Positions 1 through 64,000 of a DNA stretch of 64,000 nucleotides are shown piece after piece. The notes under the pieces are model-generated. The model made no database searches. It saw only the letters and a list, made by a program, of their open reading frames with translations, and was not told where the DNA came from. The position numbers and the translations under genes were made by a program. Origin of the DNA: Thysanoteuthis rhombus (Eukaryota; Mollusca; Cephalopoda; Oegopsida; Thysanoteuthidae); NCBI GenBank assembly GCA_963457665.1, contig OY735225.1, forward strand, positions 3,945,586 through 4,009,585. Direction: 5' to 3'. Position 1 is the stretch's first letter. Each line of letters begins with the position of its first letter.

Positions 1-201
1 GCTATCAATGTCTCCCTGACTCATATTGACGCACCTATTACCGTGGATTTGGATGTTTTTTTCCTGTTCAATGTATGATAAATTCGTTTCTTCTTTTAAT
101 CCCTCCATCACAACTTGCTGACTTTATCAAGTGTACGGTGCGCTGATTTGTCAAGATTTCTTTCTTTGGCTTGATTTCTTTCGAGCAAAACACGCTGAGA
201 A
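1..201 (+). repeat. Partial spacer of the first unit
   Basis: This is the right part of the unit spacer (T-rich, ending in the leader of the first tRNA-Arg). The rest of this unit lies left of the window. Confidence 0.95.
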
Positions 202-274
202 GTCCCTGTAGCGCAGGGGATAGCGCGCTGGACTTCTAATCCAGAGGCCGTGGGTTCGAATCCCACCAGGGATG
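202..274 (+). tRNA. tRNA-Arg-TCT: tRNA-Arg(TCT), consensus copy
   Basis: Reads AGA (and AGG by wobble) codons in cytosolic translation. The cloverleaf is complete by eye. The acceptor arm is GTCCCTG with CAGGGAT and discriminator G. The D stem is GCGC/GCGC and the anticodon stem CTGGA/TCCAG. The loop CTTCTAA gives anticodon TCT at gene nucleotides 34-36. The T arm is GTGGG-TTCGAAT-CCCAC. There is no intron and no encoded CCA. The A box is TAGCGCAGGGG and the B box GGTTCGAATCC. No TATA-like element is seen upstream. A short TTTT tract follows the gene. Residue numbers given for later Arg copies are gene nucleotides relative to this copy. Confidence 0.98.
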
Positions 275-280
275 TTTGTA

Positions 281-284
281 TTTT
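281..284 (+). terminator. Pol III terminator of tRNA-Arg
   Basis: TTTT lies 7 nt after the gene end, preceded by a weaker TTT. The same tract follows nearly all Arg copies in the array. It is a minimal terminator, so some read-through is possible. Confidence 0.6.
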
Positions 285-393
285 ATTTCATTCATCCTAT
301 TCAAGCTATAGCAGCCAGCGAACGTTTAGATTCGTTCACTGGAGGAATGCTTTGCTAGCTTTCCTTTGGAGGTAAATAAGCAACAATAGTCAG

Positions 394-404
394 TATATAT
401 AATA
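394..404 (+). promoter_or_regulatory. TATA-like element upstream of tRNA-Ile
   Basis: TATATATAATA lies at about -32 to -22 relative to the tRNA-Ile start and is kept in essentially every unit. Upstream TATA-like boxes are known to assist TFIIIB placement at tRNA genes in several eukaryotes. The Arg gene has no counterpart. In some units (near 31627, 32334, 40880 and 41590) the 3' edge changes from TATAATATGG to TATAATAGGG. Confidence 0.5.
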
Positions 405-425
405 TGGGAGCGAAACGAAAGTGTC

Positions 426-499
426 GGCCGGTTAGCTCAGTTGGTTAGAGCGTCGTGCTAATAACGCGAATGTCGTGGGTTCGAGCCCCATACTGGCCA
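426..499 (+). tRNA. tRNA-Ile-AAT: tRNA-Ile(AAT), consensus copy
   Basis: Reads isoleucine AUU/AUC after A34-to-inosine editing, as in eukaryotic cytosolic tRNA-Ile. The acceptor arm is GGCCGGT with ACTGGCC and discriminator A. The D stem is GCTC/GAGC and the anticodon stem TCGTG/CGCGA. The loop CTAATAA gives AAT at gene nucleotides 35-37. The T arm is GTGGG-TTCGAGC-CCCAT. The A box TAGCTCAGTTGG is perfect; the B box GGTTCGAGCCC has one mismatch. There is no intron and no encoded CCA. Residue numbers given for later Ile copies are gene nucleotides relative to this copy. Confidence 0.98.
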
Positions 500-506
500 A
501 GTGATC

Positions 507-510
507 TTTT
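507..510 (+). terminator. Pol III terminator of tRNA-Ile
   Basis: TTTT lies 8 nt after the gene end, in the conserved context GTGATCTTTTGG. It is kept in nearly every unit; the unit near 43115 has TCTC instead. Confidence 0.6.
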
Positions 511-908
511 GGAATCGAGTATTGGCTCCCTCCAATGCTCAATGATTAGGTTCGATTGAAAAAATCAATTAAAAAAAAATTACCGCTGGCCCAATAGAAC
601 AATAGGTAGAATATGACGAGCATTTCTTTCTACATGTGTGCATGGTGTAATGGCCGCCTTCGTGCTATTAGTACATGAATGTGTTTACTGCGATGATGCC
701 CGTCTTTGCTATCAATGTCTCCCTGACTCATATTGACGCAGCTATTACCGTGGATTTGGATGTTTTTTTCCTGTTCAATGTATGATAAATTCGTTTCTTC
801 TTTTAATCCCTCCATCACAACTTGCTGACTTTATCAAGTGTACGATGCGCTGATTTGTCAAGATTTCTTTCTTTGGCTTGATTTCTTTCGAGCAAAACAC
901 GCTGAGAA

Positions 909-981
909 GTCCCTGTAGCGCAGGGGATAGCGCGCTTGACTTCTAATCCAGAGGCCGTGGGTTCGAATCCCACCAGGGATG
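909..981 (+). tRNA. tRNA-Arg-TCT: tRNA-Arg(TCT), anticodon-stem variant
   Basis: G29T opposes C41 and makes a mismatch in the anticodon stem. Otherwise consensus. Confidence 0.93.
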
Positions 982-1132
982 TTTGTATTTTATTTCATTC
1001 ATCCTATTCAAGCTATAGCAGCCAGCGAACGTTTAGATTCGCTCACTGGAGGAATGCTTTGCTAGCTTTCCTTTGGAGGTAAATAAGCAACAATAGTCAG
1101 TATATATAATATGGGAGCGAAACGAAAGTGTC

Positions 1133-1206
1133 GGCCGGTTAGCTCAGTTGGTTAGAGCGTCGTGCTAATAACGCGAATGTCGTGGGTTCGAGCCCCATAC
1201 TGGCCA
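1133..1206 (+). tRNA. tRNA-Ile-AAT: tRNA-Ile(AAT)
   Basis: Consensus copy. Confidence 0.97.
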
Positions 1207-1615
1207 AGTGATCTTTTGGAATCGAGTATTGGCTCCCTCCAATGCTCAATGATTAGGTTCGATTGAAAAAATCAATTAAAAAAAAATTACCGCTGGCCCA
1301 ATAGAACAATAGGTAGAATATGACGAGCATTTCTTTCTACATGTGTGCATGGTGTAATGGCCGCCTTCGTGCTATTAGTACATGAATGTGTTTACTGCGA
1401 TGATGCCCGTCTTTGCTATCAATGTCTCCCTGACTCATATTGACGCACCTATTACCGTGGATTTGGATGTTTTTTACCTGTTCAATGTATGATAAATTCG
1501 TTTCTTCTTTTAATCCCTCCATCACAACTTGCTGACTTTATCAAGTGTACGGTGCGCTGATTTGTCAAGATTTCTTTCTTTGGCTTGATTTCTTTCGAGC
1601 AAAACACGCTGAGAA

Positions 1616-1688
1616 GTCCCTGTAGCGCAGGGGATAGCGCGCTGGACTTCTAATCCAGAGGCCGTGGGTTCGAATCCCACCAGGGATG
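1616..1688 (+). tRNA. tRNA-Arg-TCT: tRNA-Arg(TCT)
   Basis: Consensus copy. Confidence 0.97.
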
Positions 1689-1839
1689 TTTGTATTTTAT
1701 TTCATTCATCGTATTCAAGCTATAGCAGCCAGCGAACGTTTAGATTCGCTCACTGGAGGAATGCTTTGCTAGCTTTCCTTTGGAGGTAAATAAGCAACAA
1801 TAGTCAGTATATATAATATGGAAGCGAAACGAAAGTGTC

Positions 1840-1913
1840 GGCCGGTTAGCTCAGTTGGTTAGAGCGTCGTGCTAATAACGCGAATGTCGTGGGTTCGAGC
1901 CCCATACTGGCCA
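1840..1913 (+). tRNA. tRNA-Ile-AAT: tRNA-Ile(AAT)
   Basis: Consensus copy. First unit in the window with the 7-bp longer spacer. Confidence 0.97.
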
Positions 1914-2329
1914 AGTGATCTTTTGGAATCGACTAGACATTATTGGCTCCTTCCAATGCTCAATGATTAGGTTCGATTGAAAAAATCAATTAAAAAAAAA
2001 TTACCGCTGGCCCAATAGAACAATAGGTAGAATATGACGAGCATTTCTTTCTACATGTGTGCATGGTGTAATGGCCGCCTTCGTGCTATTAGTACATGAA
2101 TGTGTTTACTGCGATGATGCCCGTCTTTGCTATCAATGTCTCCCTGACTCATATTGACGCAGCTATTACCGTGGATTTGGATGTTTTTTTCCTGTTCAAT
2201 GTATGATAAATTCGTTTCTTCTTTTAATCCCTCCATCACAACTTGCTGACTTTATCAAGTGTACGGTGCGCTGATTTGTCAAGATTTCTTTCTTTGGCTT
2301 GATTTCTTTCGAGCAAAACACGCTGAGAA

Positions 2330-2402
2330 GTCCCTGTAGCGCAGGGGATAGCGCGCTGGACTTCTAATCCAGAGGCTGTGGGTTCGAATCCCACCAGGGA
2401 TG
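2330..2402 (+). tRNA. tRNA-Arg-TCT: tRNA-Arg(TCT)
   Basis: C48T in the variable region; stems intact. Confidence 0.96.
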
Positions 2403-2553
2403 TTTGTATTTTATTTCATTCATCCTATTCAAGCTATAGCAGCCAGCGAACGTTTAGATTCGCTCACTGGAGGAATGCTTTGCTAGCTTTCCTTTGGAGG
2501 TAAATAAGCAACAATAGTCAGTATATATAATATGGGAGCGAAACGAAAGAGTC

Positions 2554-2627
2554 GGCCGGTTAGCTCAGTAGGTTAGAGCGTCGTGCTAATAACGCAAATG
2601 TCGTGGGTTCGAGCCCCATACTGGCCA
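2554..2627 (+). tRNA. tRNA-Ile-AAT: tRNA-Ile(AAT), T17A/G43A type
   Basis: T17A in the D loop, and G43A giving a C29-A43 mismatch in the anticodon stem. First of six copies of this linked pair. Confidence 0.93.
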
Positions 2628-3036
2628 AGTGCTCTTTTGGAATCGAGTATTGGCTCCCTCCAATGCTCAATGATTAGGTTCGATTGAAAAAATCAATTAA
2701 AAAAAAATTACCGCTGGCCCAATAGAACAATAGGTAGAATATGACGAGCATTTCTTTCTACATGTGTGCATGGTGTAATGGCCGCCTTCGTGCTATCATT
2801 ACATGAATGTGTTTACTGCGATGATGCCCGTCTTTGCTATCAATGTCTCCCTGACTCATATTGACGCACCTATTACCGTGGATATGGATGTTTTTTTCCT
2901 GTTCAATGTATGATAAATTTGTTTCTTCTTTTAATCCCTCCATCACAACTTGCTGACTTTATCAAGTGTACGGTGCGCTGATTTGTCAAGATTTCTTTCT
3001 TTGGCTTGATTTCTTTCGAGCAAAACACGCTGAGAA

Positions 3037-3109
3037 GTCCCTGTAGCGCAGGGGATAGCGTGCTGGACTTTTAATCCAGAGGCCGTGGGTTCGAATCCCA
3101 CCAGGGATG
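3037..3109 (+). tRNA. tRNA-Arg body with TTT (Lys) anticodon
   Basis: The loop is CTTTTAA, so the anticodon at 3070-3072 is TTT instead of TCT (C35T). C25T leaves a G-T wobble in the D stem. All other stems and both pol III boxes are intact, so the gene looks expressible. C35 is a main identity base for arginyl-tRNA synthetase, and U35/U36 favour lysyl-tRNA synthetase, so charging could be Lys, Arg or poor. Confidence 0.9.
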
Positions 3110-3260
3110 TTTGTATTTTATTTCATTCATCCTATTCAAGCTATAGCAGCCAGCGAACGTTTAGATTCGCTCACTGGAGGAATGCTTTGCTAGCTTTCCT
3201 TTGGAGGTAAATAAGCAACAATAGTCAGTATATATAATATGGGAGCGAAACGAAAGTGTC

Positions 3261-3334
3261 GGCCGGTTAGCTCAGTTGGTTAGAGCGTCGTGCTAATAAC
3301 GCGAATGTCGTGGGTTCGAGCCCCATACTGGCCA
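3261..3334 (+). tRNA. tRNA-Ile-AAT: tRNA-Ile(AAT)
   Basis: Consensus copy. Confidence 0.97.
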
Positions 3335-3743
3335 AGTGATCTTTTGGAATCGAGTATTGGCTCCCTCCAATGCTCAATGATTAGGTTCGATTGAAAAAAT
3401 CAATTAAAAAAAAATTACCGCTGGCCCAATAGAACAATAGGTAGAATATGACGAGCATTTCTTTCTACATGTGTGCATGGTGTAATGGCCGCCTTCGTGC
3501 TATTAGTACATGAATGTGTTTACTGCGATGATGCCCGTCTTTGCTATCAATGTCTCCCTGACTCATATTGACGCAGCTATTACCGTGGATTTGGATGTTT
3601 TTTTCCTGTTCAATGTATGATAAATTCGTTTCTTCTTTTAATCCCTCCATCACAACTTGCTGACTTTATCAAGTGTACGGTGCGCTGATTTGTCAAGATT
3701 TCTTTCTTTGGCTCGATTTCTTTCGAGCAAAACACGCTGAGAA

Positions 3744-3816
3744 GTCCCTGTAGCGCAGGGGATAGCGCGCTGGACTTCTAATCCAGAGGCCGTGGGTTGG
3801 AATCCCACCAGGGATG
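3744..3816 (+). tRNA. tRNA-Arg-TCT: tRNA-Arg(TCT), T-loop variant
   Basis: C56G changes the T loop to TTGGAAT. This destroys the invariant C of the T loop and the B-box core, so transcription and the D-loop/T-loop contact are both likely impaired. Confidence 0.87.
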
Positions 3817-3967
3817 TTTGTATTTTATTTCATTCATCCTATTCAAGCTATAGCAGCCAGCGAACGTTTAGATTCGCTCACTGGAGGAATGCTTTGCTAG
3901 CTTTCCTTTGGAGGTAAATAAGCAACAATAGTCAGTATATATAATATGGGAGCGAAACGAAAGAGTC

Positions 3968-4041
3968 GGCCGGTTAGCTCAGTAGGTTAGAGCGTCGTGC
4001 TAATAACGCAAATGTCGTGGGTTCGAGCCCCATACTGGCCA
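3968..4041 (+). tRNA. tRNA-Ile-AAT: tRNA-Ile(AAT), T17A/G43A type
   Basis: Same linked substitutions as the copy at 2554. Confidence 0.93.
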
Positions 4042-4450
4042 AGTGCTCTTTTGGAATCGAGTATTGGCTCCCTCCAATGCTCAATGATTAGGTTCGATTG
4101 AAAAAATCAATTAAAAAAAAATTACCGCTGGCCCAATAGAACAATAGGTAGAATATGACGAGCATTTCTTTCTACATGTGTGCATGGTGTAATGGCCGCC
4201 TTCGTGCTATCATTACATGAATGTGTTTACTGCGATGATGCCCGTCTTTGCTATCAATGTCTCCCTGACTCATATTGACGCACCTATTACCGTGGATATG
4301 GATGTTTTTTTCCTGTTCAATGTATGATAAATTTGTTTCTTCTTTTAATCCCTCCATCACAACTTGCTGACTTTATCAAGTGTACGGTGCGCTGATTTGT
4401 CAAGATTTCTTTCTTTGGCTTGATTTCTTTCGAGCAAAACACGCTGAGAA

Positions 4451-4523
4451 GTCCCTGTAGCGCAGGGGATAGCGTGCTGGACTTCTAATCCAGAGGCCGT
4501 GGGTTCGAATCCCACCAGGGATG
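4451..4523 (+). tRNA. tRNA-Arg-TCT: tRNA-Arg(TCT)
   Basis: C25T only (G10-T25 wobble). It shares the D-stem change of the TTT copies but keeps anticodon TCT, so it may be their parent type. Confidence 0.95.
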
Positions 4524-4674
4524 TTTGTATTTTATTTCATTCATCCTATTCAAGCTATAGCAGCCAGCGAACGTTTAGATTCGCTCACTGGAGGAATGCT
4601 TTGCTAGCTTTCCTTTGGAGGTAAATAAGCAACAATAGTCAGTATATATAATATGGGAGCGAAACGAAAGTGTC

Positions 4675-4748
4675 GGCCGGTTAGCTCAGTTGGTTAGAGC
4701 GTCGTGCTAATAACGCGAATGTCGTGGGTTCGAGCCCCATACTGGCCA
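4675..4748 (+). tRNA. tRNA-Ile-AAT: tRNA-Ile(AAT)
   Basis: Consensus copy. Confidence 0.97.
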
Positions 4749-5157
4749 AGTGATCTTTTGGAATCGAGTATTGGCTCCCTCCAATGCTCAATGATTAGGT
4801 TCGATTGAAAAAATCAATTAAAAAAAAATTACCGCTGGCCCAATAGAACAATAGGTAGAATATGACGAGCATTTCTTTCTACATGTGTGCATGGTGTAAT
4901 GGCCGCCTTCGTGCTATCATTACATGAATGTGTTTACTGCGATGATGCCCGTCTTTGCTATCAATGTCTCCCTGACTCATATTGACGAACCTATTACCGT
5001 GGATATGGATGTTTTTTTCCTGTTCAATGTATGATAAATTCGTTTCTTCTTTTAATCCCTCCATCACAACTTGCTGACTTTATCAAGTGTACGGTGCGCT
5101 GATTTGTCAAGATTTCTTTCTTTGGCTCGATTTCTTTCGAGCAAAACACGCTGAGAA

Positions 5158-5230
5158 GTCCCTGTAGCGCAGGGGATAGCGCGCTGGACTTCTAATCCAG
5201 AGGCCGTGGGTTCGAATCCCACCAGGGATG
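5158..5230 (+). tRNA. tRNA-Arg-TCT: tRNA-Arg(TCT)
   Basis: Consensus copy. Confidence 0.97.
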
Positions 5231-5381
5231 TTTGTATTTTATTTCATTCATCGTATTCAAGCTATAGCAGCCAGCGAACGTTTAGATTCGCTCACTGGAG
5301 GAATGCTTTGCTAGCTTTCCTTTGGAGGTAAATAAGCAACAATAGTCAGTATATATAATATGGAAGCGAAACGAAAGTGTC

Positions 5382-5455
5382 GGCCGGTTAGCTCAGTTGG
5401 TTAGAGCGTCGTGCTAATAACGCGAATGTCGTGGGTTCGAGCCCCATACTGAACA
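5382..5455 (+). tRNA. tRNA-Ile(AAT) with broken acceptor stem, probable pseudogene
   Basis: The 3' acceptor strand is ACTGAAC instead of ACTGGCC (G71A, C72A), leaving C3-A71 and G2-A72 mismatches. The rest is consensus, including the pol III boxes. End processing and charging should be poor. Confidence 0.85.
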
Positions 5456-5871
5456 AGTGATCTTTTGGAATCGACTAGACATTATTGGCTCCTTCCAATG
5501 CTCAATGATTAGGTTCGATTGAAAAAATCAATTAAAAAAAAATTACCGCTGGCCCAATAGAACAATAGGTAGAATATGACGAGCATTTCTTTCTACATGT
5601 GTGCATGGTGTAATGGCCGCCTTCGTGCTATTAGTACATGAATGTGTTTACTGCGATGATGCCCGTCTTTGCTATCAATGTCTCCCTGACTCATATTGAC
5701 GCAGCTATTACCGTGGATTTGGATGTTTTTTTCCTGTTCAATGTATGATAAATTCGTTTCTTCTTTTAATCCCTCCATCACAACTTGCTGACTTTATCAA
5801 GTGTACGGTGCGCTGATTTGTCAAGATTTCTTTGTTTGCCTTGATTTCTTTCGAGCAAAACACGCTGAGAA

Positions 5872-5944
5872 GTCCCTGTAGCGCAGGGGATAGCGCGCTG
5901 GACTTCTAATCCAGAGGCCGTGGGTTCGAATCCCACCAGGGATG
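5872..5944 (+). tRNA. tRNA-Arg-TCT: tRNA-Arg(TCT)
   Basis: Consensus copy. The leader carries a TTTGTTTGCC variant shared with the unit at 10128. Confidence 0.97.
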
Positions 5945-6095
5945 TTTGTATTTTATTTCATTCATCCTATTCAAGCTATAGCAGCCAGCGAACGTTTAGA
6001 TTCGCTCACTGGAGGAATGCTTTGCTAGCTTTCCTTTGGAGGTAAATAAGCAACAATAGTCAGTATATATAATATGGGAGCGAAACGAAAGAGTC

Positions 6096-6169
6096 GGCCG
6101 GTTAGCTCAGTAGGTTAGAGCGTCGTGCTAATAACGCAAATGTCGTGGGTTCGAGCCCCATACTGGCCA
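6096..6169 (+). tRNA. tRNA-Ile-AAT: tRNA-Ile(AAT), T17A/G43A type
   Basis: Same linked substitutions as the copy at 2554. Confidence 0.93.
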
Positions 6170-6578
6170 AGTGCTCTTTTGGAATCGAGTATTGGCTCCC
6201 TCCAATGCTCAATGATTAGGTTCGATTGAAAAAATCAATTAAAAAAAAATTACCGCTGGCCCAATAGAACAATAGGTAGAATATGACGAGCATTTCTTTC
6301 TACATGTGTGCATGGTGTAATGGCCGCCTTCGTGCTATCATTACATGAATGTGTTTACTGCGATGATGCCCGTCTTTGCTATCAATGTCTCCCTGACTCA
6401 TATTGACGCACCTATTACCGTGGATATGGATGTTTTTTTCCTGTTCAATGTATGATAAATTTGTTTCTTCTTTTAATCCCTCCATCACAACTTGCTGACT
6501 TTATCAAGTGTACGGTGCGCTGATTTGTCAAGATTTCTTTCTTTGGCTTGATTTCTTTCGAGCAAAACACGCTGAGAA

Positions 6579-6651
6579 GTCCCTGTAGCGCAGGGGATAG
6601 CGTGCTGGACTTTTAATCCAGAGGCCGTGGGTTGGAATCCCACCAGGGATG
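6579..6651 (+). tRNA. tRNA-Arg body with TTT anticodon and T-loop change
   Basis: Anticodon TTT at 6612-6614, C25T, and C56G in the T loop. It combines the 3037-type and 3744-type changes, which suggests recombination between units. The T-loop change likely disables it. Confidence 0.85.
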
Positions 6652-6802
6652 TTTGTATTTTATTTCATTCATCCTATTCAAGCTATAGCAGCCAGCGAAC
6701 GTTTAGATTCGCTCACTGGAGGAATGCTTTGCTAGCTTTCCTTTGGAGGTAAATAAGCAACAATAGTCAGTATATATAATATGGGAGCGAAACGAAAGTG
6801 TC

Positions 6803-6876
6803 GGCCGGTTAGCTCAGTTGGTTAGAGCGTCGTGCTAATAACGCGAATGTCGTGGGTTCGAGCCCCATACTGGCCA
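6803..6876 (+). tRNA. tRNA-Ile-AAT: tRNA-Ile(AAT)
   Basis: Consensus copy; long-spacer unit. Confidence 0.97.
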
Positions 6877-7292
6877 AGTGATCTTTTGGAATCGACTAGA
6901 CATTATTGGCTCCTTCCAATGCTCAATGATTAGGTTCGATTGAAAAAATCAATTAAAAAAAAATTACCGCTGGCCCAATAGAACAATAGGTAGAATATGA
7001 CGAGCATTTCTTTCTACATGTGTGCATGGTGTAATGGCCGCCTTCGTGCTATTAGTACATGAATGTGTTTACTGCGATGATGCCCGTCTTTGCTATCAAT
7101 GTCTCCCTGACTCATATTGACGCAGCTATTACCGTGGATTTGGATGTTTTTTTCCTGTTCAATGTATGATAAATTCGTTTCTTCTTTTAATCCCTCCATC
7201 ACAACTTGCTGACTTTATCAAGTGTACGGTGCGCTGATTTGTCAAGATTTCTTTCTTTGGCTTGATTTCTTTCGAGCAAAACACGCTGAGAA

Positions 7293-7365
7293 GTCCCTGT
7301 AGCGCAGGGGATAGCGCGCTGGACTTCTAATCCAGAGGCTGTGGGTTCGAATCCCACCAGGGATG
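7293..7365 (+). tRNA. tRNA-Arg-TCT: tRNA-Arg(TCT)
   Basis: C48T only; block-duplication partner of 2330. Confidence 0.96.
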
Positions 7366-7516
7366 TTTGTATTTTATTTCATTCATCCTATTCAAGCTAT
7401 AGCAGCCAGCGAACGTTTAGATTCGCTCACTGGAGGAATGCTTTGCTAGCTTTCCTTTGGAGGTAAATAAGCAACAATAGTCAGTATATATAATATGGGA
7501 GCGAAACGAAAGAGTC

Positions 7517-7590
7517 GGCCGGTTAGCTCAGTAGGTTAGAGCGTCGTGCTAATAACGCAAATGTCGTGGGTTCGAGCCCCATACTGGCCA
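7517..7590 (+). tRNA. tRNA-Ile-AAT: tRNA-Ile(AAT), T17A/G43A type
   Basis: Same linked substitutions as the copy at 2554. Confidence 0.93.
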
Positions 7591-7999
7591 AGTGCTCTTT
7601 TGGAATCGAGTATTGGCTCCCTCCAATGCTCAATGATTAGGTTCGATTGAAAAAATCAATTAAAAAAAAATTACCGCTGGCCCAATAGAACAATAGGTAG
7701 AATATGACGAGCATTTCTTTCTACATGTGTGCATGGTGTAATGGCCGCCTTCGTGCTATCATTACATGAATGTGTTTACTGCGATGATGCCCGTCTTTGC
7801 TATCAATGTCTCCCTGACTCATATTGACGCACCTATTACCGTGGATATGGATGTTTTTTTCCTGTTCAATGTATGATAAATTTGTTTCTTCTTTTAATCC
7901 CTCCATCACAACTTGCTGACTTTATCAAGTGTACGGTGCGCTGATTTGTCAAGATTTCTTTCTTTGGCTTGATTTCTTTCGAGCAAAACACGCTGAGAA

Positions 8000-8072
8000 G
8001 TCCCTGTAGCGCAGGGGATAGCGTGCTGGACTTTTAATCCAGAGGCCGTGGGTTCGAATCCCACCAGGGATG
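8000..8072 (+). tRNA. tRNA-Arg body with TTT (Lys) anticodon
   Basis: Anticodon TTT at 8033-8035 plus C25T. Otherwise intact; block-duplication partner of 3037. Confidence 0.9.
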
Positions 8073-8223
8073 TTTGTATTTTATTTCATTCATCCTATTC
8101 AAGCTATAGCAGCCAGCGAACGTTTAGATTCGCTCACTGGAGGAATGCTTTGCTAGCTTTCCTTTGGAGGTAAATAAGCAACAATAGTCAGTATATATAA
8201 TATGGGAGCGAAACGAAAGTGTC

Positions 8224-8297
8224 GGCCGGTTAGCTCAGTTGGTTAGAGCGTCGTGCTAATAACGCGAATGTCGTGGGTTCGAGCCCCATACTGGCCA
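8224..8297 (+). tRNA. tRNA-Ile-AAT: tRNA-Ile(AAT)
   Basis: Consensus copy. Confidence 0.97.
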
Positions 8298-8706
8298 AGT
8301 GATCTTTTGGAATCGAGTATTGGCTCCCTCCAATGCTCAATGATTAGGTTCGATTGAAAAAATCAATTAAAAAAAAATTACCGCTGGCCCAATAGAACAA
8401 TAGGTAGAATATGACGAGCATTTCTTTCTACATGTGTGCATGGTGTAATGGCCGCCTTCGTGCTATTAGTACATGAATGTGTTTACTGCGATGATGCCCG
8501 TCTTTGCTATCAATGTCTCCCTGACTCATATTGACGCAGCTATTACCGTGGATTTGGATGTTTTTTTCCTGTTCAATGTATGATAAATTCGTTTCTTCTT
8601 TTAATCCCTCCATCACAACTTGCTGACTTTATCAAGTGTACGGTGCGCTGATTTGTCAAGATTTCTTTCTTTGGCTCGATTTCTTTCGAGCAAAACACGC
8701 TGAGAA

Positions 8707-8779
8707 GTCCCTGTAGCGCAGGGGATAGCGCGCTGGACTTCTAATCCAGAGGCCGTGGGTTCGAATCCCACCAGGGATG
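8707..8779 (+). tRNA. tRNA-Arg-TCT: tRNA-Arg(TCT)
   Basis: Consensus copy; its unit otherwise pairs with that of 3744. Confidence 0.97.
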
Positions 8780-8930
8780 TTTGTATTTTATTTCATTCAT
8801 CCTATTCAAGCTATAGCAGCCAGCGAACGTTTAGATTCGCTCACTGGAGGAATGCTTTGCTAGCTTTCCTTTGGAGGTAAATAAGCAACAATAGTCAGTA
8901 TATATAATATGGGAACGAAACGAAAGAGTC

Positions 8931-9004
8931 GGCCGGTTAGCTCAGTAGGTTAGAGCGTCGTGCTAATAACGCAAATGTCGTGGGTTCGAGCCCCATACTG
9001 GCCA
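8931..9004 (+). tRNA. tRNA-Ile-AAT: tRNA-Ile(AAT), T17A/G43A type
   Basis: Same linked substitutions as the copy at 2554. Confidence 0.93.
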
Positions 9005-9413
9005 AGTGCTCTTTTGGAATCGAGTATTGGCTCCCTCCAATGCTCAATGATTAGGTTCGATTGAAAAAATCAATTAAAAAAAAATTACCGCTGGCCCAAT
9101 AGAACAATAGGTAGAATATGACGAGCATTTCTTTCTACATGTGTGCATGGTGTAATGGCCGCCTTCGTGCTATCATTACATGAATGTGTTTACTGCGATG
9201 ATGCCCGTCTTTGCTATCAATGTCTCCCTGACTCATATTGACGAACCTATTACCGTGGATATGGATGTTTTTTTCCTGTTCAATGTATGATAAATTCGTT
9301 TCTTCTTTTAATCCCTCCATCACAACTTGCTGACTTTATCAAGTGTACGGTGCGCTGATTTGTCAAGATTTCTTTCTTTGGCTCGATTTCTTTCGAGCAA
9401 AACACGCTGAGAA

Positions 9414-9486
9414 GTCCCTGTAGCGCAGGGGATAGCGCGCTGGACTTCTAATCCAGAGGCCGTGGGTTCGAATCCCACCAGGGATG
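9414..9486 (+). tRNA. tRNA-Arg-TCT: tRNA-Arg(TCT)
   Basis: Consensus copy. Confidence 0.97.
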
Positions 9487-9637
9487 TTTGTATTTTATTT
9501 CATTCATCGTATTCAAGCTATAGCAGCCAGCGAACGTTTAGATTCGCTCACTGGAGGAATGCTTTGCTAGCTTTCCTTTGGAGGTAAATAAGCAACAATA
9601 GTCAGTATATATAATATGGAAGCGAAACGAAAGTGTC

Positions 9638-9711
9638 GGCCGGTTAGCTCAGTTGGTTAGAGCGTCGTGCTAATAACGCGAATGTCGTGGGTTCGAGCCC
9701 CATACTGAACA
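9638..9711 (+). tRNA. tRNA-Ile(AAT) with broken acceptor stem, probable pseudogene
   Basis: G71A and C72A as in the copy at 5382, exactly 4256 bp downstream of it. The defect was copied, not made twice. Confidence 0.85.
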
Positions 9712-10127
9712 AGTGATCTTTTGGAATCGACTAGACATTATTGGCTCCTTCCAATGCTCAATGATTAGGTTCGATTGAAAAAATCAATTAAAAAAAAATT
9801 ACCGCTGGCCCAATAGAACAATAGGTAGAATATGACGAGCATTTCTTTCTACATGTGTGCATGGTGTAATGGCCGCCTTCGTGCTATTAGTACATGAATG
9901 TGTTTACTGCGATGATGCCCGTCTTTGCTATCAATGTCTCCCTGACTCATATTGACGCAGCTATTACCGTGGATTTGGATGTTTTTTTCCTGTTCAATGT
10001 ATGATAAATTCGTTTCTTCTTTTAATCCCTCCATCACAACTTGCTGACTTTATCAAGTGTACGGTGCGCTGATTTGTCAAGATTTCTTTGTTTGCCTTGA
10101 TTTCTTTCGAGCAAAACACGCTGAGAA

Positions 10128-10200
10128 GTCCCTGTAGCGCAGGGGATAGCGCGCTGGACTTCTAATCCAGAGGCCGTGGGTTCGAATCCCACCAGGGATG
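10128..10200 (+). tRNA. tRNA-Arg-TCT: tRNA-Arg(TCT)
   Basis: Consensus copy; leader variant shared with 5872. Confidence 0.97.
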
Positions 10201-10351
10201 TTTGTATTTTATTTCATTCATCCTATTCAAGCTATAGCAGCCAGCGAACGTTTAGATTCGCTCACTGGAGGAATGCTTTGCTAGCTTTCCTTTGGAGGTA
10301 AATAAGCAACAATAGTCAGTATATATAATATGGGAGCGAAACGAAAGAGTC

Positions 10352-10425
10352 GGCCGGTTAGCTCAGTAGGTTAGAGCGTCGTGCTAATAACGCAAATGTC
10401 GTGGGTTCGAGCCCCATACTGGCCA
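10352..10425 (+). tRNA. tRNA-Ile-AAT: tRNA-Ile(AAT), T17A/G43A type
   Basis: Same linked substitutions as the copy at 2554; last copy of this type. Confidence 0.93.
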
Positions 10426-10834
10426 AGTGCTCTTTTGGAATCGAGTATTGGCTCCCTCCAATGCTCAATGATTAGGTTCGATTGAAAAAATCAATTAAAA
10501 AAAAATTACCGCTGGCCCAATAGAACAATAGGTAGAATATGACGAGCATTTCTTTCTACATGTGTGCATGGTGTAATGGCCGCCTTCGTGCTATCATTAC
10601 ATGAATGTGTTTACTGCGATGATGCCCGTCTTTGCTATCAATGTCTCCCTGACTCATATTGACGCACCTATTACCGTGGATATGGATGTTTTTTTCCTGT
10701 TCAATGTATGATAAATTTGTTTCTTCTTTTAATCCCTCCATCACAACTTGCTGACTTTATCAAGTGTACGGTGCGCTGATTTGTCAAGATTTCTTTCTTT
10801 GGCTTGATTTCTTTCGAGCAAAACACGCTGAGAA

Positions 10835-10907
10835 GTCCCTGTAGCGCAGGGGATAGCGTGCTGGACTTTTAATCCAGAGGCCGTGGGTTCGAATCCCACC
10901 AGGGATG
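10835..10907 (+). tRNA. tRNA-Arg body with TTT (Lys) anticodon
   Basis: Anticodon TTT at 10868-10870 plus C25T. T loop intact, unlike its block partner at 6579. Confidence 0.9.
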
Positions 10908-11058
10908 TTTGTATTTTATTTCATTCATCCTATTCAAGCTATAGCAGCCAGCGAACGTTTAGATTCGCTCACTGGAGGAATGCTTTGCTAGCTTTCCTTT
11001 GGAGGTAAATAAGCAACAATAGTCAGTATATATAATATGGGAGCGAAACGAAAGTGTC

Positions 11059-11132
11059 GGCCGGTTAGCTCAGTTGGTTAGAGCGTCGTGCTAATAACGC
11101 GAATGTCGTGGGTTCGAGCCCCATACTGGCCA
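11059..11132 (+). tRNA. tRNA-Ile-AAT: tRNA-Ile(AAT)
   Basis: Consensus copy. Confidence 0.97.
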
Positions 11133-11541
11133 AGTGATCTTTTGGAATCGAGTATTGGCTCCCTCCAATGCTCAATGATTAGGTTCGATTGAAAAAATCA
11201 ATTAAAAAAAAATTACCGCTGGCCCAATAGAACAATAGGTAGAATATGACGAGCATTTCTTTCTACATGTGTGCATGGTGTAATGGCCGCCTTCGTGCTA
11301 TCATTACATGAATGTGTTTACTGCGATGATGCCCGTCTTTGCTATCAATGTCTCCCTGACTCATATTGACGAACCTATTACCGTGGATATGGATGTTTTT
11401 TTCCTGTTCAATGTATGATAAATTCGTTTCTTCTTTTAATCCCTCCATCACAACTTGCTGACTTTATCAAGTGTACGGTGCGCTGATTTGTCAAGATTTC
11501 TTTCTTTGGCTTGATTTCTTTCGAGCAAAACACGCTGAGAA

Positions 11542-11614
11542 GTCCTTGTAGCGCAGGGGATAGCGCGCTGGACTTCTAATCCAGAGGCCGTGGGTTCGAA
11601 TCCCACCAGGGATG
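11542..11614 (+). tRNA. tRNA-Arg-TCT: tRNA-Arg(TCT)
   Basis: C5T gives a T5-G68 wobble in the acceptor stem. Confidence 0.95.
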
Positions 11615-11765
11615 TTTGTATTTCATTTCATTCATCCTATTCAAGCTATAGCAGCCAGCGAACGTTTAGATTCGCTCACTGGAGGAATGCTTTGCTAGCT
11701 TTCCTTTGGAGGTAAATAAGCAACAATAGTCAGTATATATAATATGGGAGCGAAACGAAAGTGTC

Positions 11766-11839
11766 GGCCGGTTAGCTCAGTTGGTTAGAGCGTCGTGCTA
11801 ATAACGCAAATGTCATGGGTTCGAGCCCCATACTGGCCA
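11766..11839 (+). tRNA. tRNA-Ile-AAT: tRNA-Ile(AAT)
   Basis: G43A weakens the anticodon stem; G50A turns the G-T pair at the base of the T stem into A-T. Confidence 0.92.
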
Positions 11840-12248
11840 AGTGATCTTTTGGAATCGAGTATTGGCTCCCTCCAATGCTCAATGATTAGGTTCGATTGAA
11901 AAAATCAATTAAAAAAAAATTACCGCTGGCCCAATAGAACAGTAGGTAGAATATGACGAGCATTTCTTTCTACATGTGTGCATGGTGTAATGGCCGCCTT
12001 CGTGCTATTAGTACATGAATGTGTTTACTGCGATGATGCCCGTCTTTGCTATCAATGTCTCCCTGACTCATATTGACGCACCTATTACCGTGGATTTGGA
12101 TGTTTTTTTCCTGTTCAATATATGATAAATTCGTTTCTTCTTTTAATCCCTCCATCACAACTTGCTGACTTTATCAAGTGTACGGTGCGCTGATTTTTCA
12201 AGATTTCTTCCTTTGGCTTGATTTCTTTCGAGCAAAACACGCTGAGAA

Positions 12249-12321
12249 GTCCCTGTAGCGCAGGAGATAGCACGCTGGACTTCTAATCCAGAGGCCGTGG
12301 GTTCGAATCCCACCAAGGATG
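12249..12321 (+). tRNA. tRNA-Arg-TCT: tRNA-Arg(TCT), multi-mutant
   Basis: G17A in the D loop, G24A (C11-A24 mismatch) and G68A (C5-A68 mismatch in the acceptor). Anticodon kept; function doubtful. Confidence 0.86.
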
Positions 12322-12472
12322 TTTGTATTTTATTTCATTCATCCTATTCAAGCTATAGCAGCCAGCGAACGTTTAGATTCGCTCACTGGAGGAATGCTTT
12401 GCTAGCTTTCCTTTGGAGGTAAATAAGCAACAATAGTCAGTATATATAATATGGGAGCGAAACGAACGTGTC

Positions 12473-12546
12473 GGCCGGTTAGCTCAGTTGGTTAGAGCGT
12501 CGTGCTAATAACGCAAATGTTGTGGGTTCGAGCCCCATACTGGCCA
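12473..12546 (+). tRNA. tRNA-Ile-AAT: tRNA-Ile(AAT)
   Basis: G43A (C29-A43 mismatch) and C49T. Confidence 0.92.
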
Positions 12547-12955
12547 AGTGATCTTTTGGAATCGAGTATTGGCTCCCTCCAATGCTCAATGATTAGGTTC
12601 GATTGAAAAAATTGATTAAAAAAAAATTACCGCTGGCCCAATAGAACAATAGGTAGAATATGACGAGCATTTCTTTCTACATGTGTGCATGGTGTAATGG
12701 CCGCCTTCGTGCTATTAGTACATGAATGTGTTTACTGCGATGATGCCCGTCTTTGCTATCAATGTCTCCCTGACTCATATCGACGCACATATTACCGTGG
12801 ATTTGGATGTTTTTTTCCTGTTCAATGTATGATAAATTCGTTTCTTCTTTTAATCCCTCCATCACAACTTGCTGACTTTATCAAGTGTACGGTGCGCTGA
12901 TTTGTCAAGATTTCTTCCTTTGGCTTGATTTCTTTCGAGCAAAACACGCTGAGAA

Positions 12956-13028
12956 GTCCCTGTAGCGCAGGAGATAGCACGCTGGACTTCTAATCCAGAG
13001 GCCGTGGGTTCGAATCCCACCAAGGATG
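12956..13028 (+). tRNA. tRNA-Arg-TCT: tRNA-Arg(TCT), multi-mutant
   Basis: Same three changes as the neighbouring copy at 12249: a direct duplication. Confidence 0.86.
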
Positions 13029-13179
13029 TTTGTATTTTATTTCATTCATCCTATTCAAGCTATAGCAGCCAGCGAACGTTTAGATTCGCTCACTGGAGGA
13101 ATGCTTTGCTAGCTTTCCTTTGGAGGTAAATAAGCAACAATAGTCAGTATATATAATATGGGAGCGAAACGAAAGTGTC

Positions 13180-13253
13180 GGCCGGTTAGCTCAGTTGGTT
13201 AGAGCGTCGTGCTAATAACGCGAATGTCGTGGGTTCGAGCCCCATACTGGCCA
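13180..13253 (+). tRNA. tRNA-Ile-AAT: tRNA-Ile(AAT)
   Basis: Consensus copy. Confidence 0.97.
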
Positions 13254-13662
13254 AGTGATCTTTTGGAATCGAGTATTGGCTCCCTCCAATGCTCAATGAT
13301 TAGGTTCGATTGAAAAAATCAATTAAAAAAAAATTACCGCTGGCCCAATAGAACCGTAGGTAGAATATGACGAGCATTTCTTTCTACATGTGTGCATGGT
13401 GTAATGGCCGCCTTCGTGCTATTAGTACATGAATGTGTTTACTGCGATGATGCCCGTCTTTGCTATCAATGTCTCCCTGACTCATGTTGACGCACCTATT
13501 ACCGTGGATATGGATGTTTTTTTCCTGTTCAATGTATGATAAATTCGTTTCTTCTTTTAATCCCTCCATCACAACTTGCTGACTTTATCAAGTGTACGGT
13601 GCGCTGATTTGTCAAGATTTCTTTCTTTGGCTTGATTTCTTTCGAGCAAAACACGCTGAGAA

Positions 13663-13735
13663 GTCCCTGTAGCGCAGGGGATAGCGCGCTGGACTTCTAA
13701 TCCAGAGGCCGTGGGTTCGAATCCCACCAGGGATG
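13663..13735 (+). tRNA. tRNA-Arg-TCT: tRNA-Arg(TCT)
   Basis: Consensus copy. Confidence 0.97.
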
Positions 13736-13886
13736 TTTGTATTTTATTTCATTCATCCTATTCAAGCTATAGCAGCCAGCGAACGTTTAGATTCGCTCAC
13801 TGGAGGAATGCTTTGCTAGCTTTCCTTTGGAGGTAAATAAGCAACAATAGTCAGTATATATAATATGGGAGCGAAACGAAAGTGTC

Positions 13887-13960
13887 GGCCGGTTAGCTCA
13901 GTTGGTTAGAGCGTCGTGCTAATAACGCGAATGTCGTGGGTTCGAGCCCCATACTGGCCA
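13887..13960 (+). tRNA. tRNA-Ile-AAT: tRNA-Ile(AAT)
   Basis: Consensus copy. Confidence 0.97.
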
Positions 13961-14369
13961 AGTGATCTTTTGGAATCGAGTATTGGCTCCCTCCAATGCT
14001 CAATGATTAGGTTCGATTGAAAAAATCAATTAAAAAAAAATTACCGCTGGCCCAATAGAACAATAGGTAGAATATGACGAGCATTTCTTTCTACATGTGT
14101 GCATGGTGTAATGGCCGCCTTCGTGCTATTAGTACATGAATGTGTTTACTGCGATGATGCCCGTCTTTGCTATCAATGTCTCCCTGACTCATATTGACGC
14201 AGCTATTACCGTGGATTTGGATGTTTTTTTCCTGTTCAATGTATGATAAATTTGTTTCTTCTTTTAATCCCTCCATCACAACTTGCTGACTTTATCAAGT
14301 GTACGGTGCGCTGATTTGTCAAGATTTCTTTCTTTGGCTTGATTTCTTTCGAGCAAAACACGCTGAGAA

Positions 14370-14442
14370 GTCCCTGTAGCGCAGGGGATAGCGCGCTGGA
14401 CTTCTAATCCAGAGGCCGTGGGTTCGAATCCCACCAGGGATG
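14370..14442 (+). tRNA. tRNA-Arg-TCT: tRNA-Arg(TCT)
   Basis: Consensus copy. Confidence 0.97.
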
Positions 14443-14593
14443 TTTGTATTTTATTTCATTCATCCTATTCAAGCTATAGCAGCCAGCCAACGTTTAGATT
14501 CGCTCACTGGAGGAATGCTTTGCTAGCTTTCCTTTGGAGGTAAATAAGCAACAATTGTCAGTATATATAATATGGGAGCGAAACGAAAGTGTC

Positions 14594-14667
14594 GGCCGGT
14601 TAGCTCAGTTGGTTAGAGCGTCGTGCTAATAACGCGAATGTCGTGGGTTCGAGCCCCATACTGGCCA
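14594..14667 (+). tRNA. tRNA-Ile-AAT: tRNA-Ile(AAT)
   Basis: Consensus copy. Confidence 0.97.
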
Positions 14668-15076
14668 AGTGATCTTTTGGAATCGAGTATTGGCTCCCTC
14701 CAATGCTCAATGATTAGGTTCGATTGAAAAAATCAATTAAAAAAAAAATACCGCTGGCCCAATAGAACAATAGGTAGAATATGACGAGCATTTCTTTCTA
14801 CATGTGTGCATGGTGTAATGGCCGCCTTCGTGCTATTAGTACATGAATGTGTTTACTGCGATGATGCCCGTCTTTGCTATCAATGTCTCCCTGACTCATA
14901 TTGACGCACCTATTACCGTGGATTTGGATGTTTTTTTCCTGTTCAATGTATGATAAATTCGTTTCTTCTTTTAATCCCTCCATCACAACTTGCTGACTTT
15001 ATCAAGTGTACGGTGCGCTGATTTGTCAAGATTTCTTTCTTTGGCTTGATTTCTTTCGAGCAAAACACGCTGAGAA

Positions 15077-15149
15077 GTCCCTGTAGCGCAGGGGATAGCG
15101 TGCTGGACATATAATCCAGAGGCCGTGGGTTCGAATCCCACCAGGGATG
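15077..15149 (+). tRNA. tRNA-Arg body with TAT anticodon and A33
   Basis: The loop is CATATAA: T33A and C35A, with TAT at 15110-15112 in the anticodon position. C25T is also present. Loss of U33 removes the U-turn base, so decoding is doubtful even though the stems are intact. Confidence 0.85.
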
Positions 15150-15300
15150 TTTGTATTTTATTTCATTCATCCTATTCAAGCTATAGCAGCCAGCGAACGT
15201 TTAGATTCGCTCACTGGAGGAATGCTTTGCTAGCTTTCCTTTGGAGGTAAATAAGCAACAATAGTCAGTATATATAATATGGGAGCGAAACGAAAGTGTC

Positions 15301-15374
15301 GGCCGGTTAGCTCAGTTGGTTAGAGCGTCGTGCTAATAACGCCAATATCGTGGGTTCGAGCCCCATACTGGCCA
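15301..15374 (+). tRNA. tRNA-Ile-AAT: tRNA-Ile(AAT), anticodon-stem variant
   Basis: G43C alone gives a C29-C43 mismatch; G47A in the variable region. Confidence 0.91.
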
Positions 15375-15783
15375 AGTGATCTTTTGGAATCGAGTATTGG
15401 CTCCCTCCAATGCTCAATGATTAGGTTCGATTGAAAAAATCAATTAAAAAAAAATTACCGCTGGCTCAATAGAACAATAGGTAGAATATGACGAGCATTT
15501 CTTTCTACATGTGTGCATGGTGTAATGGCCGCCTTCGTGCTATTAGTACATGAATGTGTTTACTGCAATGATGCCCGTCTTTGCTATCAATGTCTCCCTG
15601 ACTCATATTGACGCACCTATTACCGTGGATTTGGATGTTTTTTTCCTGTTCAATGTATGATAAATTCGTTTCTTCTTTTAATCCCTCCATCACAACTTGC
15701 TGACTTTATCAAGTGTACGGTGCGCTGATTTGTCAAGATTTCTTTCTTTGGCTTGATTTCTTTCGAGCAAAACACGCTGAGAA

Positions 15784-15856
15784 GTCCCTGTAGCGCAGGG
15801 GATAGCGCGCTGGACTTCTAATCCAGAGGCTGTGGGTTCGAATCCCACCAGGGATG
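15784..15856 (+). tRNA. tRNA-Arg-TCT: tRNA-Arg(TCT)
   Basis: C48T only. Confidence 0.96.
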
Positions 15857-16007
15857 TTTGTATTTTATTTCATTCATCGTATTCAAGCTATAGCAGCCAG
15901 CGAACGTTTAGATTCGCTCACTGGAGGAATGCTTTGCTAGCTTTCCTTTGGAGGTAAATAAGCAACAATAGTCAGTATATATAATATGGGAGCGAAACGA
16001 AAGTGTC

Positions 16008-16081
16008 GGCCGGTTAGCTCAGTTGGTTAGAGCGTCGTGCTAATAACGCGAATGTCGTGGGTTCGAGCCCCATACTGGCCA
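16008..16081 (+). tRNA. tRNA-Ile-AAT: tRNA-Ile(AAT)
   Basis: Consensus copy. Confidence 0.97.
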
Positions 16082-16490
16082 AGTGATCTTTTGGAATCGA
16101 GTATTGGCTCCCTCCAATGCTCAATGATTAGGTTCGATTGAAAAAATCAATTAAAAAAAAATTACCGCTGGCCCAATAAAACAATAGGTAGAATATGATG
16201 AGCATTTCTTTCTACATGTGTGCATGGTGTAATGGCCGCCTTCGTGCTATTAGTACATGAATGTGTTTACTGCGATGATGCCCGTCTTTGATATCAATGT
16301 CTCCCTGACTCATATTGACGCACCTATTACCGTGGATTTGGATGTTTTTTTCCTGTTCAATGTATGATAAATTCGTTTCTTCTTTTAATCCCTCCATCAC
16401 AACTTGCTGACTTTATCAAGTGTACGGTGCGCTGATTTGTCAAGATTTCTTTCTTTGGCTTGATTTCTTTCGAGCAAAACACGCTGAGAA

Positions 16491-16563
16491 GTCCCTGTAG
16501 CGCAGGGGATAGCGCGCTGGACTTCTAATGCAGAGGCCGTGGGTTCGAATCCCACCAGGGATG
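16491..16563 (+). tRNA. tRNA-Arg-TCT: tRNA-Arg(TCT), anticodon-stem variant
   Basis: C40G leaves a G30-G40 mismatch. Confidence 0.91.
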
Positions 16564-16714
16564 TTTGTATTTTATTTCATTCATCCTATTCAAGCTATAG
16601 CAGCCAGCGAACGTTTAGATTCGCTCACTGGAGGAATGCTTTGCTAGCTTTCCTTTGGAGGTAAATAAGCAACAATAGTCAGTATATATAATATGGGAAA
16701 GAAACGAAAGTGTC

Positions 16715-16788
16715 GGCCGGTTAGCTCAGTTGGTTAGAGCGTCGTGCTAATAACGCGAATGTCGTGGGTTCGAGCCCCATACTGGCCA
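16715..16788 (+). tRNA. tRNA-Ile-AAT: tRNA-Ile(AAT)
   Basis: Consensus copy. Confidence 0.97.
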
Positions 16789-17197
16789 AGTGATCTTTTG
16801 GAATCGAGTATTGGCTCCCTCCAATGCTCAATGATTAGGTTCGATTGAAAAAATCAATTAAAAAAAAATTACCGCTGGCCCAATAGAACAATAGGTAGAA
16901 TATGACGAGCATTTCTTTCTACATGTGTGCATGGTGTAATGGCCGCCTTCGTGCTATTAGTACATGAATGTGTTTACTGCGATGATGCCCGTCTATGCTA
17001 TCAATGTCTCCCTGACTCATATTGACGCACCTATTACCGTGGATTTGGATGTTTTTTTCCTGTTCAATGTATGATAAATTCGTTTCTTCTTTTAATCCCT
17101 CCATCACAACTTGCTGACTTTATCAAGTGTACGGTGCGCTGATTTGTCAAGATTTCTTTCTTTGGATTGATTTCTTTCGAGCAAAACACGCTGAGAA

Positions 17198-17270
17198 GTC
17201 CCTGTAGCGCAGGGGATAGCGCGCTGGACTTCTAATCCAGAGGCCGTGGGTTCGAATCTAACCAGGGATG
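17198..17270 (+). tRNA. tRNA-Arg-TCT: tRNA-Arg(TCT), T-stem variant
   Basis: C62T and C63A: one wobble and one G51-A63 mismatch in the T stem; also weakens the B box. Confidence 0.89.
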
Positions 17271-17421
17271 TTTGTATTTTATTTCATTCATCCTATTCAA
17301 GCTGTAGCAGCCAGCGAATGTTTAGATTTGCTCACTGGAGGAATGCTTTGCTAGCTTTCCTTTGGAGGTAAATAAGCAACAATAGTCAGTATATATAATA
17401 TGGGAGCGAAACGAAAGTGTC

Positions 17422-17495
17422 GGCCGGTTAGCTCAGTTGGTTAGAGCGTCGTGCTAATAACGCGAATGTCGTGGGTTCGAGCCCCATACTGGCCA
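17422..17495 (+). tRNA. tRNA-Ile-AAT: tRNA-Ile(AAT)
   Basis: Consensus copy. Confidence 0.97.
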
Positions 17496-17904
17496 AGTGA
17501 TCTTTTGGAATCGAGTATTGGCTCCCTCCAATGCTCAATGATTAGGTTCGATTGAAAAAATCAATTAAAAAAAAATTACCGCTGGCCCAATAGAACAATA
17601 GGTAGAATATGACGAGCATTTCTTTCTACATGTGTGCATGGTGTAATGGCCGCCTTCGTGCTATTAGTACATGAATGTGTTTACTGCGATGATGCCCGTC
17701 TTTGCTATCAATGTCTCCCTGACTCATATTGACGCACCTATTACCGTGGATTTGGATGTTTTTCTCCTGTTCAATGTATGATAAATTCGTTTCTTCTTTT
17801 AATCCCTCCATCACAACTTGCTGACTTTATCAAGTGTACGGTGCGCTGATTTGTCAAGATTTCTTTCTTTGGCTTGATTTCTTTCGAGCAAAACACGCTG
17901 AGAA

Positions 17905-17977
17905 GTCCCTGTAGCGCAGGGGATAGCGCGCTGGACTTCTAATCCAGAGGCCGTGGGTTCGAATCCCACCAGGGATG
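17905..17977 (+). tRNA. tRNA-Arg-TCT: tRNA-Arg(TCT)
   Basis: Consensus copy. Confidence 0.97.
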
Positions 17978-18128
17978 TTTGTATTTTATTTCATTCATCC
18001 TATTCAAGCTATAGCAGCCAGCAAACGTTTAGATTCGCTCACTGAAGGAATGCTTTGCTAGCTTTCCTTTGGAGGTAAATAAGCAACAATAGTCAGTATA
18101 TATAATATGGGAGCGAAACGAAAGTGTC

Positions 18129-18202
18129 GGCCGGTTAGCTCAGTTGGTTAGAGCGTCGTGCTAATAACGCGAATGTCGTGGGTTCGAGCCCCATACTGGC
18201 CA
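18129..18202 (+). tRNA. tRNA-Ile-AAT: tRNA-Ile(AAT)
   Basis: Consensus copy. Confidence 0.97.
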
Positions 18203-18610
18203 AGTGATCTTTTGGAATCGAGTATTGGCTCCCTCCAATGCTCAATGATTAGGTTCGATTGAAAAAATCAATTAAAAAAAAATTACCGCTGGCCCAATAG
18301 AACAATAGGTAGAATATGACGAGCATTTCTTTCTACATGTGTGCATGGTGTAATGGCCGCCTTCGTGCTATTAGTACATGAATGTGTTTACTGCGATGAT
18401 GCCCGTCTTTGCTATCAATGTCTCCCTGACTCATATTGACGCACCTATTACCGTGGATTTGGATGTTTTTTCCTATTCAATGTGTGATAAATTCGTTTCT
18501 TCTTTTAATCCGTTCATCACAACTTGCTGACTTTATCAAGTGTACGGTGCGCTGATTTGTCAAGATTTCTTTCTTTGGCTTGATTTCTTTCGAGCAAAAC
18601 ACGCTGAGAA

Positions 18611-18683
18611 GTCCCTGTAGCGCAGGGGATAGCGCGCTGGACTTCAAATCCAGAGGCCGTGGGTTTGAATCCCACCAGGGATG
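18611..18683 (+). tRNA. tRNA-Arg body with TCA (UGA-reading) anticodon
   Basis: The loop is CTTCAAA: T36A makes anticodon TCA at 18644-18646, complementary to the UGA stop codon. C35 and U33 are kept, so arginylation stays plausible. C56T changes the T loop to TTTGAAT, which weakens the B box and a conserved tertiary contact. All stems pair. It is not a selenocysteine tRNA: the length and variable arm are those of the Arg copies. Confidence 0.88.
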
Positions 18684-18834
18684 TTTGTATTTTATTTCAT
18701 TCATCCTATTCAAGCTATAGCAGCCAGCGAACGTTTAGATTCGCTCACTGGAGGAATGCTTTGCTAGCTTTCCTTTGGAGGTAAATAAGCAACAATAGTC
18801 AGTATATATAATATGGGAGCGAAACGAAAGTGTC

Positions 18835-18908
18835 GGCCGGTTAGCTCAGTTGGTTAGAGCGTCGTGCTAATAACGCGAATGTCGTAGGTTCGAGCCCCAT
18901 ACTGGCCA
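18835..18908 (+). tRNA. tRNA-Ile-AAT: tRNA-Ile(AAT), T-stem variant
   Basis: G52A gives an A52-C64 mismatch. Confidence 0.91.
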
Positions 18909-19317
18909 AGTGATCTTTTGGAATCGAGTATTGGCTCCCTCCAATGCTCAATGATTAGGTTCGATTGAAAAAATCAATTAAAAAAAAATTACCGCTGGCC
19001 CAATAGAACAATAGGTAGAATATGACGAGCATTTCTTTCTACATGTGTGCATGGTGTAATGGGCGCCTTTGTGCTATTAGTACATGAATGTGTTTACTGC
19101 GATGATGCCCGTCTTTGCTATCAATGTCTCCCTGACTCATATTGACGCACCTATTACCGTGGATTTGGATGTTTTTTTCCTGTTCAATGTATGATAAATT
19201 CGTTTCTTCTTTTAATCCCTCCATCACAACTTGCTGACTTTATCAAGTGTACGGTGCGCTGATTTGTCAAGATTTCTTTCTTTGGCTTGATTTCTTTCGA
19301 GCAAAACACGCTGAGAA

Positions 19318-19390
19318 GTCCCTGTAGCGCAGGTGATAGTGCGCTGGACTTCTAATCCAGAGGCCGTGGGTTCGAATCCCACCAGGGATG
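19318..19390 (+). tRNA. tRNA-Arg-TCT: tRNA-Arg(TCT)
   Basis: G17T in the D loop; C23T gives a G12-T23 wobble. Confidence 0.94.
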
Positions 19391-19541
19391 TTTGTATTTT
19401 ATTTCATTCATCCTATTCAAGCTATAGCAGCCAGCGAACGTTTAGATTCGCTCACTGGAGGAATGCTTTGCTAGCTTTCCTTTGGAGGTAAATAAGCAAC
19501 AATAGTCAGTATATATAATATGGGAGCGAAACAAAAGTGTC

Positions 19542-19615
19542 GGCCGGTTAGCTCAGTTGGTTAGAGCGTCGTGCTAATAACGCGAATGTCGTGGGTTCGA
19601 GCCCCATACTGGCCA
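19542..19615 (+). tRNA. tRNA-Ile-AAT: tRNA-Ile(AAT)
   Basis: Consensus copy. From here rightward nearly every unit has the 7-bp longer spacer. Confidence 0.97.
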
Positions 19616-20031
19616 AGTGATCTTTTGGAATCGAGTAGACATTATTGGCTCCCTCCAATGCTCAATGATTAGGTTCGATTGAAAAAATCAATTAAAAAAA
19701 AATTACCGCTGGCCCAATAGAACAATAGGTAGAATATGACGAGCATTTCTTTCTACATGTGTGCATGGTGTAATGGCCACATTCGTGCTATTAGTACATG
19801 AATGTGTTTACTGCGATGATGCCCGTCTTTGCTATCAATGTCTCCCTGACTCATATCGACGCACATATTACCGTGGATTTGGATGTTTTTTTCCTGTTCA
19901 ATGTATGATAAATTCGTTTCTTCTTTTAATCCCTCCATCACAACTTGCTGACTTTATCAAGTGTACGGTGCGCTGATTTGTCAAGATTTCTTTCTTTGGC
20001 TTGATTTCTTTCGAGCAAAACACGCTGAGAA

Positions 20032-20104
20032 GTCCCTGTAGCGCAGGGGATAGCGCGCTGGACTTCTAATCCAGAGGCCGTGGTTTCGAATCCCACCAGG
20101 GATG
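20032..20104 (+). tRNA. tRNA-Arg-TCT: tRNA-Arg(TCT), T-stem variant
   Basis: G53T leaves a T53-C61 mismatch and alters the B box. Confidence 0.91.
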
Positions 20105-20255
20105 TTTGTATTTTATTTCATTCATCCTATTCAAGCTATAGCAGCCAGCGAACGTTTAGATTCGCTCACTGGAGGAATGCTTTGCTAGCTTTCCTTTGGA
20201 GGTAAATAAGCAACAATAGTCAGTATATATAATATGGGAGCGAAACGAAAGTGTC

Positions 20256-20329
20256 GGCCGGTTAGCTCAGTTGGTTAGAGCGTCGTGCTAATAACGCGAA
20301 TGTCGTGGGTTCGAGCCCCATACTGGCCA
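20256..20329 (+). tRNA. tRNA-Ile-AAT: tRNA-Ile(AAT)
   Basis: Consensus copy. Confidence 0.97.
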
Positions 20330-20745
20330 AGTGATCTTTTCGAATCGAGTAGACATTATTGGCTCCCTCCAATGCTCAATGATTAGGTTCGATTGAAAAA
20401 ATCAATTAAAAAAAAAATACCGCTGGCCCAATAGAACAATAGGTAGAATATGACGAGCATTTCTTTCTACATGTGTGCATGGTGTAATGGGCGCCTTTGT
20501 GCTATTAGTACATGAATGTGTTTACTGTAATGATGCCCGTCTTTGCTCTCAATGTCTCCCTGACTCATATTGACGCACCTATTACCGTGGATTTGGATGT
20601 TTTTTTCCTGTTCAATGTATGATAAATTCGTTTCTTCTTTTAATCCCTCCATCACAACTTGCTGACTTTATCAAGTGTACGGTGCGCTGATTTGTCAAGA
20701 TTTCTTTCTTTGGCTTGATTTCTTTCGAGCAAAACACGCTGAGAA

Positions 20746-20818
20746 GTCCCTGTAGCGCAGGGGATAGCGCGCTGGACTTCTAATCCAGAGGCCGTGGGTT
20801 CGAATCCCACCAGGGATG
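20746..20818 (+). tRNA. tRNA-Arg-TCT: tRNA-Arg(TCT)
   Basis: Consensus copy. This unit and the next are near-identical neighbours. Confidence 0.97.
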
Positions 20819-20969
20819 TTTGTATTTTATTTCATTCATCCTATCCAAGCTATAGCAGCCAGCGAACGTTTAGATTCGCTCACTGGAGGAATGCTTTGCT
20901 AGCTTTCCTTTGGAGGTAAATAAGCAACAATAGTCAGTATATATAATATGGGAGCGAAACGAAAGTGTC

Positions 20970-21043
20970 GGCCGGTTAGCTCAGTTGGTTAGAGCGTCGT
21001 GCTAATAACGCGAATGTCGTGGGTTCGAGCCCCATACTGGCCA
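20970..21043 (+). tRNA. tRNA-Ile-AAT: tRNA-Ile(AAT)
   Basis: Consensus copy. Confidence 0.97.
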
Positions 21044-21459
21044 AGTGATCTTTTCGAATCGAGTAGACATTATTGGCTCCCTCCAATGCTCAATGATTAG
21101 GTTCGATTGAAAAAATCAATTAAAAAAAAAATACCGCTGGCCCAATAGAACAATAGGTAGAATATGACGAGCATTTCTTTCTACATGTGTGCATGGTGTA
21201 ATGGGTGCCTTTGTGCTATTAGTACATGAATGTGTTTACTGTAATGATGCCCGTCTTTGCTCTCAATGTCTCCCTGACTCATATTGACGCACCTATTACC
21301 GTGGATTTGGATGTTTTTTTCCTGTTCAATGTATGATAAATTCGTTTCTTCTTTTAATCCCTCCATCACAACTTGCTGACTTTATCAAGTGTACGGTGCG
21401 CTGATTTGTCAAGATTTCTTTCTTTGGCTTGATTTCTTTCGAGCAAAACACGCTGAGAA

Positions 21460-21532
21460 GTCCCTGTAGCGCAGGGGATAGCGCGCTGGACTTCTAATCC
21501 AGAGGCCGTGGGTTCGAATCCCGCCAGGGATG
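21460..21532 (+). tRNA. tRNA-Arg-TCT: tRNA-Arg(TCT)
   Basis: A64G gives a T50-G64 wobble. Confidence 0.95.
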
Positions 21533-21683
21533 TTTGTATTTTATTTCATTCATCCTATCCAAGCTATAGCAGCCAGCGAACGTTTAGATTCGCTCACTGG
21601 AGGAATGCTTTGCTAGCTTTCCTTTGGAGGTAAATAAGCAACAATAGTCAGTATATATAATATGGGAGCGAAACGAAAGTGTC

Positions 21684-21757
21684 GGCCGGTTAGCTCAGTT
21701 GGTTAGAGCGTCGTGCTAATAACGCGAATGTCGTGGGTTCGAGCCCCATACTGGCCA
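21684..21757 (+). tRNA. tRNA-Ile-AAT: tRNA-Ile(AAT)
   Basis: Consensus copy. Confidence 0.97.
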
Positions 21758-22173
21758 AGTGATCTTTTGGAATCGAGTAGACATTATTGGCTCCCTCCAA
21801 TGCTCAATGATTAGGTTCGATTGAAAAAATCAATTAAAAAAAAAATACCGCTGGCCCAATAGAACAATAGGTAGAATATGACGAGCATTTCTTTCTACAT
21901 GTGTACATGGTGTAATGGCCGCCTTTGTGCTATTAGTACATGAATGTGTTTACTGTAATGATTCCCGCCTTTGCTCTCAATGTCTCCCTGACTCATATTG
22001 ACGCACCTATTACCGTGGATTTGGATGTTTTTTTCCTGTTCAATGTATGATAAATTCGTTTCTTCTTTTAATCCCTCCATCACAACTTGCTGACTTTATC
22101 AAGTGTACGGTGCGCTGATTTGTCAAGATTTCTTTCTTTGGCTTGATTTCTTTCGAGCAAAACACGCTGAGAA

Positions 22174-22246
22174 GTCCCTGTAGCGCAGGTGATAGCGCGC
22201 TGGACTTCTAATCCAGAGGCCGTGGGTTCGAATCCCACCAGGGATG
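22174..22246 (+). tRNA. tRNA-Arg-TCT: tRNA-Arg(TCT)
   Basis: G17T in the D loop only. Confidence 0.95.
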
Positions 22247-22397
22247 TTTGTATTTTATTTCATTCATCCTATCCAAGCTATAGCAGCCAGCGAACGTTTA
22301 GATTCGCTCACTGGAGGAATGCTTTGCTAGCTTTCCTTTGGAGGTAAATAAGCAACAATAGTCAGTATATATAATATGGGAGCGAAACGAAAGTGTC

Positions 22398-22471
22398 GGC
22401 CGGTTAGCTCAGTTGGTTAGAGCGTCGTGCTAATAACGCGAATGTCGTGGGTTCGAGCCCCATACTGGCCA
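22398..22471 (+). tRNA. tRNA-Ile-AAT: tRNA-Ile(AAT)
   Basis: Consensus copy; the following spacer is the short type. Confidence 0.97.
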
Positions 22472-22878
22472 AGTGATCTTTTGGAATCGAGTATTGGCTC
22501 CCTCCAATGCTCAATGATTAGCTTCGATTGAAAAAATCAATTAAAAAAAATTACCGCTGGCCCAATAGAACAATAGGTAGAATATGACGAGCATTTTTTT
22601 CTACATGTGTGCATGGTGTAATGGCTGCCTTCGTGCTATTAGTACATGAATGTGTTTACTGCGATGATGCCCGTCTTTGCTATCAATGTCTCCCTGACTC
22701 ATATTGACGCACCTATTACCGTGGATTTGGATGTTTTTTCCTATTCAATGTGTGATAAATTCGTTTCTTCTTTTAATCCGTTCATCACAACTTGCTGACT
22801 TTATCAAGTGTACGGTGCGCTGATTTGTCAAGATTTCTTTCTTTGGCTTGATTTCTTTCGAGCAAAACACGCTGAGAA

Positions 22879-22951
22879 GTCTCTGTAGCGCAGGGGATAG
22901 CGCGCTGGACTTCTAATCCAGAGGCCATGGGTTCGAATCCCACCAGGGATG
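22879..22951 (+). tRNA. tRNA-Arg-TCT: tRNA-Arg(TCT), C4T/G49A type
   Basis: C4T (T4-G69 wobble) and G49A (A49-C65 mismatch). First of five copies with both changes. Confidence 0.92.
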
Positions 22952-23102
22952 TTTGTATTTTATTTCATTCATCCTATTCAAGCTATAGCAGCCAGCGAAC
23001 GTTTAGATTCGCTCACTGGAGGAATGCTTTGCTAGCTTACCTTTGGAGGTAAATAAGCAACAATAGTCAGTATATATAATATGGGAGCGAAACGAAAGTG
23101 TC

Positions 23103-23176
23103 GGCCGGTTAGCTCAGTTGGTTAGAGCGTCGTGCTAATAACGCGAATGTCGTGGGTTCGAGCCCCATACTGGCCA
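23103..23176 (+). tRNA. tRNA-Ile-AAT: tRNA-Ile(AAT)
   Basis: Consensus copy. Confidence 0.97.
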
Positions 23177-23585
23177 AGTGATCTTTTGGAATCGAGTATT
23201 GGCTCCCTCCAATGCTCAATGATTAGGTTCGATTGAAAAAATCAATTAAAAAAAAATTACCGCTGGCCCAATAGAACAATAGGTAGAATATGACGAGCAT
23301 TTCTTTCTACATGTGTGCATGGTGTAATGGCCGCCTTCGTGCTATTAGTACATGAATGTGTTTACTGCAATGATGCCCGTCTTTGCTATCAATGTCTCCC
23401 TGACTCATATTGACGCACCTATTACCGTGGATTTGGATGTTTTTTTCCTGTTCAATGTATGATAAATTCGTTTCTTCTTTTAATCCCTCCATCACAACTT
23501 GCTGACTTTATCAAGTGTACGGTGCGCTGATTTGTCAAGATTTCTTTGTTTGGCTTGATTTCTTTCGAGCAAAACACGCTGAGAA

Positions 23586-23658
23586 GTCCCTGTAGCGCAG
23601 GGGATAGCGCGCTGGACTTCTAATCCAGAGGCCGTGGGTTCGAATCCCACCAGGGATG
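23586..23658 (+). tRNA. tRNA-Arg-TCT: tRNA-Arg(TCT)
   Basis: Consensus copy. Confidence 0.97.
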
Positions 23659-23809
23659 TTTGTATTTTATTTCATTCATCCTATTCAAGCTATAGCAGCC
23701 AGCGAACGTTTAGATTCGCTCACTGGAGGAATGCTTTGCTAGCTTTCCTTTGGAGGTAAATAAGCAACAGTAGTCAGTATATATAATATGGGAGCGAAAC
23801 GAAAGTGTC

Positions 23810-23883
23810 GGCCGGTTAGCTTAGTTGGTTAGAGCGTCGTGCTAATAACGCGAATGTTGTGGGTTCGAGCACCATACTGGCCA
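23810..23883 (+). tRNA. tRNA-Ile-AAT: tRNA-Ile(AAT), three changes
   Basis: C13T (wobble), C49T, and C62A (G54-A62 mismatch next to the T loop). Shared with the copy at 26663. Confidence 0.9.
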
Positions 23884-24298
23884 AGTGATCTTTTCGAATC
23901 GAGTAGACATTATTGGTTCCCTCCAATGCTCAATGATTAGCTTCGATTGAAAAAATCAATTAAAAAAAATTACCGCTGGCCCAATAGAACAATAGGTAGA
24001 ATATGACGAGCATTTCTTTCTACATGTGTGCATGGTGTAATGGCCGCCTTCGTGCTATTAGTACATGAATGTGTTTACTGCGATGATGCCCGTCTTTGCT
24101 ATCAATGTCTCCCTGACTCATATTGACGCAGCTATTACCGTGGATTTGGATGTTTTTTTCCTGTTCAATGTATGATAAATTCGTTTCTTCTTTTAATCCC
24201 TGCATCACAACTTGCTGACTTTATCAAGTGTACGGTGCGCTGATTTGTCAAAATTTCTTTCTTTGGCTTGATTTCTTTCGAGCAAAACACGCTGAGAA

Positions 24299-24371
24299 GT
24301 CCCTGTAGCGCAGGGGATAGCGCGCTGGACTTCTAATCAAGAGGCCGTGGGTTCGAATCCCACCAGGAATG
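24299..24371 (+). tRNA. tRNA-Arg-TCT: tRNA-Arg(TCT), two stem mismatches
   Basis: C41A (G29-A41) in the anticodon stem and G70A (C3-A70) in the acceptor; function doubtful. Confidence 0.87.
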
Positions 24372-24522
24372 TTTGTATTTTATTTCATTCATCCTATTCA
24401 AGCTATAGCAGCCAGCGAACGTTTAGATTCGCTCACTGGAGGAATGCTTTGCTAGCTTTCCTTTGGAGGTAAATAAGCAACAATAGTCAGTATATATAAT
24501 ATGGGAGCGAAACGAGAGTGTC

Positions 24523-24596
24523 GGCCGGTTAGCTCAGTTGGTTAGAGCGTGGTGCTAATAACGCGAATGTCGTGGGTTCGAGCCCCATACTGGCCA
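24523..24596 (+). tRNA. tRNA-Ile-AAT: tRNA-Ile(AAT), C29G intermediate
   Basis: C29G alone gives a G29-G43 mismatch. The next two units carry the pairing partner change G43C. Confidence 0.92.
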
Positions 24597-25012
24597 AGTG
24601 ATCTTTTCGAATCGAGTAGACATTATTGGCTCCCTCCAATGCTCAATGATTAGGTTCGATTGAAAAAATCAATTAAAAAAAAATTACCGCTGGCCCAATA
24701 GAACAATAGGTAGAATATGACGAGCATTTCTTTCTACATGTGTGCATGGTGTAATGGCCGCCTTCGTGCTATTAGTACATGAATGTGTTTACTGCGATGA
24801 TGCCCGTCTTTGCTATCAATGTCTCCCTGACTCATATTGACGCAGCTATTACCGTGGATTTGGATGTTTTTTTCCTGTTCAATGTATGATAAATTCGTTT
24901 CTTCTTTTAATCCCTGCATCACAACTTGCTGACTTTATCAAGTGTACGGTGCGCTGATTTGTCAAAATTTCTTTCTTTGGCTTGATTTCTTTCGAGCAAA
25001 ACACGCTGAGAA

Positions 25013-25085
25013 GTCCCTGTAGCGCAGGGGATAGCGCGCTGGACTTATAATCCAGAGGCCGTGGGTTCGAATCCCACCAGGGATG
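25013..25085 (+). tRNA. tRNA-Arg body with TAT (Ile AUA) anticodon
   Basis: The loop is CTTATAA: C35A gives anticodon TAT at 25046-25048, with U33 intact. Every other position is consensus, so this is a clean single-base anticodon switch. It would read AUA (Ile). Loss of C35 should reduce arginylation. Confidence 0.9.
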
Positions 25086-25235
25086 TTTGTATTTTATTTC
25101 ATTCATCCTATAAACCTATAGCAGCCAGCGAACGTTTAGATTCGCTCACTGGAGGAATGCTTTGCTAGCTTACCTTTGGAGGTAAATAAGCAACAATAGT
25201 CAGTATATATAATATGGGAGCGAAACGAAAGTGTC

Positions 25236-25309
25236 GGCCGGTTAGCTCAGTTGGTTAGAGCGTGGTGCTAATAACGCCAATGTCGTGGGTTCGAGCCCCA
25301 TACTGGCCA
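25236..25309 (+). tRNA. tRNA-Ile-AAT: tRNA-Ile(AAT), G29-C43 form
   Basis: C29G with G43C restores Watson-Crick pairing (stem TGGTG/CGCCA). From memory, this stem is the form in vertebrate tRNA-Ile(AAT), so it may be ancestral. Confidence 0.96.
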
Positions 25310-25724
25310 AGTGATCTTTTCGAATCGAGTAGACATTATTGGCTCCCTCCAATGCTCAATGATTAGCTTCGATTGAAAAAATCAATTAAAAAAAATTACC
25401 GCTGGCCCAATAGAACAATAGGTAGAATATGACGAGCATTTCTTTGTACATGTGTGCATAGTGTAATGGCCGCCTTCGTGCTATTAGTACATGAATGTGT
25501 TTACTGCGATGATGCCCGTCTTTGCTATCAATGTCTCCCTGACTCATATTGACGCAGCTATTACCGTGGATTTGGATGTTTTTTTCCTGTTCAATGTATG
25601 ATAAATTCGTTTCTTCTTTTAATCCCTGCATCACAACTTGCTGACTTTATCAAGTGTACGGTGCGCTGATTTGTCAAGATTTCTTTGTTTGGCTTGATTT
25701 CTTTCGAGCAAAACACGCTGAGAA

Positions 25725-25797
25725 GTCTCTGTAGCGCAGGGGATAGCGCGCTGGACTTCTAATCCAGAGGCCATGGGTTCGAATCCCACCAGGGATG
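25725..25797 (+). tRNA. tRNA-Arg-TCT: tRNA-Arg(TCT), C4T/G49A type
   Basis: Same two changes as the copy at 22879. Confidence 0.92.
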
Positions 25798-25948
25798 TTT
25801 GTATTTTATTTCATTCATCCTATTCAAGCTATAGCAGCCAGCGAACGTTTAGATTCGCTCACTGGAGGAATGCTTTGCTAGCTTACCTTTGGAGGTAAAT
25901 AAGCAACAATAGTCAGTATATATAATATGGGAGCGAAACGAAAGTGTC

Positions 25949-26022
25949 GGCCGGTTAGCTCAGTTGGTTAGAGCGTGGTGCTAATAACGCCAATGTCGTG
26001 GGTTCGAGCCCCATACTGGCCA
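25949..26022 (+). tRNA. tRNA-Ile-AAT: tRNA-Ile(AAT), G29-C43 form
   Basis: Same paired substitutions as the copy at 25236. Confidence 0.96.
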
Positions 26023-26438
26023 AGTGATCTTTTCGAATCGAGTAGACATTATTGGCTCCCTCCAATGCTCAATGATTAGGTTCGATTGAAAAAATCAATT
26101 AAAAAAAAATTACCGCTGGCCCAATAGAACAATAGGTAGAATATGACGAGCATTTCTTTCTACATGTGTGCATGGTGTAATGGCCGCCTTCGTGCTATTA
26201 GTACATGAATGTGTTTACTGCGATGATGCCCGTCTTTGCTATCAATGTCTCCCTGACTCATATTGACGCAGCTATTACCCCGGATTTGGATGTTATTTTC
26301 CTGTTCAATGTATGATAAATTCGTTTCTTCTTTTAATCCCTCCATCACAACTTGCTGACTTTATCAAGTGTACGGTGCGCTGATTTGTCAAGATTTCTTT
26401 TTTATGCTTGATTTCTTTCGAGCAAAATTCGCTGAGAA

Positions 26439-26511
26439 GTCCCTGTAGCGCAGGGGATAGCGCGCTGGACTTCTAATCCAGAGGCCGTGGGTTCGAATCC
26501 CACCAGGGATG
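26439..26511 (+). tRNA. tRNA-Arg-TCT: tRNA-Arg(TCT)
   Basis: Consensus copy. Confidence 0.97.
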
Positions 26512-26662
26512 ATTGTATTTTATTTCATTCATCCTATTCAAGCTATAACAGCCAGCGAACGTTTAGATTCGCTCACTGGAGGAATGCTTTGCTAGCTTTC
26601 CTTTGGAGGTAAATAAGCAACAGTAGTCAGTATATATAATATGGGAGCGAAACGAAAGTGTC

Positions 26663-26736
26663 GGCCGGTTAGCTTAGTTGGTTAGAGCGTCGTGCTAATA
26701 ACGCGAATGTTGTGGGTTCGAGCACCATACTGGCCA
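26663..26736 (+). tRNA. tRNA-Ile-AAT: tRNA-Ile(AAT), three changes
   Basis: C13T, C49T and C62A, as at 23810. Confidence 0.9.
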
Positions 26737-27151
26737 AGTGATCTTTTCGAATCGAGTAGACATTATTGGTTCCCTCCAATGCTCAATGATTAGCTTCGAT
26801 TGAAAAAATCAATTAAAAAAAATTACCGCTGGCCCAATAGAACAATAGGTAGAATATGACGAGCATTTCTTTCTACATGTGTGCATGGTGTAATGGCCGC
26901 CTTCGTGCTATTAATACATGAATGTGTTTACTGCGATGATGCCCGTCTTTGCTATCAATGTCTCCCTGACTCATATTGACGCAGCTATTACCGTGGATTT
27001 GGATGTTTTTTTCCTGTTCAATGTATGATAAATTCGTTTCTTCTTTTAATCCCTGCATCACAACTTGCTGACTTTATCAAGTGTACGGTGCGCTGATTTG
27101 TCAAGATTTCTTTCTTTGGCTTGATTTCTTTGGAGCAAAACACGCTGAGAA

Positions 27152-27224
27152 GTCTCTGTAGCGCAGGGGATAGCGCGCTGGACTTCTAATCCAGAGGCCG
27201 TGGGTTCGAATCCCACCAGGGATG
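27152..27224 (+). tRNA. tRNA-Arg-TCT: tRNA-Arg(TCT), C4T type
   Basis: C4T only (acceptor wobble). Confidence 0.95.
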
Positions 27225-27375
27225 TTTGTATTTTATTTCATTCATCCTATTCAAGCTATAGCAGCCAGCGAACGTTTAGATTCGCTCACTGGAGGAATGC
27301 TTTGCTAGCTTACCTTTGGAGGTAAATAAGCAACAATAGTCAGTATATATAATATGGGAGCGAAACGAAAGTGTC

Positions 27376-27449
27376 GGCCGGTTAGCTCAGTTGGTTATAG
27401 CGTTGTGCTAATAACGCCAATGTCGTGGGTTCGAGCCCCATACTGGCCA
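27376..27449 (+). tRNA. tRNA-Ile-AAT: tRNA-Ile(AAT), stem-damaged
   Basis: G23T (C13-T23 mismatch), C29T and G43C (T29-C43 mismatch). A decayed derivative of the G29-C43 form. Confidence 0.88.
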
Positions 27450-27864
27450 AGTGATCTTTTGGAATCGAGTAGACATTATTGGCTCCCTCCAATGCTCAAT
27501 GATTAGCTTCGATTGAAAAAATCAATTAAAAAAAATTACCGCTGGCCCAATAGAACAATAGGTAGAATATGACGAGCATTTCTTTGTACATGTGTGCATA
27601 GTGTAATGGCCGCCTTCGTGCTATTAGTACATGAATGTGTTTACTGCGATGATGCCCGTCTTTGCTATCAATGTCTCCCTGACTCATATTGACGCAGCTA
27701 TTACCGTGGATTTGGATGTTTTTTTCCTGTTCAATGTATGATAAATTCGTTTCTTCTTTTAATCCCTGCATCACAACTTGCTGACTTTATCAAGTGTACG
27801 GTGCGCTGATTTGTCAAGATTTCTTTCTTTGGCTTGATTTCTTTCGAGCAAAACACGCTGTGAA

Positions 27865-27937
27865 GTCCCTGTAGCGCAGGGGATAGTGCGCTGGACTTCT
27901 AATCCAGAGGCCGTGGGTTCGAATCCCACCAGGGATG
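27865..27937 (+). tRNA. tRNA-Arg-TCT: tRNA-Arg(TCT)
   Basis: C23T gives a D-stem wobble. Confidence 0.95.
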
Positions 27938-28087
27938 TTTGTATTTTATTTCATTCATCCTATAAACCTATAGCAGCCAGCGAACGTTTAGATTCGCTCA
28001 CTGGAGGAATGCTTTGCTAGCTTACCTTTGGAGGTAAATAAGCAACAATAGTCAGTATATATAATATGGGAGCGAAACGAGAGTGTC

Positions 28088-28161
28088 GGCCGGTTAGCTC
28101 AGTTGGTTAGAGCGTCGTGCTAATAACGCGAATGTCGTGGGTTCGAGCCCCATACTGGCCA
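28088..28161 (+). tRNA. tRNA-Ile-AAT: tRNA-Ile(AAT)
   Basis: Consensus copy; followed by the 4-bp shorter A-tract spacer. Confidence 0.97.
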
Positions 28162-28573
28162 AGTGATCTTTTGGAATCGAGTAGACATTATTGGCTCCCT
28201 CCAATGCTCAATGATTAGGTTCGATTGAAAAAATCGAAAAAAAATTACTGCTGGCCCAGTAGAACAATAGGTAGAATATGACGAGCATTTCTTTCTACAT
28301 GTGTGCATGGTGTAATGGCCGCCTTCGTGCTATTAGTACATGAATGTGTTTACTGCGATGATGCCCGTCTTTGCTATCAATGTTTCACTGACTCATATTG
28401 ACGCAGCTATTACCGTGGATTTGGATGTTTTTTTCCTGTTCAATGTATGATAAATTCGTTTCTTCTTTTAATCCCTGCATCACAACTTGCTGATTTTATC
28501 AAGTGTACGGTGCGCTGATTTGTCAAGATTTCTTTCTTTGGCTTGATTTCTTTCGAGCAAAACACGCTGAGAA

Positions 28574-28646
28574 GTCTCTGTAGCGCAGGGGATAGCGCGC
28601 TGGACTTCTAATCCAGAGGCCGTGGGTTCGAATCCCACCAGGGATG
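28574..28646 (+). tRNA. tRNA-Arg-TCT: tRNA-Arg(TCT), C4T type
   Basis: C4T only. First gene of the thrice-repeated block. Confidence 0.95.
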
Positions 28647-28796
28647 TTTGTATTTTATTTCATTCATCCTATAAACCTATAGCAGCCAGCGAACGTTTAG
28701 ATTCGCTCACTGGAGGAATGCTTTGCTAGCTTACCTTTGGAGGTAAAGAAGCAACAATAATCAGTATATATAATATGGGAGCGAAACGAAAGTGTC

Positions 28797-28870
28797 GGCC
28801 GGTTAGCTCAGTTGGTTAGAGCGTCGTGCTAATAACGCAAATGTCGTGGGTTCGAGCACCATACTGGCCA
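28797..28870 (+). tRNA. tRNA-Ile-AAT: tRNA-Ile(AAT), G43A/C62A type
   Basis: C29-A43 and G54-A62 mismatches; repeated at 33779 and 37336. Confidence 0.9.
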
Positions 28871-29286
28871 AGTGATCTTTTCGAATCGAGTAGACATTAT
28901 TGGTTCCCTCCAATGCTCAATGATTAGCTTCGATTGAAAAAATCAATTAAAAAAAAATTACCGCTGGCCCAATAGAACAATAGGTAGAATATGACGAGCA
29001 TTTCTTTCTACATGTGTGCATGGTGTAATGGCCGCCTTCGTGCTATTAGTACATGAATGTGTTTACTGCGATGATGCCCGTCTTTGCTATCAATGTCTCC
29101 CTGACTCATATTGACGCAGCTATTACCGTGGATTTGGATGTTTTTTTCCTGTTCAATGTATGATAAATTCGTTTCTTCTTTTAATCCCTGCATCACAACT
29201 TGCTGACTTTATCAAGTGTACGGTGCGCTGATTTGTCAAGATTTCTTTCTTTGGCTTGATTTCTTTCGAGCAAAACACGCTGAGAA

Positions 29287-29359
29287 GTCTCTGTAGCGCA
29301 GGGGATAGCGCGCTGGACTTCTAATCCAGAGGCCATGGGTTCGAATCCCACCAGGGATG
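29287..29359 (+). tRNA. tRNA-Arg-TCT: tRNA-Arg(TCT), C4T/G49A type
   Basis: C4T and G49A. Confidence 0.92.
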
Positions 29360-29510
29360 TTTGTATTTTATTTCATTCATCCTATTCAAGCTATAGCAGC
29401 CAGCGAACGTTTAGATTCGCTCACTGGAGAAATGCTTTGCTAGCTTACCTTTGGAGGTATATAAGCAACAATAGTCAGTATATATAATATGGGAGCGAAA
29501 CGAGAGTGTC

Positions 29511-29584
29511 GGCCGGTTAGCTCAGTTGGTTAGAGCGTCGTGCTAATAACGCGAATGTCGTGGGTTCGAGCCCCATACTGGCCA
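29511..29584 (+). tRNA. tRNA-Ile-AAT: tRNA-Ile(AAT)
   Basis: Consensus copy. Confidence 0.97.
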
Positions 29585-29996
29585 AGTGATCTTTTGAAAT
29601 CGAGTAGACATTATTGGCTCCCTCCAATGCTCAATGATTAGCTTCGATTGAAAAAATCGAAAAAAAATTACTGCTGGCCCAATAGAACAATAGGTAGAAA
29701 ATGACGAGCATTTCTTTCTACATGTGTGCATGGTGTAATGGCCGCCTTCGTGCTATTAGTACATGAATGTGTTTACTGCAATGATGCCCGTCTTTGCTAT
29801 CAATGTCTCCCTGACTCATATTGACGCAGCTATTACCCCGGATTTGGATGTTATTTTCCTGTTCAATGTATGATAAATTCGTTTCTTCTTTTAATCCCTC
29901 CATCACAACTTGCTGACTTTATCAAGTCTACGGTGCGCTCATTTGTCAAGATTTCTTTCTTATGCTTGATTTCTTTCGAGCAAAATACGCTGAGAA

Positions 29997-30069
29997 GTCC
30001 CTGTAGCGCAGGGGATAGCGCGCTGGACTTCTAATCCAGAGGCCGTGGGTTCGAATCCCACCAGGGATG
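29997..30069 (+). tRNA. tRNA-Arg-TCT: tRNA-Arg(TCT)
   Basis: Consensus copy. Confidence 0.97.
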
Positions 30070-30220
30070 TTTGTATTTTATTTCATTCATCCTATTCAAG
30101 CTATAGCAGCCAGCGAACGTTTAGATTCGCTCACTGGAGGAATGCTTTGCTAGCTTTCCTTTGGAGGTAAATAAGCAACAATAGTCAGTATATATAATAT
30201 GGGAGCGAAACGAAAGTGTC

Positions 30221-30294
30221 GGCTGGTTAGCTCAGTTGGTTAGAGCGTCGTGCTAATAACGCGAATGTCGTGGGTTCGAGCCCCATACTGGCCA
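30221..30294 (+). tRNA. tRNA-Ile-AAT: tRNA-Ile(AAT), C4T type
   Basis: C4T gives a T4-G70 wobble; repeated at 35203 and 38760. Confidence 0.95.
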
Positions 30295-30709
30295 AGTGAT
30301 CTTTTCGAATCGAGTAGACATTATTGGCTCCCTCCAATGCTCAATGATTAGGTTCGATTGAAAAAATCAATTAAAAAAAAATTACCACTGGCCCAATAGA
30401 ACAATAGGTAGAATATGACGAGCATTTCTTTCTACATGTGTGCATGGTGTAATGGCGTCTTCGTGCTATTAGTACATGAATGTGTTTACTGCGATGATGC
30501 CCGTCTTTGCTATCAATGTCTCCCTGACTCATATTGACGCAGCTATTACCTTGGATTTGGATGTTATTTTCCTGTTCAATGTATGATAAATTCGTTTCTT
30601 CTTTTAATCCCTGCATCACAACTTGCTGACTTTATCAAGTGTACGGTGCGCTGATTTGTCAAGATTTCTTTCTTTGGCTTGATTTCTTTCGAGCAAAACA
30701 CGCTGAGAA

Positions 30710-30782
30710 GTCTCTGTAGCGCAGGGGATAGCGCGCTGGACTTCTAATCCAGAGGCCGTGGGTTCGAATCCCACCAGGGATG
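30710..30782 (+). tRNA. tRNA-Arg-TCT: tRNA-Arg(TCT), C4T type
   Basis: C4T only. Confidence 0.95.
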
Positions 30783-30933
30783 TTTGTATTTTATTTCATT
30801 CATCCTATTCAAGCTATAGCAGCCAGCGAACGTTTAGATTCGCTCACTGGAGGAATGCTTTGCTAGCTTACCTTTGGAGGTAAATAAGCAACAGTAGTCA
30901 GTATATATAATATGGGAGCGAAACGAAAGTGTC

Positions 30934-31007
30934 GGCCGGTTAGCTCAGTTGGTTAGAGCGTCGTGCTAATAACGCGAATGTCGTGGGTTCGAGCCCCATA
31001 CTGGCCA
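30934..31007 (+). tRNA. tRNA-Ile-AAT: tRNA-Ile(AAT)
   Basis: Consensus copy. Confidence 0.97.
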
Positions 31008-31426
31008 AGTGATCTTTTCGAATCGAGTAGACATTATTGGCTCCCTCCAATGCTCAATGATTAGGTTCGATTGAAAAAATCAATTAAAAAAAAATTACCG
31101 CTGGCCCAATAGAACAATAGGTAGAATATGACGAGCATTTCTTTCTACATGTGTGCATGGTGTAATGGAGTCTTCGTGCTATTAGTACATGAATGTGTTT
31201 ACTGCGATGATGCCCGTCTTTGCTATCAATGTCTCCCTGACTCATATTGACACAGCTATTACCGTGGATTTGGATGTTTTTTTTTTCCCTGTTCAATGTA
31301 TGATAAATTCGTTTCTTCTTTTAATCCCTGCATCACAACTTGCTGACTTTATCAAGTGTACGGTGCGCTGATTTGTCAAGATTTCTTTGTTTGGCTTGAT
31401 TTCTTTCGTGCAAAACACGCTGAGAA

Positions 31427-31499
31427 GTCCCTGTAGCGCAGGGGATAGCGCGCTGGACTTCTAATCCAGAGGCCGTGGGTTCGAATCCCACCAGGAATG
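31427..31499 (+). tRNA. tRNA-Arg-TCT: tRNA-Arg(TCT), acceptor variant
   Basis: G70A gives a C3-A70 mismatch. The unit also has a T10 tract upstream; both recur at 39966. Confidence 0.91.
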
Positions 31500-31650
31500 T
31501 TGGTATTTTATTTCATTCATCCTATTCAAGCTATAGCAGCCAGCGAACGTTTAGATTCGCTCACTGGAGGAATGCTTTGCTAGCTTACCTTTGGAGGTAA
31601 ATAAGCAACAATAGTCAGTATATATAATAGGGGAGCGAAACGAGAGTGTC

Positions 31651-31724
31651 GGCCGGTTAGCTCATTTGGTTAGAGCGTCATGCTAATAACGCGAATGTCG
31701 TGGGTTCGAGCCCCATACTGGCCA
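31651..31724 (+). tRNA. tRNA-Ile-AAT: tRNA-Ile(AAT), two changes
   Basis: G15T in the D loop/A box and G30A (A30-C42 mismatch). Confidence 0.9.
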
Positions 31725-32136
31725 AGTGATCTTTTGGAATCGAGTAGACATTATTGGCTCCCTCCAATGCTCAATGATTAGGTTCGATTGAAAAAATCGA
31801 AAAAAAATTACTTCTGGCCCAATAGAACAATAGGTAGAATATGACGAGCATTTCTTTCTACATGTGTGCATGGTGTAATGGCCGCCTTCGTGCTATTAGT
31901 ACATGAATGTGTTTACTGCGATGATGCCCGTCTTTGCTATCAATGTCTCCCTGACTCATATTGACGCAGCTATTACCGTGGATTTGGATGTTATTTTCCT
32001 GTTCAATGTATGATAAATTCGTTTCTTCTTTTAATCCCTCCATCACAACTTGCTGACTTTATCAAGTGTACGGTGCGCTGATTTGTCAAGATTTTTTTGT
32101 TTGGTTTGATTTCTTTCGAGCAAAACACGCTGAGAA

Positions 32137-32209
32137 GTCCCTGTAGCGCAGGGGATAGCGCGCTGGACTTCTAATCCAGAGGCCGTGGGTTCGAATCCCA
32201 CCAGGGATG
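32137..32209 (+). tRNA. tRNA-Arg-TCT: tRNA-Arg(TCT)
   Basis: Consensus copy. Confidence 0.97.
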
Positions 32210-32360
32210 TTTGTATTTTATTTCATTCATCCTATTCAAGCTATAGCAGCCAGTGAACGTTTAGATTCGCTCACTGGAGGAATGCTTTGCTAGCTTACCT
32301 TTGGAGGTAAATAAGCAACAATAGTCAGTATATATAATAGGGGAGCGAAACGAGAGTGTC

Positions 32361-32434
32361 GGCCGGTTAGCTCATTTGGTTAGAGCGTCGTGCTAATAAC
32401 GCGAATGTCGTGGGTTCGAGCCCCATACTGGCCA
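32361..32434 (+). tRNA. tRNA-Ile-AAT: tRNA-Ile(AAT), G15T type
   Basis: G15T in the D loop and A box. Confidence 0.94.
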
Positions 32435-32846
32435 AGTGATCTTTTGGAATCGAGTAGACATTATTGGCTCCCTCCAATGCTCAATGATTAGGTTCGATTG
32501 AAAAAATCGAAAAAAAATTACTTCTGGCCCAATAGAACAATAGGTAGAATATGACGAGCATTTCTTTCTACATGTGTGCATGGTGTAATGGCCGCCTTCG
32601 TGCTATTAGTACATGAATGTGTTTACTGCGATGATGCCCGTCTTTGCTATCAATGTCTCCCTGACTCATATTGACGCAGCTATTACCCCGGATTTGGATG
32701 TTATTTTCCTGTTCAATGTATGATAAATTCGTTTCTTCTTTTAATCCCTCCATCACAACTTGCTGACTTTATCAAGTGTACGGTGCGCTGATTTGTCAAG
32801 ATTTTTTTGTTTGGTTTGATTTCTTTCGAGCAAAACACGCTGAGAA

Positions 32847-32919
32847 GTCCCTGTAGCGCAGGGGATAGCGCGCTGGACTTCTAATCCAGAGGCCGTGGGT
32901 TCGAATCCCACCAGGGATG
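32847..32919 (+). tRNA. tRNA-Arg-TCT: tRNA-Arg(TCT)
   Basis: Consensus copy. Confidence 0.97.
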
Positions 32920-33069
32920 TTTGTATTTTATTTCATTCATCCTATAAACCTATAGCAGCCAGCGAACGTTTAGATTCGCTCACTGGAGGAATGCTTTGCT
33001 AGCTTACCTTTGGAGGTAAATAAGCAACAATAGTCAGTATATATAATATGGGAGCGAAACGAGAGTGTC

Positions 33070-33143
33070 GGCCGGTTAGCTCAGTTGGTTAGAGCGTCGT
33101 GCTAATAACGCGAATGTCGTGGGTTCGAGCCCCATACTGGCCA
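33070..33143 (+). tRNA. tRNA-Ile-AAT: tRNA-Ile(AAT)
   Basis: Consensus copy. Confidence 0.97.
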
Positions 33144-33555
33144 AGTGATCTTTTGGAATCGAGTAGACATTATTGGCTCCCTCCAATGCTCAATGATTAG
33201 GTTCGATTGAAAAAATCGAAAAAAAATTACTGCTGGCCCAGTAGAACAATAGGTAGAATATGACGAGCATTTCTTTCTACATGTGTGCATGGTGTAATGG
33301 CCGCCTTCGTGCTATTAGTACATGAATGTGTTTACTGCGATGATGCCCGTCTTTGCTATCAATGTTTCCCTGACTCATATTGACGCAGCTATTACCGTGG
33401 ATTTGGATGTTTTTTTCCTGTTCAATGTATGATAAATTCGTTTCTTCTTTTAATCCCTGCATCACAACTTGCTGATTTTATCAAGTGTACGGTGCGCTGA
33501 TTTGTCAAGATTTCTTTCTTTGGCTTGATTTCTTTCGAGCAAAACACGCTGAGAA

Positions 33556-33628
33556 GTCTCTGTAGCGCAGGGGATAGCGCGCTGGACTTCTAATCCAGAG
33601 GCCGTGGGTTCGAATCCCACCAGGGATG
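33556..33628 (+). tRNA. tRNA-Arg-TCT: tRNA-Arg(TCT), C4T type
   Basis: C4T only; partner of 28574. Confidence 0.95.
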
Positions 33629-33778
33629 TTTGTATTTTATTTCATTCATCCTATAAACCTATAGCAGCCAGCGAACGTTTAGATTCGCTCACTGGAGGAA
33701 TGCTTTGCTAGCTTACCTTTGGAGGTAAAGAAGCAACAATAATCAGTATATATAATATGGGAGCGAAACGAAAGTGTC

Positions 33779-33852
33779 GGCCGGTTAGCTCAGTTGGTTA
33801 GAGCGTCGTGCTAATAACGCAAATGTCGTGGGTTCGAGCACCATACTGGCCA
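33779..33852 (+). tRNA. tRNA-Ile-AAT: tRNA-Ile(AAT), G43A/C62A type
   Basis: G43A and C62A; partner of 28797. Confidence 0.9.
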
Positions 33853-34268
33853 AGTGATCTTTTCGAATCGAGTAGACATTATTGGTTCCCTCCAATGCTC
33901 AATGATTAGCTTCGATTGAAAAAATCAATTAAAAAAAAATTACCGCTGGCCCAATAGAACAATAGGTAGAATATGACGAGCATTTCTTTCTACATGTGTG
34001 CATGGTGTAATGGCCGCCTTCGTGCTATTAGTACATGAATGTGTTTACTGCGATGATGCCCGTCTTTGCTATCAATGTCTCCCTGACTCATATTGACGCA
34101 GCTATTACCGTGGATTTGGATGTTATTTTCCTGTTCAATGTATGATAAATTCGTTTCTTCTTTTAATCCCTGCATCACAACTTGCTGACTTTATCAAGTG
34201 TACGGTGCGCTGATTTGTCAAGATTTCTTTCTTTGGCTTGATTTCTTTCGAGCAAAACACGCTGAGAA

Positions 34269-34341
34269 GTCTCTGTAGCGCAGGGGATAGCGCGCTGGAC
34301 TTCTAATCCAGAGGCCATGGGTTCGAATCCCACCAGGGATG
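34269..34341 (+). tRNA. tRNA-Arg-TCT: tRNA-Arg(TCT), C4T/G49A type
   Basis: C4T and G49A; partner of 29287. Confidence 0.92.
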
Positions 34342-34492
34342 TTTGTATTTTATTTCATTCATCCTATTCAAGCTATAGCAGCCAGCGAACGTTTAGATTC
34401 GCTCACTGGAGAAATGCTTTGCTAGCTTACCTTTGGAGGTATATAAGCAACAATAGTCAGTATATATAATATGGGAGCGAAACGAGAGTGTC

Positions 34493-34566
34493 GGCCGGTT
34501 AGCTCAGTTGGTTAGAGCGTCGTGCTAATAACGCGAATGTCGTGGGTTCGAGCCCCATACTGGCCA
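34493..34566 (+). tRNA. tRNA-Ile-AAT: tRNA-Ile(AAT)
   Basis: Consensus copy. Confidence 0.97.
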
Positions 34567-34978
34567 AGTGATCTTTTGAAATCGAGTAGACATTATTGGC
34601 TCCCTCCAATGCTCAATGATTAGCTTTGATTGAAAAAATCGAAAAAAAATTACTGCTGGCCCAATAGAACAATAGGTAGAAAATGACGAGCATTTCTTTC
34701 TACATGTGTGCATGGTGTAATGGCCGCCTTCGTGCTATTAGTACATGAATGTGTTTACTGCAATGATGCCCGTCTTTGCTATCAATGTCTCCCTGACTCA
34801 TATTGACGCAGCTATTACCCCGGATTTGGATGTTATTTTCCTGTTCAATGTATGATAAATTCGTTTCTTCTTTTAATCCCTCCATCACAACTTGCTGACT
34901 TTATCAAGTGTACGGTGCGCTCATTTGTCAAGATTTCTTTCTTATGCTTGATTTCTTTCGAGCAAAATACGCTGAGAA

Positions 34979-35051
34979 GTCCCTGTAGCGCAGGGGATAG
35001 CGCGCTGGACTTCTAATCCAGAGGCCGTGGGTTCGAATCCCACCAGGGATG
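34979..35051 (+). tRNA. tRNA-Arg-TCT: tRNA-Arg(TCT)
   Basis: Consensus copy. Confidence 0.97.
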
Positions 35052-35202
35052 TTTGTATTTTATTTCATTCATCCTATTCAAGCTATAGCAGCCAGCGAAC
35101 GTTTAGATTCGCTCACTGGAGGAATGCTTTGCTAGCTTTCCTTTGGAGGTAAATAAGCAACAATAGTCAGTATATATAATATGGGAGCGAAACGAAAGTG
35201 TC

Positions 35203-35276
35203 GGCTGGTTAGCTCAGTTGGTTAGAGCGTCGTGCTAATAACGCGAATGTCGTGGGTTCGAGCCCCATACTGGCCA
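35203..35276 (+). tRNA. tRNA-Ile-AAT: tRNA-Ile(AAT), C4T type
   Basis: C4T; partner of 30221. Confidence 0.95.
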
Positions 35277-35692
35277 AGTGATCTTTTCGAATCGAGTAGA
35301 CATTATTGGCTCCCTCCAATGCTCAATGATTAGGTTCGATTGAAAAAATCAATTAAAAAAAAATTACCGCTGGCCCAATAGAACAATAGGTAGAATATGA
35401 CGAGCATTTCTTTCTACATGTGTGCATGGTGTAATGGCCGCCTTCGTGCTATTAGTACATGAATGTGTTTACTGCGATGATGCCCGTCTTTGCTATCAAT
35501 GTCTCCCTGACTCATATTGACGCAGCTATTACCTTGGATTTGGATGTTATTTTCCTGTTCAATGTATGATAAATTCGTTTCTTCTTTTAATCCCTGCATC
35601 ACAACTTGCTGACTTTATCAAGTGTACGGTGCGCTGATTTGTCAAGATTTCTTTCTTTGGCTTGATTTCTTTCGAGCAAAACACGCTGAGAA

Positions 35693-35765
35693 GTCTCTGT
35701 AGCGCAGGGGATAGCGCGCTGGACTTCTAATCCAGAGGCCGTGGGTTCGAATCCCACCAGGGATG
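35693..35765 (+). tRNA. tRNA-Arg-TCT: tRNA-Arg(TCT), C4T type
   Basis: C4T; partner of 30710. Confidence 0.95.
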
Positions 35766-35916
35766 TTTGTATTTTATTTCATTCATCCTATTCAAGCTAT
35801 AGCAGCCAGCGAACGTTTAGATTCGCTCACTGGAGGAATGCTTTGCTAGCTTTCCTTTGGAGGTAAATAAGCAACAGTAGTCAGTATATATAATATGGGA
35901 GCGAAACGAAAGTGTC

Positions 35917-35990
35917 GGCCGGTTAGCTCAGTTGGTTAGAGCGTCGTGCTAATAACGCGAATGTCGTGGGTTCGAGCCCCATACTGGCCA
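35917..35990 (+). tRNA. tRNA-Ile-AAT: tRNA-Ile(AAT)
   Basis: Consensus copy. Confidence 0.97.
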
Positions 35991-36402
35991 AGTGATCTTT
36001 TCGAATCGAGTAGACATTATTGGCTCCCTCCAATGCTCAATGATTAGGTTCGATTGAAAAAATCGAAAAAAAATTACTTCTGGCCCAATAGAACAATAGG
36101 TAGAATATGACGAGCATTTCTTTCTACATGTGTGCATGGTGTAATGGCCGCCTTCGTGCTATTAGTACATGAATGTGTTTACTGCGATGATGCCAGTCTT
36201 TGCTATCAATGTCTCCCTGACTCATATTGACGCAGCTATTACCGTGGATTTGGATGTTATTTTCCTGTTCAATGTATGATAAATTCGTTTCTTCTTTTAA
36301 TCCCTCCATCACAACTTGCTGACTTTATCAAGTGTACGGTGCGCTGATTTGTCAAGATTTTTTTGTTTGGTTTGATTTCTTTCGAGCAAAACACGCTGAG
36401 AA

Positions 36403-36475
36403 GTCCCTGTAGCGCAGGGGATAGCGCGCTGGACTTCTAATCCAGAGGCCGTGGGTTCGAATCCCACCAGGGATG
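36403..36475 (+). tRNA. tRNA-Arg-TCT: tRNA-Arg(TCT)
   Basis: Consensus copy. Confidence 0.97.
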
Positions 36476-36626
36476 TTTGTATTTTATTTCATTCATCCTA
36501 TTCAAGCTATAGCAGCCAGTGAACGTTTAGATTCGCTCACTGGAGGAATGCTTTGCTAGCTTACCTTTGGAGGTAAATAAGCAACAATAGTCAGTATATA
36601 TAATATGGGAGCGAAACGAGAGTGTC

Positions 36627-36700
36627 GGCCGGTTAGCTCAGTTGGTTAGAGCGTCGTGCTAATAACGCGAATGTCGTGGGTTCGAGCCCCATACTGGCCA
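36627..36700 (+). tRNA. tRNA-Ile-AAT: tRNA-Ile(AAT)
   Basis: Consensus copy. Confidence 0.97.
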
Positions 36701-37112
36701 AGTGATCTTTTGGAATCGAGTAGACATTATTGGCTCCCTCCAATGCTCAATGATTAGGTTCGATTGAAAAAATCGAAAAAAAATTACTGCTGGCCCAATA
36801 GAACAATAGGTAGAATATGACGAGCATTTCTTTCTACATGTGTGCATGGTGTAATGGCCGCCTTCGTGCTATTAGTACATGAATGTGTTTACTGCGATGA
36901 TGCCCGTCTTTGCTATCAATGTTTCCCTGACTCATATTGACGCAGCTATTACCGTGGATTTGGATGTTTTTTTCCTGTTCAATGTATGATAAATTCGTTT
37001 CTTCTTTTAATCCCTGCATCACAACTTGCTGATTTTATCAAGTGTACGGTGCGCTGATTTGTCAAGATTTCTTTCTTTGGCTTGATTTCTTTCGAGCAAA
37101 ACACGCTGAGAA

Positions 37113-37185
37113 GTCTCTGTAGCGCAGGGGATAGCGCGCTGGACTTCTAATCCAGAGGCCGTGGGTTCGAATCCCACCAGGGATG
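37113..37185 (+). tRNA. tRNA-Arg-TCT: tRNA-Arg(TCT), C4T type
   Basis: C4T; third copy of the 28574 type. Confidence 0.95.
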
Positions 37186-37335
37186 TTTGTATTTTATTTC
37201 ATTCATCCTATAAACCTATAGCAGCCAGCGAACGTTTAGATTCGCTCACTGGAGGAATGCTTTGCTAGCTTACCTTTGGAGGTAAAGAAGCAACAATAAT
37301 CAGTATATATAATATGGGAGCGAAACGAAAGTGTC

Positions 37336-37409
37336 GGCCGGTTAGCTCAGTTGGTTAGAGCGTCGTGCTAATAACGCAAATGTCGTGGGTTCGAGCACCA
37401 TACTGGCCA
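37336..37409 (+). tRNA. tRNA-Ile-AAT: tRNA-Ile(AAT), G43A/C62A type
   Basis: G43A and C62A; third copy of the 28797 type. Confidence 0.9.
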
Positions 37410-37825
37410 AGTGATCTTTTCGAATCGAGTAGACATTATTGGTTCCCTCCAATGCTCAATGATTAGCTTCGATTGAAAAAATCAATTAAAAAAAAATTAC
37501 CGCTGGCCCAATAGAACAATAGGTAGAATATGACGAGCATTTCTTTCTACATGTGTGCATGGTGTAATGGCCGCCTTCGTGCTATTAGTACATGAATGTG
37601 TTTACTGCGATGATGCCCGTCTTTGCTATCAATGTCTCCCTGACTCATATTGACGCAGCTATTACCGTGGATTTGGATGTTTTTTTCCTGTTCAATGTAT
37701 GATAAATTCGTTTCTTCTTTTAATCCCTGCATCACAACTTGCTGACTTTATCAAGTGTACGGTGCGCTGATTTGTCAAGATTTCTTTCTTTGGCTTGATT
37801 TCTTTCGAGCAAAACACGCTGAGAA

Positions 37826-37898
37826 GTCTCTGTAGCGCAGGGGATAGCGCGCTGGACTTCTAATCCAGAGGCCATGGGTTCGAATCCCACCAGGGATG
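37826..37898 (+). tRNA. tRNA-Arg-TCT: tRNA-Arg(TCT), C4T/G49A type
   Basis: C4T and G49A; third block copy of the 29287 type. Confidence 0.92.
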
Positions 37899-38049
37899 TT
37901 TGTATTTTATTTCATTCATCCTATTCAAGCTATAGCAGCCAGCGAACGTTTAGATTCGCTCACTGGAGAAATGCTTTGCTAGCTTACCTTTGGAGGTATA
38001 TAAGCAACAATAGTCAGTATATATAATATGGGAGCGAAACGAGAGTGTC

Positions 38050-38123
38050 GGCCGGTTAGCTCAGTTGGTTAGAGCGTCGTGCTAATAACGCGAATGTCGT
38101 GGGTTCGAGCCCCATACTGGCCA
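38050..38123 (+). tRNA. tRNA-Ile-AAT: tRNA-Ile(AAT)
   Basis: Consensus copy. Confidence 0.97.
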
Positions 38124-38535
38124 AGTGATCTTTTGAAATCGAGTAGACATTATTGGCTCCCTCCAATGCTCAATGATTAGCTTCGATTGAAAAAATCGAA
38201 AAAAAATTACTGCTGGCCCAATAGAACAATAGGTAGAAAATGACGAGCATTTCTTTCTACATGTGTGCATGGTGTAATGGCCGCCTTCGTGCTATTAGTA
38301 CATGAATGTGTTTACTGCAATGATGCCCGTCTTTGCTATCAATGTCTCCCTGACTCATATTGACGCAGCTATTACCCCGGATTTGGATGTTATTTTCCTG
38401 TTCAATGTATGATAAATTCGTTTCTTCTTTTAATCCCTCCATCACAACTTGCTGACTTTATCAAGTGTACGGTGCGCTCATTTGTCAAGATTTCTTTCTT
38501 ATGCTTGATTTCTTTCGAGCAAAATACGCTGAGAA

Positions 38536-38608
38536 GTCCCTGTAGCGCAGGGGATAGCGCGCTGGACTTCTAATCCAGAGGCCGTGGGTTCGAATCCCAC
38601 CAGGGATG
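38536..38608 (+). tRNA. tRNA-Arg-TCT: tRNA-Arg(TCT)
   Basis: Consensus copy. Confidence 0.97.
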
Positions 38609-38759
38609 TTTGTATTTTATTTCATTCATCCTATTCAAGCTATAGCAGCCAGCGAACGTTTAGATTCGCTCACTGGAGGAATGCTTTGCTAGCTTTCCTT
38701 TGGAGGTAAATAAGCAACAATAGTCAGTATATATAATATGGGAGCGAAACGAAAGTGTC

Positions 38760-38833
38760 GGCTGGTTAGCTCAGTTGGTTAGAGCGTCGTGCTAATAACG
38801 CGAATGTCGTGGGTTCGAGCCCCATACTGGCCA
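38760..38833 (+). tRNA. tRNA-Ile-AAT: tRNA-Ile(AAT), C4T type
   Basis: C4T; third copy of the 30221 type. Confidence 0.95.
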
Positions 38834-39248
38834 AGTGATCTTTTCGAATCGAGTAGACATTATTGGCTCCCTCCAATGCTCAATGATTAGGTTCGATTGA
38901 AAAAATCAATTAAAAAAAATTACCGCTGGCCCAATAGAACAATAGGTAGAATATGACGAGCATTTCTTTCTACATGTGTGCATGGTGTAATGGCCGCCTT
39001 CGTGCTATTAGTACATGAATGTGTTTACTGCGATGATGCCCGTCTTTGCTATCAATGTCTCCCTGACTCATATTGACGCAGCTATTACCTTGGATTTGGA
39101 TGTTATTTTCCTGTTCAATGTATGATAAATTCGTTTCTTCTTTTAATCCCTGCATCACAACTTGCTGACTTTATCAAGTGTACGGTGCGCTGATTTGTCA
39201 AGATTTCTTTCTTTGGCTTGATTTCTTTCGAGCAAAACACGCTGAGAA

Positions 39249-39321
39249 GTCTCTGTAGCGCAGGGGATAGCGCGCTGGACTTCTAATCCAGAGGCCGTGG
39301 GTTCGAATCCCACCAGGGATG
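39249..39321 (+). tRNA. tRNA-Arg-TCT: tRNA-Arg(TCT), C4T type
   Basis: C4T; third copy of the 30710 type. Confidence 0.95.
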
Positions 39322-39472
39322 TTTGTATTTTATTTCATTCATCCTATTCAAGCTATAGCAGCCAGCGAACGTTTAGATTCGCTCACTGGAGGAATGCTTT
39401 GCTAGCTTTCCTTTGGAGGTAAATAAGCAACAGTAGTCAGTATATATAATATGGGAGCGAAACGAAAGTGTC

Positions 39473-39546
39473 GGCCGGTTAGCTCAGTTGGTTAGAGCGT
39501 CGTGCTAATAACGCGAATGTCGTGGGTTCGAGCCCCATACTGGCCA
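39473..39546 (+). tRNA. tRNA-Ile-AAT: tRNA-Ile(AAT)
   Basis: Consensus copy. Confidence 0.97.
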
Positions 39547-39965
39547 AGTGATCTTTTCGAATCGAGTAGACATTATTGGCTCCCTCCAATGCTCAATGAT
39601 TAGGTTCGATTGAAAAAATCAATTAAAAAAAAATTACCGCTGGCCCAATAGAACAATAGGTAGAATATGACGAGCATTTCTTTCTACATGTGTGCATGGT
39701 GTAATGGAGTCTTCGTGCTATTAGTACATGAATGTGTTTACTGCGATGATGCCCGTCTTTGCTATCAATGTCTCCCTGACTCATATTGACGCAGCTATTA
39801 CCGTGGATTTGGATGTTTTTTTTTTCCCTGTTCAATGTATGATAAATTCGTTTCTTCTTTTAATCCCTGCATCACAACTTGCTGACTTTATCAAGTGTAC
39901 GGTGCGCTGATTTGTCAAGATTTCTTTGTTTGGCTTGATTTCTTTCGTGCAAAACACGCTGAGAA

Positions 39966-40038
39966 GTCCCTGTAGCGCAGGGGATAGCGCGCTGGACTTC
40001 TAATCCAGAGGCCGTGGGTTCGAATCCCACCAGGAATG
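39966..40038 (+). tRNA. tRNA-Arg-TCT: tRNA-Arg(TCT), acceptor variant
   Basis: G70A (C3-A70 mismatch) with the upstream T10 tract; partner of 31427. Confidence 0.91.
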
Positions 40039-40189
40039 TTGGTATTTTATTTCATTCATCCTATTCAAGCTATAGCAGCCAGCGAACGTTTAGATTCGCT
40101 CACTGGAGGAATGCTTTGCTAGCTTTCCTTTGGAGGTAAATAAGCAACAATAGTCAGTATATATAATATGGGAGCGAAACGAAATTGTC

Positions 40190-40263
40190 GGCCGGTTAGC
40201 TCAGTTGGTTAGAGCGTCGTGCTAATAACGCGAATGTCGTGGGTTCGAGCCGCATACTGGCCA
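40190..40263 (+). tRNA. tRNA-Ile-AAT: tRNA-Ile(AAT), T-stem variant
   Basis: C63G gives a G53-G63 mismatch. Confidence 0.91.
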
Positions 40264-40679
40264 AGTGATCTTTTCGAATCGAGTAGACATTATTGGCTCC
40301 CTCCAATGCTCAATGATTAGGTTTGATTGAAAAAATCAATTAAAAAAAAATTACCGCTGGCCCAATAGAACAATAGGTAGAATATGACGAGCATTTCTTT
40401 CTACATGTGTGCATGGTGTAATGGCCGCCTTCGTGCTATTAGTACATGAATGTGTTTACTGCGATGATGCCCGTCTTTGCTATCAATGTCTCCCTGACTC
40501 ATATTGACGCAGCTATTACCGTGGATTTGGATGTTTTTCTCCTGTTCAATGTATGATAAATTCGTTTCTTCTTTTAATCCCTGCATCACAACTTGCTGAC
40601 TTTATCAAGTGTACGGTGCGCTGATTTGTCAAGATTTCTTTCTTTGGCTTGATTTCTTTCGAGCAAAACACGCTGAGAA

Positions 40680-40752
40680 GTCTCTGTAGCGCAGGGGATA
40701 GCGCGCTGGACTTCTAATCCAGAGGCCGTGGGTTCGAATCCCACCAGGGATG
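40680..40752 (+). tRNA. tRNA-Arg-TCT: tRNA-Arg(TCT), C4T type
   Basis: C4T only; last copy with this change. Confidence 0.95.
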
Positions 40753-40903
40753 TTTGTATTTTATTTCATTCATCCTATTCAAGCTATAGCAGCCAGTGAA
40801 CGTTTAGATTCGCTCACTGGAGGAATGCTTTGCTAGCTTACCTTTGGAGGTAAATAAGCAACAATAGTCAGTATATATAATAGGGGAGCGAAACGAGAGT
40901 GTC

Positions 40904-40977
40904 GGCCGGTTAGCTCAGTTGGTTAGAGCGTCGTGCTAATAACGCGAATGTCGTGGGTTCGAGCCCCATACTGGCCA
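40904..40977 (+). tRNA. tRNA-Ile-AAT: tRNA-Ile(AAT)
   Basis: Consensus copy. Confidence 0.97.
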
Positions 40978-41389
40978 AGTGATCTTTTGGAATCGAGTAG
41001 ACATTATTGGCTCCCTCCAATGCTCAATGATTAGGTTCGATTGAAAAAATCGAAAAAAAATTACTTCTGGCCCAATAGAACAATAGGTAGAATATGACGA
41101 GCATTTCTTTCTACATGTGTGCATGGTGTAATGGCCGCCTTCGTGCTATTAGTACATGAATGTGTTTACTGCGATGATGCCCGTCTTTGCTATCAATGTC
41201 TCCCTGACTCATATTGACGCAGCTATTACCGTGGATTTGGATGTTATTTTCCTGTTCAATGTATGATAAATTCGTTTCTTCTTTTAATCCCTCCATCACA
41301 ACTTGCTGACTTTATCAAGTGTACGGTGCGCTGATTTGTCAAGATTTTTTTGTTTGGTTTGATTTCTTTCGAGCAAAACACGCTGAGAA

Positions 41390-41462
41390 GTCCCTGTAGC
41401 GCAGGGGATAGCGCGCTGGACTTCTAATCCAGAGGCTGTGGGTTCGAATCCCACCAGGGATG
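41390..41462 (+). tRNA. tRNA-Arg-TCT: tRNA-Arg(TCT)
   Basis: C48T only. Confidence 0.96.
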
Positions 41463-41613
41463 TTTGTATTTTATTTCATTCATCCTATTCAAGCTATAGC
41501 AGCCAGTGAACGTTTAGATTCGCTCACTGGAGGAATGCTTTGCTAGCTTACCTTTGGAGGTAAATAAGCAACAATAGTCAGTATATATAATAGGGGAGCG
41601 AAACGAGAGTGTC

Positions 41614-41687
41614 GGCCGGTTAGCTCATTTGGTTAGAGCGTCGTGCTAATAACGCGAATGTCGTGGGTTCGAGCCCCATACTGGCCA
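41614..41687 (+). tRNA. tRNA-Ile-AAT: tRNA-Ile(AAT), G15T type
   Basis: G15T in the D loop; partner of 32361. Confidence 0.94.
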
Positions 41688-42099
41688 AGTGATCTTTTGG
41701 AATCGAGTAGACATTATTGGCTCCCTCCAATGCTCAATGATTAGGTTCGATTGAAAAAATCGAAAAAAAATTACTTCTGGCCCAATAGAACAATAGGTAG
41801 AATATGACGAGCATTTCTTTCTACATGTGTGCATGGTGTAATGGCCGCCTTCGTGCTATTAGTACATGAATGTGTTTACTGCGATGATGCCCGTCTTTGC
41901 TATCAATGTCTCCCTGACTCATATTGACGCACCTATTACCGTGGATTTGGATGTTATTTTCCTGTTCAATGTATGATAAATTCGTTTCTTCTTTTAATCC
42001 CTCCATCACAACTTGCTGACTTTATCAAGTGTACGGTGCGCTGATTTGTCAAGATTTTTTTGTTTGGTTTGATTTCTTTCGAGCAAAACACGCTGAGAA

Positions 42100-42172
42100 G
42101 TCCCTGTAGCGCAGGGGATAGCGCGCTGGACTTCTAATCCAGAGGCCGTGGGTTCGAATCCCACCAGGGATG
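42100..42172 (+). tRNA. tRNA-Arg-TCT: tRNA-Arg(TCT)
   Basis: Consensus copy. Confidence 0.97.
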
Positions 42173-42323
42173 TTTGTATTTTATTTCATTCATCCTATTC
42201 AAGCTATAGCAGCCAGCGAACGTTTAGATTCGCTCACTGGAGGAATGCTTTGCTAGCTTTCCTCTGGAGGTAAATAAGCAACAATAGTCTGTATATATAA
42301 TATGGGAGCAAAACGAAAGTGTC

Positions 42324-42397
42324 GGCCGGTTAGCTCAGTTGGTTAGAGCGTCGTGCTAATAACGCGAATGTCGTGGGTTCGAGCCCCATACTGGCCA
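42324..42397 (+). tRNA. tRNA-Ile-AAT: tRNA-Ile(AAT)
   Basis: Consensus copy. Confidence 0.97.
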
Positions 42398-42809
42398 AGT
42401 GATCTTTTCGAATCGAGTAGACATTATTGGCTCCCTCCAATGCTCAATGATTAGGTTCGATTGAAAAAATCGAAAAAAAATTACCGCTGGCCCAATAGAA
42501 CAATAGGTAGAATATGACGAGCATTTCTTTCTACATGTGTGCATGGTGTAATGGCTGCCTTCGTGCTATTAGTACATGAATGTGTTTACTGCGATGATGC
42601 CCGTCTTTGCTATCAATGTCTCCCTGACTCATATTGACGCACCTATTACCGTGGATTTGGATGTTTTTTTCCTGTTCAATGTATGATAAATTCGTTTCTT
42701 CTTTTAATCCCTGCATCACAACTTGCTGACTTTATCAAGTGTACGATGCGCTGATTTGTCAAGATTTCTTTCTTTGGCTTGATTTCTTTCGAGCAAAACA
42801 CGCTGAGAA

Positions 42810-42882
42810 GTCCCTGTAGCGCAGGGGATAGCGCGCTGGACTTCTAATCCAGAGGCCGTGGGTTCGAATCCCACCAGGGATG
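42810..42882 (+). tRNA. tRNA-Arg-TCT: tRNA-Arg(TCT)
   Basis: Consensus copy. Confidence 0.97.
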
Positions 42883-43033
42883 TTTGTATTTTATTTCATT
42901 CATCCTATTCAAGCTATAGCAGCCAGCGAACGTTTAGATTCGCTCACTGGAGGAATGCTTTGCTAGCTTTCCTTTGGAGGTAAATAAGCAACAATAGTCA
43001 GTATATATAATATGGGAGCGAAACGAGAGTGTC

Positions 43034-43107
43034 GGCCGGTTAGCTCAGTTGTTTAGAGCGTCGTGCTAATAACGCGAATGTCGTGGGTTCGAGCCCCATA
43101 CTGGCCA
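43034..43107 (+). tRNA. tRNA-Ile-AAT: tRNA-Ile(AAT), D-loop variant
   Basis: G19T removes one of the two conserved D-loop G residues and alters the A box. The downstream TTTT terminator is also interrupted (TCTC). Confidence 0.9.
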
Positions 43108-43519
43108 AGTGGTCTCTTGGAATCGAGTAGACATTATTGGCTCCCTCCAATGCTCAATGATTAGGTTCGATTGAAAAAATCGAAAAAAAATTACTGCTGG
43201 CCCAATAGAACAATAGGTAGAATATGACGAGCATTTCTTTCTACATGTGTGCATGGTGTAATGGCCACCTTCGTGCTATTAGTACATGAATGTGTTTACT
43301 GCGATGATGCCCGTCTTTGCTATCAATGTCTCCCTGACTCATATTGACGCAGCTATTACCGTGGATTCGGATGTTTTTTTCCTGTTCAATGTATGATAAA
43401 TTCGTTTCTTCTTTTAATCCCTGCATCACAACTTGCTGACTTTATCAAGTGTACGGTGCGCTGATTTGTCAAGATTTCTTTGTTTGGCTTGATTTCTTTC
43501 GAGCAAAACACGCTGAGAA

Positions 43520-43592
43520 GTCCCTGTAGCGCAGGGGATAGCGCGCCGGACTTCTAATCCAGAGGCCGTGGGTTTGAATCCCACCAGGGATG
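43520..43592 (+). tRNA. tRNA-Arg-TCT: tRNA-Arg(TCT), two changes
   Basis: T28C (C28-A42 mismatch) and C56T in the T loop; function doubtful. Confidence 0.88.
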
Positions 43593-43743
43593 TTTGTATT
43601 TTATTTCATTCATCCTATTCTAGCTATAGCAGCCAGCGAACGTTTAGATTCGCTCACTGGAGGAATGCTTTGCTAGCTTTCCTTTGGAGGTAAATAAGCA
43701 ACAATAGTCTGTATATATAATATGGGAGCGAAACAAAAGTGTC

Positions 43744-43817
43744 GGCCGGTTAGCTCAGTTGGTTAGAGCGTCGTGCTAATAACGCGAATGTCGTGGGTTC
43801 GAGCCCCATACTGGCCA
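43744..43817 (+). tRNA. tRNA-Ile-AAT: tRNA-Ile(AAT)
   Basis: Consensus copy. Confidence 0.97.
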
Positions 43818-44229
43818 AGTGATCTTTTGGAATCGAGTAGACATTATTGGCTCCCTCCAATGCTCAATGATTAGGTTCGATTGAAAAAATCGAAAAAAAA
43901 TTACTGCTGGCCCAATAGAACAATAGGTAGAATATGACGAGCATTTCTTTCTACATGTGTGCATGGTGTAATGGCCGCCTTCGTGCTATTAGTACATGAA
44001 TGTGTTTACTGCGATGATGCCCGTCTTTGCTATCAATGTCTCCCTGACTCATATTGACGCAGCTATTACCGTGGATTTGGATGTTTTTTTCCTGTTCAAT
44101 GTATGATAAATTCGTTTCTTCATTTAATCCCTGCATCACAACTTGCTGACTTTATCAAGTGTACGGTGCGCTGATTTGTCAAGATTTCTTTGTTTGCCTT
44201 GATTTCTTTCGAGCAAAACACGCTGAGAA

Positions 44230-44302
44230 GTCCCTGTAGCGCAGGGGATAGCGCGCTGGACTTCTAATCCAGAGGCCGTGGGTTCGAATCCCACCAGGGA
44301 TG
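44230..44302 (+). tRNA. tRNA-Arg-TCT: tRNA-Arg(TCT)
   Basis: Consensus copy. Confidence 0.97.
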
Positions 44303-44453
44303 TTTGTATTTTATTTCATTCATCCTATTCAAGCTATAGCAGCCAGCGAACGTTTAGATTCGCTCACTGGAGGAATGCTTTGCTAGCTTACCTTTGGAGG
44401 TAAATAAGCAACAATAGTCATTATATATAATATGGGAGCGAAACGAGAGTGTC

Positions 44454-44527
44454 GGCCGGTTAGCTCAGTTGGTTAGAGCGTCGTGCTAATAACGCGAATG
44501 TCGTGGGTTCGAGCCCCATACTGGCCA
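44454..44527 (+). tRNA. tRNA-Ile-AAT: tRNA-Ile(AAT)
   Basis: Consensus copy. Confidence 0.97.
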
Positions 44528-44943
44528 AGTGATCTTTTGGAATCGAGTCGACATTATTGGCTCCCTCCAATGCTCAATGATTAGGTACGATTGAAAAAAT
44601 CAATTAAAAAAAAATTACCGCTGGCCCAATAGAACAATAGATAGAATATGACGAGCATTTCTTTCTACATGTGTGCATGGTGTAATGGCCGCCTTCGTGC
44701 TATTAGTACATGAATGTGTTTACTGCGATGATGCCCGTCTTTGCTATCAATGTCTCCCTGACTCATATTGACGCACCTATTACCGTGGATTTGGATGTTT
44801 TTTTCCTGTTCAATGTATGATAAATTCGTTTCTTCTTTTAATCCCTGCATCACAACTTGCTGACTTTATCAAGTGTACGGTGCGCTGATTTGTCAAGATT
44901 TCTTTGTTTGCCTTGATTTCTTTCGAGCAAAACACGCTGAGAA

Positions 44944-45016
44944 GTCCCTGTAGCGCAGGGGATAGCGCGCTGGACTTCTAATCCAGAGGCCGTGGGTTCG
45001 AATCCCAACAGGGATG
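44944..45016 (+). tRNA. tRNA-Arg-TCT: tRNA-Arg(TCT), T-stem variant
   Basis: C65A gives a G49-A65 mismatch; repeated 1424 bp on at 46368. Confidence 0.92.
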
Positions 45017-45167
45017 TTTGTATTTTATTTCATTCATCCTATTCAAGCTATAGCAGCCAGCGAACGTTTAGATTCGCTCACTGGAGGAATGCTTTGCTAG
45101 CTTTCCTTTGGAGGTAAATAAGCAACAATAGTCAGTATATATAATATGGGAGCGAATCGAAAGTGTC

Positions 45168-45241
45168 GGCCGGTTAGCTCAGTTGGTTAGAGCGTCGTGC
45201 TAATAACGCGAATGTCGTGGGTTCGAGCCCCATACTGGCCA
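45168..45241 (+). tRNA. tRNA-Ile-AAT: tRNA-Ile(AAT)
   Basis: Consensus copy. Confidence 0.97.
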
Positions 45242-45657
45242 AGTGATCTTTTCGAATCGAGTAGACATTATTGGCTCCCTCCAATGCTCAATGATTAGGT
45301 TCGATTGAAAAAATCAATTAAAAAAAAATTACCGCTGGCCCAATAGAACAATAGGTAGAATATGACGAGCATTTCTTTCTACATGTGTGCATGGTGTAAT
45401 GGCCGCCTTCGTGCTATTAGTACATGAATGTGTTTACTGCGATGATGCCCGTCTTTGCTATCAATGTCTCCCTGACTCATATTGACGCAGCTATTACCGT
45501 GGATTTGGATGTTTTTTTCCTGTTCAATGTATGATAAATTCGTTTCTTCTTTTAATCCCTGCATCACAACTTGCTGACTTTATCAAGTGTACGGTGCGCT
45601 GATTTGTCAAGATTTCTTTGTTTGGCTTGATTTCTTTCGAGCAAAACACGCTGAGAA

Positions 45658-45730
45658 GTCCCTGTAGCGCAGGGGATAGCGCGCTGGACTTCTAATCCAG
45701 AGGCCGTGGGTTCGAATCCCACCAGGGATG
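45658..45730 (+). tRNA. tRNA-Arg-TCT: tRNA-Arg(TCT)
   Basis: Consensus copy. Confidence 0.97.
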
Positions 45731-45881
45731 TTTGTATTTTATTTCATTCATCCTATTCAAGCTATAGCAGCCAGCGAACGTTTAGATTCGCTCACTGGAG
45801 GAATGCTTTGCTAGCTTTCCTTTGGAGGTAAATAAGCAACAATAGTCAGTATATATAATATGGGAGCAAAACGAGAGTGTC

Positions 45882-45955
45882 GGCCGGTTAGCTCAGTTGG
45901 TTAGAGCGTCGTGCTAATAACGCGAATGTCGTGGGTTCGAGCCCCATACTGGCCA
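45882..45955 (+). tRNA. tRNA-Ile-AAT: tRNA-Ile(AAT)
   Basis: Consensus copy. Confidence 0.97.
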
Positions 45956-46367
45956 AGTGATCTTTTCGAATCGAGTAGACATTATTGGCTCCCTCCAATG
46001 CTCAATGATTAGGTTCGATTGAAAAAATCGAAAAAAAATTACTGCTGGCCCAATAGAACAATAGGTAGAATATGACGAGCATTTCTTTCTACATGTGTGC
46101 ATGGTGTAATGGCCACCTTCGTGCTATTAGTACATGAATGTGTTTACTGCGATGATGCCCGTCTTTGCTATCAATGTCTCCCTGACTCATATTGACGCAG
46201 CTATTACCGTGGATTTGGATGTTTTTTTCCTGTTCAATGTATGATAAATTCGTTTCTTCTTTTAATCCCTGCATCACAACTTGCTGACTTTATCAAGTGT
46301 ACGGTGCGCTGATTTGTCAAGATTTCTTTGTTTGCCTTGATTTCTTTCGAGCAAAACACGCTGAGAA

Positions 46368-46440
46368 GTCCCTGTAGCGCAGGGGATAGCGCGCTGGACT
46401 TCTAATCCAGAGGCCGTGGGTTCGAATCCCAACAGGGATG
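46368..46440 (+). tRNA. tRNA-Arg-TCT: tRNA-Arg(TCT), T-stem variant
   Basis: C65A; partner of 44944. Confidence 0.92.
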
Positions 46441-46591
46441 TTTGTATTTTATTTCATTCATCCTATTCAAGCTATAGCAGCCAGCGAACGTTTAGATTCG
46501 CTCACTGGAGGAATGCTTTGCTAGCTTTCCTTTGGAGGTAAATAAGCAACAATAGTCAGTATATATAATATGGGAGCGAATCGAAAGTGTC

Positions 46592-46665
46592 GGCCGGTTA
46601 GCTCAGTTGGTTAGAGCGTCGTGCTAATAACGCGAATGTCGTGGGTTCGAGCCCCATACTGGCCA
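46592..46665 (+). tRNA. tRNA-Ile-AAT: tRNA-Ile(AAT)
   Basis: Consensus copy. Confidence 0.97.
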
Positions 46666-47081
46666 AGTGATCTTTTCGAATCGAGTAGACATTATTGGCT
46701 CCCTCCAATGCTCAATGATTAGGTTCGATTGAAAAAATCAATTAAAAAAAAATTACCGCTGGCCCAATAGAACAATAGGTAGAATATGACGAGCATTTCT
46801 TTCTACATGTGTGCATGGTGTAATGGCCGCCTTCGTGCTATTAGTACATGAATGTGTTTACTGCGATGATGCCCGTCTTTGCTATCAATGTCTCCCTGAC
46901 TCATATTGACGCAGCTATTACCGTGGATTTGGATGTTTTTTTCCTGTTCAATGTATGATAAATTCGTTTCTTCTTTTAATCCCTGCATCACAACTTGCTG
47001 ACTTTATCAAGTGTACGGTGCGCTGATTTGTCAAGATTTCTTTGTTTGGCTTGATTTCTTTCGAGCAAAACACGCTGAGAA

Positions 47082-47154
47082 GTCCCTGTAGCGCAGGGGA
47101 TAGCGCGCTGGACTTCTAATCCAGAGGCCGTGGGTTCGAATCCCACCAGGGATG
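47082..47154 (+). tRNA. tRNA-Arg-TCT: tRNA-Arg(TCT)
   Basis: Consensus copy. Confidence 0.97.
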
Positions 47155-47305
47155 TTTGTATTTTATTTCATTCATCCTATTCAAGCTATAGCAGCCAGCG
47201 AACGTTTAGATTCGCTCACTGGAGGAATGCTTTGCTAGCTTTCCTTTGGAGGTAAATAAGCAACAATAGTCAGTATATATAATATGGGAGCAAAACGAGA
47301 GTGTC

Positions 47306-47379
47306 GGCCGGTTAGCTCAGTTGGTTAGAGCGTCGTGCTAATAACGCGAATGTCGTGGGTTCGAGCCCCATACTGGCCA
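47306..47379 (+). tRNA. tRNA-Ile-AAT: tRNA-Ile(AAT)
   Basis: Consensus copy. Confidence 0.97.
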
Positions 47380-47791
47380 AGTGATCTTTTCGAATCGAGT
47401 AGACATTATTGGCTCCCTCCAATGCTCAATGATTAGGTTCGATTGAAAAAATCGAAAAAAAATTACTGCTGGCCCAATAGAACAATAGGTAGAATATGAC
47501 GAGCATTTCTTTCTACATGTGTGCATGGTGTAATGGCCACCTTCGTGCTATTAGTACATGAATGTGTTTACTGCGATGATGCCCGTCTTTGCTATCAATG
47601 TCTCCCTGACTCATATTGACGCAGCTATTACCGTGGATTTGGATGTTTTTTTCCTGTTCAATGTATGATAAATTCGTTTCTTCTTTTAATCCCTGCATCA
47701 CAACTTGCTGACTTTATCAAGTGTACGGTGCGCTGATTTGTCAAGATTTCTTTCTTTGGCTTGATTTCTTTCGAGCAAAACACGCTGAGAA

Positions 47792-47864
47792 GTCCCTGTA
47801 GCGCAGGGGATAGCACGCTGGACTTCTAATCCAGAGGCCGTGGGTTCGAATCCCACCAAGGATG
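47792..47864 (+). tRNA. tRNA-Arg-TCT: tRNA-Arg(TCT), two mismatches
   Basis: G24A (C11-A24) and G68A (C5-A68); the 12249 type without its D-loop change. Confidence 0.88.
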
Positions 47865-48015
47865 TTTGTATTTTATTTCATTCATCCTATTCTAGCTATA
47901 GCAGCCAGCGAACGTTTAGAATTGCTCACTGGAGGAATGCTTTGCTAGCTTTCCTTTGGAGGTAAATAAGCAACAGTAGTCAGTATATATAATATGGGAG
48001 CGAAACGAGAGTGTC

Positions 48016-48089
48016 GGCCGGTTAGCTCAGTTGGTTAGAGCGTCGTGCTAATAACGCGAATGTCGTGGGTTCGAGCCCCATACTGGCCA
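48016..48089 (+). tRNA. tRNA-Ile-AAT: tRNA-Ile(AAT)
   Basis: Consensus copy. Confidence 0.97.
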
Positions 48090-48505
48090 AGTGATCTTTT
48101 GGAATCGAGTAGACATTATTGGCTCCCTCCAATGCTCAATGATTAGGTACGATTGAAAAAATCAATTAAAAAAAAATTACCGCTGGCCCAATAGAACAAT
48201 AGGTAGAATATGACGAGCATTTCTTTCTACATGTGTGCATGGTGTAATGGCCGCCTTCGTGCTATTAGTACATGAATGTGTTTACTGCGATGATGCCCGT
48301 CTTTGCTATCAATGTCTCCCTGACTCATATCGACGCACATATTACCGTGGATTTGGATGTTTTTTTCCTGTTCAATGTATGATAAATTCGTTTCTTCTTT
48401 TAATCCCTGCATCACAACTTGCTGACTTTATCAAGTGTACGGTGCGCTGATTTGTCAAGATTTCTTTGTTTGGCTTGATTTCTTTCGAGCAAAACACGCT
48501 GAGAA

Positions 48506-48578
48506 GTCCCTGTAGCGCAGGGGATAGCGCGCTGGACTTCTAATCCAGAGGCCGTGGGTTCGAATCCCACCAGGGATG
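48506..48578 (+). tRNA. tRNA-Arg-TCT: tRNA-Arg(TCT)
   Basis: Consensus copy. Confidence 0.97.
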
Positions 48579-48729
48579 TTTGTATTTTATTTCATTCATC
48601 CTATTCAAGCTATAGCAGCCAGCGAACGTTTAGATTCGCTCACTGGAGGAATGCTTTGCTAGCTTTCCTTTGGAGGTAAATAAGCAACAATAGTCAGTAT
48701 ATATAATATGGGAGCGAAACGAAAGTGTC

Positions 48730-48803
48730 GGCCGGTTAGCTCAGTTGGTTAGAGCGTCGTGCTAATAACGCGAATGTCGTGGGTTCGAGCCCAATACTGG
48801 CCA
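48730..48803 (+). tRNA. tRNA-Ile-AAT: tRNA-Ile(AAT), T-stem variant
   Basis: C64A gives a G52-A64 mismatch; repeated at 51582. Confidence 0.91.
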
Positions 48804-49219
48804 AGTGATCTTTTCGAATCGAGTAGACATTATTGGCTCCCTCCAATGCTCAATGATTAGGTTCGATTGAAAAAATCAATTAAAAAAAAATTACCGCTGG
48901 CCCAATAGAACAATAGGTAGAATATGACGAGCATTTCTTTCTACATGTGTGCATGGTGTAATGGCCGCCTTCGTGCTATTAGTACATGAATGTGTTTACT
49001 GCGATGATGCCCGTCTTTGCTATCAATGTCTCCCTGACTCATATTGACGCAGCTATTACCGTGGATTTGGATGTTTTTTTCCTGTTCAATGTATGATAAA
49101 TTCGTTTCTTCTTTTAATCCCTGCATCACAACTTGCTGATTTTATCAAGTGTACGGTGCGCTGATTTGTCAAGATTTCTTTGTTTGGCTTGATTTCTTTC
49201 GAGCAAAACACGCTGAGAA

Positions 49220-49292
49220 GTCCCTGTAGCGCAGGGGATAGCGCGCTGGACTTCTAATCCAGAGGCCGTGGGTTCGAATCCCACCAGGGATG
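49220..49292 (+). tRNA. tRNA-Arg-TCT: tRNA-Arg(TCT)
   Basis: Consensus copy. Confidence 0.97.
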
Positions 49293-49443
49293 TTTGTATT
49301 TTATTTCATTCATCCTATTCTAGCTATAGCAGCCAGCGAACGTTTAGAATTGCTCACTGGAGGAATGCGTTGCTAGCTTTCCTTTGGAGGTAAATAAGCA
49401 ACAGTAGTCAGTATATATAATATGGGAGCGAAACAAAAGTGTC

Positions 49444-49517
49444 GGCCGGTTAGCTCAGTTGGTTAGAGCGTCGTGCTAATAACGCGAATGTCGTGGGTTC
49501 GAGCCCCATACTGGCCA
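49444..49517 (+). tRNA. tRNA-Ile-AAT: tRNA-Ile(AAT)
   Basis: Consensus copy. Confidence 0.97.
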
Positions 49518-49929
49518 AGTGATCTTTTGGAATCGAGTAGACATTATTGGCTCCCTCCAATGCTCAATGATTAGGTTCGATTGAAAAAATCGAAAAAAAA
49601 TTACTGCTGGCCCAATAGAACAATAGGTAGAATATGACGAGCATTTCTTTCTACATGTGTGCATGGTGTAATGGCCGCCTTCGTGCTATTAGTACATGAA
49701 TGTGTTTACTGCGATGATGCCCGTCTTTGCTATCAATGTCTCCCTGACTCATATTGACGCAGCTATTACCGTGGATTTGGATGTTTTTTTCCTGTTCAAT
49801 GTATGATAAATTCGTTTCTTCTTTTAATCCCTGCATCACAACTTGCTGACTTTATCAAGTGTACGGTGCGCTGATTTGTCAAGATTTCTTTGTTTGGCTT
49901 GATTTCTTTCGAGGAAAACACGCTGTGAA

Positions 49930-50002
49930 GTCCCTGTAGCGCAGGGGATAGCACGCTGGACTTCTAATTCAGAGGCCGTGGGTTCGAATCCCACCAGGGA
50001 TG
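49930..50002 (+). tRNA. tRNA-Arg-TCT: tRNA-Arg(TCT), two changes
   Basis: G24A (C11-A24 mismatch) and C40T (G30-T40 wobble). Confidence 0.91.
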
Positions 50003-50153
50003 TTTGTATTTTATTTCATTCATCCTATTCTAGCTATAGCAGCCAGCGAACGTTTAGAATTGCTCACTGGAGGAATGCTTTGCTAGCTTTCCTTTGGAGG
50101 TAAATAAGCAACAGTAGTCAGTATATATAATATGGGAGCGAAACGAGAGTGTC

Positions 50154-50227
50154 GGCCGGTTAGCTCAGTTGGTTAGAGCGTCGTGCTAATAACGCGAATG
50201 TCGTGGGTTCGAGCCCCATACTGGCCA
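50154..50227 (+). tRNA. tRNA-Ile-AAT: tRNA-Ile(AAT)
   Basis: Consensus copy. Confidence 0.97.
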
Positions 50228-50643
50228 AGTGATCTTTTCGAATCGAGTAGACATTATTGGCTCCCTCCAATGCTCAATGATTAGGTACGATTGAAAAAAT
50301 CAATTAAAAAAAAATTACCGCTGGCCCAATAGAACAATAGGTAGAATATGACGAGCATTTCTTTCTACATGTGTGCATGGTGTAATGGCCGCCTTCGTGC
50401 TATTAGTACATGAATGTGTTTACTGCGATGATGCCCGTCTTTGCTATCAATGTCTCCCTGACTCATATTGACGCAGCTATTACCGTGGATTTGGATGTTT
50501 TTTTCCTGTTCAATGTATGATAAATTCGTTTCTTCTTTTAATCCCTCCATCACAACTTGCTGACTTTATCAAGTGTACGGTGCGCTGATTTGTCAAGATT
50601 TCTTTCTTTGGCTTGATTTCTTTCGAGCAAAACACGCTGAGAA

Positions 50644-50716
50644 GTCCCTGTAGCGCAGGGGATAGCGCGCTGGACTTCTAATCCAGAGGCCGTGGGTTCG
50701 AATCCCACCAGGGATG
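50644..50716 (+). tRNA. tRNA-Arg-TCT: tRNA-Arg(TCT)
   Basis: Consensus copy. Confidence 0.97.
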
Positions 50717-50867
50717 TTTGTATTTTATTTCATTCATCCTATTCTAGCTATAGCAGCCAGCGAACGTTTAGAATTGCTCACTGGAGGAATGCTTTGCTAG
50801 CTTTCCTTTGGAGGTAAATAAGCAACAGTAGTCAGTATATATAATATGGGAGCGAAACGAGAGTGTC

Positions 50868-50941
50868 GGCCGGTTAGCTCAGTTGGTTAGAGCGTCGTGC
50901 TAATAACGCGAATGTCGTGGGTTCGAGCCCCATACTGGCCA
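50868..50941 (+). tRNA. tRNA-Ile-AAT: tRNA-Ile(AAT)
   Basis: Consensus copy. Confidence 0.97.
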
Positions 50942-51357
50942 AGTGATCTTTTGGAATCGAGTAGACATTATTGGCTCCCTCCAATGCTCAATGATTAGGT
51001 ACGATTGAAAAAATCAATTAAAAAAAAATTACCGCTGGCCCAATAGAACAATAGGTAGAATATGACGAGCATTTCTTTCTACATGTGTGCATGGTGTAAT
51101 GGCCGCCTTCGTGCTATTAGTACATGAATGTGTTTACTGCGATGATGCCCGTCTTTGCTATCAATGTCTCCCTGACTCATATTGACGCAGCTATTACCGT
51201 GGATTTGGATGTTTTTTTCCTGTTCAATGTATGATAAATTCGTTTCTTCTTTTAATCCCTCCATCACAACTTGCTGACTTTATCAAGTGTACGGTGCGCT
51301 GATTTGTCAAGATTTCTTTCTTTGGCTTGATTTCTTTCGAGCAAAACACGCTGAGAA

Positions 51358-51430
51358 GTCCCTGTAGCGCAGGGGATAGCGCGCTGGACTTCTAATCCAG
51401 AGGCCGTGGGTTCGAATCCCACCAGGGATG
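51358..51430 (+). tRNA. tRNA-Arg-TCT: tRNA-Arg(TCT)
   Basis: Consensus copy. Confidence 0.97.
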
Positions 51431-51581
51431 TTTGTATTTTATTTCATTCATCCTATTCAAGCTATAGCAGCCAGCGAACGTTTAGATTCGCTCACTGGAG
51501 GAATGCTTTGCTAGCTTTCCTTTGGAGGTAAATAAGCAACAATAGTCAGTATATATAATATGGGAGCGAAACGAAAGTGTC

Positions 51582-51655
51582 GGCCGGTTAGCTCAGTTGG
51601 TTAGAGCGTCGTGCTAATAACGCGAATGTCGTGGGTTCGAGCCCAATACTGGCCA
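51582..51655 (+). tRNA. tRNA-Ile-AAT: tRNA-Ile(AAT), T-stem variant
   Basis: C64A; partner of 48730. Confidence 0.91.
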
Positions 51656-52071
51656 AGTGATCTTTTCGAATCGAGTAGACATTATTGGCTCCCTCCAATG
51701 CTCAATGATTAGGTTCGATTGAAAAAATCAATTAAAAAAAAATTACCGCTGGCCCAATAGAACAATAGGTAGAATATGACGAGCATTTCTTTCTACATGT
51801 GTGCATGGTGTAATGGCCGCCTTCGTGCTATTAGTACATGAATGTGTTTACTGCGATGATGCCCGTCTTTGCTATCAATGTCTCCCTGACTCATATTGAC
51901 GCAGCTATTACCGTGGATTTGGATGTTTTTTTCCTGTTCAATGTATGATAAATTCGTTTCTTCTTTTAATCCCTGCATCACAACTTGCTGATTTTATCAA
52001 GTGTACGGTGCGCTGATTTGTCAAGATTTCTTTCTTTGGCTTGATTTCTTTCGAGCAAAACACGCTGAGAA

Positions 52072-52144
52072 GTCCCTGTAGCGCAGGGGATAGCGCGCTG
52101 GACTTCTAATCCAGAGGCCGTGGGTTCGAATCCCACCAGGGATG
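52072..52144 (+). tRNA. tRNA-Arg-TCT: tRNA-Arg(TCT)
   Basis: Consensus copy. Confidence 0.97.
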
Positions 52145-52295
52145 TTTGTATTTTATTTCATTCATCCTATTCAAGCTATAGCAGCCAGCGAACGTTTAGA
52201 TTCGCTCACTGGAGGAATGCTTTGCTAGCTTTCCTTTGGAGGTAAATAAGCAACAATAGTCAGTATATATAATATGGGAGCGAAACGAGAGTGTC

Positions 52296-52369
52296 GGCCG
52301 GTTAGCTCAGTTGGTTAGAGCGTCGTGCTAATAACGCGAATGTCGTGGGTTCGAGCCCCATACTGGCCA
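52296..52369 (+). tRNA. tRNA-Ile-AAT: tRNA-Ile(AAT)
   Basis: Consensus copy. Confidence 0.97.
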
Positions 52370-52787
52370 AGTGATCTTTTCGAATCGAGTAGACATTATT
52401 GGCTCCCTCCAATGCTCAATGATTAGGTTCGATTGAAAAAATCAATTAGTAAAAAAAATTACCGCTGGCCCAATAGAACAATAGGTAGAATATGACGAGC
52501 ATTTCTTTCTATATGTGTGCATGGTGTAATGGCCGCTTTCGTGCTATTAGTACATGAATGTGTTTACTGCGATGATGCCCGTCTTTGCTATCAATGTCTC
52601 CCTGACTCAAATTGACGCAGCTATTACCGTGGATTTGGATGTTTTTTTCCTGTTCAATGTATGATAAATTCGTTTCTTCTTTTAATCCCTGCATCACAAC
52701 TTGCTGACTTTATCAAGTGTACGGTGCGCTGATTTGTCAAGATTTCTTTCTTTGGCTTGATTTCTTTCGAGCAAAACACGCTGAGAA

Positions 52788-52860
52788 GTCCCTGTAGCGC
52801 AGGGGATAGCGCGCTGGACTTCTAATCCAGAGGCCGTGGGTTCGAATCCCACCAGGGATG
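52788..52860 (+). tRNA. tRNA-Arg-TCT: tRNA-Arg(TCT)
   Basis: Consensus copy. Confidence 0.97.
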
Positions 52861-53011
52861 TTTGTATTTTATTTCATTCATCCTATTCAAGCTATAGCAG
52901 CCAGCGAACGTTTAGATTCGCTCACTGGAGGAATGCTTTGCTAGCTTTCCTTTGGAGGTAAATAAGCAACAATAGTCAGTATATATAATATGGGAGCGAA
53001 ACGAAAGTGTC

Positions 53012-53085
53012 GGCCGGTTAGCTCAGTTGGTTAGAGCGTCGTGCTAATAACGCGAATGTTGTTGGTTCGAGCCCCATACTGGCCA
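53012..53085 (+). tRNA. tRNA-Ile-AAT: tRNA-Ile(AAT), T-stem variant
   Basis: C49T and G52T (T52-C64 mismatch). Confidence 0.91.
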
Positions 53086-53501
53086 AGTGATCTTTTGGAA
53101 TCGAGTAGACATTATTGGCCCCCTCCAATGCTCAATGATTAGGTTCGATTGAAAAAATCAATTAAAAAAAAATTACCGCTGGCCCAATAGAACAATAGGT
53201 AGAATATGACGAGCATTTCTTTCTACATGTGTGCATGGTGTAATGGCCGCCTTCGTGCTATTAGTACATGAATGTGTTTACTGCGATGATGCCCGTCTTT
53301 GCTATCAATGTCTCCCTGACTCATATTGACGCAGCTATTACCGTGGATTTGGATGTTTTTTTCCTGTTCAATGTATGATAAATTCGTTTCTTCTTTTAAT
53401 CCCTGCATCACAACTTGCTGACTTTATCAAGTGTACGGTGCGCTGATTTGTCAAGATTTCTTTGTTTGGCTTGATTTCTTTCGAGCAAAACACGCTGAGA
53501 A

Positions 53502-53574
53502 GTCCCTGTAGCGCAGGGGATAGCGCGCTGGACTTCTAATCCAGAGGCCGTGGGTTCGAATCCCACCAGGGATG
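53502..53574 (+). tRNA. tRNA-Arg-TCT: tRNA-Arg(TCT)
   Basis: Consensus copy. Confidence 0.97.
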
Positions 53575-53725
53575 TTTGTATTTTATTTCATTCATCCTAT
53601 TCAAGCTATAGCAGCCAGCGAACGTTTAGATTCGCTCACTGGAGGAATGCTTTGCTAGCTTTCCTTTGGAGGTAAATAAGCAACAATAGTCAGTATATAT
53701 AATATGGGAGCGAAACGAAAGTGTC

Positions 53726-53799
53726 GGCCGGTTAGCTCAGTTGGTTAGAGCGTCGTGCTAATAACGCGAATGTCGTGGGTTCGAGCCCCATACTGGCCA
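53726..53799 (+). tRNA. tRNA-Ile-AAT: tRNA-Ile(AAT)
   Basis: Consensus copy. Confidence 0.97.
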
Positions 53800-54216
53800 A
53801 GTGATCTTTTCGAATCGAGTAGACATTATTGGCTCCCTCCAATGCTCGATGATTAGGTTCGATTGAAAAAATCAATTAGAAAAAAAATTACCGCTGGCCC
53901 AATAGAACAATAGGTAGAATATGACGAGCATTTCTTTCTACATGTGTGCATGGTGTAATGGCCGCTTTCGTGCTATTAGTACATGAATGTGTTTACTGCG
54001 ATGATGCCCGTCTTTGCTATCAATGTCTCCCTGACTCATATTGACGCAGCTATTACCGTGGATTTGGATGTTTTTTTCCTGTTCAATGTATGATAAATTC
54101 GTTTCTTCTTTTAATCCCTGCATCACAACTTGCTGATTTTATCAAGTGTACGGTGCGCTGATTTGTCAAGATTTCTTTCTTTGGCTTGATTTCTTTCGAG
54201 CAAAACACGCTGAGAA

Positions 54217-54289
54217 GTCCCTGTAGCGCAGGGGATAGCGCGCTGGACTTCTAATCCAGAGGCCGTGGGTTCGAATCCCACCAGGGATG
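54217..54289 (+). tRNA. tRNA-Arg-TCT: tRNA-Arg(TCT)
   Basis: Consensus copy. Confidence 0.97.
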
Positions 54290-54440
54290 TTTGTATTTTA
54301 TTTCATTCATCCTATTCAAGCTATAGCAGCCAGCGAACGTTTAGATTCGCTCACTGGAGGAATGCTTTGCTAGCTTTCCTTTGGAGGTAAATAAGCAACA
54401 ATAGTCAGTATATATAATATGGGAGCGAAACGAAAGTGTC

Positions 54441-54514
54441 GGCCGGTTAGCTCAGTTGGTTAGAGCGTCGTGCTAATAACGCGAATGTCGTGGGTTCGAG
54501 CCCCATACTGGCCA
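54441..54514 (+). tRNA. tRNA-Ile-AAT: tRNA-Ile(AAT)
   Basis: Consensus copy. Confidence 0.97.
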
Positions 54515-54931
54515 AGTGATCTTTTCGAATCGAGTAGACATTATTGGCTCCCTCCAATGCTCGATGATTAGGTTCGATTGAAAAAATCAATTAGAAAAAA
54601 AATTACCGCTGGCCCAATAGAACAATAGGTAGAATATGACGAGCATTTCTTTCTACATGTGTGCATGGTGTAATGGCCGCTTTCGTGCTATTAGTACATG
54701 AATGTGTTTACTGCGATGATGCCCGTCTTTGCTATCAATGTCTCCCTGACTCATATTGACGCAGCTATTACCGTGGATTTGGATGTTTTTTTCCTGTTCA
54801 ATGTATGATAAATTCGTTTCTTCTTTTAATCCCTGCATCACAACTTGCTGATTTTATCAAGTGTACGGTGCGCTGATTTGTCAAGATTTCTTTCTTTGGC
54901 TTGATTTCTTTCGAGCAAAACACGCTGAGAA

Positions 54932-55004
54932 GTCCCTGTAGCGCAGGGGATAGCGCGCTGGACTTCTAATCCAGAGGCCGTGGGTTCGAATCCCACCAGG
55001 GATG
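54932..55004 (+). tRNA. tRNA-Arg-TCT: tRNA-Arg(TCT), last intact copy
   Basis: Consensus copy. Confidence 0.97.
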
Positions 55005-55155
55005 TTTGTATTTTATTTCATTCATCCTATTCAAGCTATAGCAGCCAGCGAACGTTTAGATTCGCTCACTGGAGGAATGCTTTGCTAGCTTTCCTTTGGA
55101 GGTAAATAAGCAACAATAGTCAGTATATATAATATGGGAGCGAAACGTAAGTGTC

Positions 55156-55229
55156 GGCCGGTTAGCTCAGTTGGTTAGAGCGTCGTGCTAATAACGCGAA
55201 TGTTGTGGGTTCGAGCCCCATACTGGCCA
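55156..55229 (+). tRNA. tRNA-Ile-AAT: tRNA-Ile(AAT), last intact copy
   Basis: C49T only. Confidence 0.96.
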
Positions 55230-55640
55230 AGTGATCTTTTGGAATCGAGTAGACATTATTGGCTCCCTCCAATGCTCAATGATTAGGTTTGATTGAAAAA
55301 ATCGAAAAAAAATTACTGCTGGCCCAATAGAACAATAGGTAGAATATGACGAGCATTTCTTTCTACATGTGTGCATGGTGTAATGGCCGCCTTCGTGCTA
55401 TTAGTACATGAATGTGTTTACTGCGATGATGCCCGTCTTTGCTATCAATGTCTCCCTGACTTATATTGACGCACCTATTACCGTGGATTGGATGTTTTTT
55501 TCCTGTTCAATGTATGATAAATTCGTTTCTTCTTTTAATCCCTCCATCACAACTTGCTGACTTTATCAAGTGTACGGTGCGCTGATTTGTCAAGATTTCT
55601 TTCTTTGGCTTGATTTCTTTCGAGCAAAACACGCTGAGAA

Positions 55641-55712
55641 ATCCCTGTAGCGCAGGGGATAGCGCGCTGGACTTCTAATCCAGAGGCCGTGCTAATAACG
55701 CGAATACTGGCA
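55641..55712 (+). pseudogene. Chimeric tRNA-Arg/tRNA-Ile remnant at the array edge
   Basis: The first 50 nt match tRNA-Arg(TCT) except G1A. At the shared tetramer CGTG (55688-55691) the sequence switches to the anticodon arm of tRNA-Ile (loop CTAATAA, AAT at 55694-55696). It then skips about 20 nt holding the Ile T arm, at a shared AT dinucleotide, and ends in ACTGGCA from the Ile acceptor. There is no B box, so it should not be transcribed. About 300 bp between the Arg and Ile genes are lost at the first junction. Confidence 0.9.
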
Positions 55713-55759
55713 AAGTGATCTTTTGGAATCGAGTAGAATGGCCGCATTCGTGCTATTAG
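55713..55759 (+). repeat. Last fragment of the unit spacer
   Basis: The spacer resumes after the chimeric remnant. It then jumps from the sequence just behind the Ile gene to the segment ATGGCCGC...GCTATTAG, after which no unit homology is seen. Confidence 0.85.
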
Positions 55760-56131
55760 ATCAGATGTATTGGTCAGAGAACTGACTCATATCAACTACT
55801 AAAAATGAAAGGGTTCGGTTTCTACCATTTGATCAGACCCGTTTTGGAGATTCAGTTATATCGGAAACACTGACACGACCCGGATCAATTTACAGTAATT
55901 TTTTCCACCTCGGATAATGATACTAAACGAATCCCAAGTGTGAACTCCATCTGTTAAAGCAGAGAATTCTCACAGGAAATGAAACATTGTGAGTATTGAA
56001 TCACCTTAGCCCGATCATCGACCTGACAGCGTTACCGGACTCACCATTTGGACTGGAACTTCGCACATCTGCTTTAGTACACCACTGCACATAGAAAAAC
56101 ACCAGTTTTTTTCCCAATTTTCCCTCTTTGG
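55760..56131. other. Low-copy flank without recognised features
   Basis: Sequence changes abruptly from the array to unique-looking DNA. I see no ORF of note, RNA gene or repeat here. Confidence 0.5.
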
Positions 56132-56458
56132 TTGTTCTTTTTTTTTTTAATTCTTTTAATATTGCCAGCGCCACGCCATTTGAACAAGAAAATTGTTAAT
56201 TTGTATGAATACTTCAGTAGATATCATCTAAAAATGTTTTTTGCAGATTTAGGGGATTTTGCTTTTTTTTCACGTTTTGGATTTTTGTATAATTGTGTCG
56301 GCGCTATCGGACATACTGCGGTGATTCACATAATGGCTGGTGGGGCGTGTAATTTTTTTTTGTTAATCGATAAATTTAAGGGTCGTAATCGAATGTTGTA
56401 CATGACAGATCTTCTGATCAAAACCCAACAATTGCAAACTGGTTCAAACTCTTTATGA
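56132..56458 (+). CDS. Unidentified 108-codon ORF
   Basis: The frame opens with a run of Phe and Leu from a T-rich tract, which looks like chance. The part from about residue 14 on is more balanced, with segments such as NCVGAIGHTAVIHIMAGG and KFKGRNRMLYMTDLL. No family is recognised. There is no clear promoter or splice context, though AATAAA follows at about 56508. It may be an exon, a relic or a chance ORF. Confidence 0.2.
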   Translation: MFFFFLILLILPAPRHLNKKIVNLYEYFSRYHLKMFFADLGDFAFFSRFGFLYNCVGAIGHTAVIHIMAGGACNFFLLIDKFKGRNRMLYMTDLLIKTQQLQTGSNSL

Positions 56459-56560
56459 ATTGTTCATCGTTGTGGTACGGAACATCTTTAATGCAGACAA
56501 ACAATTCAATAAATTATTTGATTTCTCACTCCAGCAGTCACTCGTGACTTCCAATGGAGG

Positions 56561-56752
56561 TCAAGTGGCAGCAAGTCTCCTCAATAATCCAGGATCCTTC
56601 TCGGTATTCTGGCCGACCCCAATATTGCTGTAGTCTGGATAGTCTCGGTTCTTCCCCAGATTCCTAGTTTTTCCAACCATTTTTCTATATTCATAGGGAA
56701 CGTTCACGGGGATCCGACCACTACTGGCACTACTATCACTTTCATGTTTCAT
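56561..56752 (-). pseudogene. Repeat-derived ORF remnant (63 codons)
   Basis: The minus-strand frame contains SGRIPVNVPYEYRK, VGKTRNLGKN and LRRLA. I recall closely similar strings as a translated dispersed repeat in arthropod assemblies, but I cannot verify this here. The frame stops just after LRRLAAT. It is best read as a fragment of a dispersed repeat and not a host gene. Confidence 0.35.
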
Positions 56753-57092
56753 AACTTTTTCAGTTCCCTGGCCAGGTTTTAATGTTTATCTATTTTTGTT
56801 TATTCTCTTTTGGCTTCTTCACCTTGTGGTCCGCTGGCACAGCGGAATCTACTTTTTGAGATAGTCTTCTTTATTTATTCACTAAAAATTTGATCTTTTA
56901 TCATTATTAATACTATTAGTACAATACTCGTAAAAAAAAAAGACGAGATTATTCACGTACGAATCGACATTCATGCCTAGAATAAGTGTCTGTGCGCTCT
57001 TCCAATGATCAAAATGTCGCTCCCTGGTACTTCAGTCTAGGGTCAAGGCGAAGTATTTGTGCTTACATTGAAAATTGTTAGACAGATAAAAA
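56753..57092. other. AT-rich intergenic sequence
   Basis: Nothing beyond homopolymer runs (A10 near 56932) is seen. Confidence 0.4.
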
Positions 57093-57093
57093 T

Positions 57094-57129
<36 letters not shown>
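57094..57129. repeat. (CA)n-(TA)n microsatellite
   Basis: About 13 CA repeats run directly into five AT repeats. Confidence 0.95.
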
Positions 57130-57130
<1 letters not shown>

Positions 57131-57185
57131 GGCACTCTGATGGATGAGGAGTTTCTGCATTAATACATATAAATAGCTTAAATTC

Positions 57186-57553
57186 AGTTCCGTAGTCCAG
57201 AGGTAGGATATCGGCCTCTGAAGTGAAGGTTTCAATCCTTCCTCGCAGTACTGGATGGGATATTGGAAAGTCTATAGCCACACTGAAGAGATGTAATACA
57301 TCGAAACAGCTGTCTGTGGATGACACAATAATATACATAAGGGCATGCATGCACAGAGGCAACGCATGAAACCTGCAAACCCCGGAACTGCAGGGGGGAC
57401 CAGTGCTTTTGGGACGGAATATATGCGAGGAACCATGAAAAATCTAAAAAGAGACAACATTTCAAAGAATCTAAAAGAATAATCGAAAAAATATAAACAA
57501 TAATCTTTAAAAAGATTGCAAGGTTGGGTGGCACAGCCGGACCTAGCACCTCC
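57186..57553 (+). mobile_element. Candidate tRNA-headed SINE
   Basis: 57186-57252 resembles a tRNA. It has an A-box-like TAGTCCAGAGG, a D stem GTCC/GGAT, a B-box-like GGTTTCAATCC inside a 5-bp T stem (GAAGG/CCTTC), and an acceptor that pairs at about 5 of 7 positions. The anticodon stem does not pair well, so it is not a functional tRNA. About 300 bp of non-tRNA sequence follows and ends at a long (TA)n tract. A tRNA-like head, unrelated body and simple-repeat tail is the usual SINE layout. No target-site duplication was identified. Confidence 0.4.
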
Positions 57554-57669
<116 letters not shown>

Positions 57670-57950
57670 GTCTATCTCTCTCTCTCTTTTTGGCATATTG
57701 CTTCTTTTTTGTTTCATATTATAGAAACCTCTCCACCTGCTTTCTCTACGTGAAGTTCAATAAATAAGCTACTGTCATCTTTTATTTACTCATTTTACAG
57801 CTTTGAAGATTGATTTTAAATTTTTGCACTTCCTATGGATGTCTTTTCGATTATCTTTTTTACAAAGTTATTTTAACTTTATTTCCAGGTTGATTTTGTC
57901 GTTGCACGCGATTTTTGGCCATTGTTGTTCTCCATTGAAGCTTTAAGATA

Positions 57951-58737
57951 ATGTCATCGAATCAGAGTCAAGTTGTAGAAAAATTGAAAACTCACCGAAA
58001 AGTTGTATTGCCTGCTGCACAGAATGTGATATTCGACAAACAATGGAATCCAAGCAGAAACATCATTTCTATTTCTTCAATTAACGTAAGCCAAAAAGAC
58101 AAACACGTCTTCCTTTGATGTAACAACAACCAATCAATAATCGAATTCACTGAATAGGGAGAATTCGTTCGGGAATCTGAGTTATTTAAGGGTACGAACA
58201 AATTCCACCCCTTCGATATGTGTTTGATTTCCCCTGATATGTTTGTCGTTGCAGCCTGTGATAATGAAAGGAATAAACTTTTTTTTTCTGGAGAGAGGAA
58301 AAAATCTTCCATTTTTACAAATAACAAAAATCATTCACACAGAAAAGAGGTTTTATTCTTCGTGTGAAATTTACGGAATCATTTTTGCTTGCGACTTGCA
58401 TTTTCAAATAGATTCTTTCACAAAAGGAGGCAAAAGAATAAAGACAATCACAACTAAGGAGTCGAGGGAGGGCTTTTGGCCCCGGATTCGTGCCGATCCC
58501 TCTACAGGGAATTTTTGGGTGACAAACATAGATTCATCCGAAATATTTTGTTTTAATTCAAACGGAGAACAACTTCCATTGTTGATAACTAAAAAAAATA
58601 TTACAGATGTTAGAGTGAATAATTTTGGTTATTTTCATTTTTGTAATGAAGAAAAATTTTTTTCTTTTTCTTCAAAATTTTTTTTTGTGCAAAGAATCCG
58701 AATATTTTCCTCCAAAAATTTTCGTTTTAAGAAATAA
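57951..58737 (+). CDS. Possible two-exon gene, weak NHL/beta-propeller-like protein
   Basis: A first exon opens at ATG 57951 and could end at 58086, before a GTAAGC donor. A polypyrimidine-poor acceptor GTTGCAG ends at 58254. Joining the two in phase 0 gives about 205 residues ending at TAA 58735-58737. AATAAA overlaps the stop. Exon 1 reads like a folded-domain start (NVIFDKQWNPSRNIISI). Exon 2 holds one stretch of NHL-repeat character, near residues 115-160: GGKRIKTI, then GFWPRIRADPSTGNFWVTN, then IFCFNSNGEQL. The C-terminal part is Phe/Lys-rich and may be decayed or AT-biased. Only one clear propeller blade is visible, so a fragment or pseudogene is possible. Confidence 0.35.
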
Positions 58738-59261
58738 AATATTCGTTTCCTTTAAGATTGATGGCAAGTCTGCAATAAAAATCTTCAAAATCCTTTACTG
58801 ACAAAAATGGCCATTCAAGATTTTTTTAATTTTCTTTAAAAATGATTTTGCGTTTTCTCTCCCAAATTTGAAAAATAATAAAATGAAATAAACGTATGAA
58901 GTTTTTGAAAAAATATTTTCGATTATTTTTGTGTTTTTCATTTCTGTATGCATGTTCATACTAGATGTCTATCGATTATTGCTGATGACCAAGTGACTAA
59001 GTTTCTTTTCAGTTCACAGCAATCAGTCTCAAATATACTCCCGCCTAAATCGTTTCACATATTGAAAGTGGAAGTGATCATTTTAGTCTCAAATTTCCAT
59101 CATTGTTTCTTTTATTTTCAATTTGTCTTGATCCCAGAGTTGCTTGCTCGATTCCAAGTATGCTTATTACTATTATTACTACCTTCATATTCCAACCCTT
59201 TTCCAGCTTCCGAGGCAGGTCCTCACTATCTTTCACACTGACTTTGTGTTTCACCGAAAGT
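58738..59261. other. AT-rich interval between the two related ORFs
   Basis: Contains A/T runs and a short (ATT)n near 59166. Open frames here look fortuitous. Confidence 0.35.
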
Positions 59262-59510
59262 AATTTGATGAAACAAACAAATTCGAACCGACTGATTTTG
59301 ACTTTCAAGTTGATTCATACACAAATGAATACGAACAATAAAAACTCAGAAATAATTCATGAAAAACTCCGACCAGTGAAAAACGAAATTTCAGATTTTT
59401 GTGTTAATGGATTTGATCATTTTATTTTTGTGAGCTGGGAGGTTTTTTTCTTCTTTGAGAAAAAAATCGTGAAAATCGGAGGAAAAAAAAATCTGAATTT
59501 TATCCCATAA
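59262..59510 (+). CDS. Possible 3' exon or fragment related to the upstream ORF
   Basis: The open frame ends at TAA 59508-59510. Its C-terminal third (EISDFCVNGFDHFIFV) has the same spacing of Ile, Asp, Asn and Phe residues as NITDVRVNNFGYFHFC in the upstream ORF, and both end in Phe/Lys-rich tails. This suggests a tandem paralogue. The start is uncertain; a CAG at 59214-59216 could be a splice acceptor. Weak evidence. Confidence 0.2.
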   Translation, partial: NLMKQTNSNRLILTFKLIHTQMNTNNKNSEIIHEKLRPVKNEISDFCVNGFDHFIFVSWEVFFFFEKKIVKIGGKKNLNFIP

Positions 59511-60530
59511 TTTTCCGTTTTGATTAATAGAATAATAGAATAATTTCGATTCTCATGATGTTAAGAGATTGCATTTTTGGTGAAATTTTAGCCACTTTAA
59601 TATTTTCACATAAAGTTCGATTCCAGTAGGATTATATCGATCAGTGATATTTTCAATAAGTAAATAGTGATTTTTCTTGAGAAAGAGCTAGATACGATTT
59701 TGCTCTTCCATGTGAAACAACTTCCTTTGTGACAGTCCTTGTTGCAAAAGAAATTTAATCTAATAGAAAGAGAATAAAATAGATGAATGATAGGTGATTG
59801 GAAATTACAATGAATTCTGGTTGAAAAGATCCCATGCTATATACAACAGGGCCGGTCCCCTTGCCACAGAGGGTAACAATATCACCCGAAGTCATTAACT
59901 GGAGCTAAAAAAATTAGAGTTTATACGAGCACAAGACGGTAATACTTTGCATGTCGTGTAGTGAGCACATGGGACAGCCCATCAATTTCAATGATAGAGG
60001 CTTATCCTATCGAATATTTTAAGATCAAACTTGACCAGAATTAGGCTGGTAGAAGATTAAAAAATGTTCAAAAGACTTTTAGCCTAATCTGATCTATTAA
60101 TTTGTATTATAGTAGGTCGAATGCCTTAACTGACAGATCCTATGGTGTCTGCATTTCCTCTTCAAACTTGAATCACCATTATCTTATAATTACAAAGAAT
60201 TACCTGTTTGCGATAAAATTTAGTTGAATATAGTTAAAATGGTATCTGGTTGACAGACTAGTAACCAGCATCCAATTTGAAAGAATTTGGTCACTTTTGT
60301 TCTAAGAAATTCACTCATTGACTCAAAACTTCTCCTTTTCTGATGTCCAGAATTTTAAATGAGGCTCATTTTTTTATGCTTTTCATCACAACAAATTATT
60401 CTTATACTGAATTGCACAAATACTCCAAAGTGAACATTATTGATGAAATAGATTGAAAATTTATATAATTCGTGACGATAACATCAAAAGAAAATGAACT
60501 TCCATAAATATTTTATCGGCAAAATTATGA
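59511..60530. other. AT-rich intergenic sequence
   Basis: No coding, RNA or repeat feature could be supported in this kilobase. Confidence 0.4.
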
Positions 60531-60640
60531 CATGATCATAATCATCAGTCTTTTAACGTCCGTCATTGGGCATATAGACCTTCCCCTGGGTCTGCCACAT
60601 TTCTTCATCATAGGCATCGCTGAGCCAGTATTTTCTGAAA
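60531..60640 (-). mobile_element. 3'-end fragment of an RTE-type retrotransposon, inverted
   Basis: The reverse complement matches the 3' end of the element at 61216-62332 over about 110 bp. It includes the end of the coding region (TTCAGAAAATACTGGCT) and the terminal TTAAAA followed by a degraded ATG-type tail. Severe 5' truncation is typical of non-LTR elements. Confidence 0.8.
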
Positions 60641-61215
60641 AAGAGCGAATATTTCTTTAATTTGGAACTAAGGGATGTCGTATGTTGCTTTGTTGCTTCC
60701 CCTTAATCACTGGAGTATTTATCAGAAGAGTTGCTCCCCTTGTATCTCGGGCGTACATCTTTTTAATTCATCTACGGAGTCAAGGTTTATGAACAGTAAA
60801 AGATTAATTGTCTTTTGAGTCTTTGTGATGGCAGTATGGAATAGAGATTGCATAAAAATCAAAAGAATGAAAACCTTGCCAAAAAAAAAAAAAAACTGAA
60901 TTGTTACACAAAAAACACCAAACAGCGTAATAATCACTCAACTCTTTAAAAGATCTTTAGGATAACTCCAGACTAAACTAATGCAGCAATATAATTAGAT
61001 AAAATTATCTCTTCTGTTCCAAGTAAAATTACGTGATCCGTCCAAACGGAGAACAAATTAATTATAGTTCATCTTCAAACATAGATTTTTGAAGTTATAT
61101 AGTTATATTACTATGATCTCAGGTTGACCAAAACTGAAATTGACTTCATCCTACCTCAGGATGGTGGTTGATCTAAGGTGAACTAGCGTGCCATTTTAAG
61201 GCCCCATGTTGCCTC
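60641..61215. other. Sequence between the two opposed RTE fragments
   Basis: AT-rich, with a 14-bp A tract near 60881. No supported feature. Confidence 0.4.
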
Positions 61216-61235
61216 TGAAAGAAAATACAGCAGAA

Positions 61236-62297
61236 TACAAAATGCCATTCGCTGTAGCATTTATTGACTTCAAGAAGGCATTCGACTTTGTTGGCTATCA
61301 CTTGACAAGATACAGATCTTCTATACGTCAAAGTACTGCAACATTTATACGATCACAATAACTCCTTTATCAGGCTTCATAAAGACTCTGAATCCTTCCA
61401 GCTCCCCAAAGGAGTAAGATAAGGTGACACCAGCTCACCCAAACTCTTCATAGCCAGCCTCGAGATGATCTTTCGTAATCTGGACTGGGAGAATAGAGGA
61501 ATCAAAATAGACGGCGAATACCTAAGCAACCTCAGACTTGCAGACGACATCGTCCTTTTAGCAGAGAACCTACACGACCTCCAACTAATGCTAGATGAAC
61601 TAAACGAAGAAAGAGTCGGCCTACACATGAACTTCAGTAAAACAAAAGCCATGTGCAACAATCAGATCGAGAATAAGGACATAACTATCAAAATCGAAGA
61701 TGCAAAACTGGGGAAAGTAGACTACTACATCTACTTAGGACAATGAATCTGTATGAAACCCACAAAAGAAGAAGAAATCAAGCAGAGAATCACCCCAGGA
61801 TAGCAAGCCTTCGGCAGAACAAGCTCAACCTTCAGAAACAAGATGATCCCAATAATCCTAAAAAGAAGGATATACAATCAATGCATTCTCCCGAAAGTCA
61901 CTTATGGAGCTGAAACATGGAACATAACCAAGAGACAAAGCCGCAAACTGAGAAGCATGCAGCTGGTACATGAGAGAATAATGCTCAACCTCACATGGAG
62001 AGACCACAAGATAGCAAAATATATCAGGAATAAAACAGGGGGCTGAGACATCATAGAATCTATTAGAATACTCAAATGGCAATGGGCTGGTCATGTTGCG
62101 AGAATGAAAGACAACCAATGGACATCGTGACTCACAACATGGATCCCTGGAGACCACATGCGAAACCGACGGCGACAAAATACAAGATAGAGAAATAAAC
62201 TTGACAAATTCAGAAAATACTGGCTCTGCGACGCCCATGATAGAGAAATGTGGTGGATCCTGGGAAAGGTCTATGTCCAACGACGGACGTTAAAACA

Positions 62298-62301
<4 letters not shown>
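61236..62301 (+). pseudogene. RTE reverse transcriptase pseudogene
   Basis: Recognisable landmarks in order: FIDFKKAF at 61260-61283; the LPKGVR-stop-GD motif near 61402-61428; the catalytic LADD at 61537-61548 (family usually FADD); YGAETW ending at 61920; LKWQWAGHVARM at 62071-62106. In-frame stops occur at 61420, 61744, 61801 and 62044, and further ones downstream. At least one frameshift lies between 61284 and 61420. The long shared frame despite stops suggests moderately old, neutral decay. Confidence 0.88.

Positions 62302-62332
<31 letters not shown>
62298..62332 (+). repeat. (ATG)n tail of the RTE element
   Basis: About eleven ATG repeats follow directly on the TTAAAAC end of the element. 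Confidence 0.93.
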
Positions 62333-62333
<1 letters not shown>

Positions 62334-64000
62334 GTTACAAGTTGAAGTAACAGGTCTCATATCTACCATATTGTTAGCTTAGAGATTTACAGCGTAACGT
62401 CTTGACATTGACGAATTCTTTTTCGATAAAATCTTTTTTTGTACAAGAATAGTCTGTAACCAGTATGTAGTTGCAGTTATGAACCATAAGCAAGCGTTTT
62501 GTTTTAAAACGTTATTTTCATTAAATTTCCATCGTGGTTGTAAAAAAGTTTAGAGGTGATCTCTACACAACAATTAAAAATTTCATATCAGATCCGAAAG
62601 ATGATATTTGTAACTCCGAAATTCAATTTTTTAAATAACCACATCTAATGATCACCAACTTTTCTCCTTTGGTCTGCGAAGAGGGCGATTTGAACTGAGG
62701 AGTATAACTGAAGGACATAACTCATATTCTAATTTAAAAAAAAAACGTCTGAATCCCGAGTAAATAATCTTTTAATACATCTATTCTAAGTTGGTACGTT
62801 GATTTCCGTTTCTCTTCCCCAAAGTTTCTCTTCCCCAAAGTTTCTCTTCCATTGGCTTCGTTAAATATGATTATTCTATAGTCTTCATTTAGACTAAGAG
62901 ACTTTTGAGGAAAAAGAAAATTGCTGTCGTTCTATTCAATCGTGTCCGGACATCTCACCTCAACATTATTCGAGAGTATTATTCAAGTTTATAAGTCTCC
63001 AGCATGCAGGATGATTACTGGGCAATAAAACTCAGGTAAAATCTTGCCCTTTCTAAATTTCACGAACAAATGTACACATAGTGTTGCTAACTGAACAAAC
63101 CTTTCGAAAAAAAAAAAATGTTGTTTTATCATACTCATGATGTAATTCTCAAATTTCTAAGATTAGAATTTAATCACTGATAAATTCTTTACCAGTTTTG
63201 GCATAGGAAAAACGGAGTTCAGGCTCCCCCCGGGGTAACATCTGGTGTAACTACTCTTTTCTCAGAGTGCTCGGTTCCATAATGATTGTAACGTTTACTA
63301 TAAGAAAATGTGACAACTATTATGGGGTAGAGATGAGAAAGTACGTAACAACGAATCCTATATTTGGAGACCATTCAAGAAACCTCACATGTCCTAGGTA
63401 TATAAAAATTCTCACACAGGTTCGATTCCTGCAACAATCCCATTTTCGTTAATTGTTTATTCTATTTACGTAGTCTAGGCTAAGTGATACATTAACCGTG
63501 TAACGACGGGAAATCATTCCGAATCAGAGTTTCTATATAATATAACGCAATTTATAATTATTCATGTATAAAAATAAATGACAATATCAGAAGCCCATGT
63601 CATATTTTGTACGAATGAGATTTCTTTAGTTCAGCTTCGCCTGTGCATTCTGGCTTTTCCAAAAAAAAGTATGCTAGAAATTCATGAGATCGTGTGTTTT
63701 ATACGACCCGTGTTTTGCGGTGGATGAATTTGATAATTAAACTAACCGAGATTTGAATGAATAAAGAAATCAGAGCAAGTGTTGGTTGTGTGTGATGTCC
63801 CTATCAGTAATCCAAATATTAGAAAATATTTGACTGACATTGTATATTTTATAATACATTTGTTTTCCTTTTTCGGCGAACGTACTACTTTATCTAAGCT
63901 TTATTGGTGATATTTAAGTCTTGTTGGTCAATGCCTTTTTCATACTGAATTAGAAACATTACAAAATGTCTTGTTAAGAATTGTTTTCTCATTCTTGTGA
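62333..64000. other. AT-rich flank without supported genes
   Basis: Holds a small 16-bp minisatellite (62808-62850) and an isolated B-box-like sequence (63419-63429). A 61-codon plus-strand frame at 63267-63452 shows no recognisable features. Nothing else is supported. Confidence 0.4.
62808..62850. repeat. 16-bp minisatellite, 2.7 copies
   Basis: GTTTCTCTTCCCCAAA is repeated twice exactly, followed by an 11-bp partial copy. Confidence 0.9.

Follow-up and report, generated by a model that had tools for sequence, protein, structure and literature searches.

Tandem organisation of tRNA genes is unusual yet known, having been described in Hydractinia, Nematostella, teleosts, Xenopus, human, and Entamoeba. 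Hydractinia and Nematostella are reported to carry tandem arrays whose tRNAs cover all 20 amino acids (PMC11067881). The large tRNA gene (tDNA) clusters of teleosts include some with fifty and more members, with the cluster illustrated in that report combining Arg(TCT) with Thr genes (PMC2888827). In the human tRNA VNTR at 1q23.3, the repeated unit is GC-rich, measures 7.3 kb, and holds five tRNA genes distributed over both strands; there are 9-43 units (PMC4041453). In Entamoeba, each tandem unit contains at most 5 tRNA genes, which are separated by short tandem repeats (PMC2652664), and a commentary describes oocyte-specific tandem tRNA arrays in Xenopus (PMC11500080). Among the open-access papers listed by our literature searches, no title or abstract mentions an Arg/Ile tandem array.

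The stretch of Thysanoteuthis rhombus DNA analysed here (64,000 nucleotides, hereafter the window) contains 156 tRNA genes according to ARAGORN, located at 202-55229 and on the + strand throughout, in which 78 Arg-type and 78 Ile-AAT genes strictly alternate. The 78 units of the window are 705-718 bp long, most commonly 707 bp (23/78) and then 714 bp (18/78). This bears out the original prediction of 156 tRNA genes in one orientation, organised like rDNA in a fixed Arg/Ile unit of about 0.71 kb. Its count of at least 78 Arg/Ile pairs is an overstatement, as it includes seven Arg-type genes that lack the TCT anticodon. The features of the array and of its representative unit (unit 1) are as follows:

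1-55759, + strand: right part of array 1, with 78 complete units preceded by an incomplete one at the left edge, and a truncated end
near 180, + strand: start of the first complete unit of array 1 in the window
202-274, + strand: tRNA-Arg(TCT), representative; called by ARAGORN, Rfam score 72.2 bits
281-284, + strand: TTTT run at offset +7 of the Arg gene, putative terminator, in 77/78 window and 153/155 array 1 copies
394-405, + strand: TATATATAATAT, putative TATA-like element 21-32 bases upstream of the Ile gene
426-499, + strand: tRNA-Ile(AAT), representative; called by ARAGORN, Rfam score 64.3 bits; 78 in the window
507-510, + strand: TTTT run at offset +8 of the Ile gene, putative terminator, in 77/78 window and 154/155 array 1 copies
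55619-55759, + strand: right end of array 1, one unit shortened by deletions

Array 1 reaches about 54 kb to the left of the window and then stops. The whole array is a regular head-to-tail tDNA array of 155 units (697-718 bp, one orientation), or 310 tRNA genes over about 110 kb (C30:3891022-4001344); the expectation that it continued leftward and that the true copy number was higher was therefore correct and understated its extent. On the right, the last unit sequence ends at 55759, the same coordinate that had been predicted. The shortened terminal unit is made up, in order, of 55619-55691, 55688-55705, 55704-55737, and 55737-55759, with overlaps of 1-4 bases, and its chimeric fragment at 55641-55706 gives a weak Rfam tRNA match (29.5 bits), which is the extra row among the 157 Rfam rows of the window. 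Array 1 is absent from the output of Tandem Repeats Finder, the longest period of which is 500, and no short tandem repeats were reported between the tRNA genes (score ≥50, period up to 500); the 4 rows in the window all lie at 57094-62850, outside the array. A reverse-transcriptase piece had 14 matches in a protein search, of which the only named ones came from Macrobrachium nipponense and Necator americanus, and a gene-like ORF at 58261-58734 had 12 candidates, all with E above 0.001. Across nine flank ORFs, one Pfam scan yielded three weak matches (RVT_1, GCFC, and an LRR model), all below curated cut-offs, and another yielded none. A spacer ORF returned no candidate in the protein search, and viral contigs contained 0 matches to two exact patterns.

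Within the unit, the consensus of tRNA-Arg and of tRNA-Ile each forms 21/21 stem pairs, and is thus predicted to adopt a canonical tRNA fold followed by putative pol III terminators. The 156 window genes score 46.2-72.8 bits against the Rfam tRNA model (gathering score 29), and consensus copies score as real tRNAs in both Rfam and ARAGORN. The TATA-like element is intact in 74/78 window units and in 151/155 of the whole array 1. Each of the two genes apparently comes with a separate internal promoter and a separate T4 terminator, such that tRNA-Arg(UCU) and tRNA-Ile(AAU, read as IAU) are each probably an independent pol III gene.

The copies are not uniform, though many look like functional genes. 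The anticodon is TCT in 71/78 window Arg-type genes, the other seven comprising 4 TTT, 2 TAT, and 1 TCA, and it is changed in 9/155 Arg-type genes of the whole array 1. The altered copies in the window include:

3037-3109, + strand: Arg-type gene with a TTT (Lys) anticodon; further TTT copies at 6579, 8000, and 10835
6579-6651, + strand: Arg-type gene with a TTT anticodon and C56G in the T loop/B box
15077-15149, + strand: Arg-type gene with a TAT anticodon and T33A
25013, window: Arg-type gene with a TAT anticodon and no second hit
18611-18683, + strand: Arg-type gene with a TCA (UGA-reading) anticodon and C56T, labelled SeC by ARAGORN

When judged by the anticodon, all 21 stem pairs, and the T loop, 51/78 Arg-type and 54/78 Ile genes of the window are intact, and 34/78 units have both tRNAs intact; in array 1 overall, both appear intact in 82/155 units. 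A change of U33 or C56 is found in 3/7 anticodon-altered copies of the window versus 2/71 other Arg-type copies (Fisher p 0.004), and in 3/9 versus 4/146 over the whole array 1 (p 0.004), in a post hoc comparison of copies that are related to one another. This excess of second hits is retained as a lead.

A second array of 62 tRNA genes, inverted relative to array 1, begins 5.4 kb to the right of the window, about 13.7 kb beyond the end of array 1. Variants characteristic of array 2 are found in 30/30 there and in 0/155 in array 1. A spacer 30-mer has 61 reverse matches in the genome, of which 25 fall in array 2 and none in the 264-kb stretch containing array 1, so that 36 lie elsewhere. Since at least 20 forward and at least 23 reverse exact Arg bodies are also unplaced, further copies are implied, probably in another cluster; six 1-kb probes on contig C30 (five at 4.085-4.185 Mb and one at 3.725 Mb) contained no tRNA.

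Among the matches listed, the exact 72-nt Arg body also occurs at four loci on other contigs (C1, C8, C14, and C22), all called Arg(TCT) by ARAGORN, two with a diverged unit flank and two without. At C22 the Arg gene is identical to that of the array unit (73/73) and the Ile gene is broken, while alignment against 300 shuffles gives z 22.7 for the spacer plus Ile and z 6.6 for the 5′ flank. The C8 spacer also resembles that of the array unit (z 9.2), and for C1 and C14 alignment against shuffles detected no similarity to the unit flanks. By these alignments, the C22 locus is an old paralogue of the array unit with a diverged spacer. This points to a possible origin: outside the arrays, the genome still has an older Arg-Ile locus of matching layout, whose Arg gene is unchanged. 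Conversion between copies could also explain why the dispersed Arg genes are identical. The unit does not fit a tRNA-derived SINE, in which a tRNA head and a shared non-tRNA body would occur at scattered sites: the array units are tandem, and two of the four listed dispersed Arg genes lack the unit flank.

The units show concerted evolution, in the form of block duplications and the array-specific variants. In array 1, as many as 7 units in a row match at one lag with ≤2 differences (a raw count, the shuffle control covering the window), and in the window 3-unit runs were observed as compared with at most 2 in 300 shuffles. Substitutions from the consensus amount to 2.5-5.9 in units 1-80 and 6.2-12.7 in units 81-155. 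Gene conversion was considered as the main homogeniser and set aside: over 68 sites in the 78 window units, association between sites barely depends on distance (Spearman -0.003; 233/500 permutations as low). Mean r2 nevertheless drops from 0.086 to 0.046 across these units, and the share of four-gamete pairs increases from 4% to 16-19%. Block exchange, with some exchange inside units, is therefore preferred.

Whether the tRNAs are maintained can be judged by comparing their variants with those of the spacer. The ratio of tRNA to spacer variant cells, corrected for base class, is 0.60 (0.39-0.90) when pooled and 0.27 (0.11-0.58) for array 2 alone, where the intervals resample sites rather than histories and array 2 was retrieved and tested after the pattern of reduced spread had emerged in array 1. 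For both tRNAs together, the left part of array 1 (0.52, 0.24-1.03) and the right part, which makes up most of the window (0.70, 0.43-1.13), fall short of significance; among the left 80 units, Arg variants alone give a ratio of 0.22, with 2/392 overlapping spacer windows as low, the split having been chosen after the break in homogeneity was seen. New alleles enter the tRNAs at 0.90 (0.70-1.16) of the spacer rate when pooled and at 1.07 (0.82-1.37) in array 1. Pair-breaking alleles number 12 versus 13.8 expected at random for Arg and 14 versus 13.2 for Ile, and reach a mean of 2.96 copies versus 2.69 for other tRNA alleles. Between tRNA and spacer alleles, the copy-number spectra show no significant difference (p 0.10-0.12). 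A first reading of neutrality, taken from the window, where tRNA and spacer polymorphism looked equal, gave way to reduced spread once the whole array and array 2 were considered. Taken together, new variants appear at similar frequency in tRNAs and spacers, but those in the tRNAs spread to fewer copies, a result of borderline to moderate strength. It is best read as weak purifying selection on the array tRNAs, weak per copy because the copies are redundant.

We favour, with a probability of roughly 0.7, a redundant pol III gene unit that unequal exchange has amplified and kept uniform, and whose tRNAs are under weak purifying selection. The Arg/Ile pair probably derives from a dispersed Arg-Ile module, of which one diverged paralogue is seen, and one copy of this module would have turned tandem. 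Unequal exchange of unit blocks may then have multiplied the tandem copy and would keep each array homogeneous. Damaged tRNAs arise freely yet reach fewer copies than spacer variants, at the borderline to moderate strength given above. As a net effect, the two tRNAs would be supplied in a large dose that can be tuned. Of the three roles suggested in the original prediction, redundant supply fits best; the selfish tRNA-bearing satellite, in its pure form, is a poorer fit, given that non-array loci carry an identical Arg gene and that variants spread to fewer copies in the tRNAs than in the spacer.

A tentative refinement, compatible with this redundant supply, is that the array is of the oocyte type, silent in most tissues and on in oogenesis or the early embryo. 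The tandemly arrayed Xenopus tRNA genes offer a precedent, a mostly silenced tandem tRNA cluster is described in Arabidopsis (PMC12308677), and changed anticodons might be more tolerable under limited expression, but none of the sequence features examined points to stage control. We regard as unlikely a selfish or neutral satellite, with the tRNA genes as passengers of a repeat whose copy number drifts, and with array tRNAs that could be dispensed with since genes elsewhere suffice; in one variant, pol III transcription and fork stalling promote amplification. Entry of new tRNA alleles at about the spacer rate, the multiplication of anticodon-changed copies themselves (TTT in 4 units), the 73/155 units without an intact pair, and the intact Arg genes outside the arrays all suit such a satellite, while the lower copy number of tRNA variants, pooled and in array 2, and the especially low Arg ratio in the left 80 units do not. 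Weaker still is the proposal, made for the human 1q23.3 repeat (PMC4041453), that a block of pol III genes acts as a chromatin boundary or clustering site; the array is dense in tRNA genes, but nothing in the sequence requires such a role. It is also very doubtful that the array is a reservoir of altered decoders. In that reading, Arg bodies whose anticodon has become Lys(UUU), Ile(UAU), or UGA-reading (UCA) would arise, be multiplied by the homogenising exchange, and in part be transcribed, and the result would be heritable, copy-number-dependent misreading or stop read-through. Inflation of a few real units by the assembler, for which the 29 identical unit pairs in array 1 might speak, is very unlikely, as 132/155 units are distinct (mean pairwise difference 1.8%) and show block structure, variants are array-specific, and both ends of array 1 lie inside a 53-Mb contig; by its sequence, the array does not appear to be simple assembly inflation.

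With hundreds of copies of two essential genes and natural variants in each array, the locus offers a direct test of gene bank against satellite, and the array-specific variants, such as Arg C4T, Ile G43A, and the TTT or TAT anticodons of Arg bodies, would be readable in tRNA-seq. The array was fairly called striking, but tandem tRNA arrays are described in several animals (PMC2888827, PMC11067881, PMC4041453). Like the Xenopus genes of the commentary, these are tandemly arrayed animal tRNA genes. Unlike the Entamoeba arrays as described, no short repeats were reported in the array by Tandem Repeats Finder. As in the account of human 1q23.3, the tandem unit holds several tRNA genes, but it is 0.71 kb long with two genes on one strand. 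Compared with the reported Hydractinia and Nematostella arrays, the Arg/Ile unit alone was examined here, and it presents a paired unit with a nearby inverted array. The teleost clusters, as illustrated, are likewise heterogeneous, with many copies of Arg(TCT) plus a second tRNA; what differs here is the Ile(AAT) partner and a single fixed 0.71-kb repeat, 155 units of which stand in one run.

The tRNA genes of the window belong to a longer tandem array (array 1), which has an inverted neighbor built from the same tRNA-Arg(TCT)/tRNA-Ile(AAT) unit (array 2). The assembly searched comprises 2.73 Gb in 514 contigs, of which contig OY735225.1 (C30 below) accounts for 53.3 Mb and contains the window at C30:3945586-4009585. 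The features are as follows.

C30:3885552-3885610, minus strand: degraded copy of tRNA-Ile (86.7% across 60 bp), oriented opposite to array 1 and some 5.4 kb to its left
C30:3891022-4001344, plus strand: array 1
Window 202-55229, plus strand only: 156 tRNA genes of array 1, Arg-type and Ile(AAT) alternating (ARAGORN)
C30:4001345-4015003: the 13.7 kb between the arrays, mostly inside the window
Window 57513-57669: weak Rfam matches, with an (AT)n tract at 57554-57669
Window 60531-60639 and 62209-62315: inverted repeat pair, 109 bp aligned, 83% identity
Window 61423-62289: remnant of a non-LTR retrotransposon reverse transcriptase, trailed by an (ATG)n tract at 62298-62332
C30:4015004-4036701, strand opposite to array 1, beyond the window: array 2

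Array 1 extends about 54 kb leftward from the window and then ends (200 kb left of the window were examined). In total it holds 155 units and 310 tRNA genes by ARAGORN (146 Arg-TCT, 154 Ile-AAT, four TAT, four TTT, one GAT, and one TCA), and the same program found no tRNA genes outside array 1 in the 264-kb stretch that contains it. Cut at a fixed anchor, the window portion yields 78 units of 705-718 bp each, with a G+C content of 42-43% vs. 32-36% in the right flank. The left junction of the array falls within the long spacer of the unit, and the right end is a deletion-shortened unit in which four ordered unit pieces are joined at 1-4-base overlaps.

The 156 window genes score 46-73 bits against the Rfam tRNA model (gathering score 29), and all 21 standard stem pairs are present in both the consensus Arg and the consensus Ile tRNA. 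T4 runs, which we take to be pol III terminators, occur 3′ of each tRNA at offsets +7 and +8 in 77/78 window copies, and a TATA-like stretch, presumably a promoter element, lies 21-32 bases 5′ of the Ile gene in 74/78 window units.

Of the 155 units of array 1, 132 are distinct, and the mean pairwise difference is 1.8%. Near-identical units recur in blocks of up to seven consecutive units at lag 2 and up to six at lag 7; in the window units alone, runs of three are present, vs. a maximum of two when the unit order is shuffled 300 times. Homogeneity peaks in units 41-80 (2.5-3.2 substitutions relative to consensus) and is lowest in units 81-155 (6.2-12.7); the window, covering units 78-155, samples the more degraded portion. 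Block recurrence together with uneven homogeneity is what one would expect if units were exchanged unequally and homogenized unevenly.

Array 2 carries 62 tRNA genes when ARAGORN is run on the joined stretch (31 Ile(AAT), 30 Arg(TCT), and one TTT), or 61 when counted locus by locus, and 22 of its 30 alignable units are 710 bp long. Its outermost Arg-type gene (L021:5419-5491, on the locus piece holding the array edge) is the TTT gene, a Lys-type anticodon change, and the 3′ flank of this gene differs from the unit. The array 2 units carry variants not seen in array 1, such as one in 30/30 units and another in 26/30, each vs. 0/155 in array 1. Mean pairwise substitutions are 6.2 inside array 2, 11.5 inside array 1 (sampled), and 13.4 between the arrays. 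Inverted arrays at this spacing could pair or exchange by inversion. ARAGORN found no tRNA genes between them. The reverse transcriptase remnant is closest, among named proteins, to one from Macrobrachium nipponense (56% identity), with RVT_1 under the Pfam cut-off, and the inverted repeat pair probably represents two 3′ ends of one retrotransposon family in opposite orientations. The Rfam matches at the (AT)n tract are below threshold and were taken as chance.

The evidence on whether the tRNA genes are maintained points both ways. Corrected for base class, new alleles enter tRNA about as often as spacer, with a tRNA/spacer ratio of 1.07 (0.82-1.37) in array 1 and 0.90 (0.70-1.16) when three blocks are pooled (the left 80 units of array 1, its units 81-155, and array 2). 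In array 1, pair-breaking alleles are as numerous as expected at random, and they have spread to as many copies as the remaining tRNA alleles. Of the 155 units of array 1, 123 have an Arg-type gene and 105 an Ile gene with anticodon, T loop, and every stem pair preserved, and both tRNAs are intact in 82. On the other side, variants in tRNA spread to fewer copies than those in spacer (pooled ratio 0.60, 0.39-0.90). This spread ratio is 0.27 (0.11-0.58) in array 2 alone, and 0.52 (0.24-1.03) in the left 80 units and 0.70 (0.43-1.13) in units 81-155, the latter two non-significant alone; the lowest value is that of Arg in the left 80 units (0.22, 0.09-0.46). Across array 1, 0/392 spacer windows of 73 bp give a value as low as that of Arg and 15/392 one as low as that of Ile, a comparison that is only suggestive because the windows overlap.

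The anticodon is changed in 9/155 Arg-type genes of array 1 (TTT in four, TAT in four, TCA in one), and one Ile gene has GAT. The TTT copies, which multiplied together with their unit blocks, share C25T; since one additional copy has C25T alone, this change probably preceded the TTT anticodon. U33 or C56, positions required for decoding and the B box, is changed in 3/9 altered copies vs. 4/146 others (p 0.004, post hoc), and by this post hoc comparison mis-decoding copies may be dead or silenced.

Genome-wide, an exact spacer 30-mer has 104 forward and 61 reverse matches (reversed control, 0). All 104 forward matches fall in array 1 and 25 of the reverse ones in array 2, so 36 reverse matches lie elsewhere. 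The exact 72-nt Arg body has 122 forward and 49 reverse matches; among the matches listed, four places are off C30, on contigs C1, C8, C14, and C22, and each is Arg(TCT) by ARAGORN. On each of C1 and C8 another Arg(TCT) gene lies less than 1 kb away and shares 98.6% identity with the array consensus. The Arg gene on C22 matches that of the array at 73/73 bases, and the sequence 3′ of it is a diverged copy of the array spacer and Ile (z 22.7), with the Ile broken; the spacer alone gives z 11.3 and the 5′ flank z 6.6 against the array unit (300 shuffles each). The C8 spacer is also related to that of the array (z 9.2), and C14 and C22 are alike over about 40 bases 3′ of the Arg gene; alignment against shuffles found no relation of the C1 and C14 flanks to the array unit. 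An identical Arg gene amid diverged surroundings is best explained by selection on the gene or by conversion between copies. The same observation suggests that the Arg-Ile pair is older than the tandem array.

The Arg/Ile array belongs with known tandem tRNA arrays. Clusters of at least 50 tRNA genes each are described in Nematostella and teleosts (Bermudez-Santana and colleagues; PMC2888827), a paper that also illustrates an Arg(TCT)/Thr cluster; the tRNA repeat at human 1q23.3 is given as 9-43 units (PMC4041453), and the tandem tRNA genes of Xenopus are described as oocyte-specific (PMC11500080). What distinguishes the present array is detail and no new principle: the Arg/Ile pairing, the compact unit, the size, the inverted neighbor, and the surviving dispersed paralogue.
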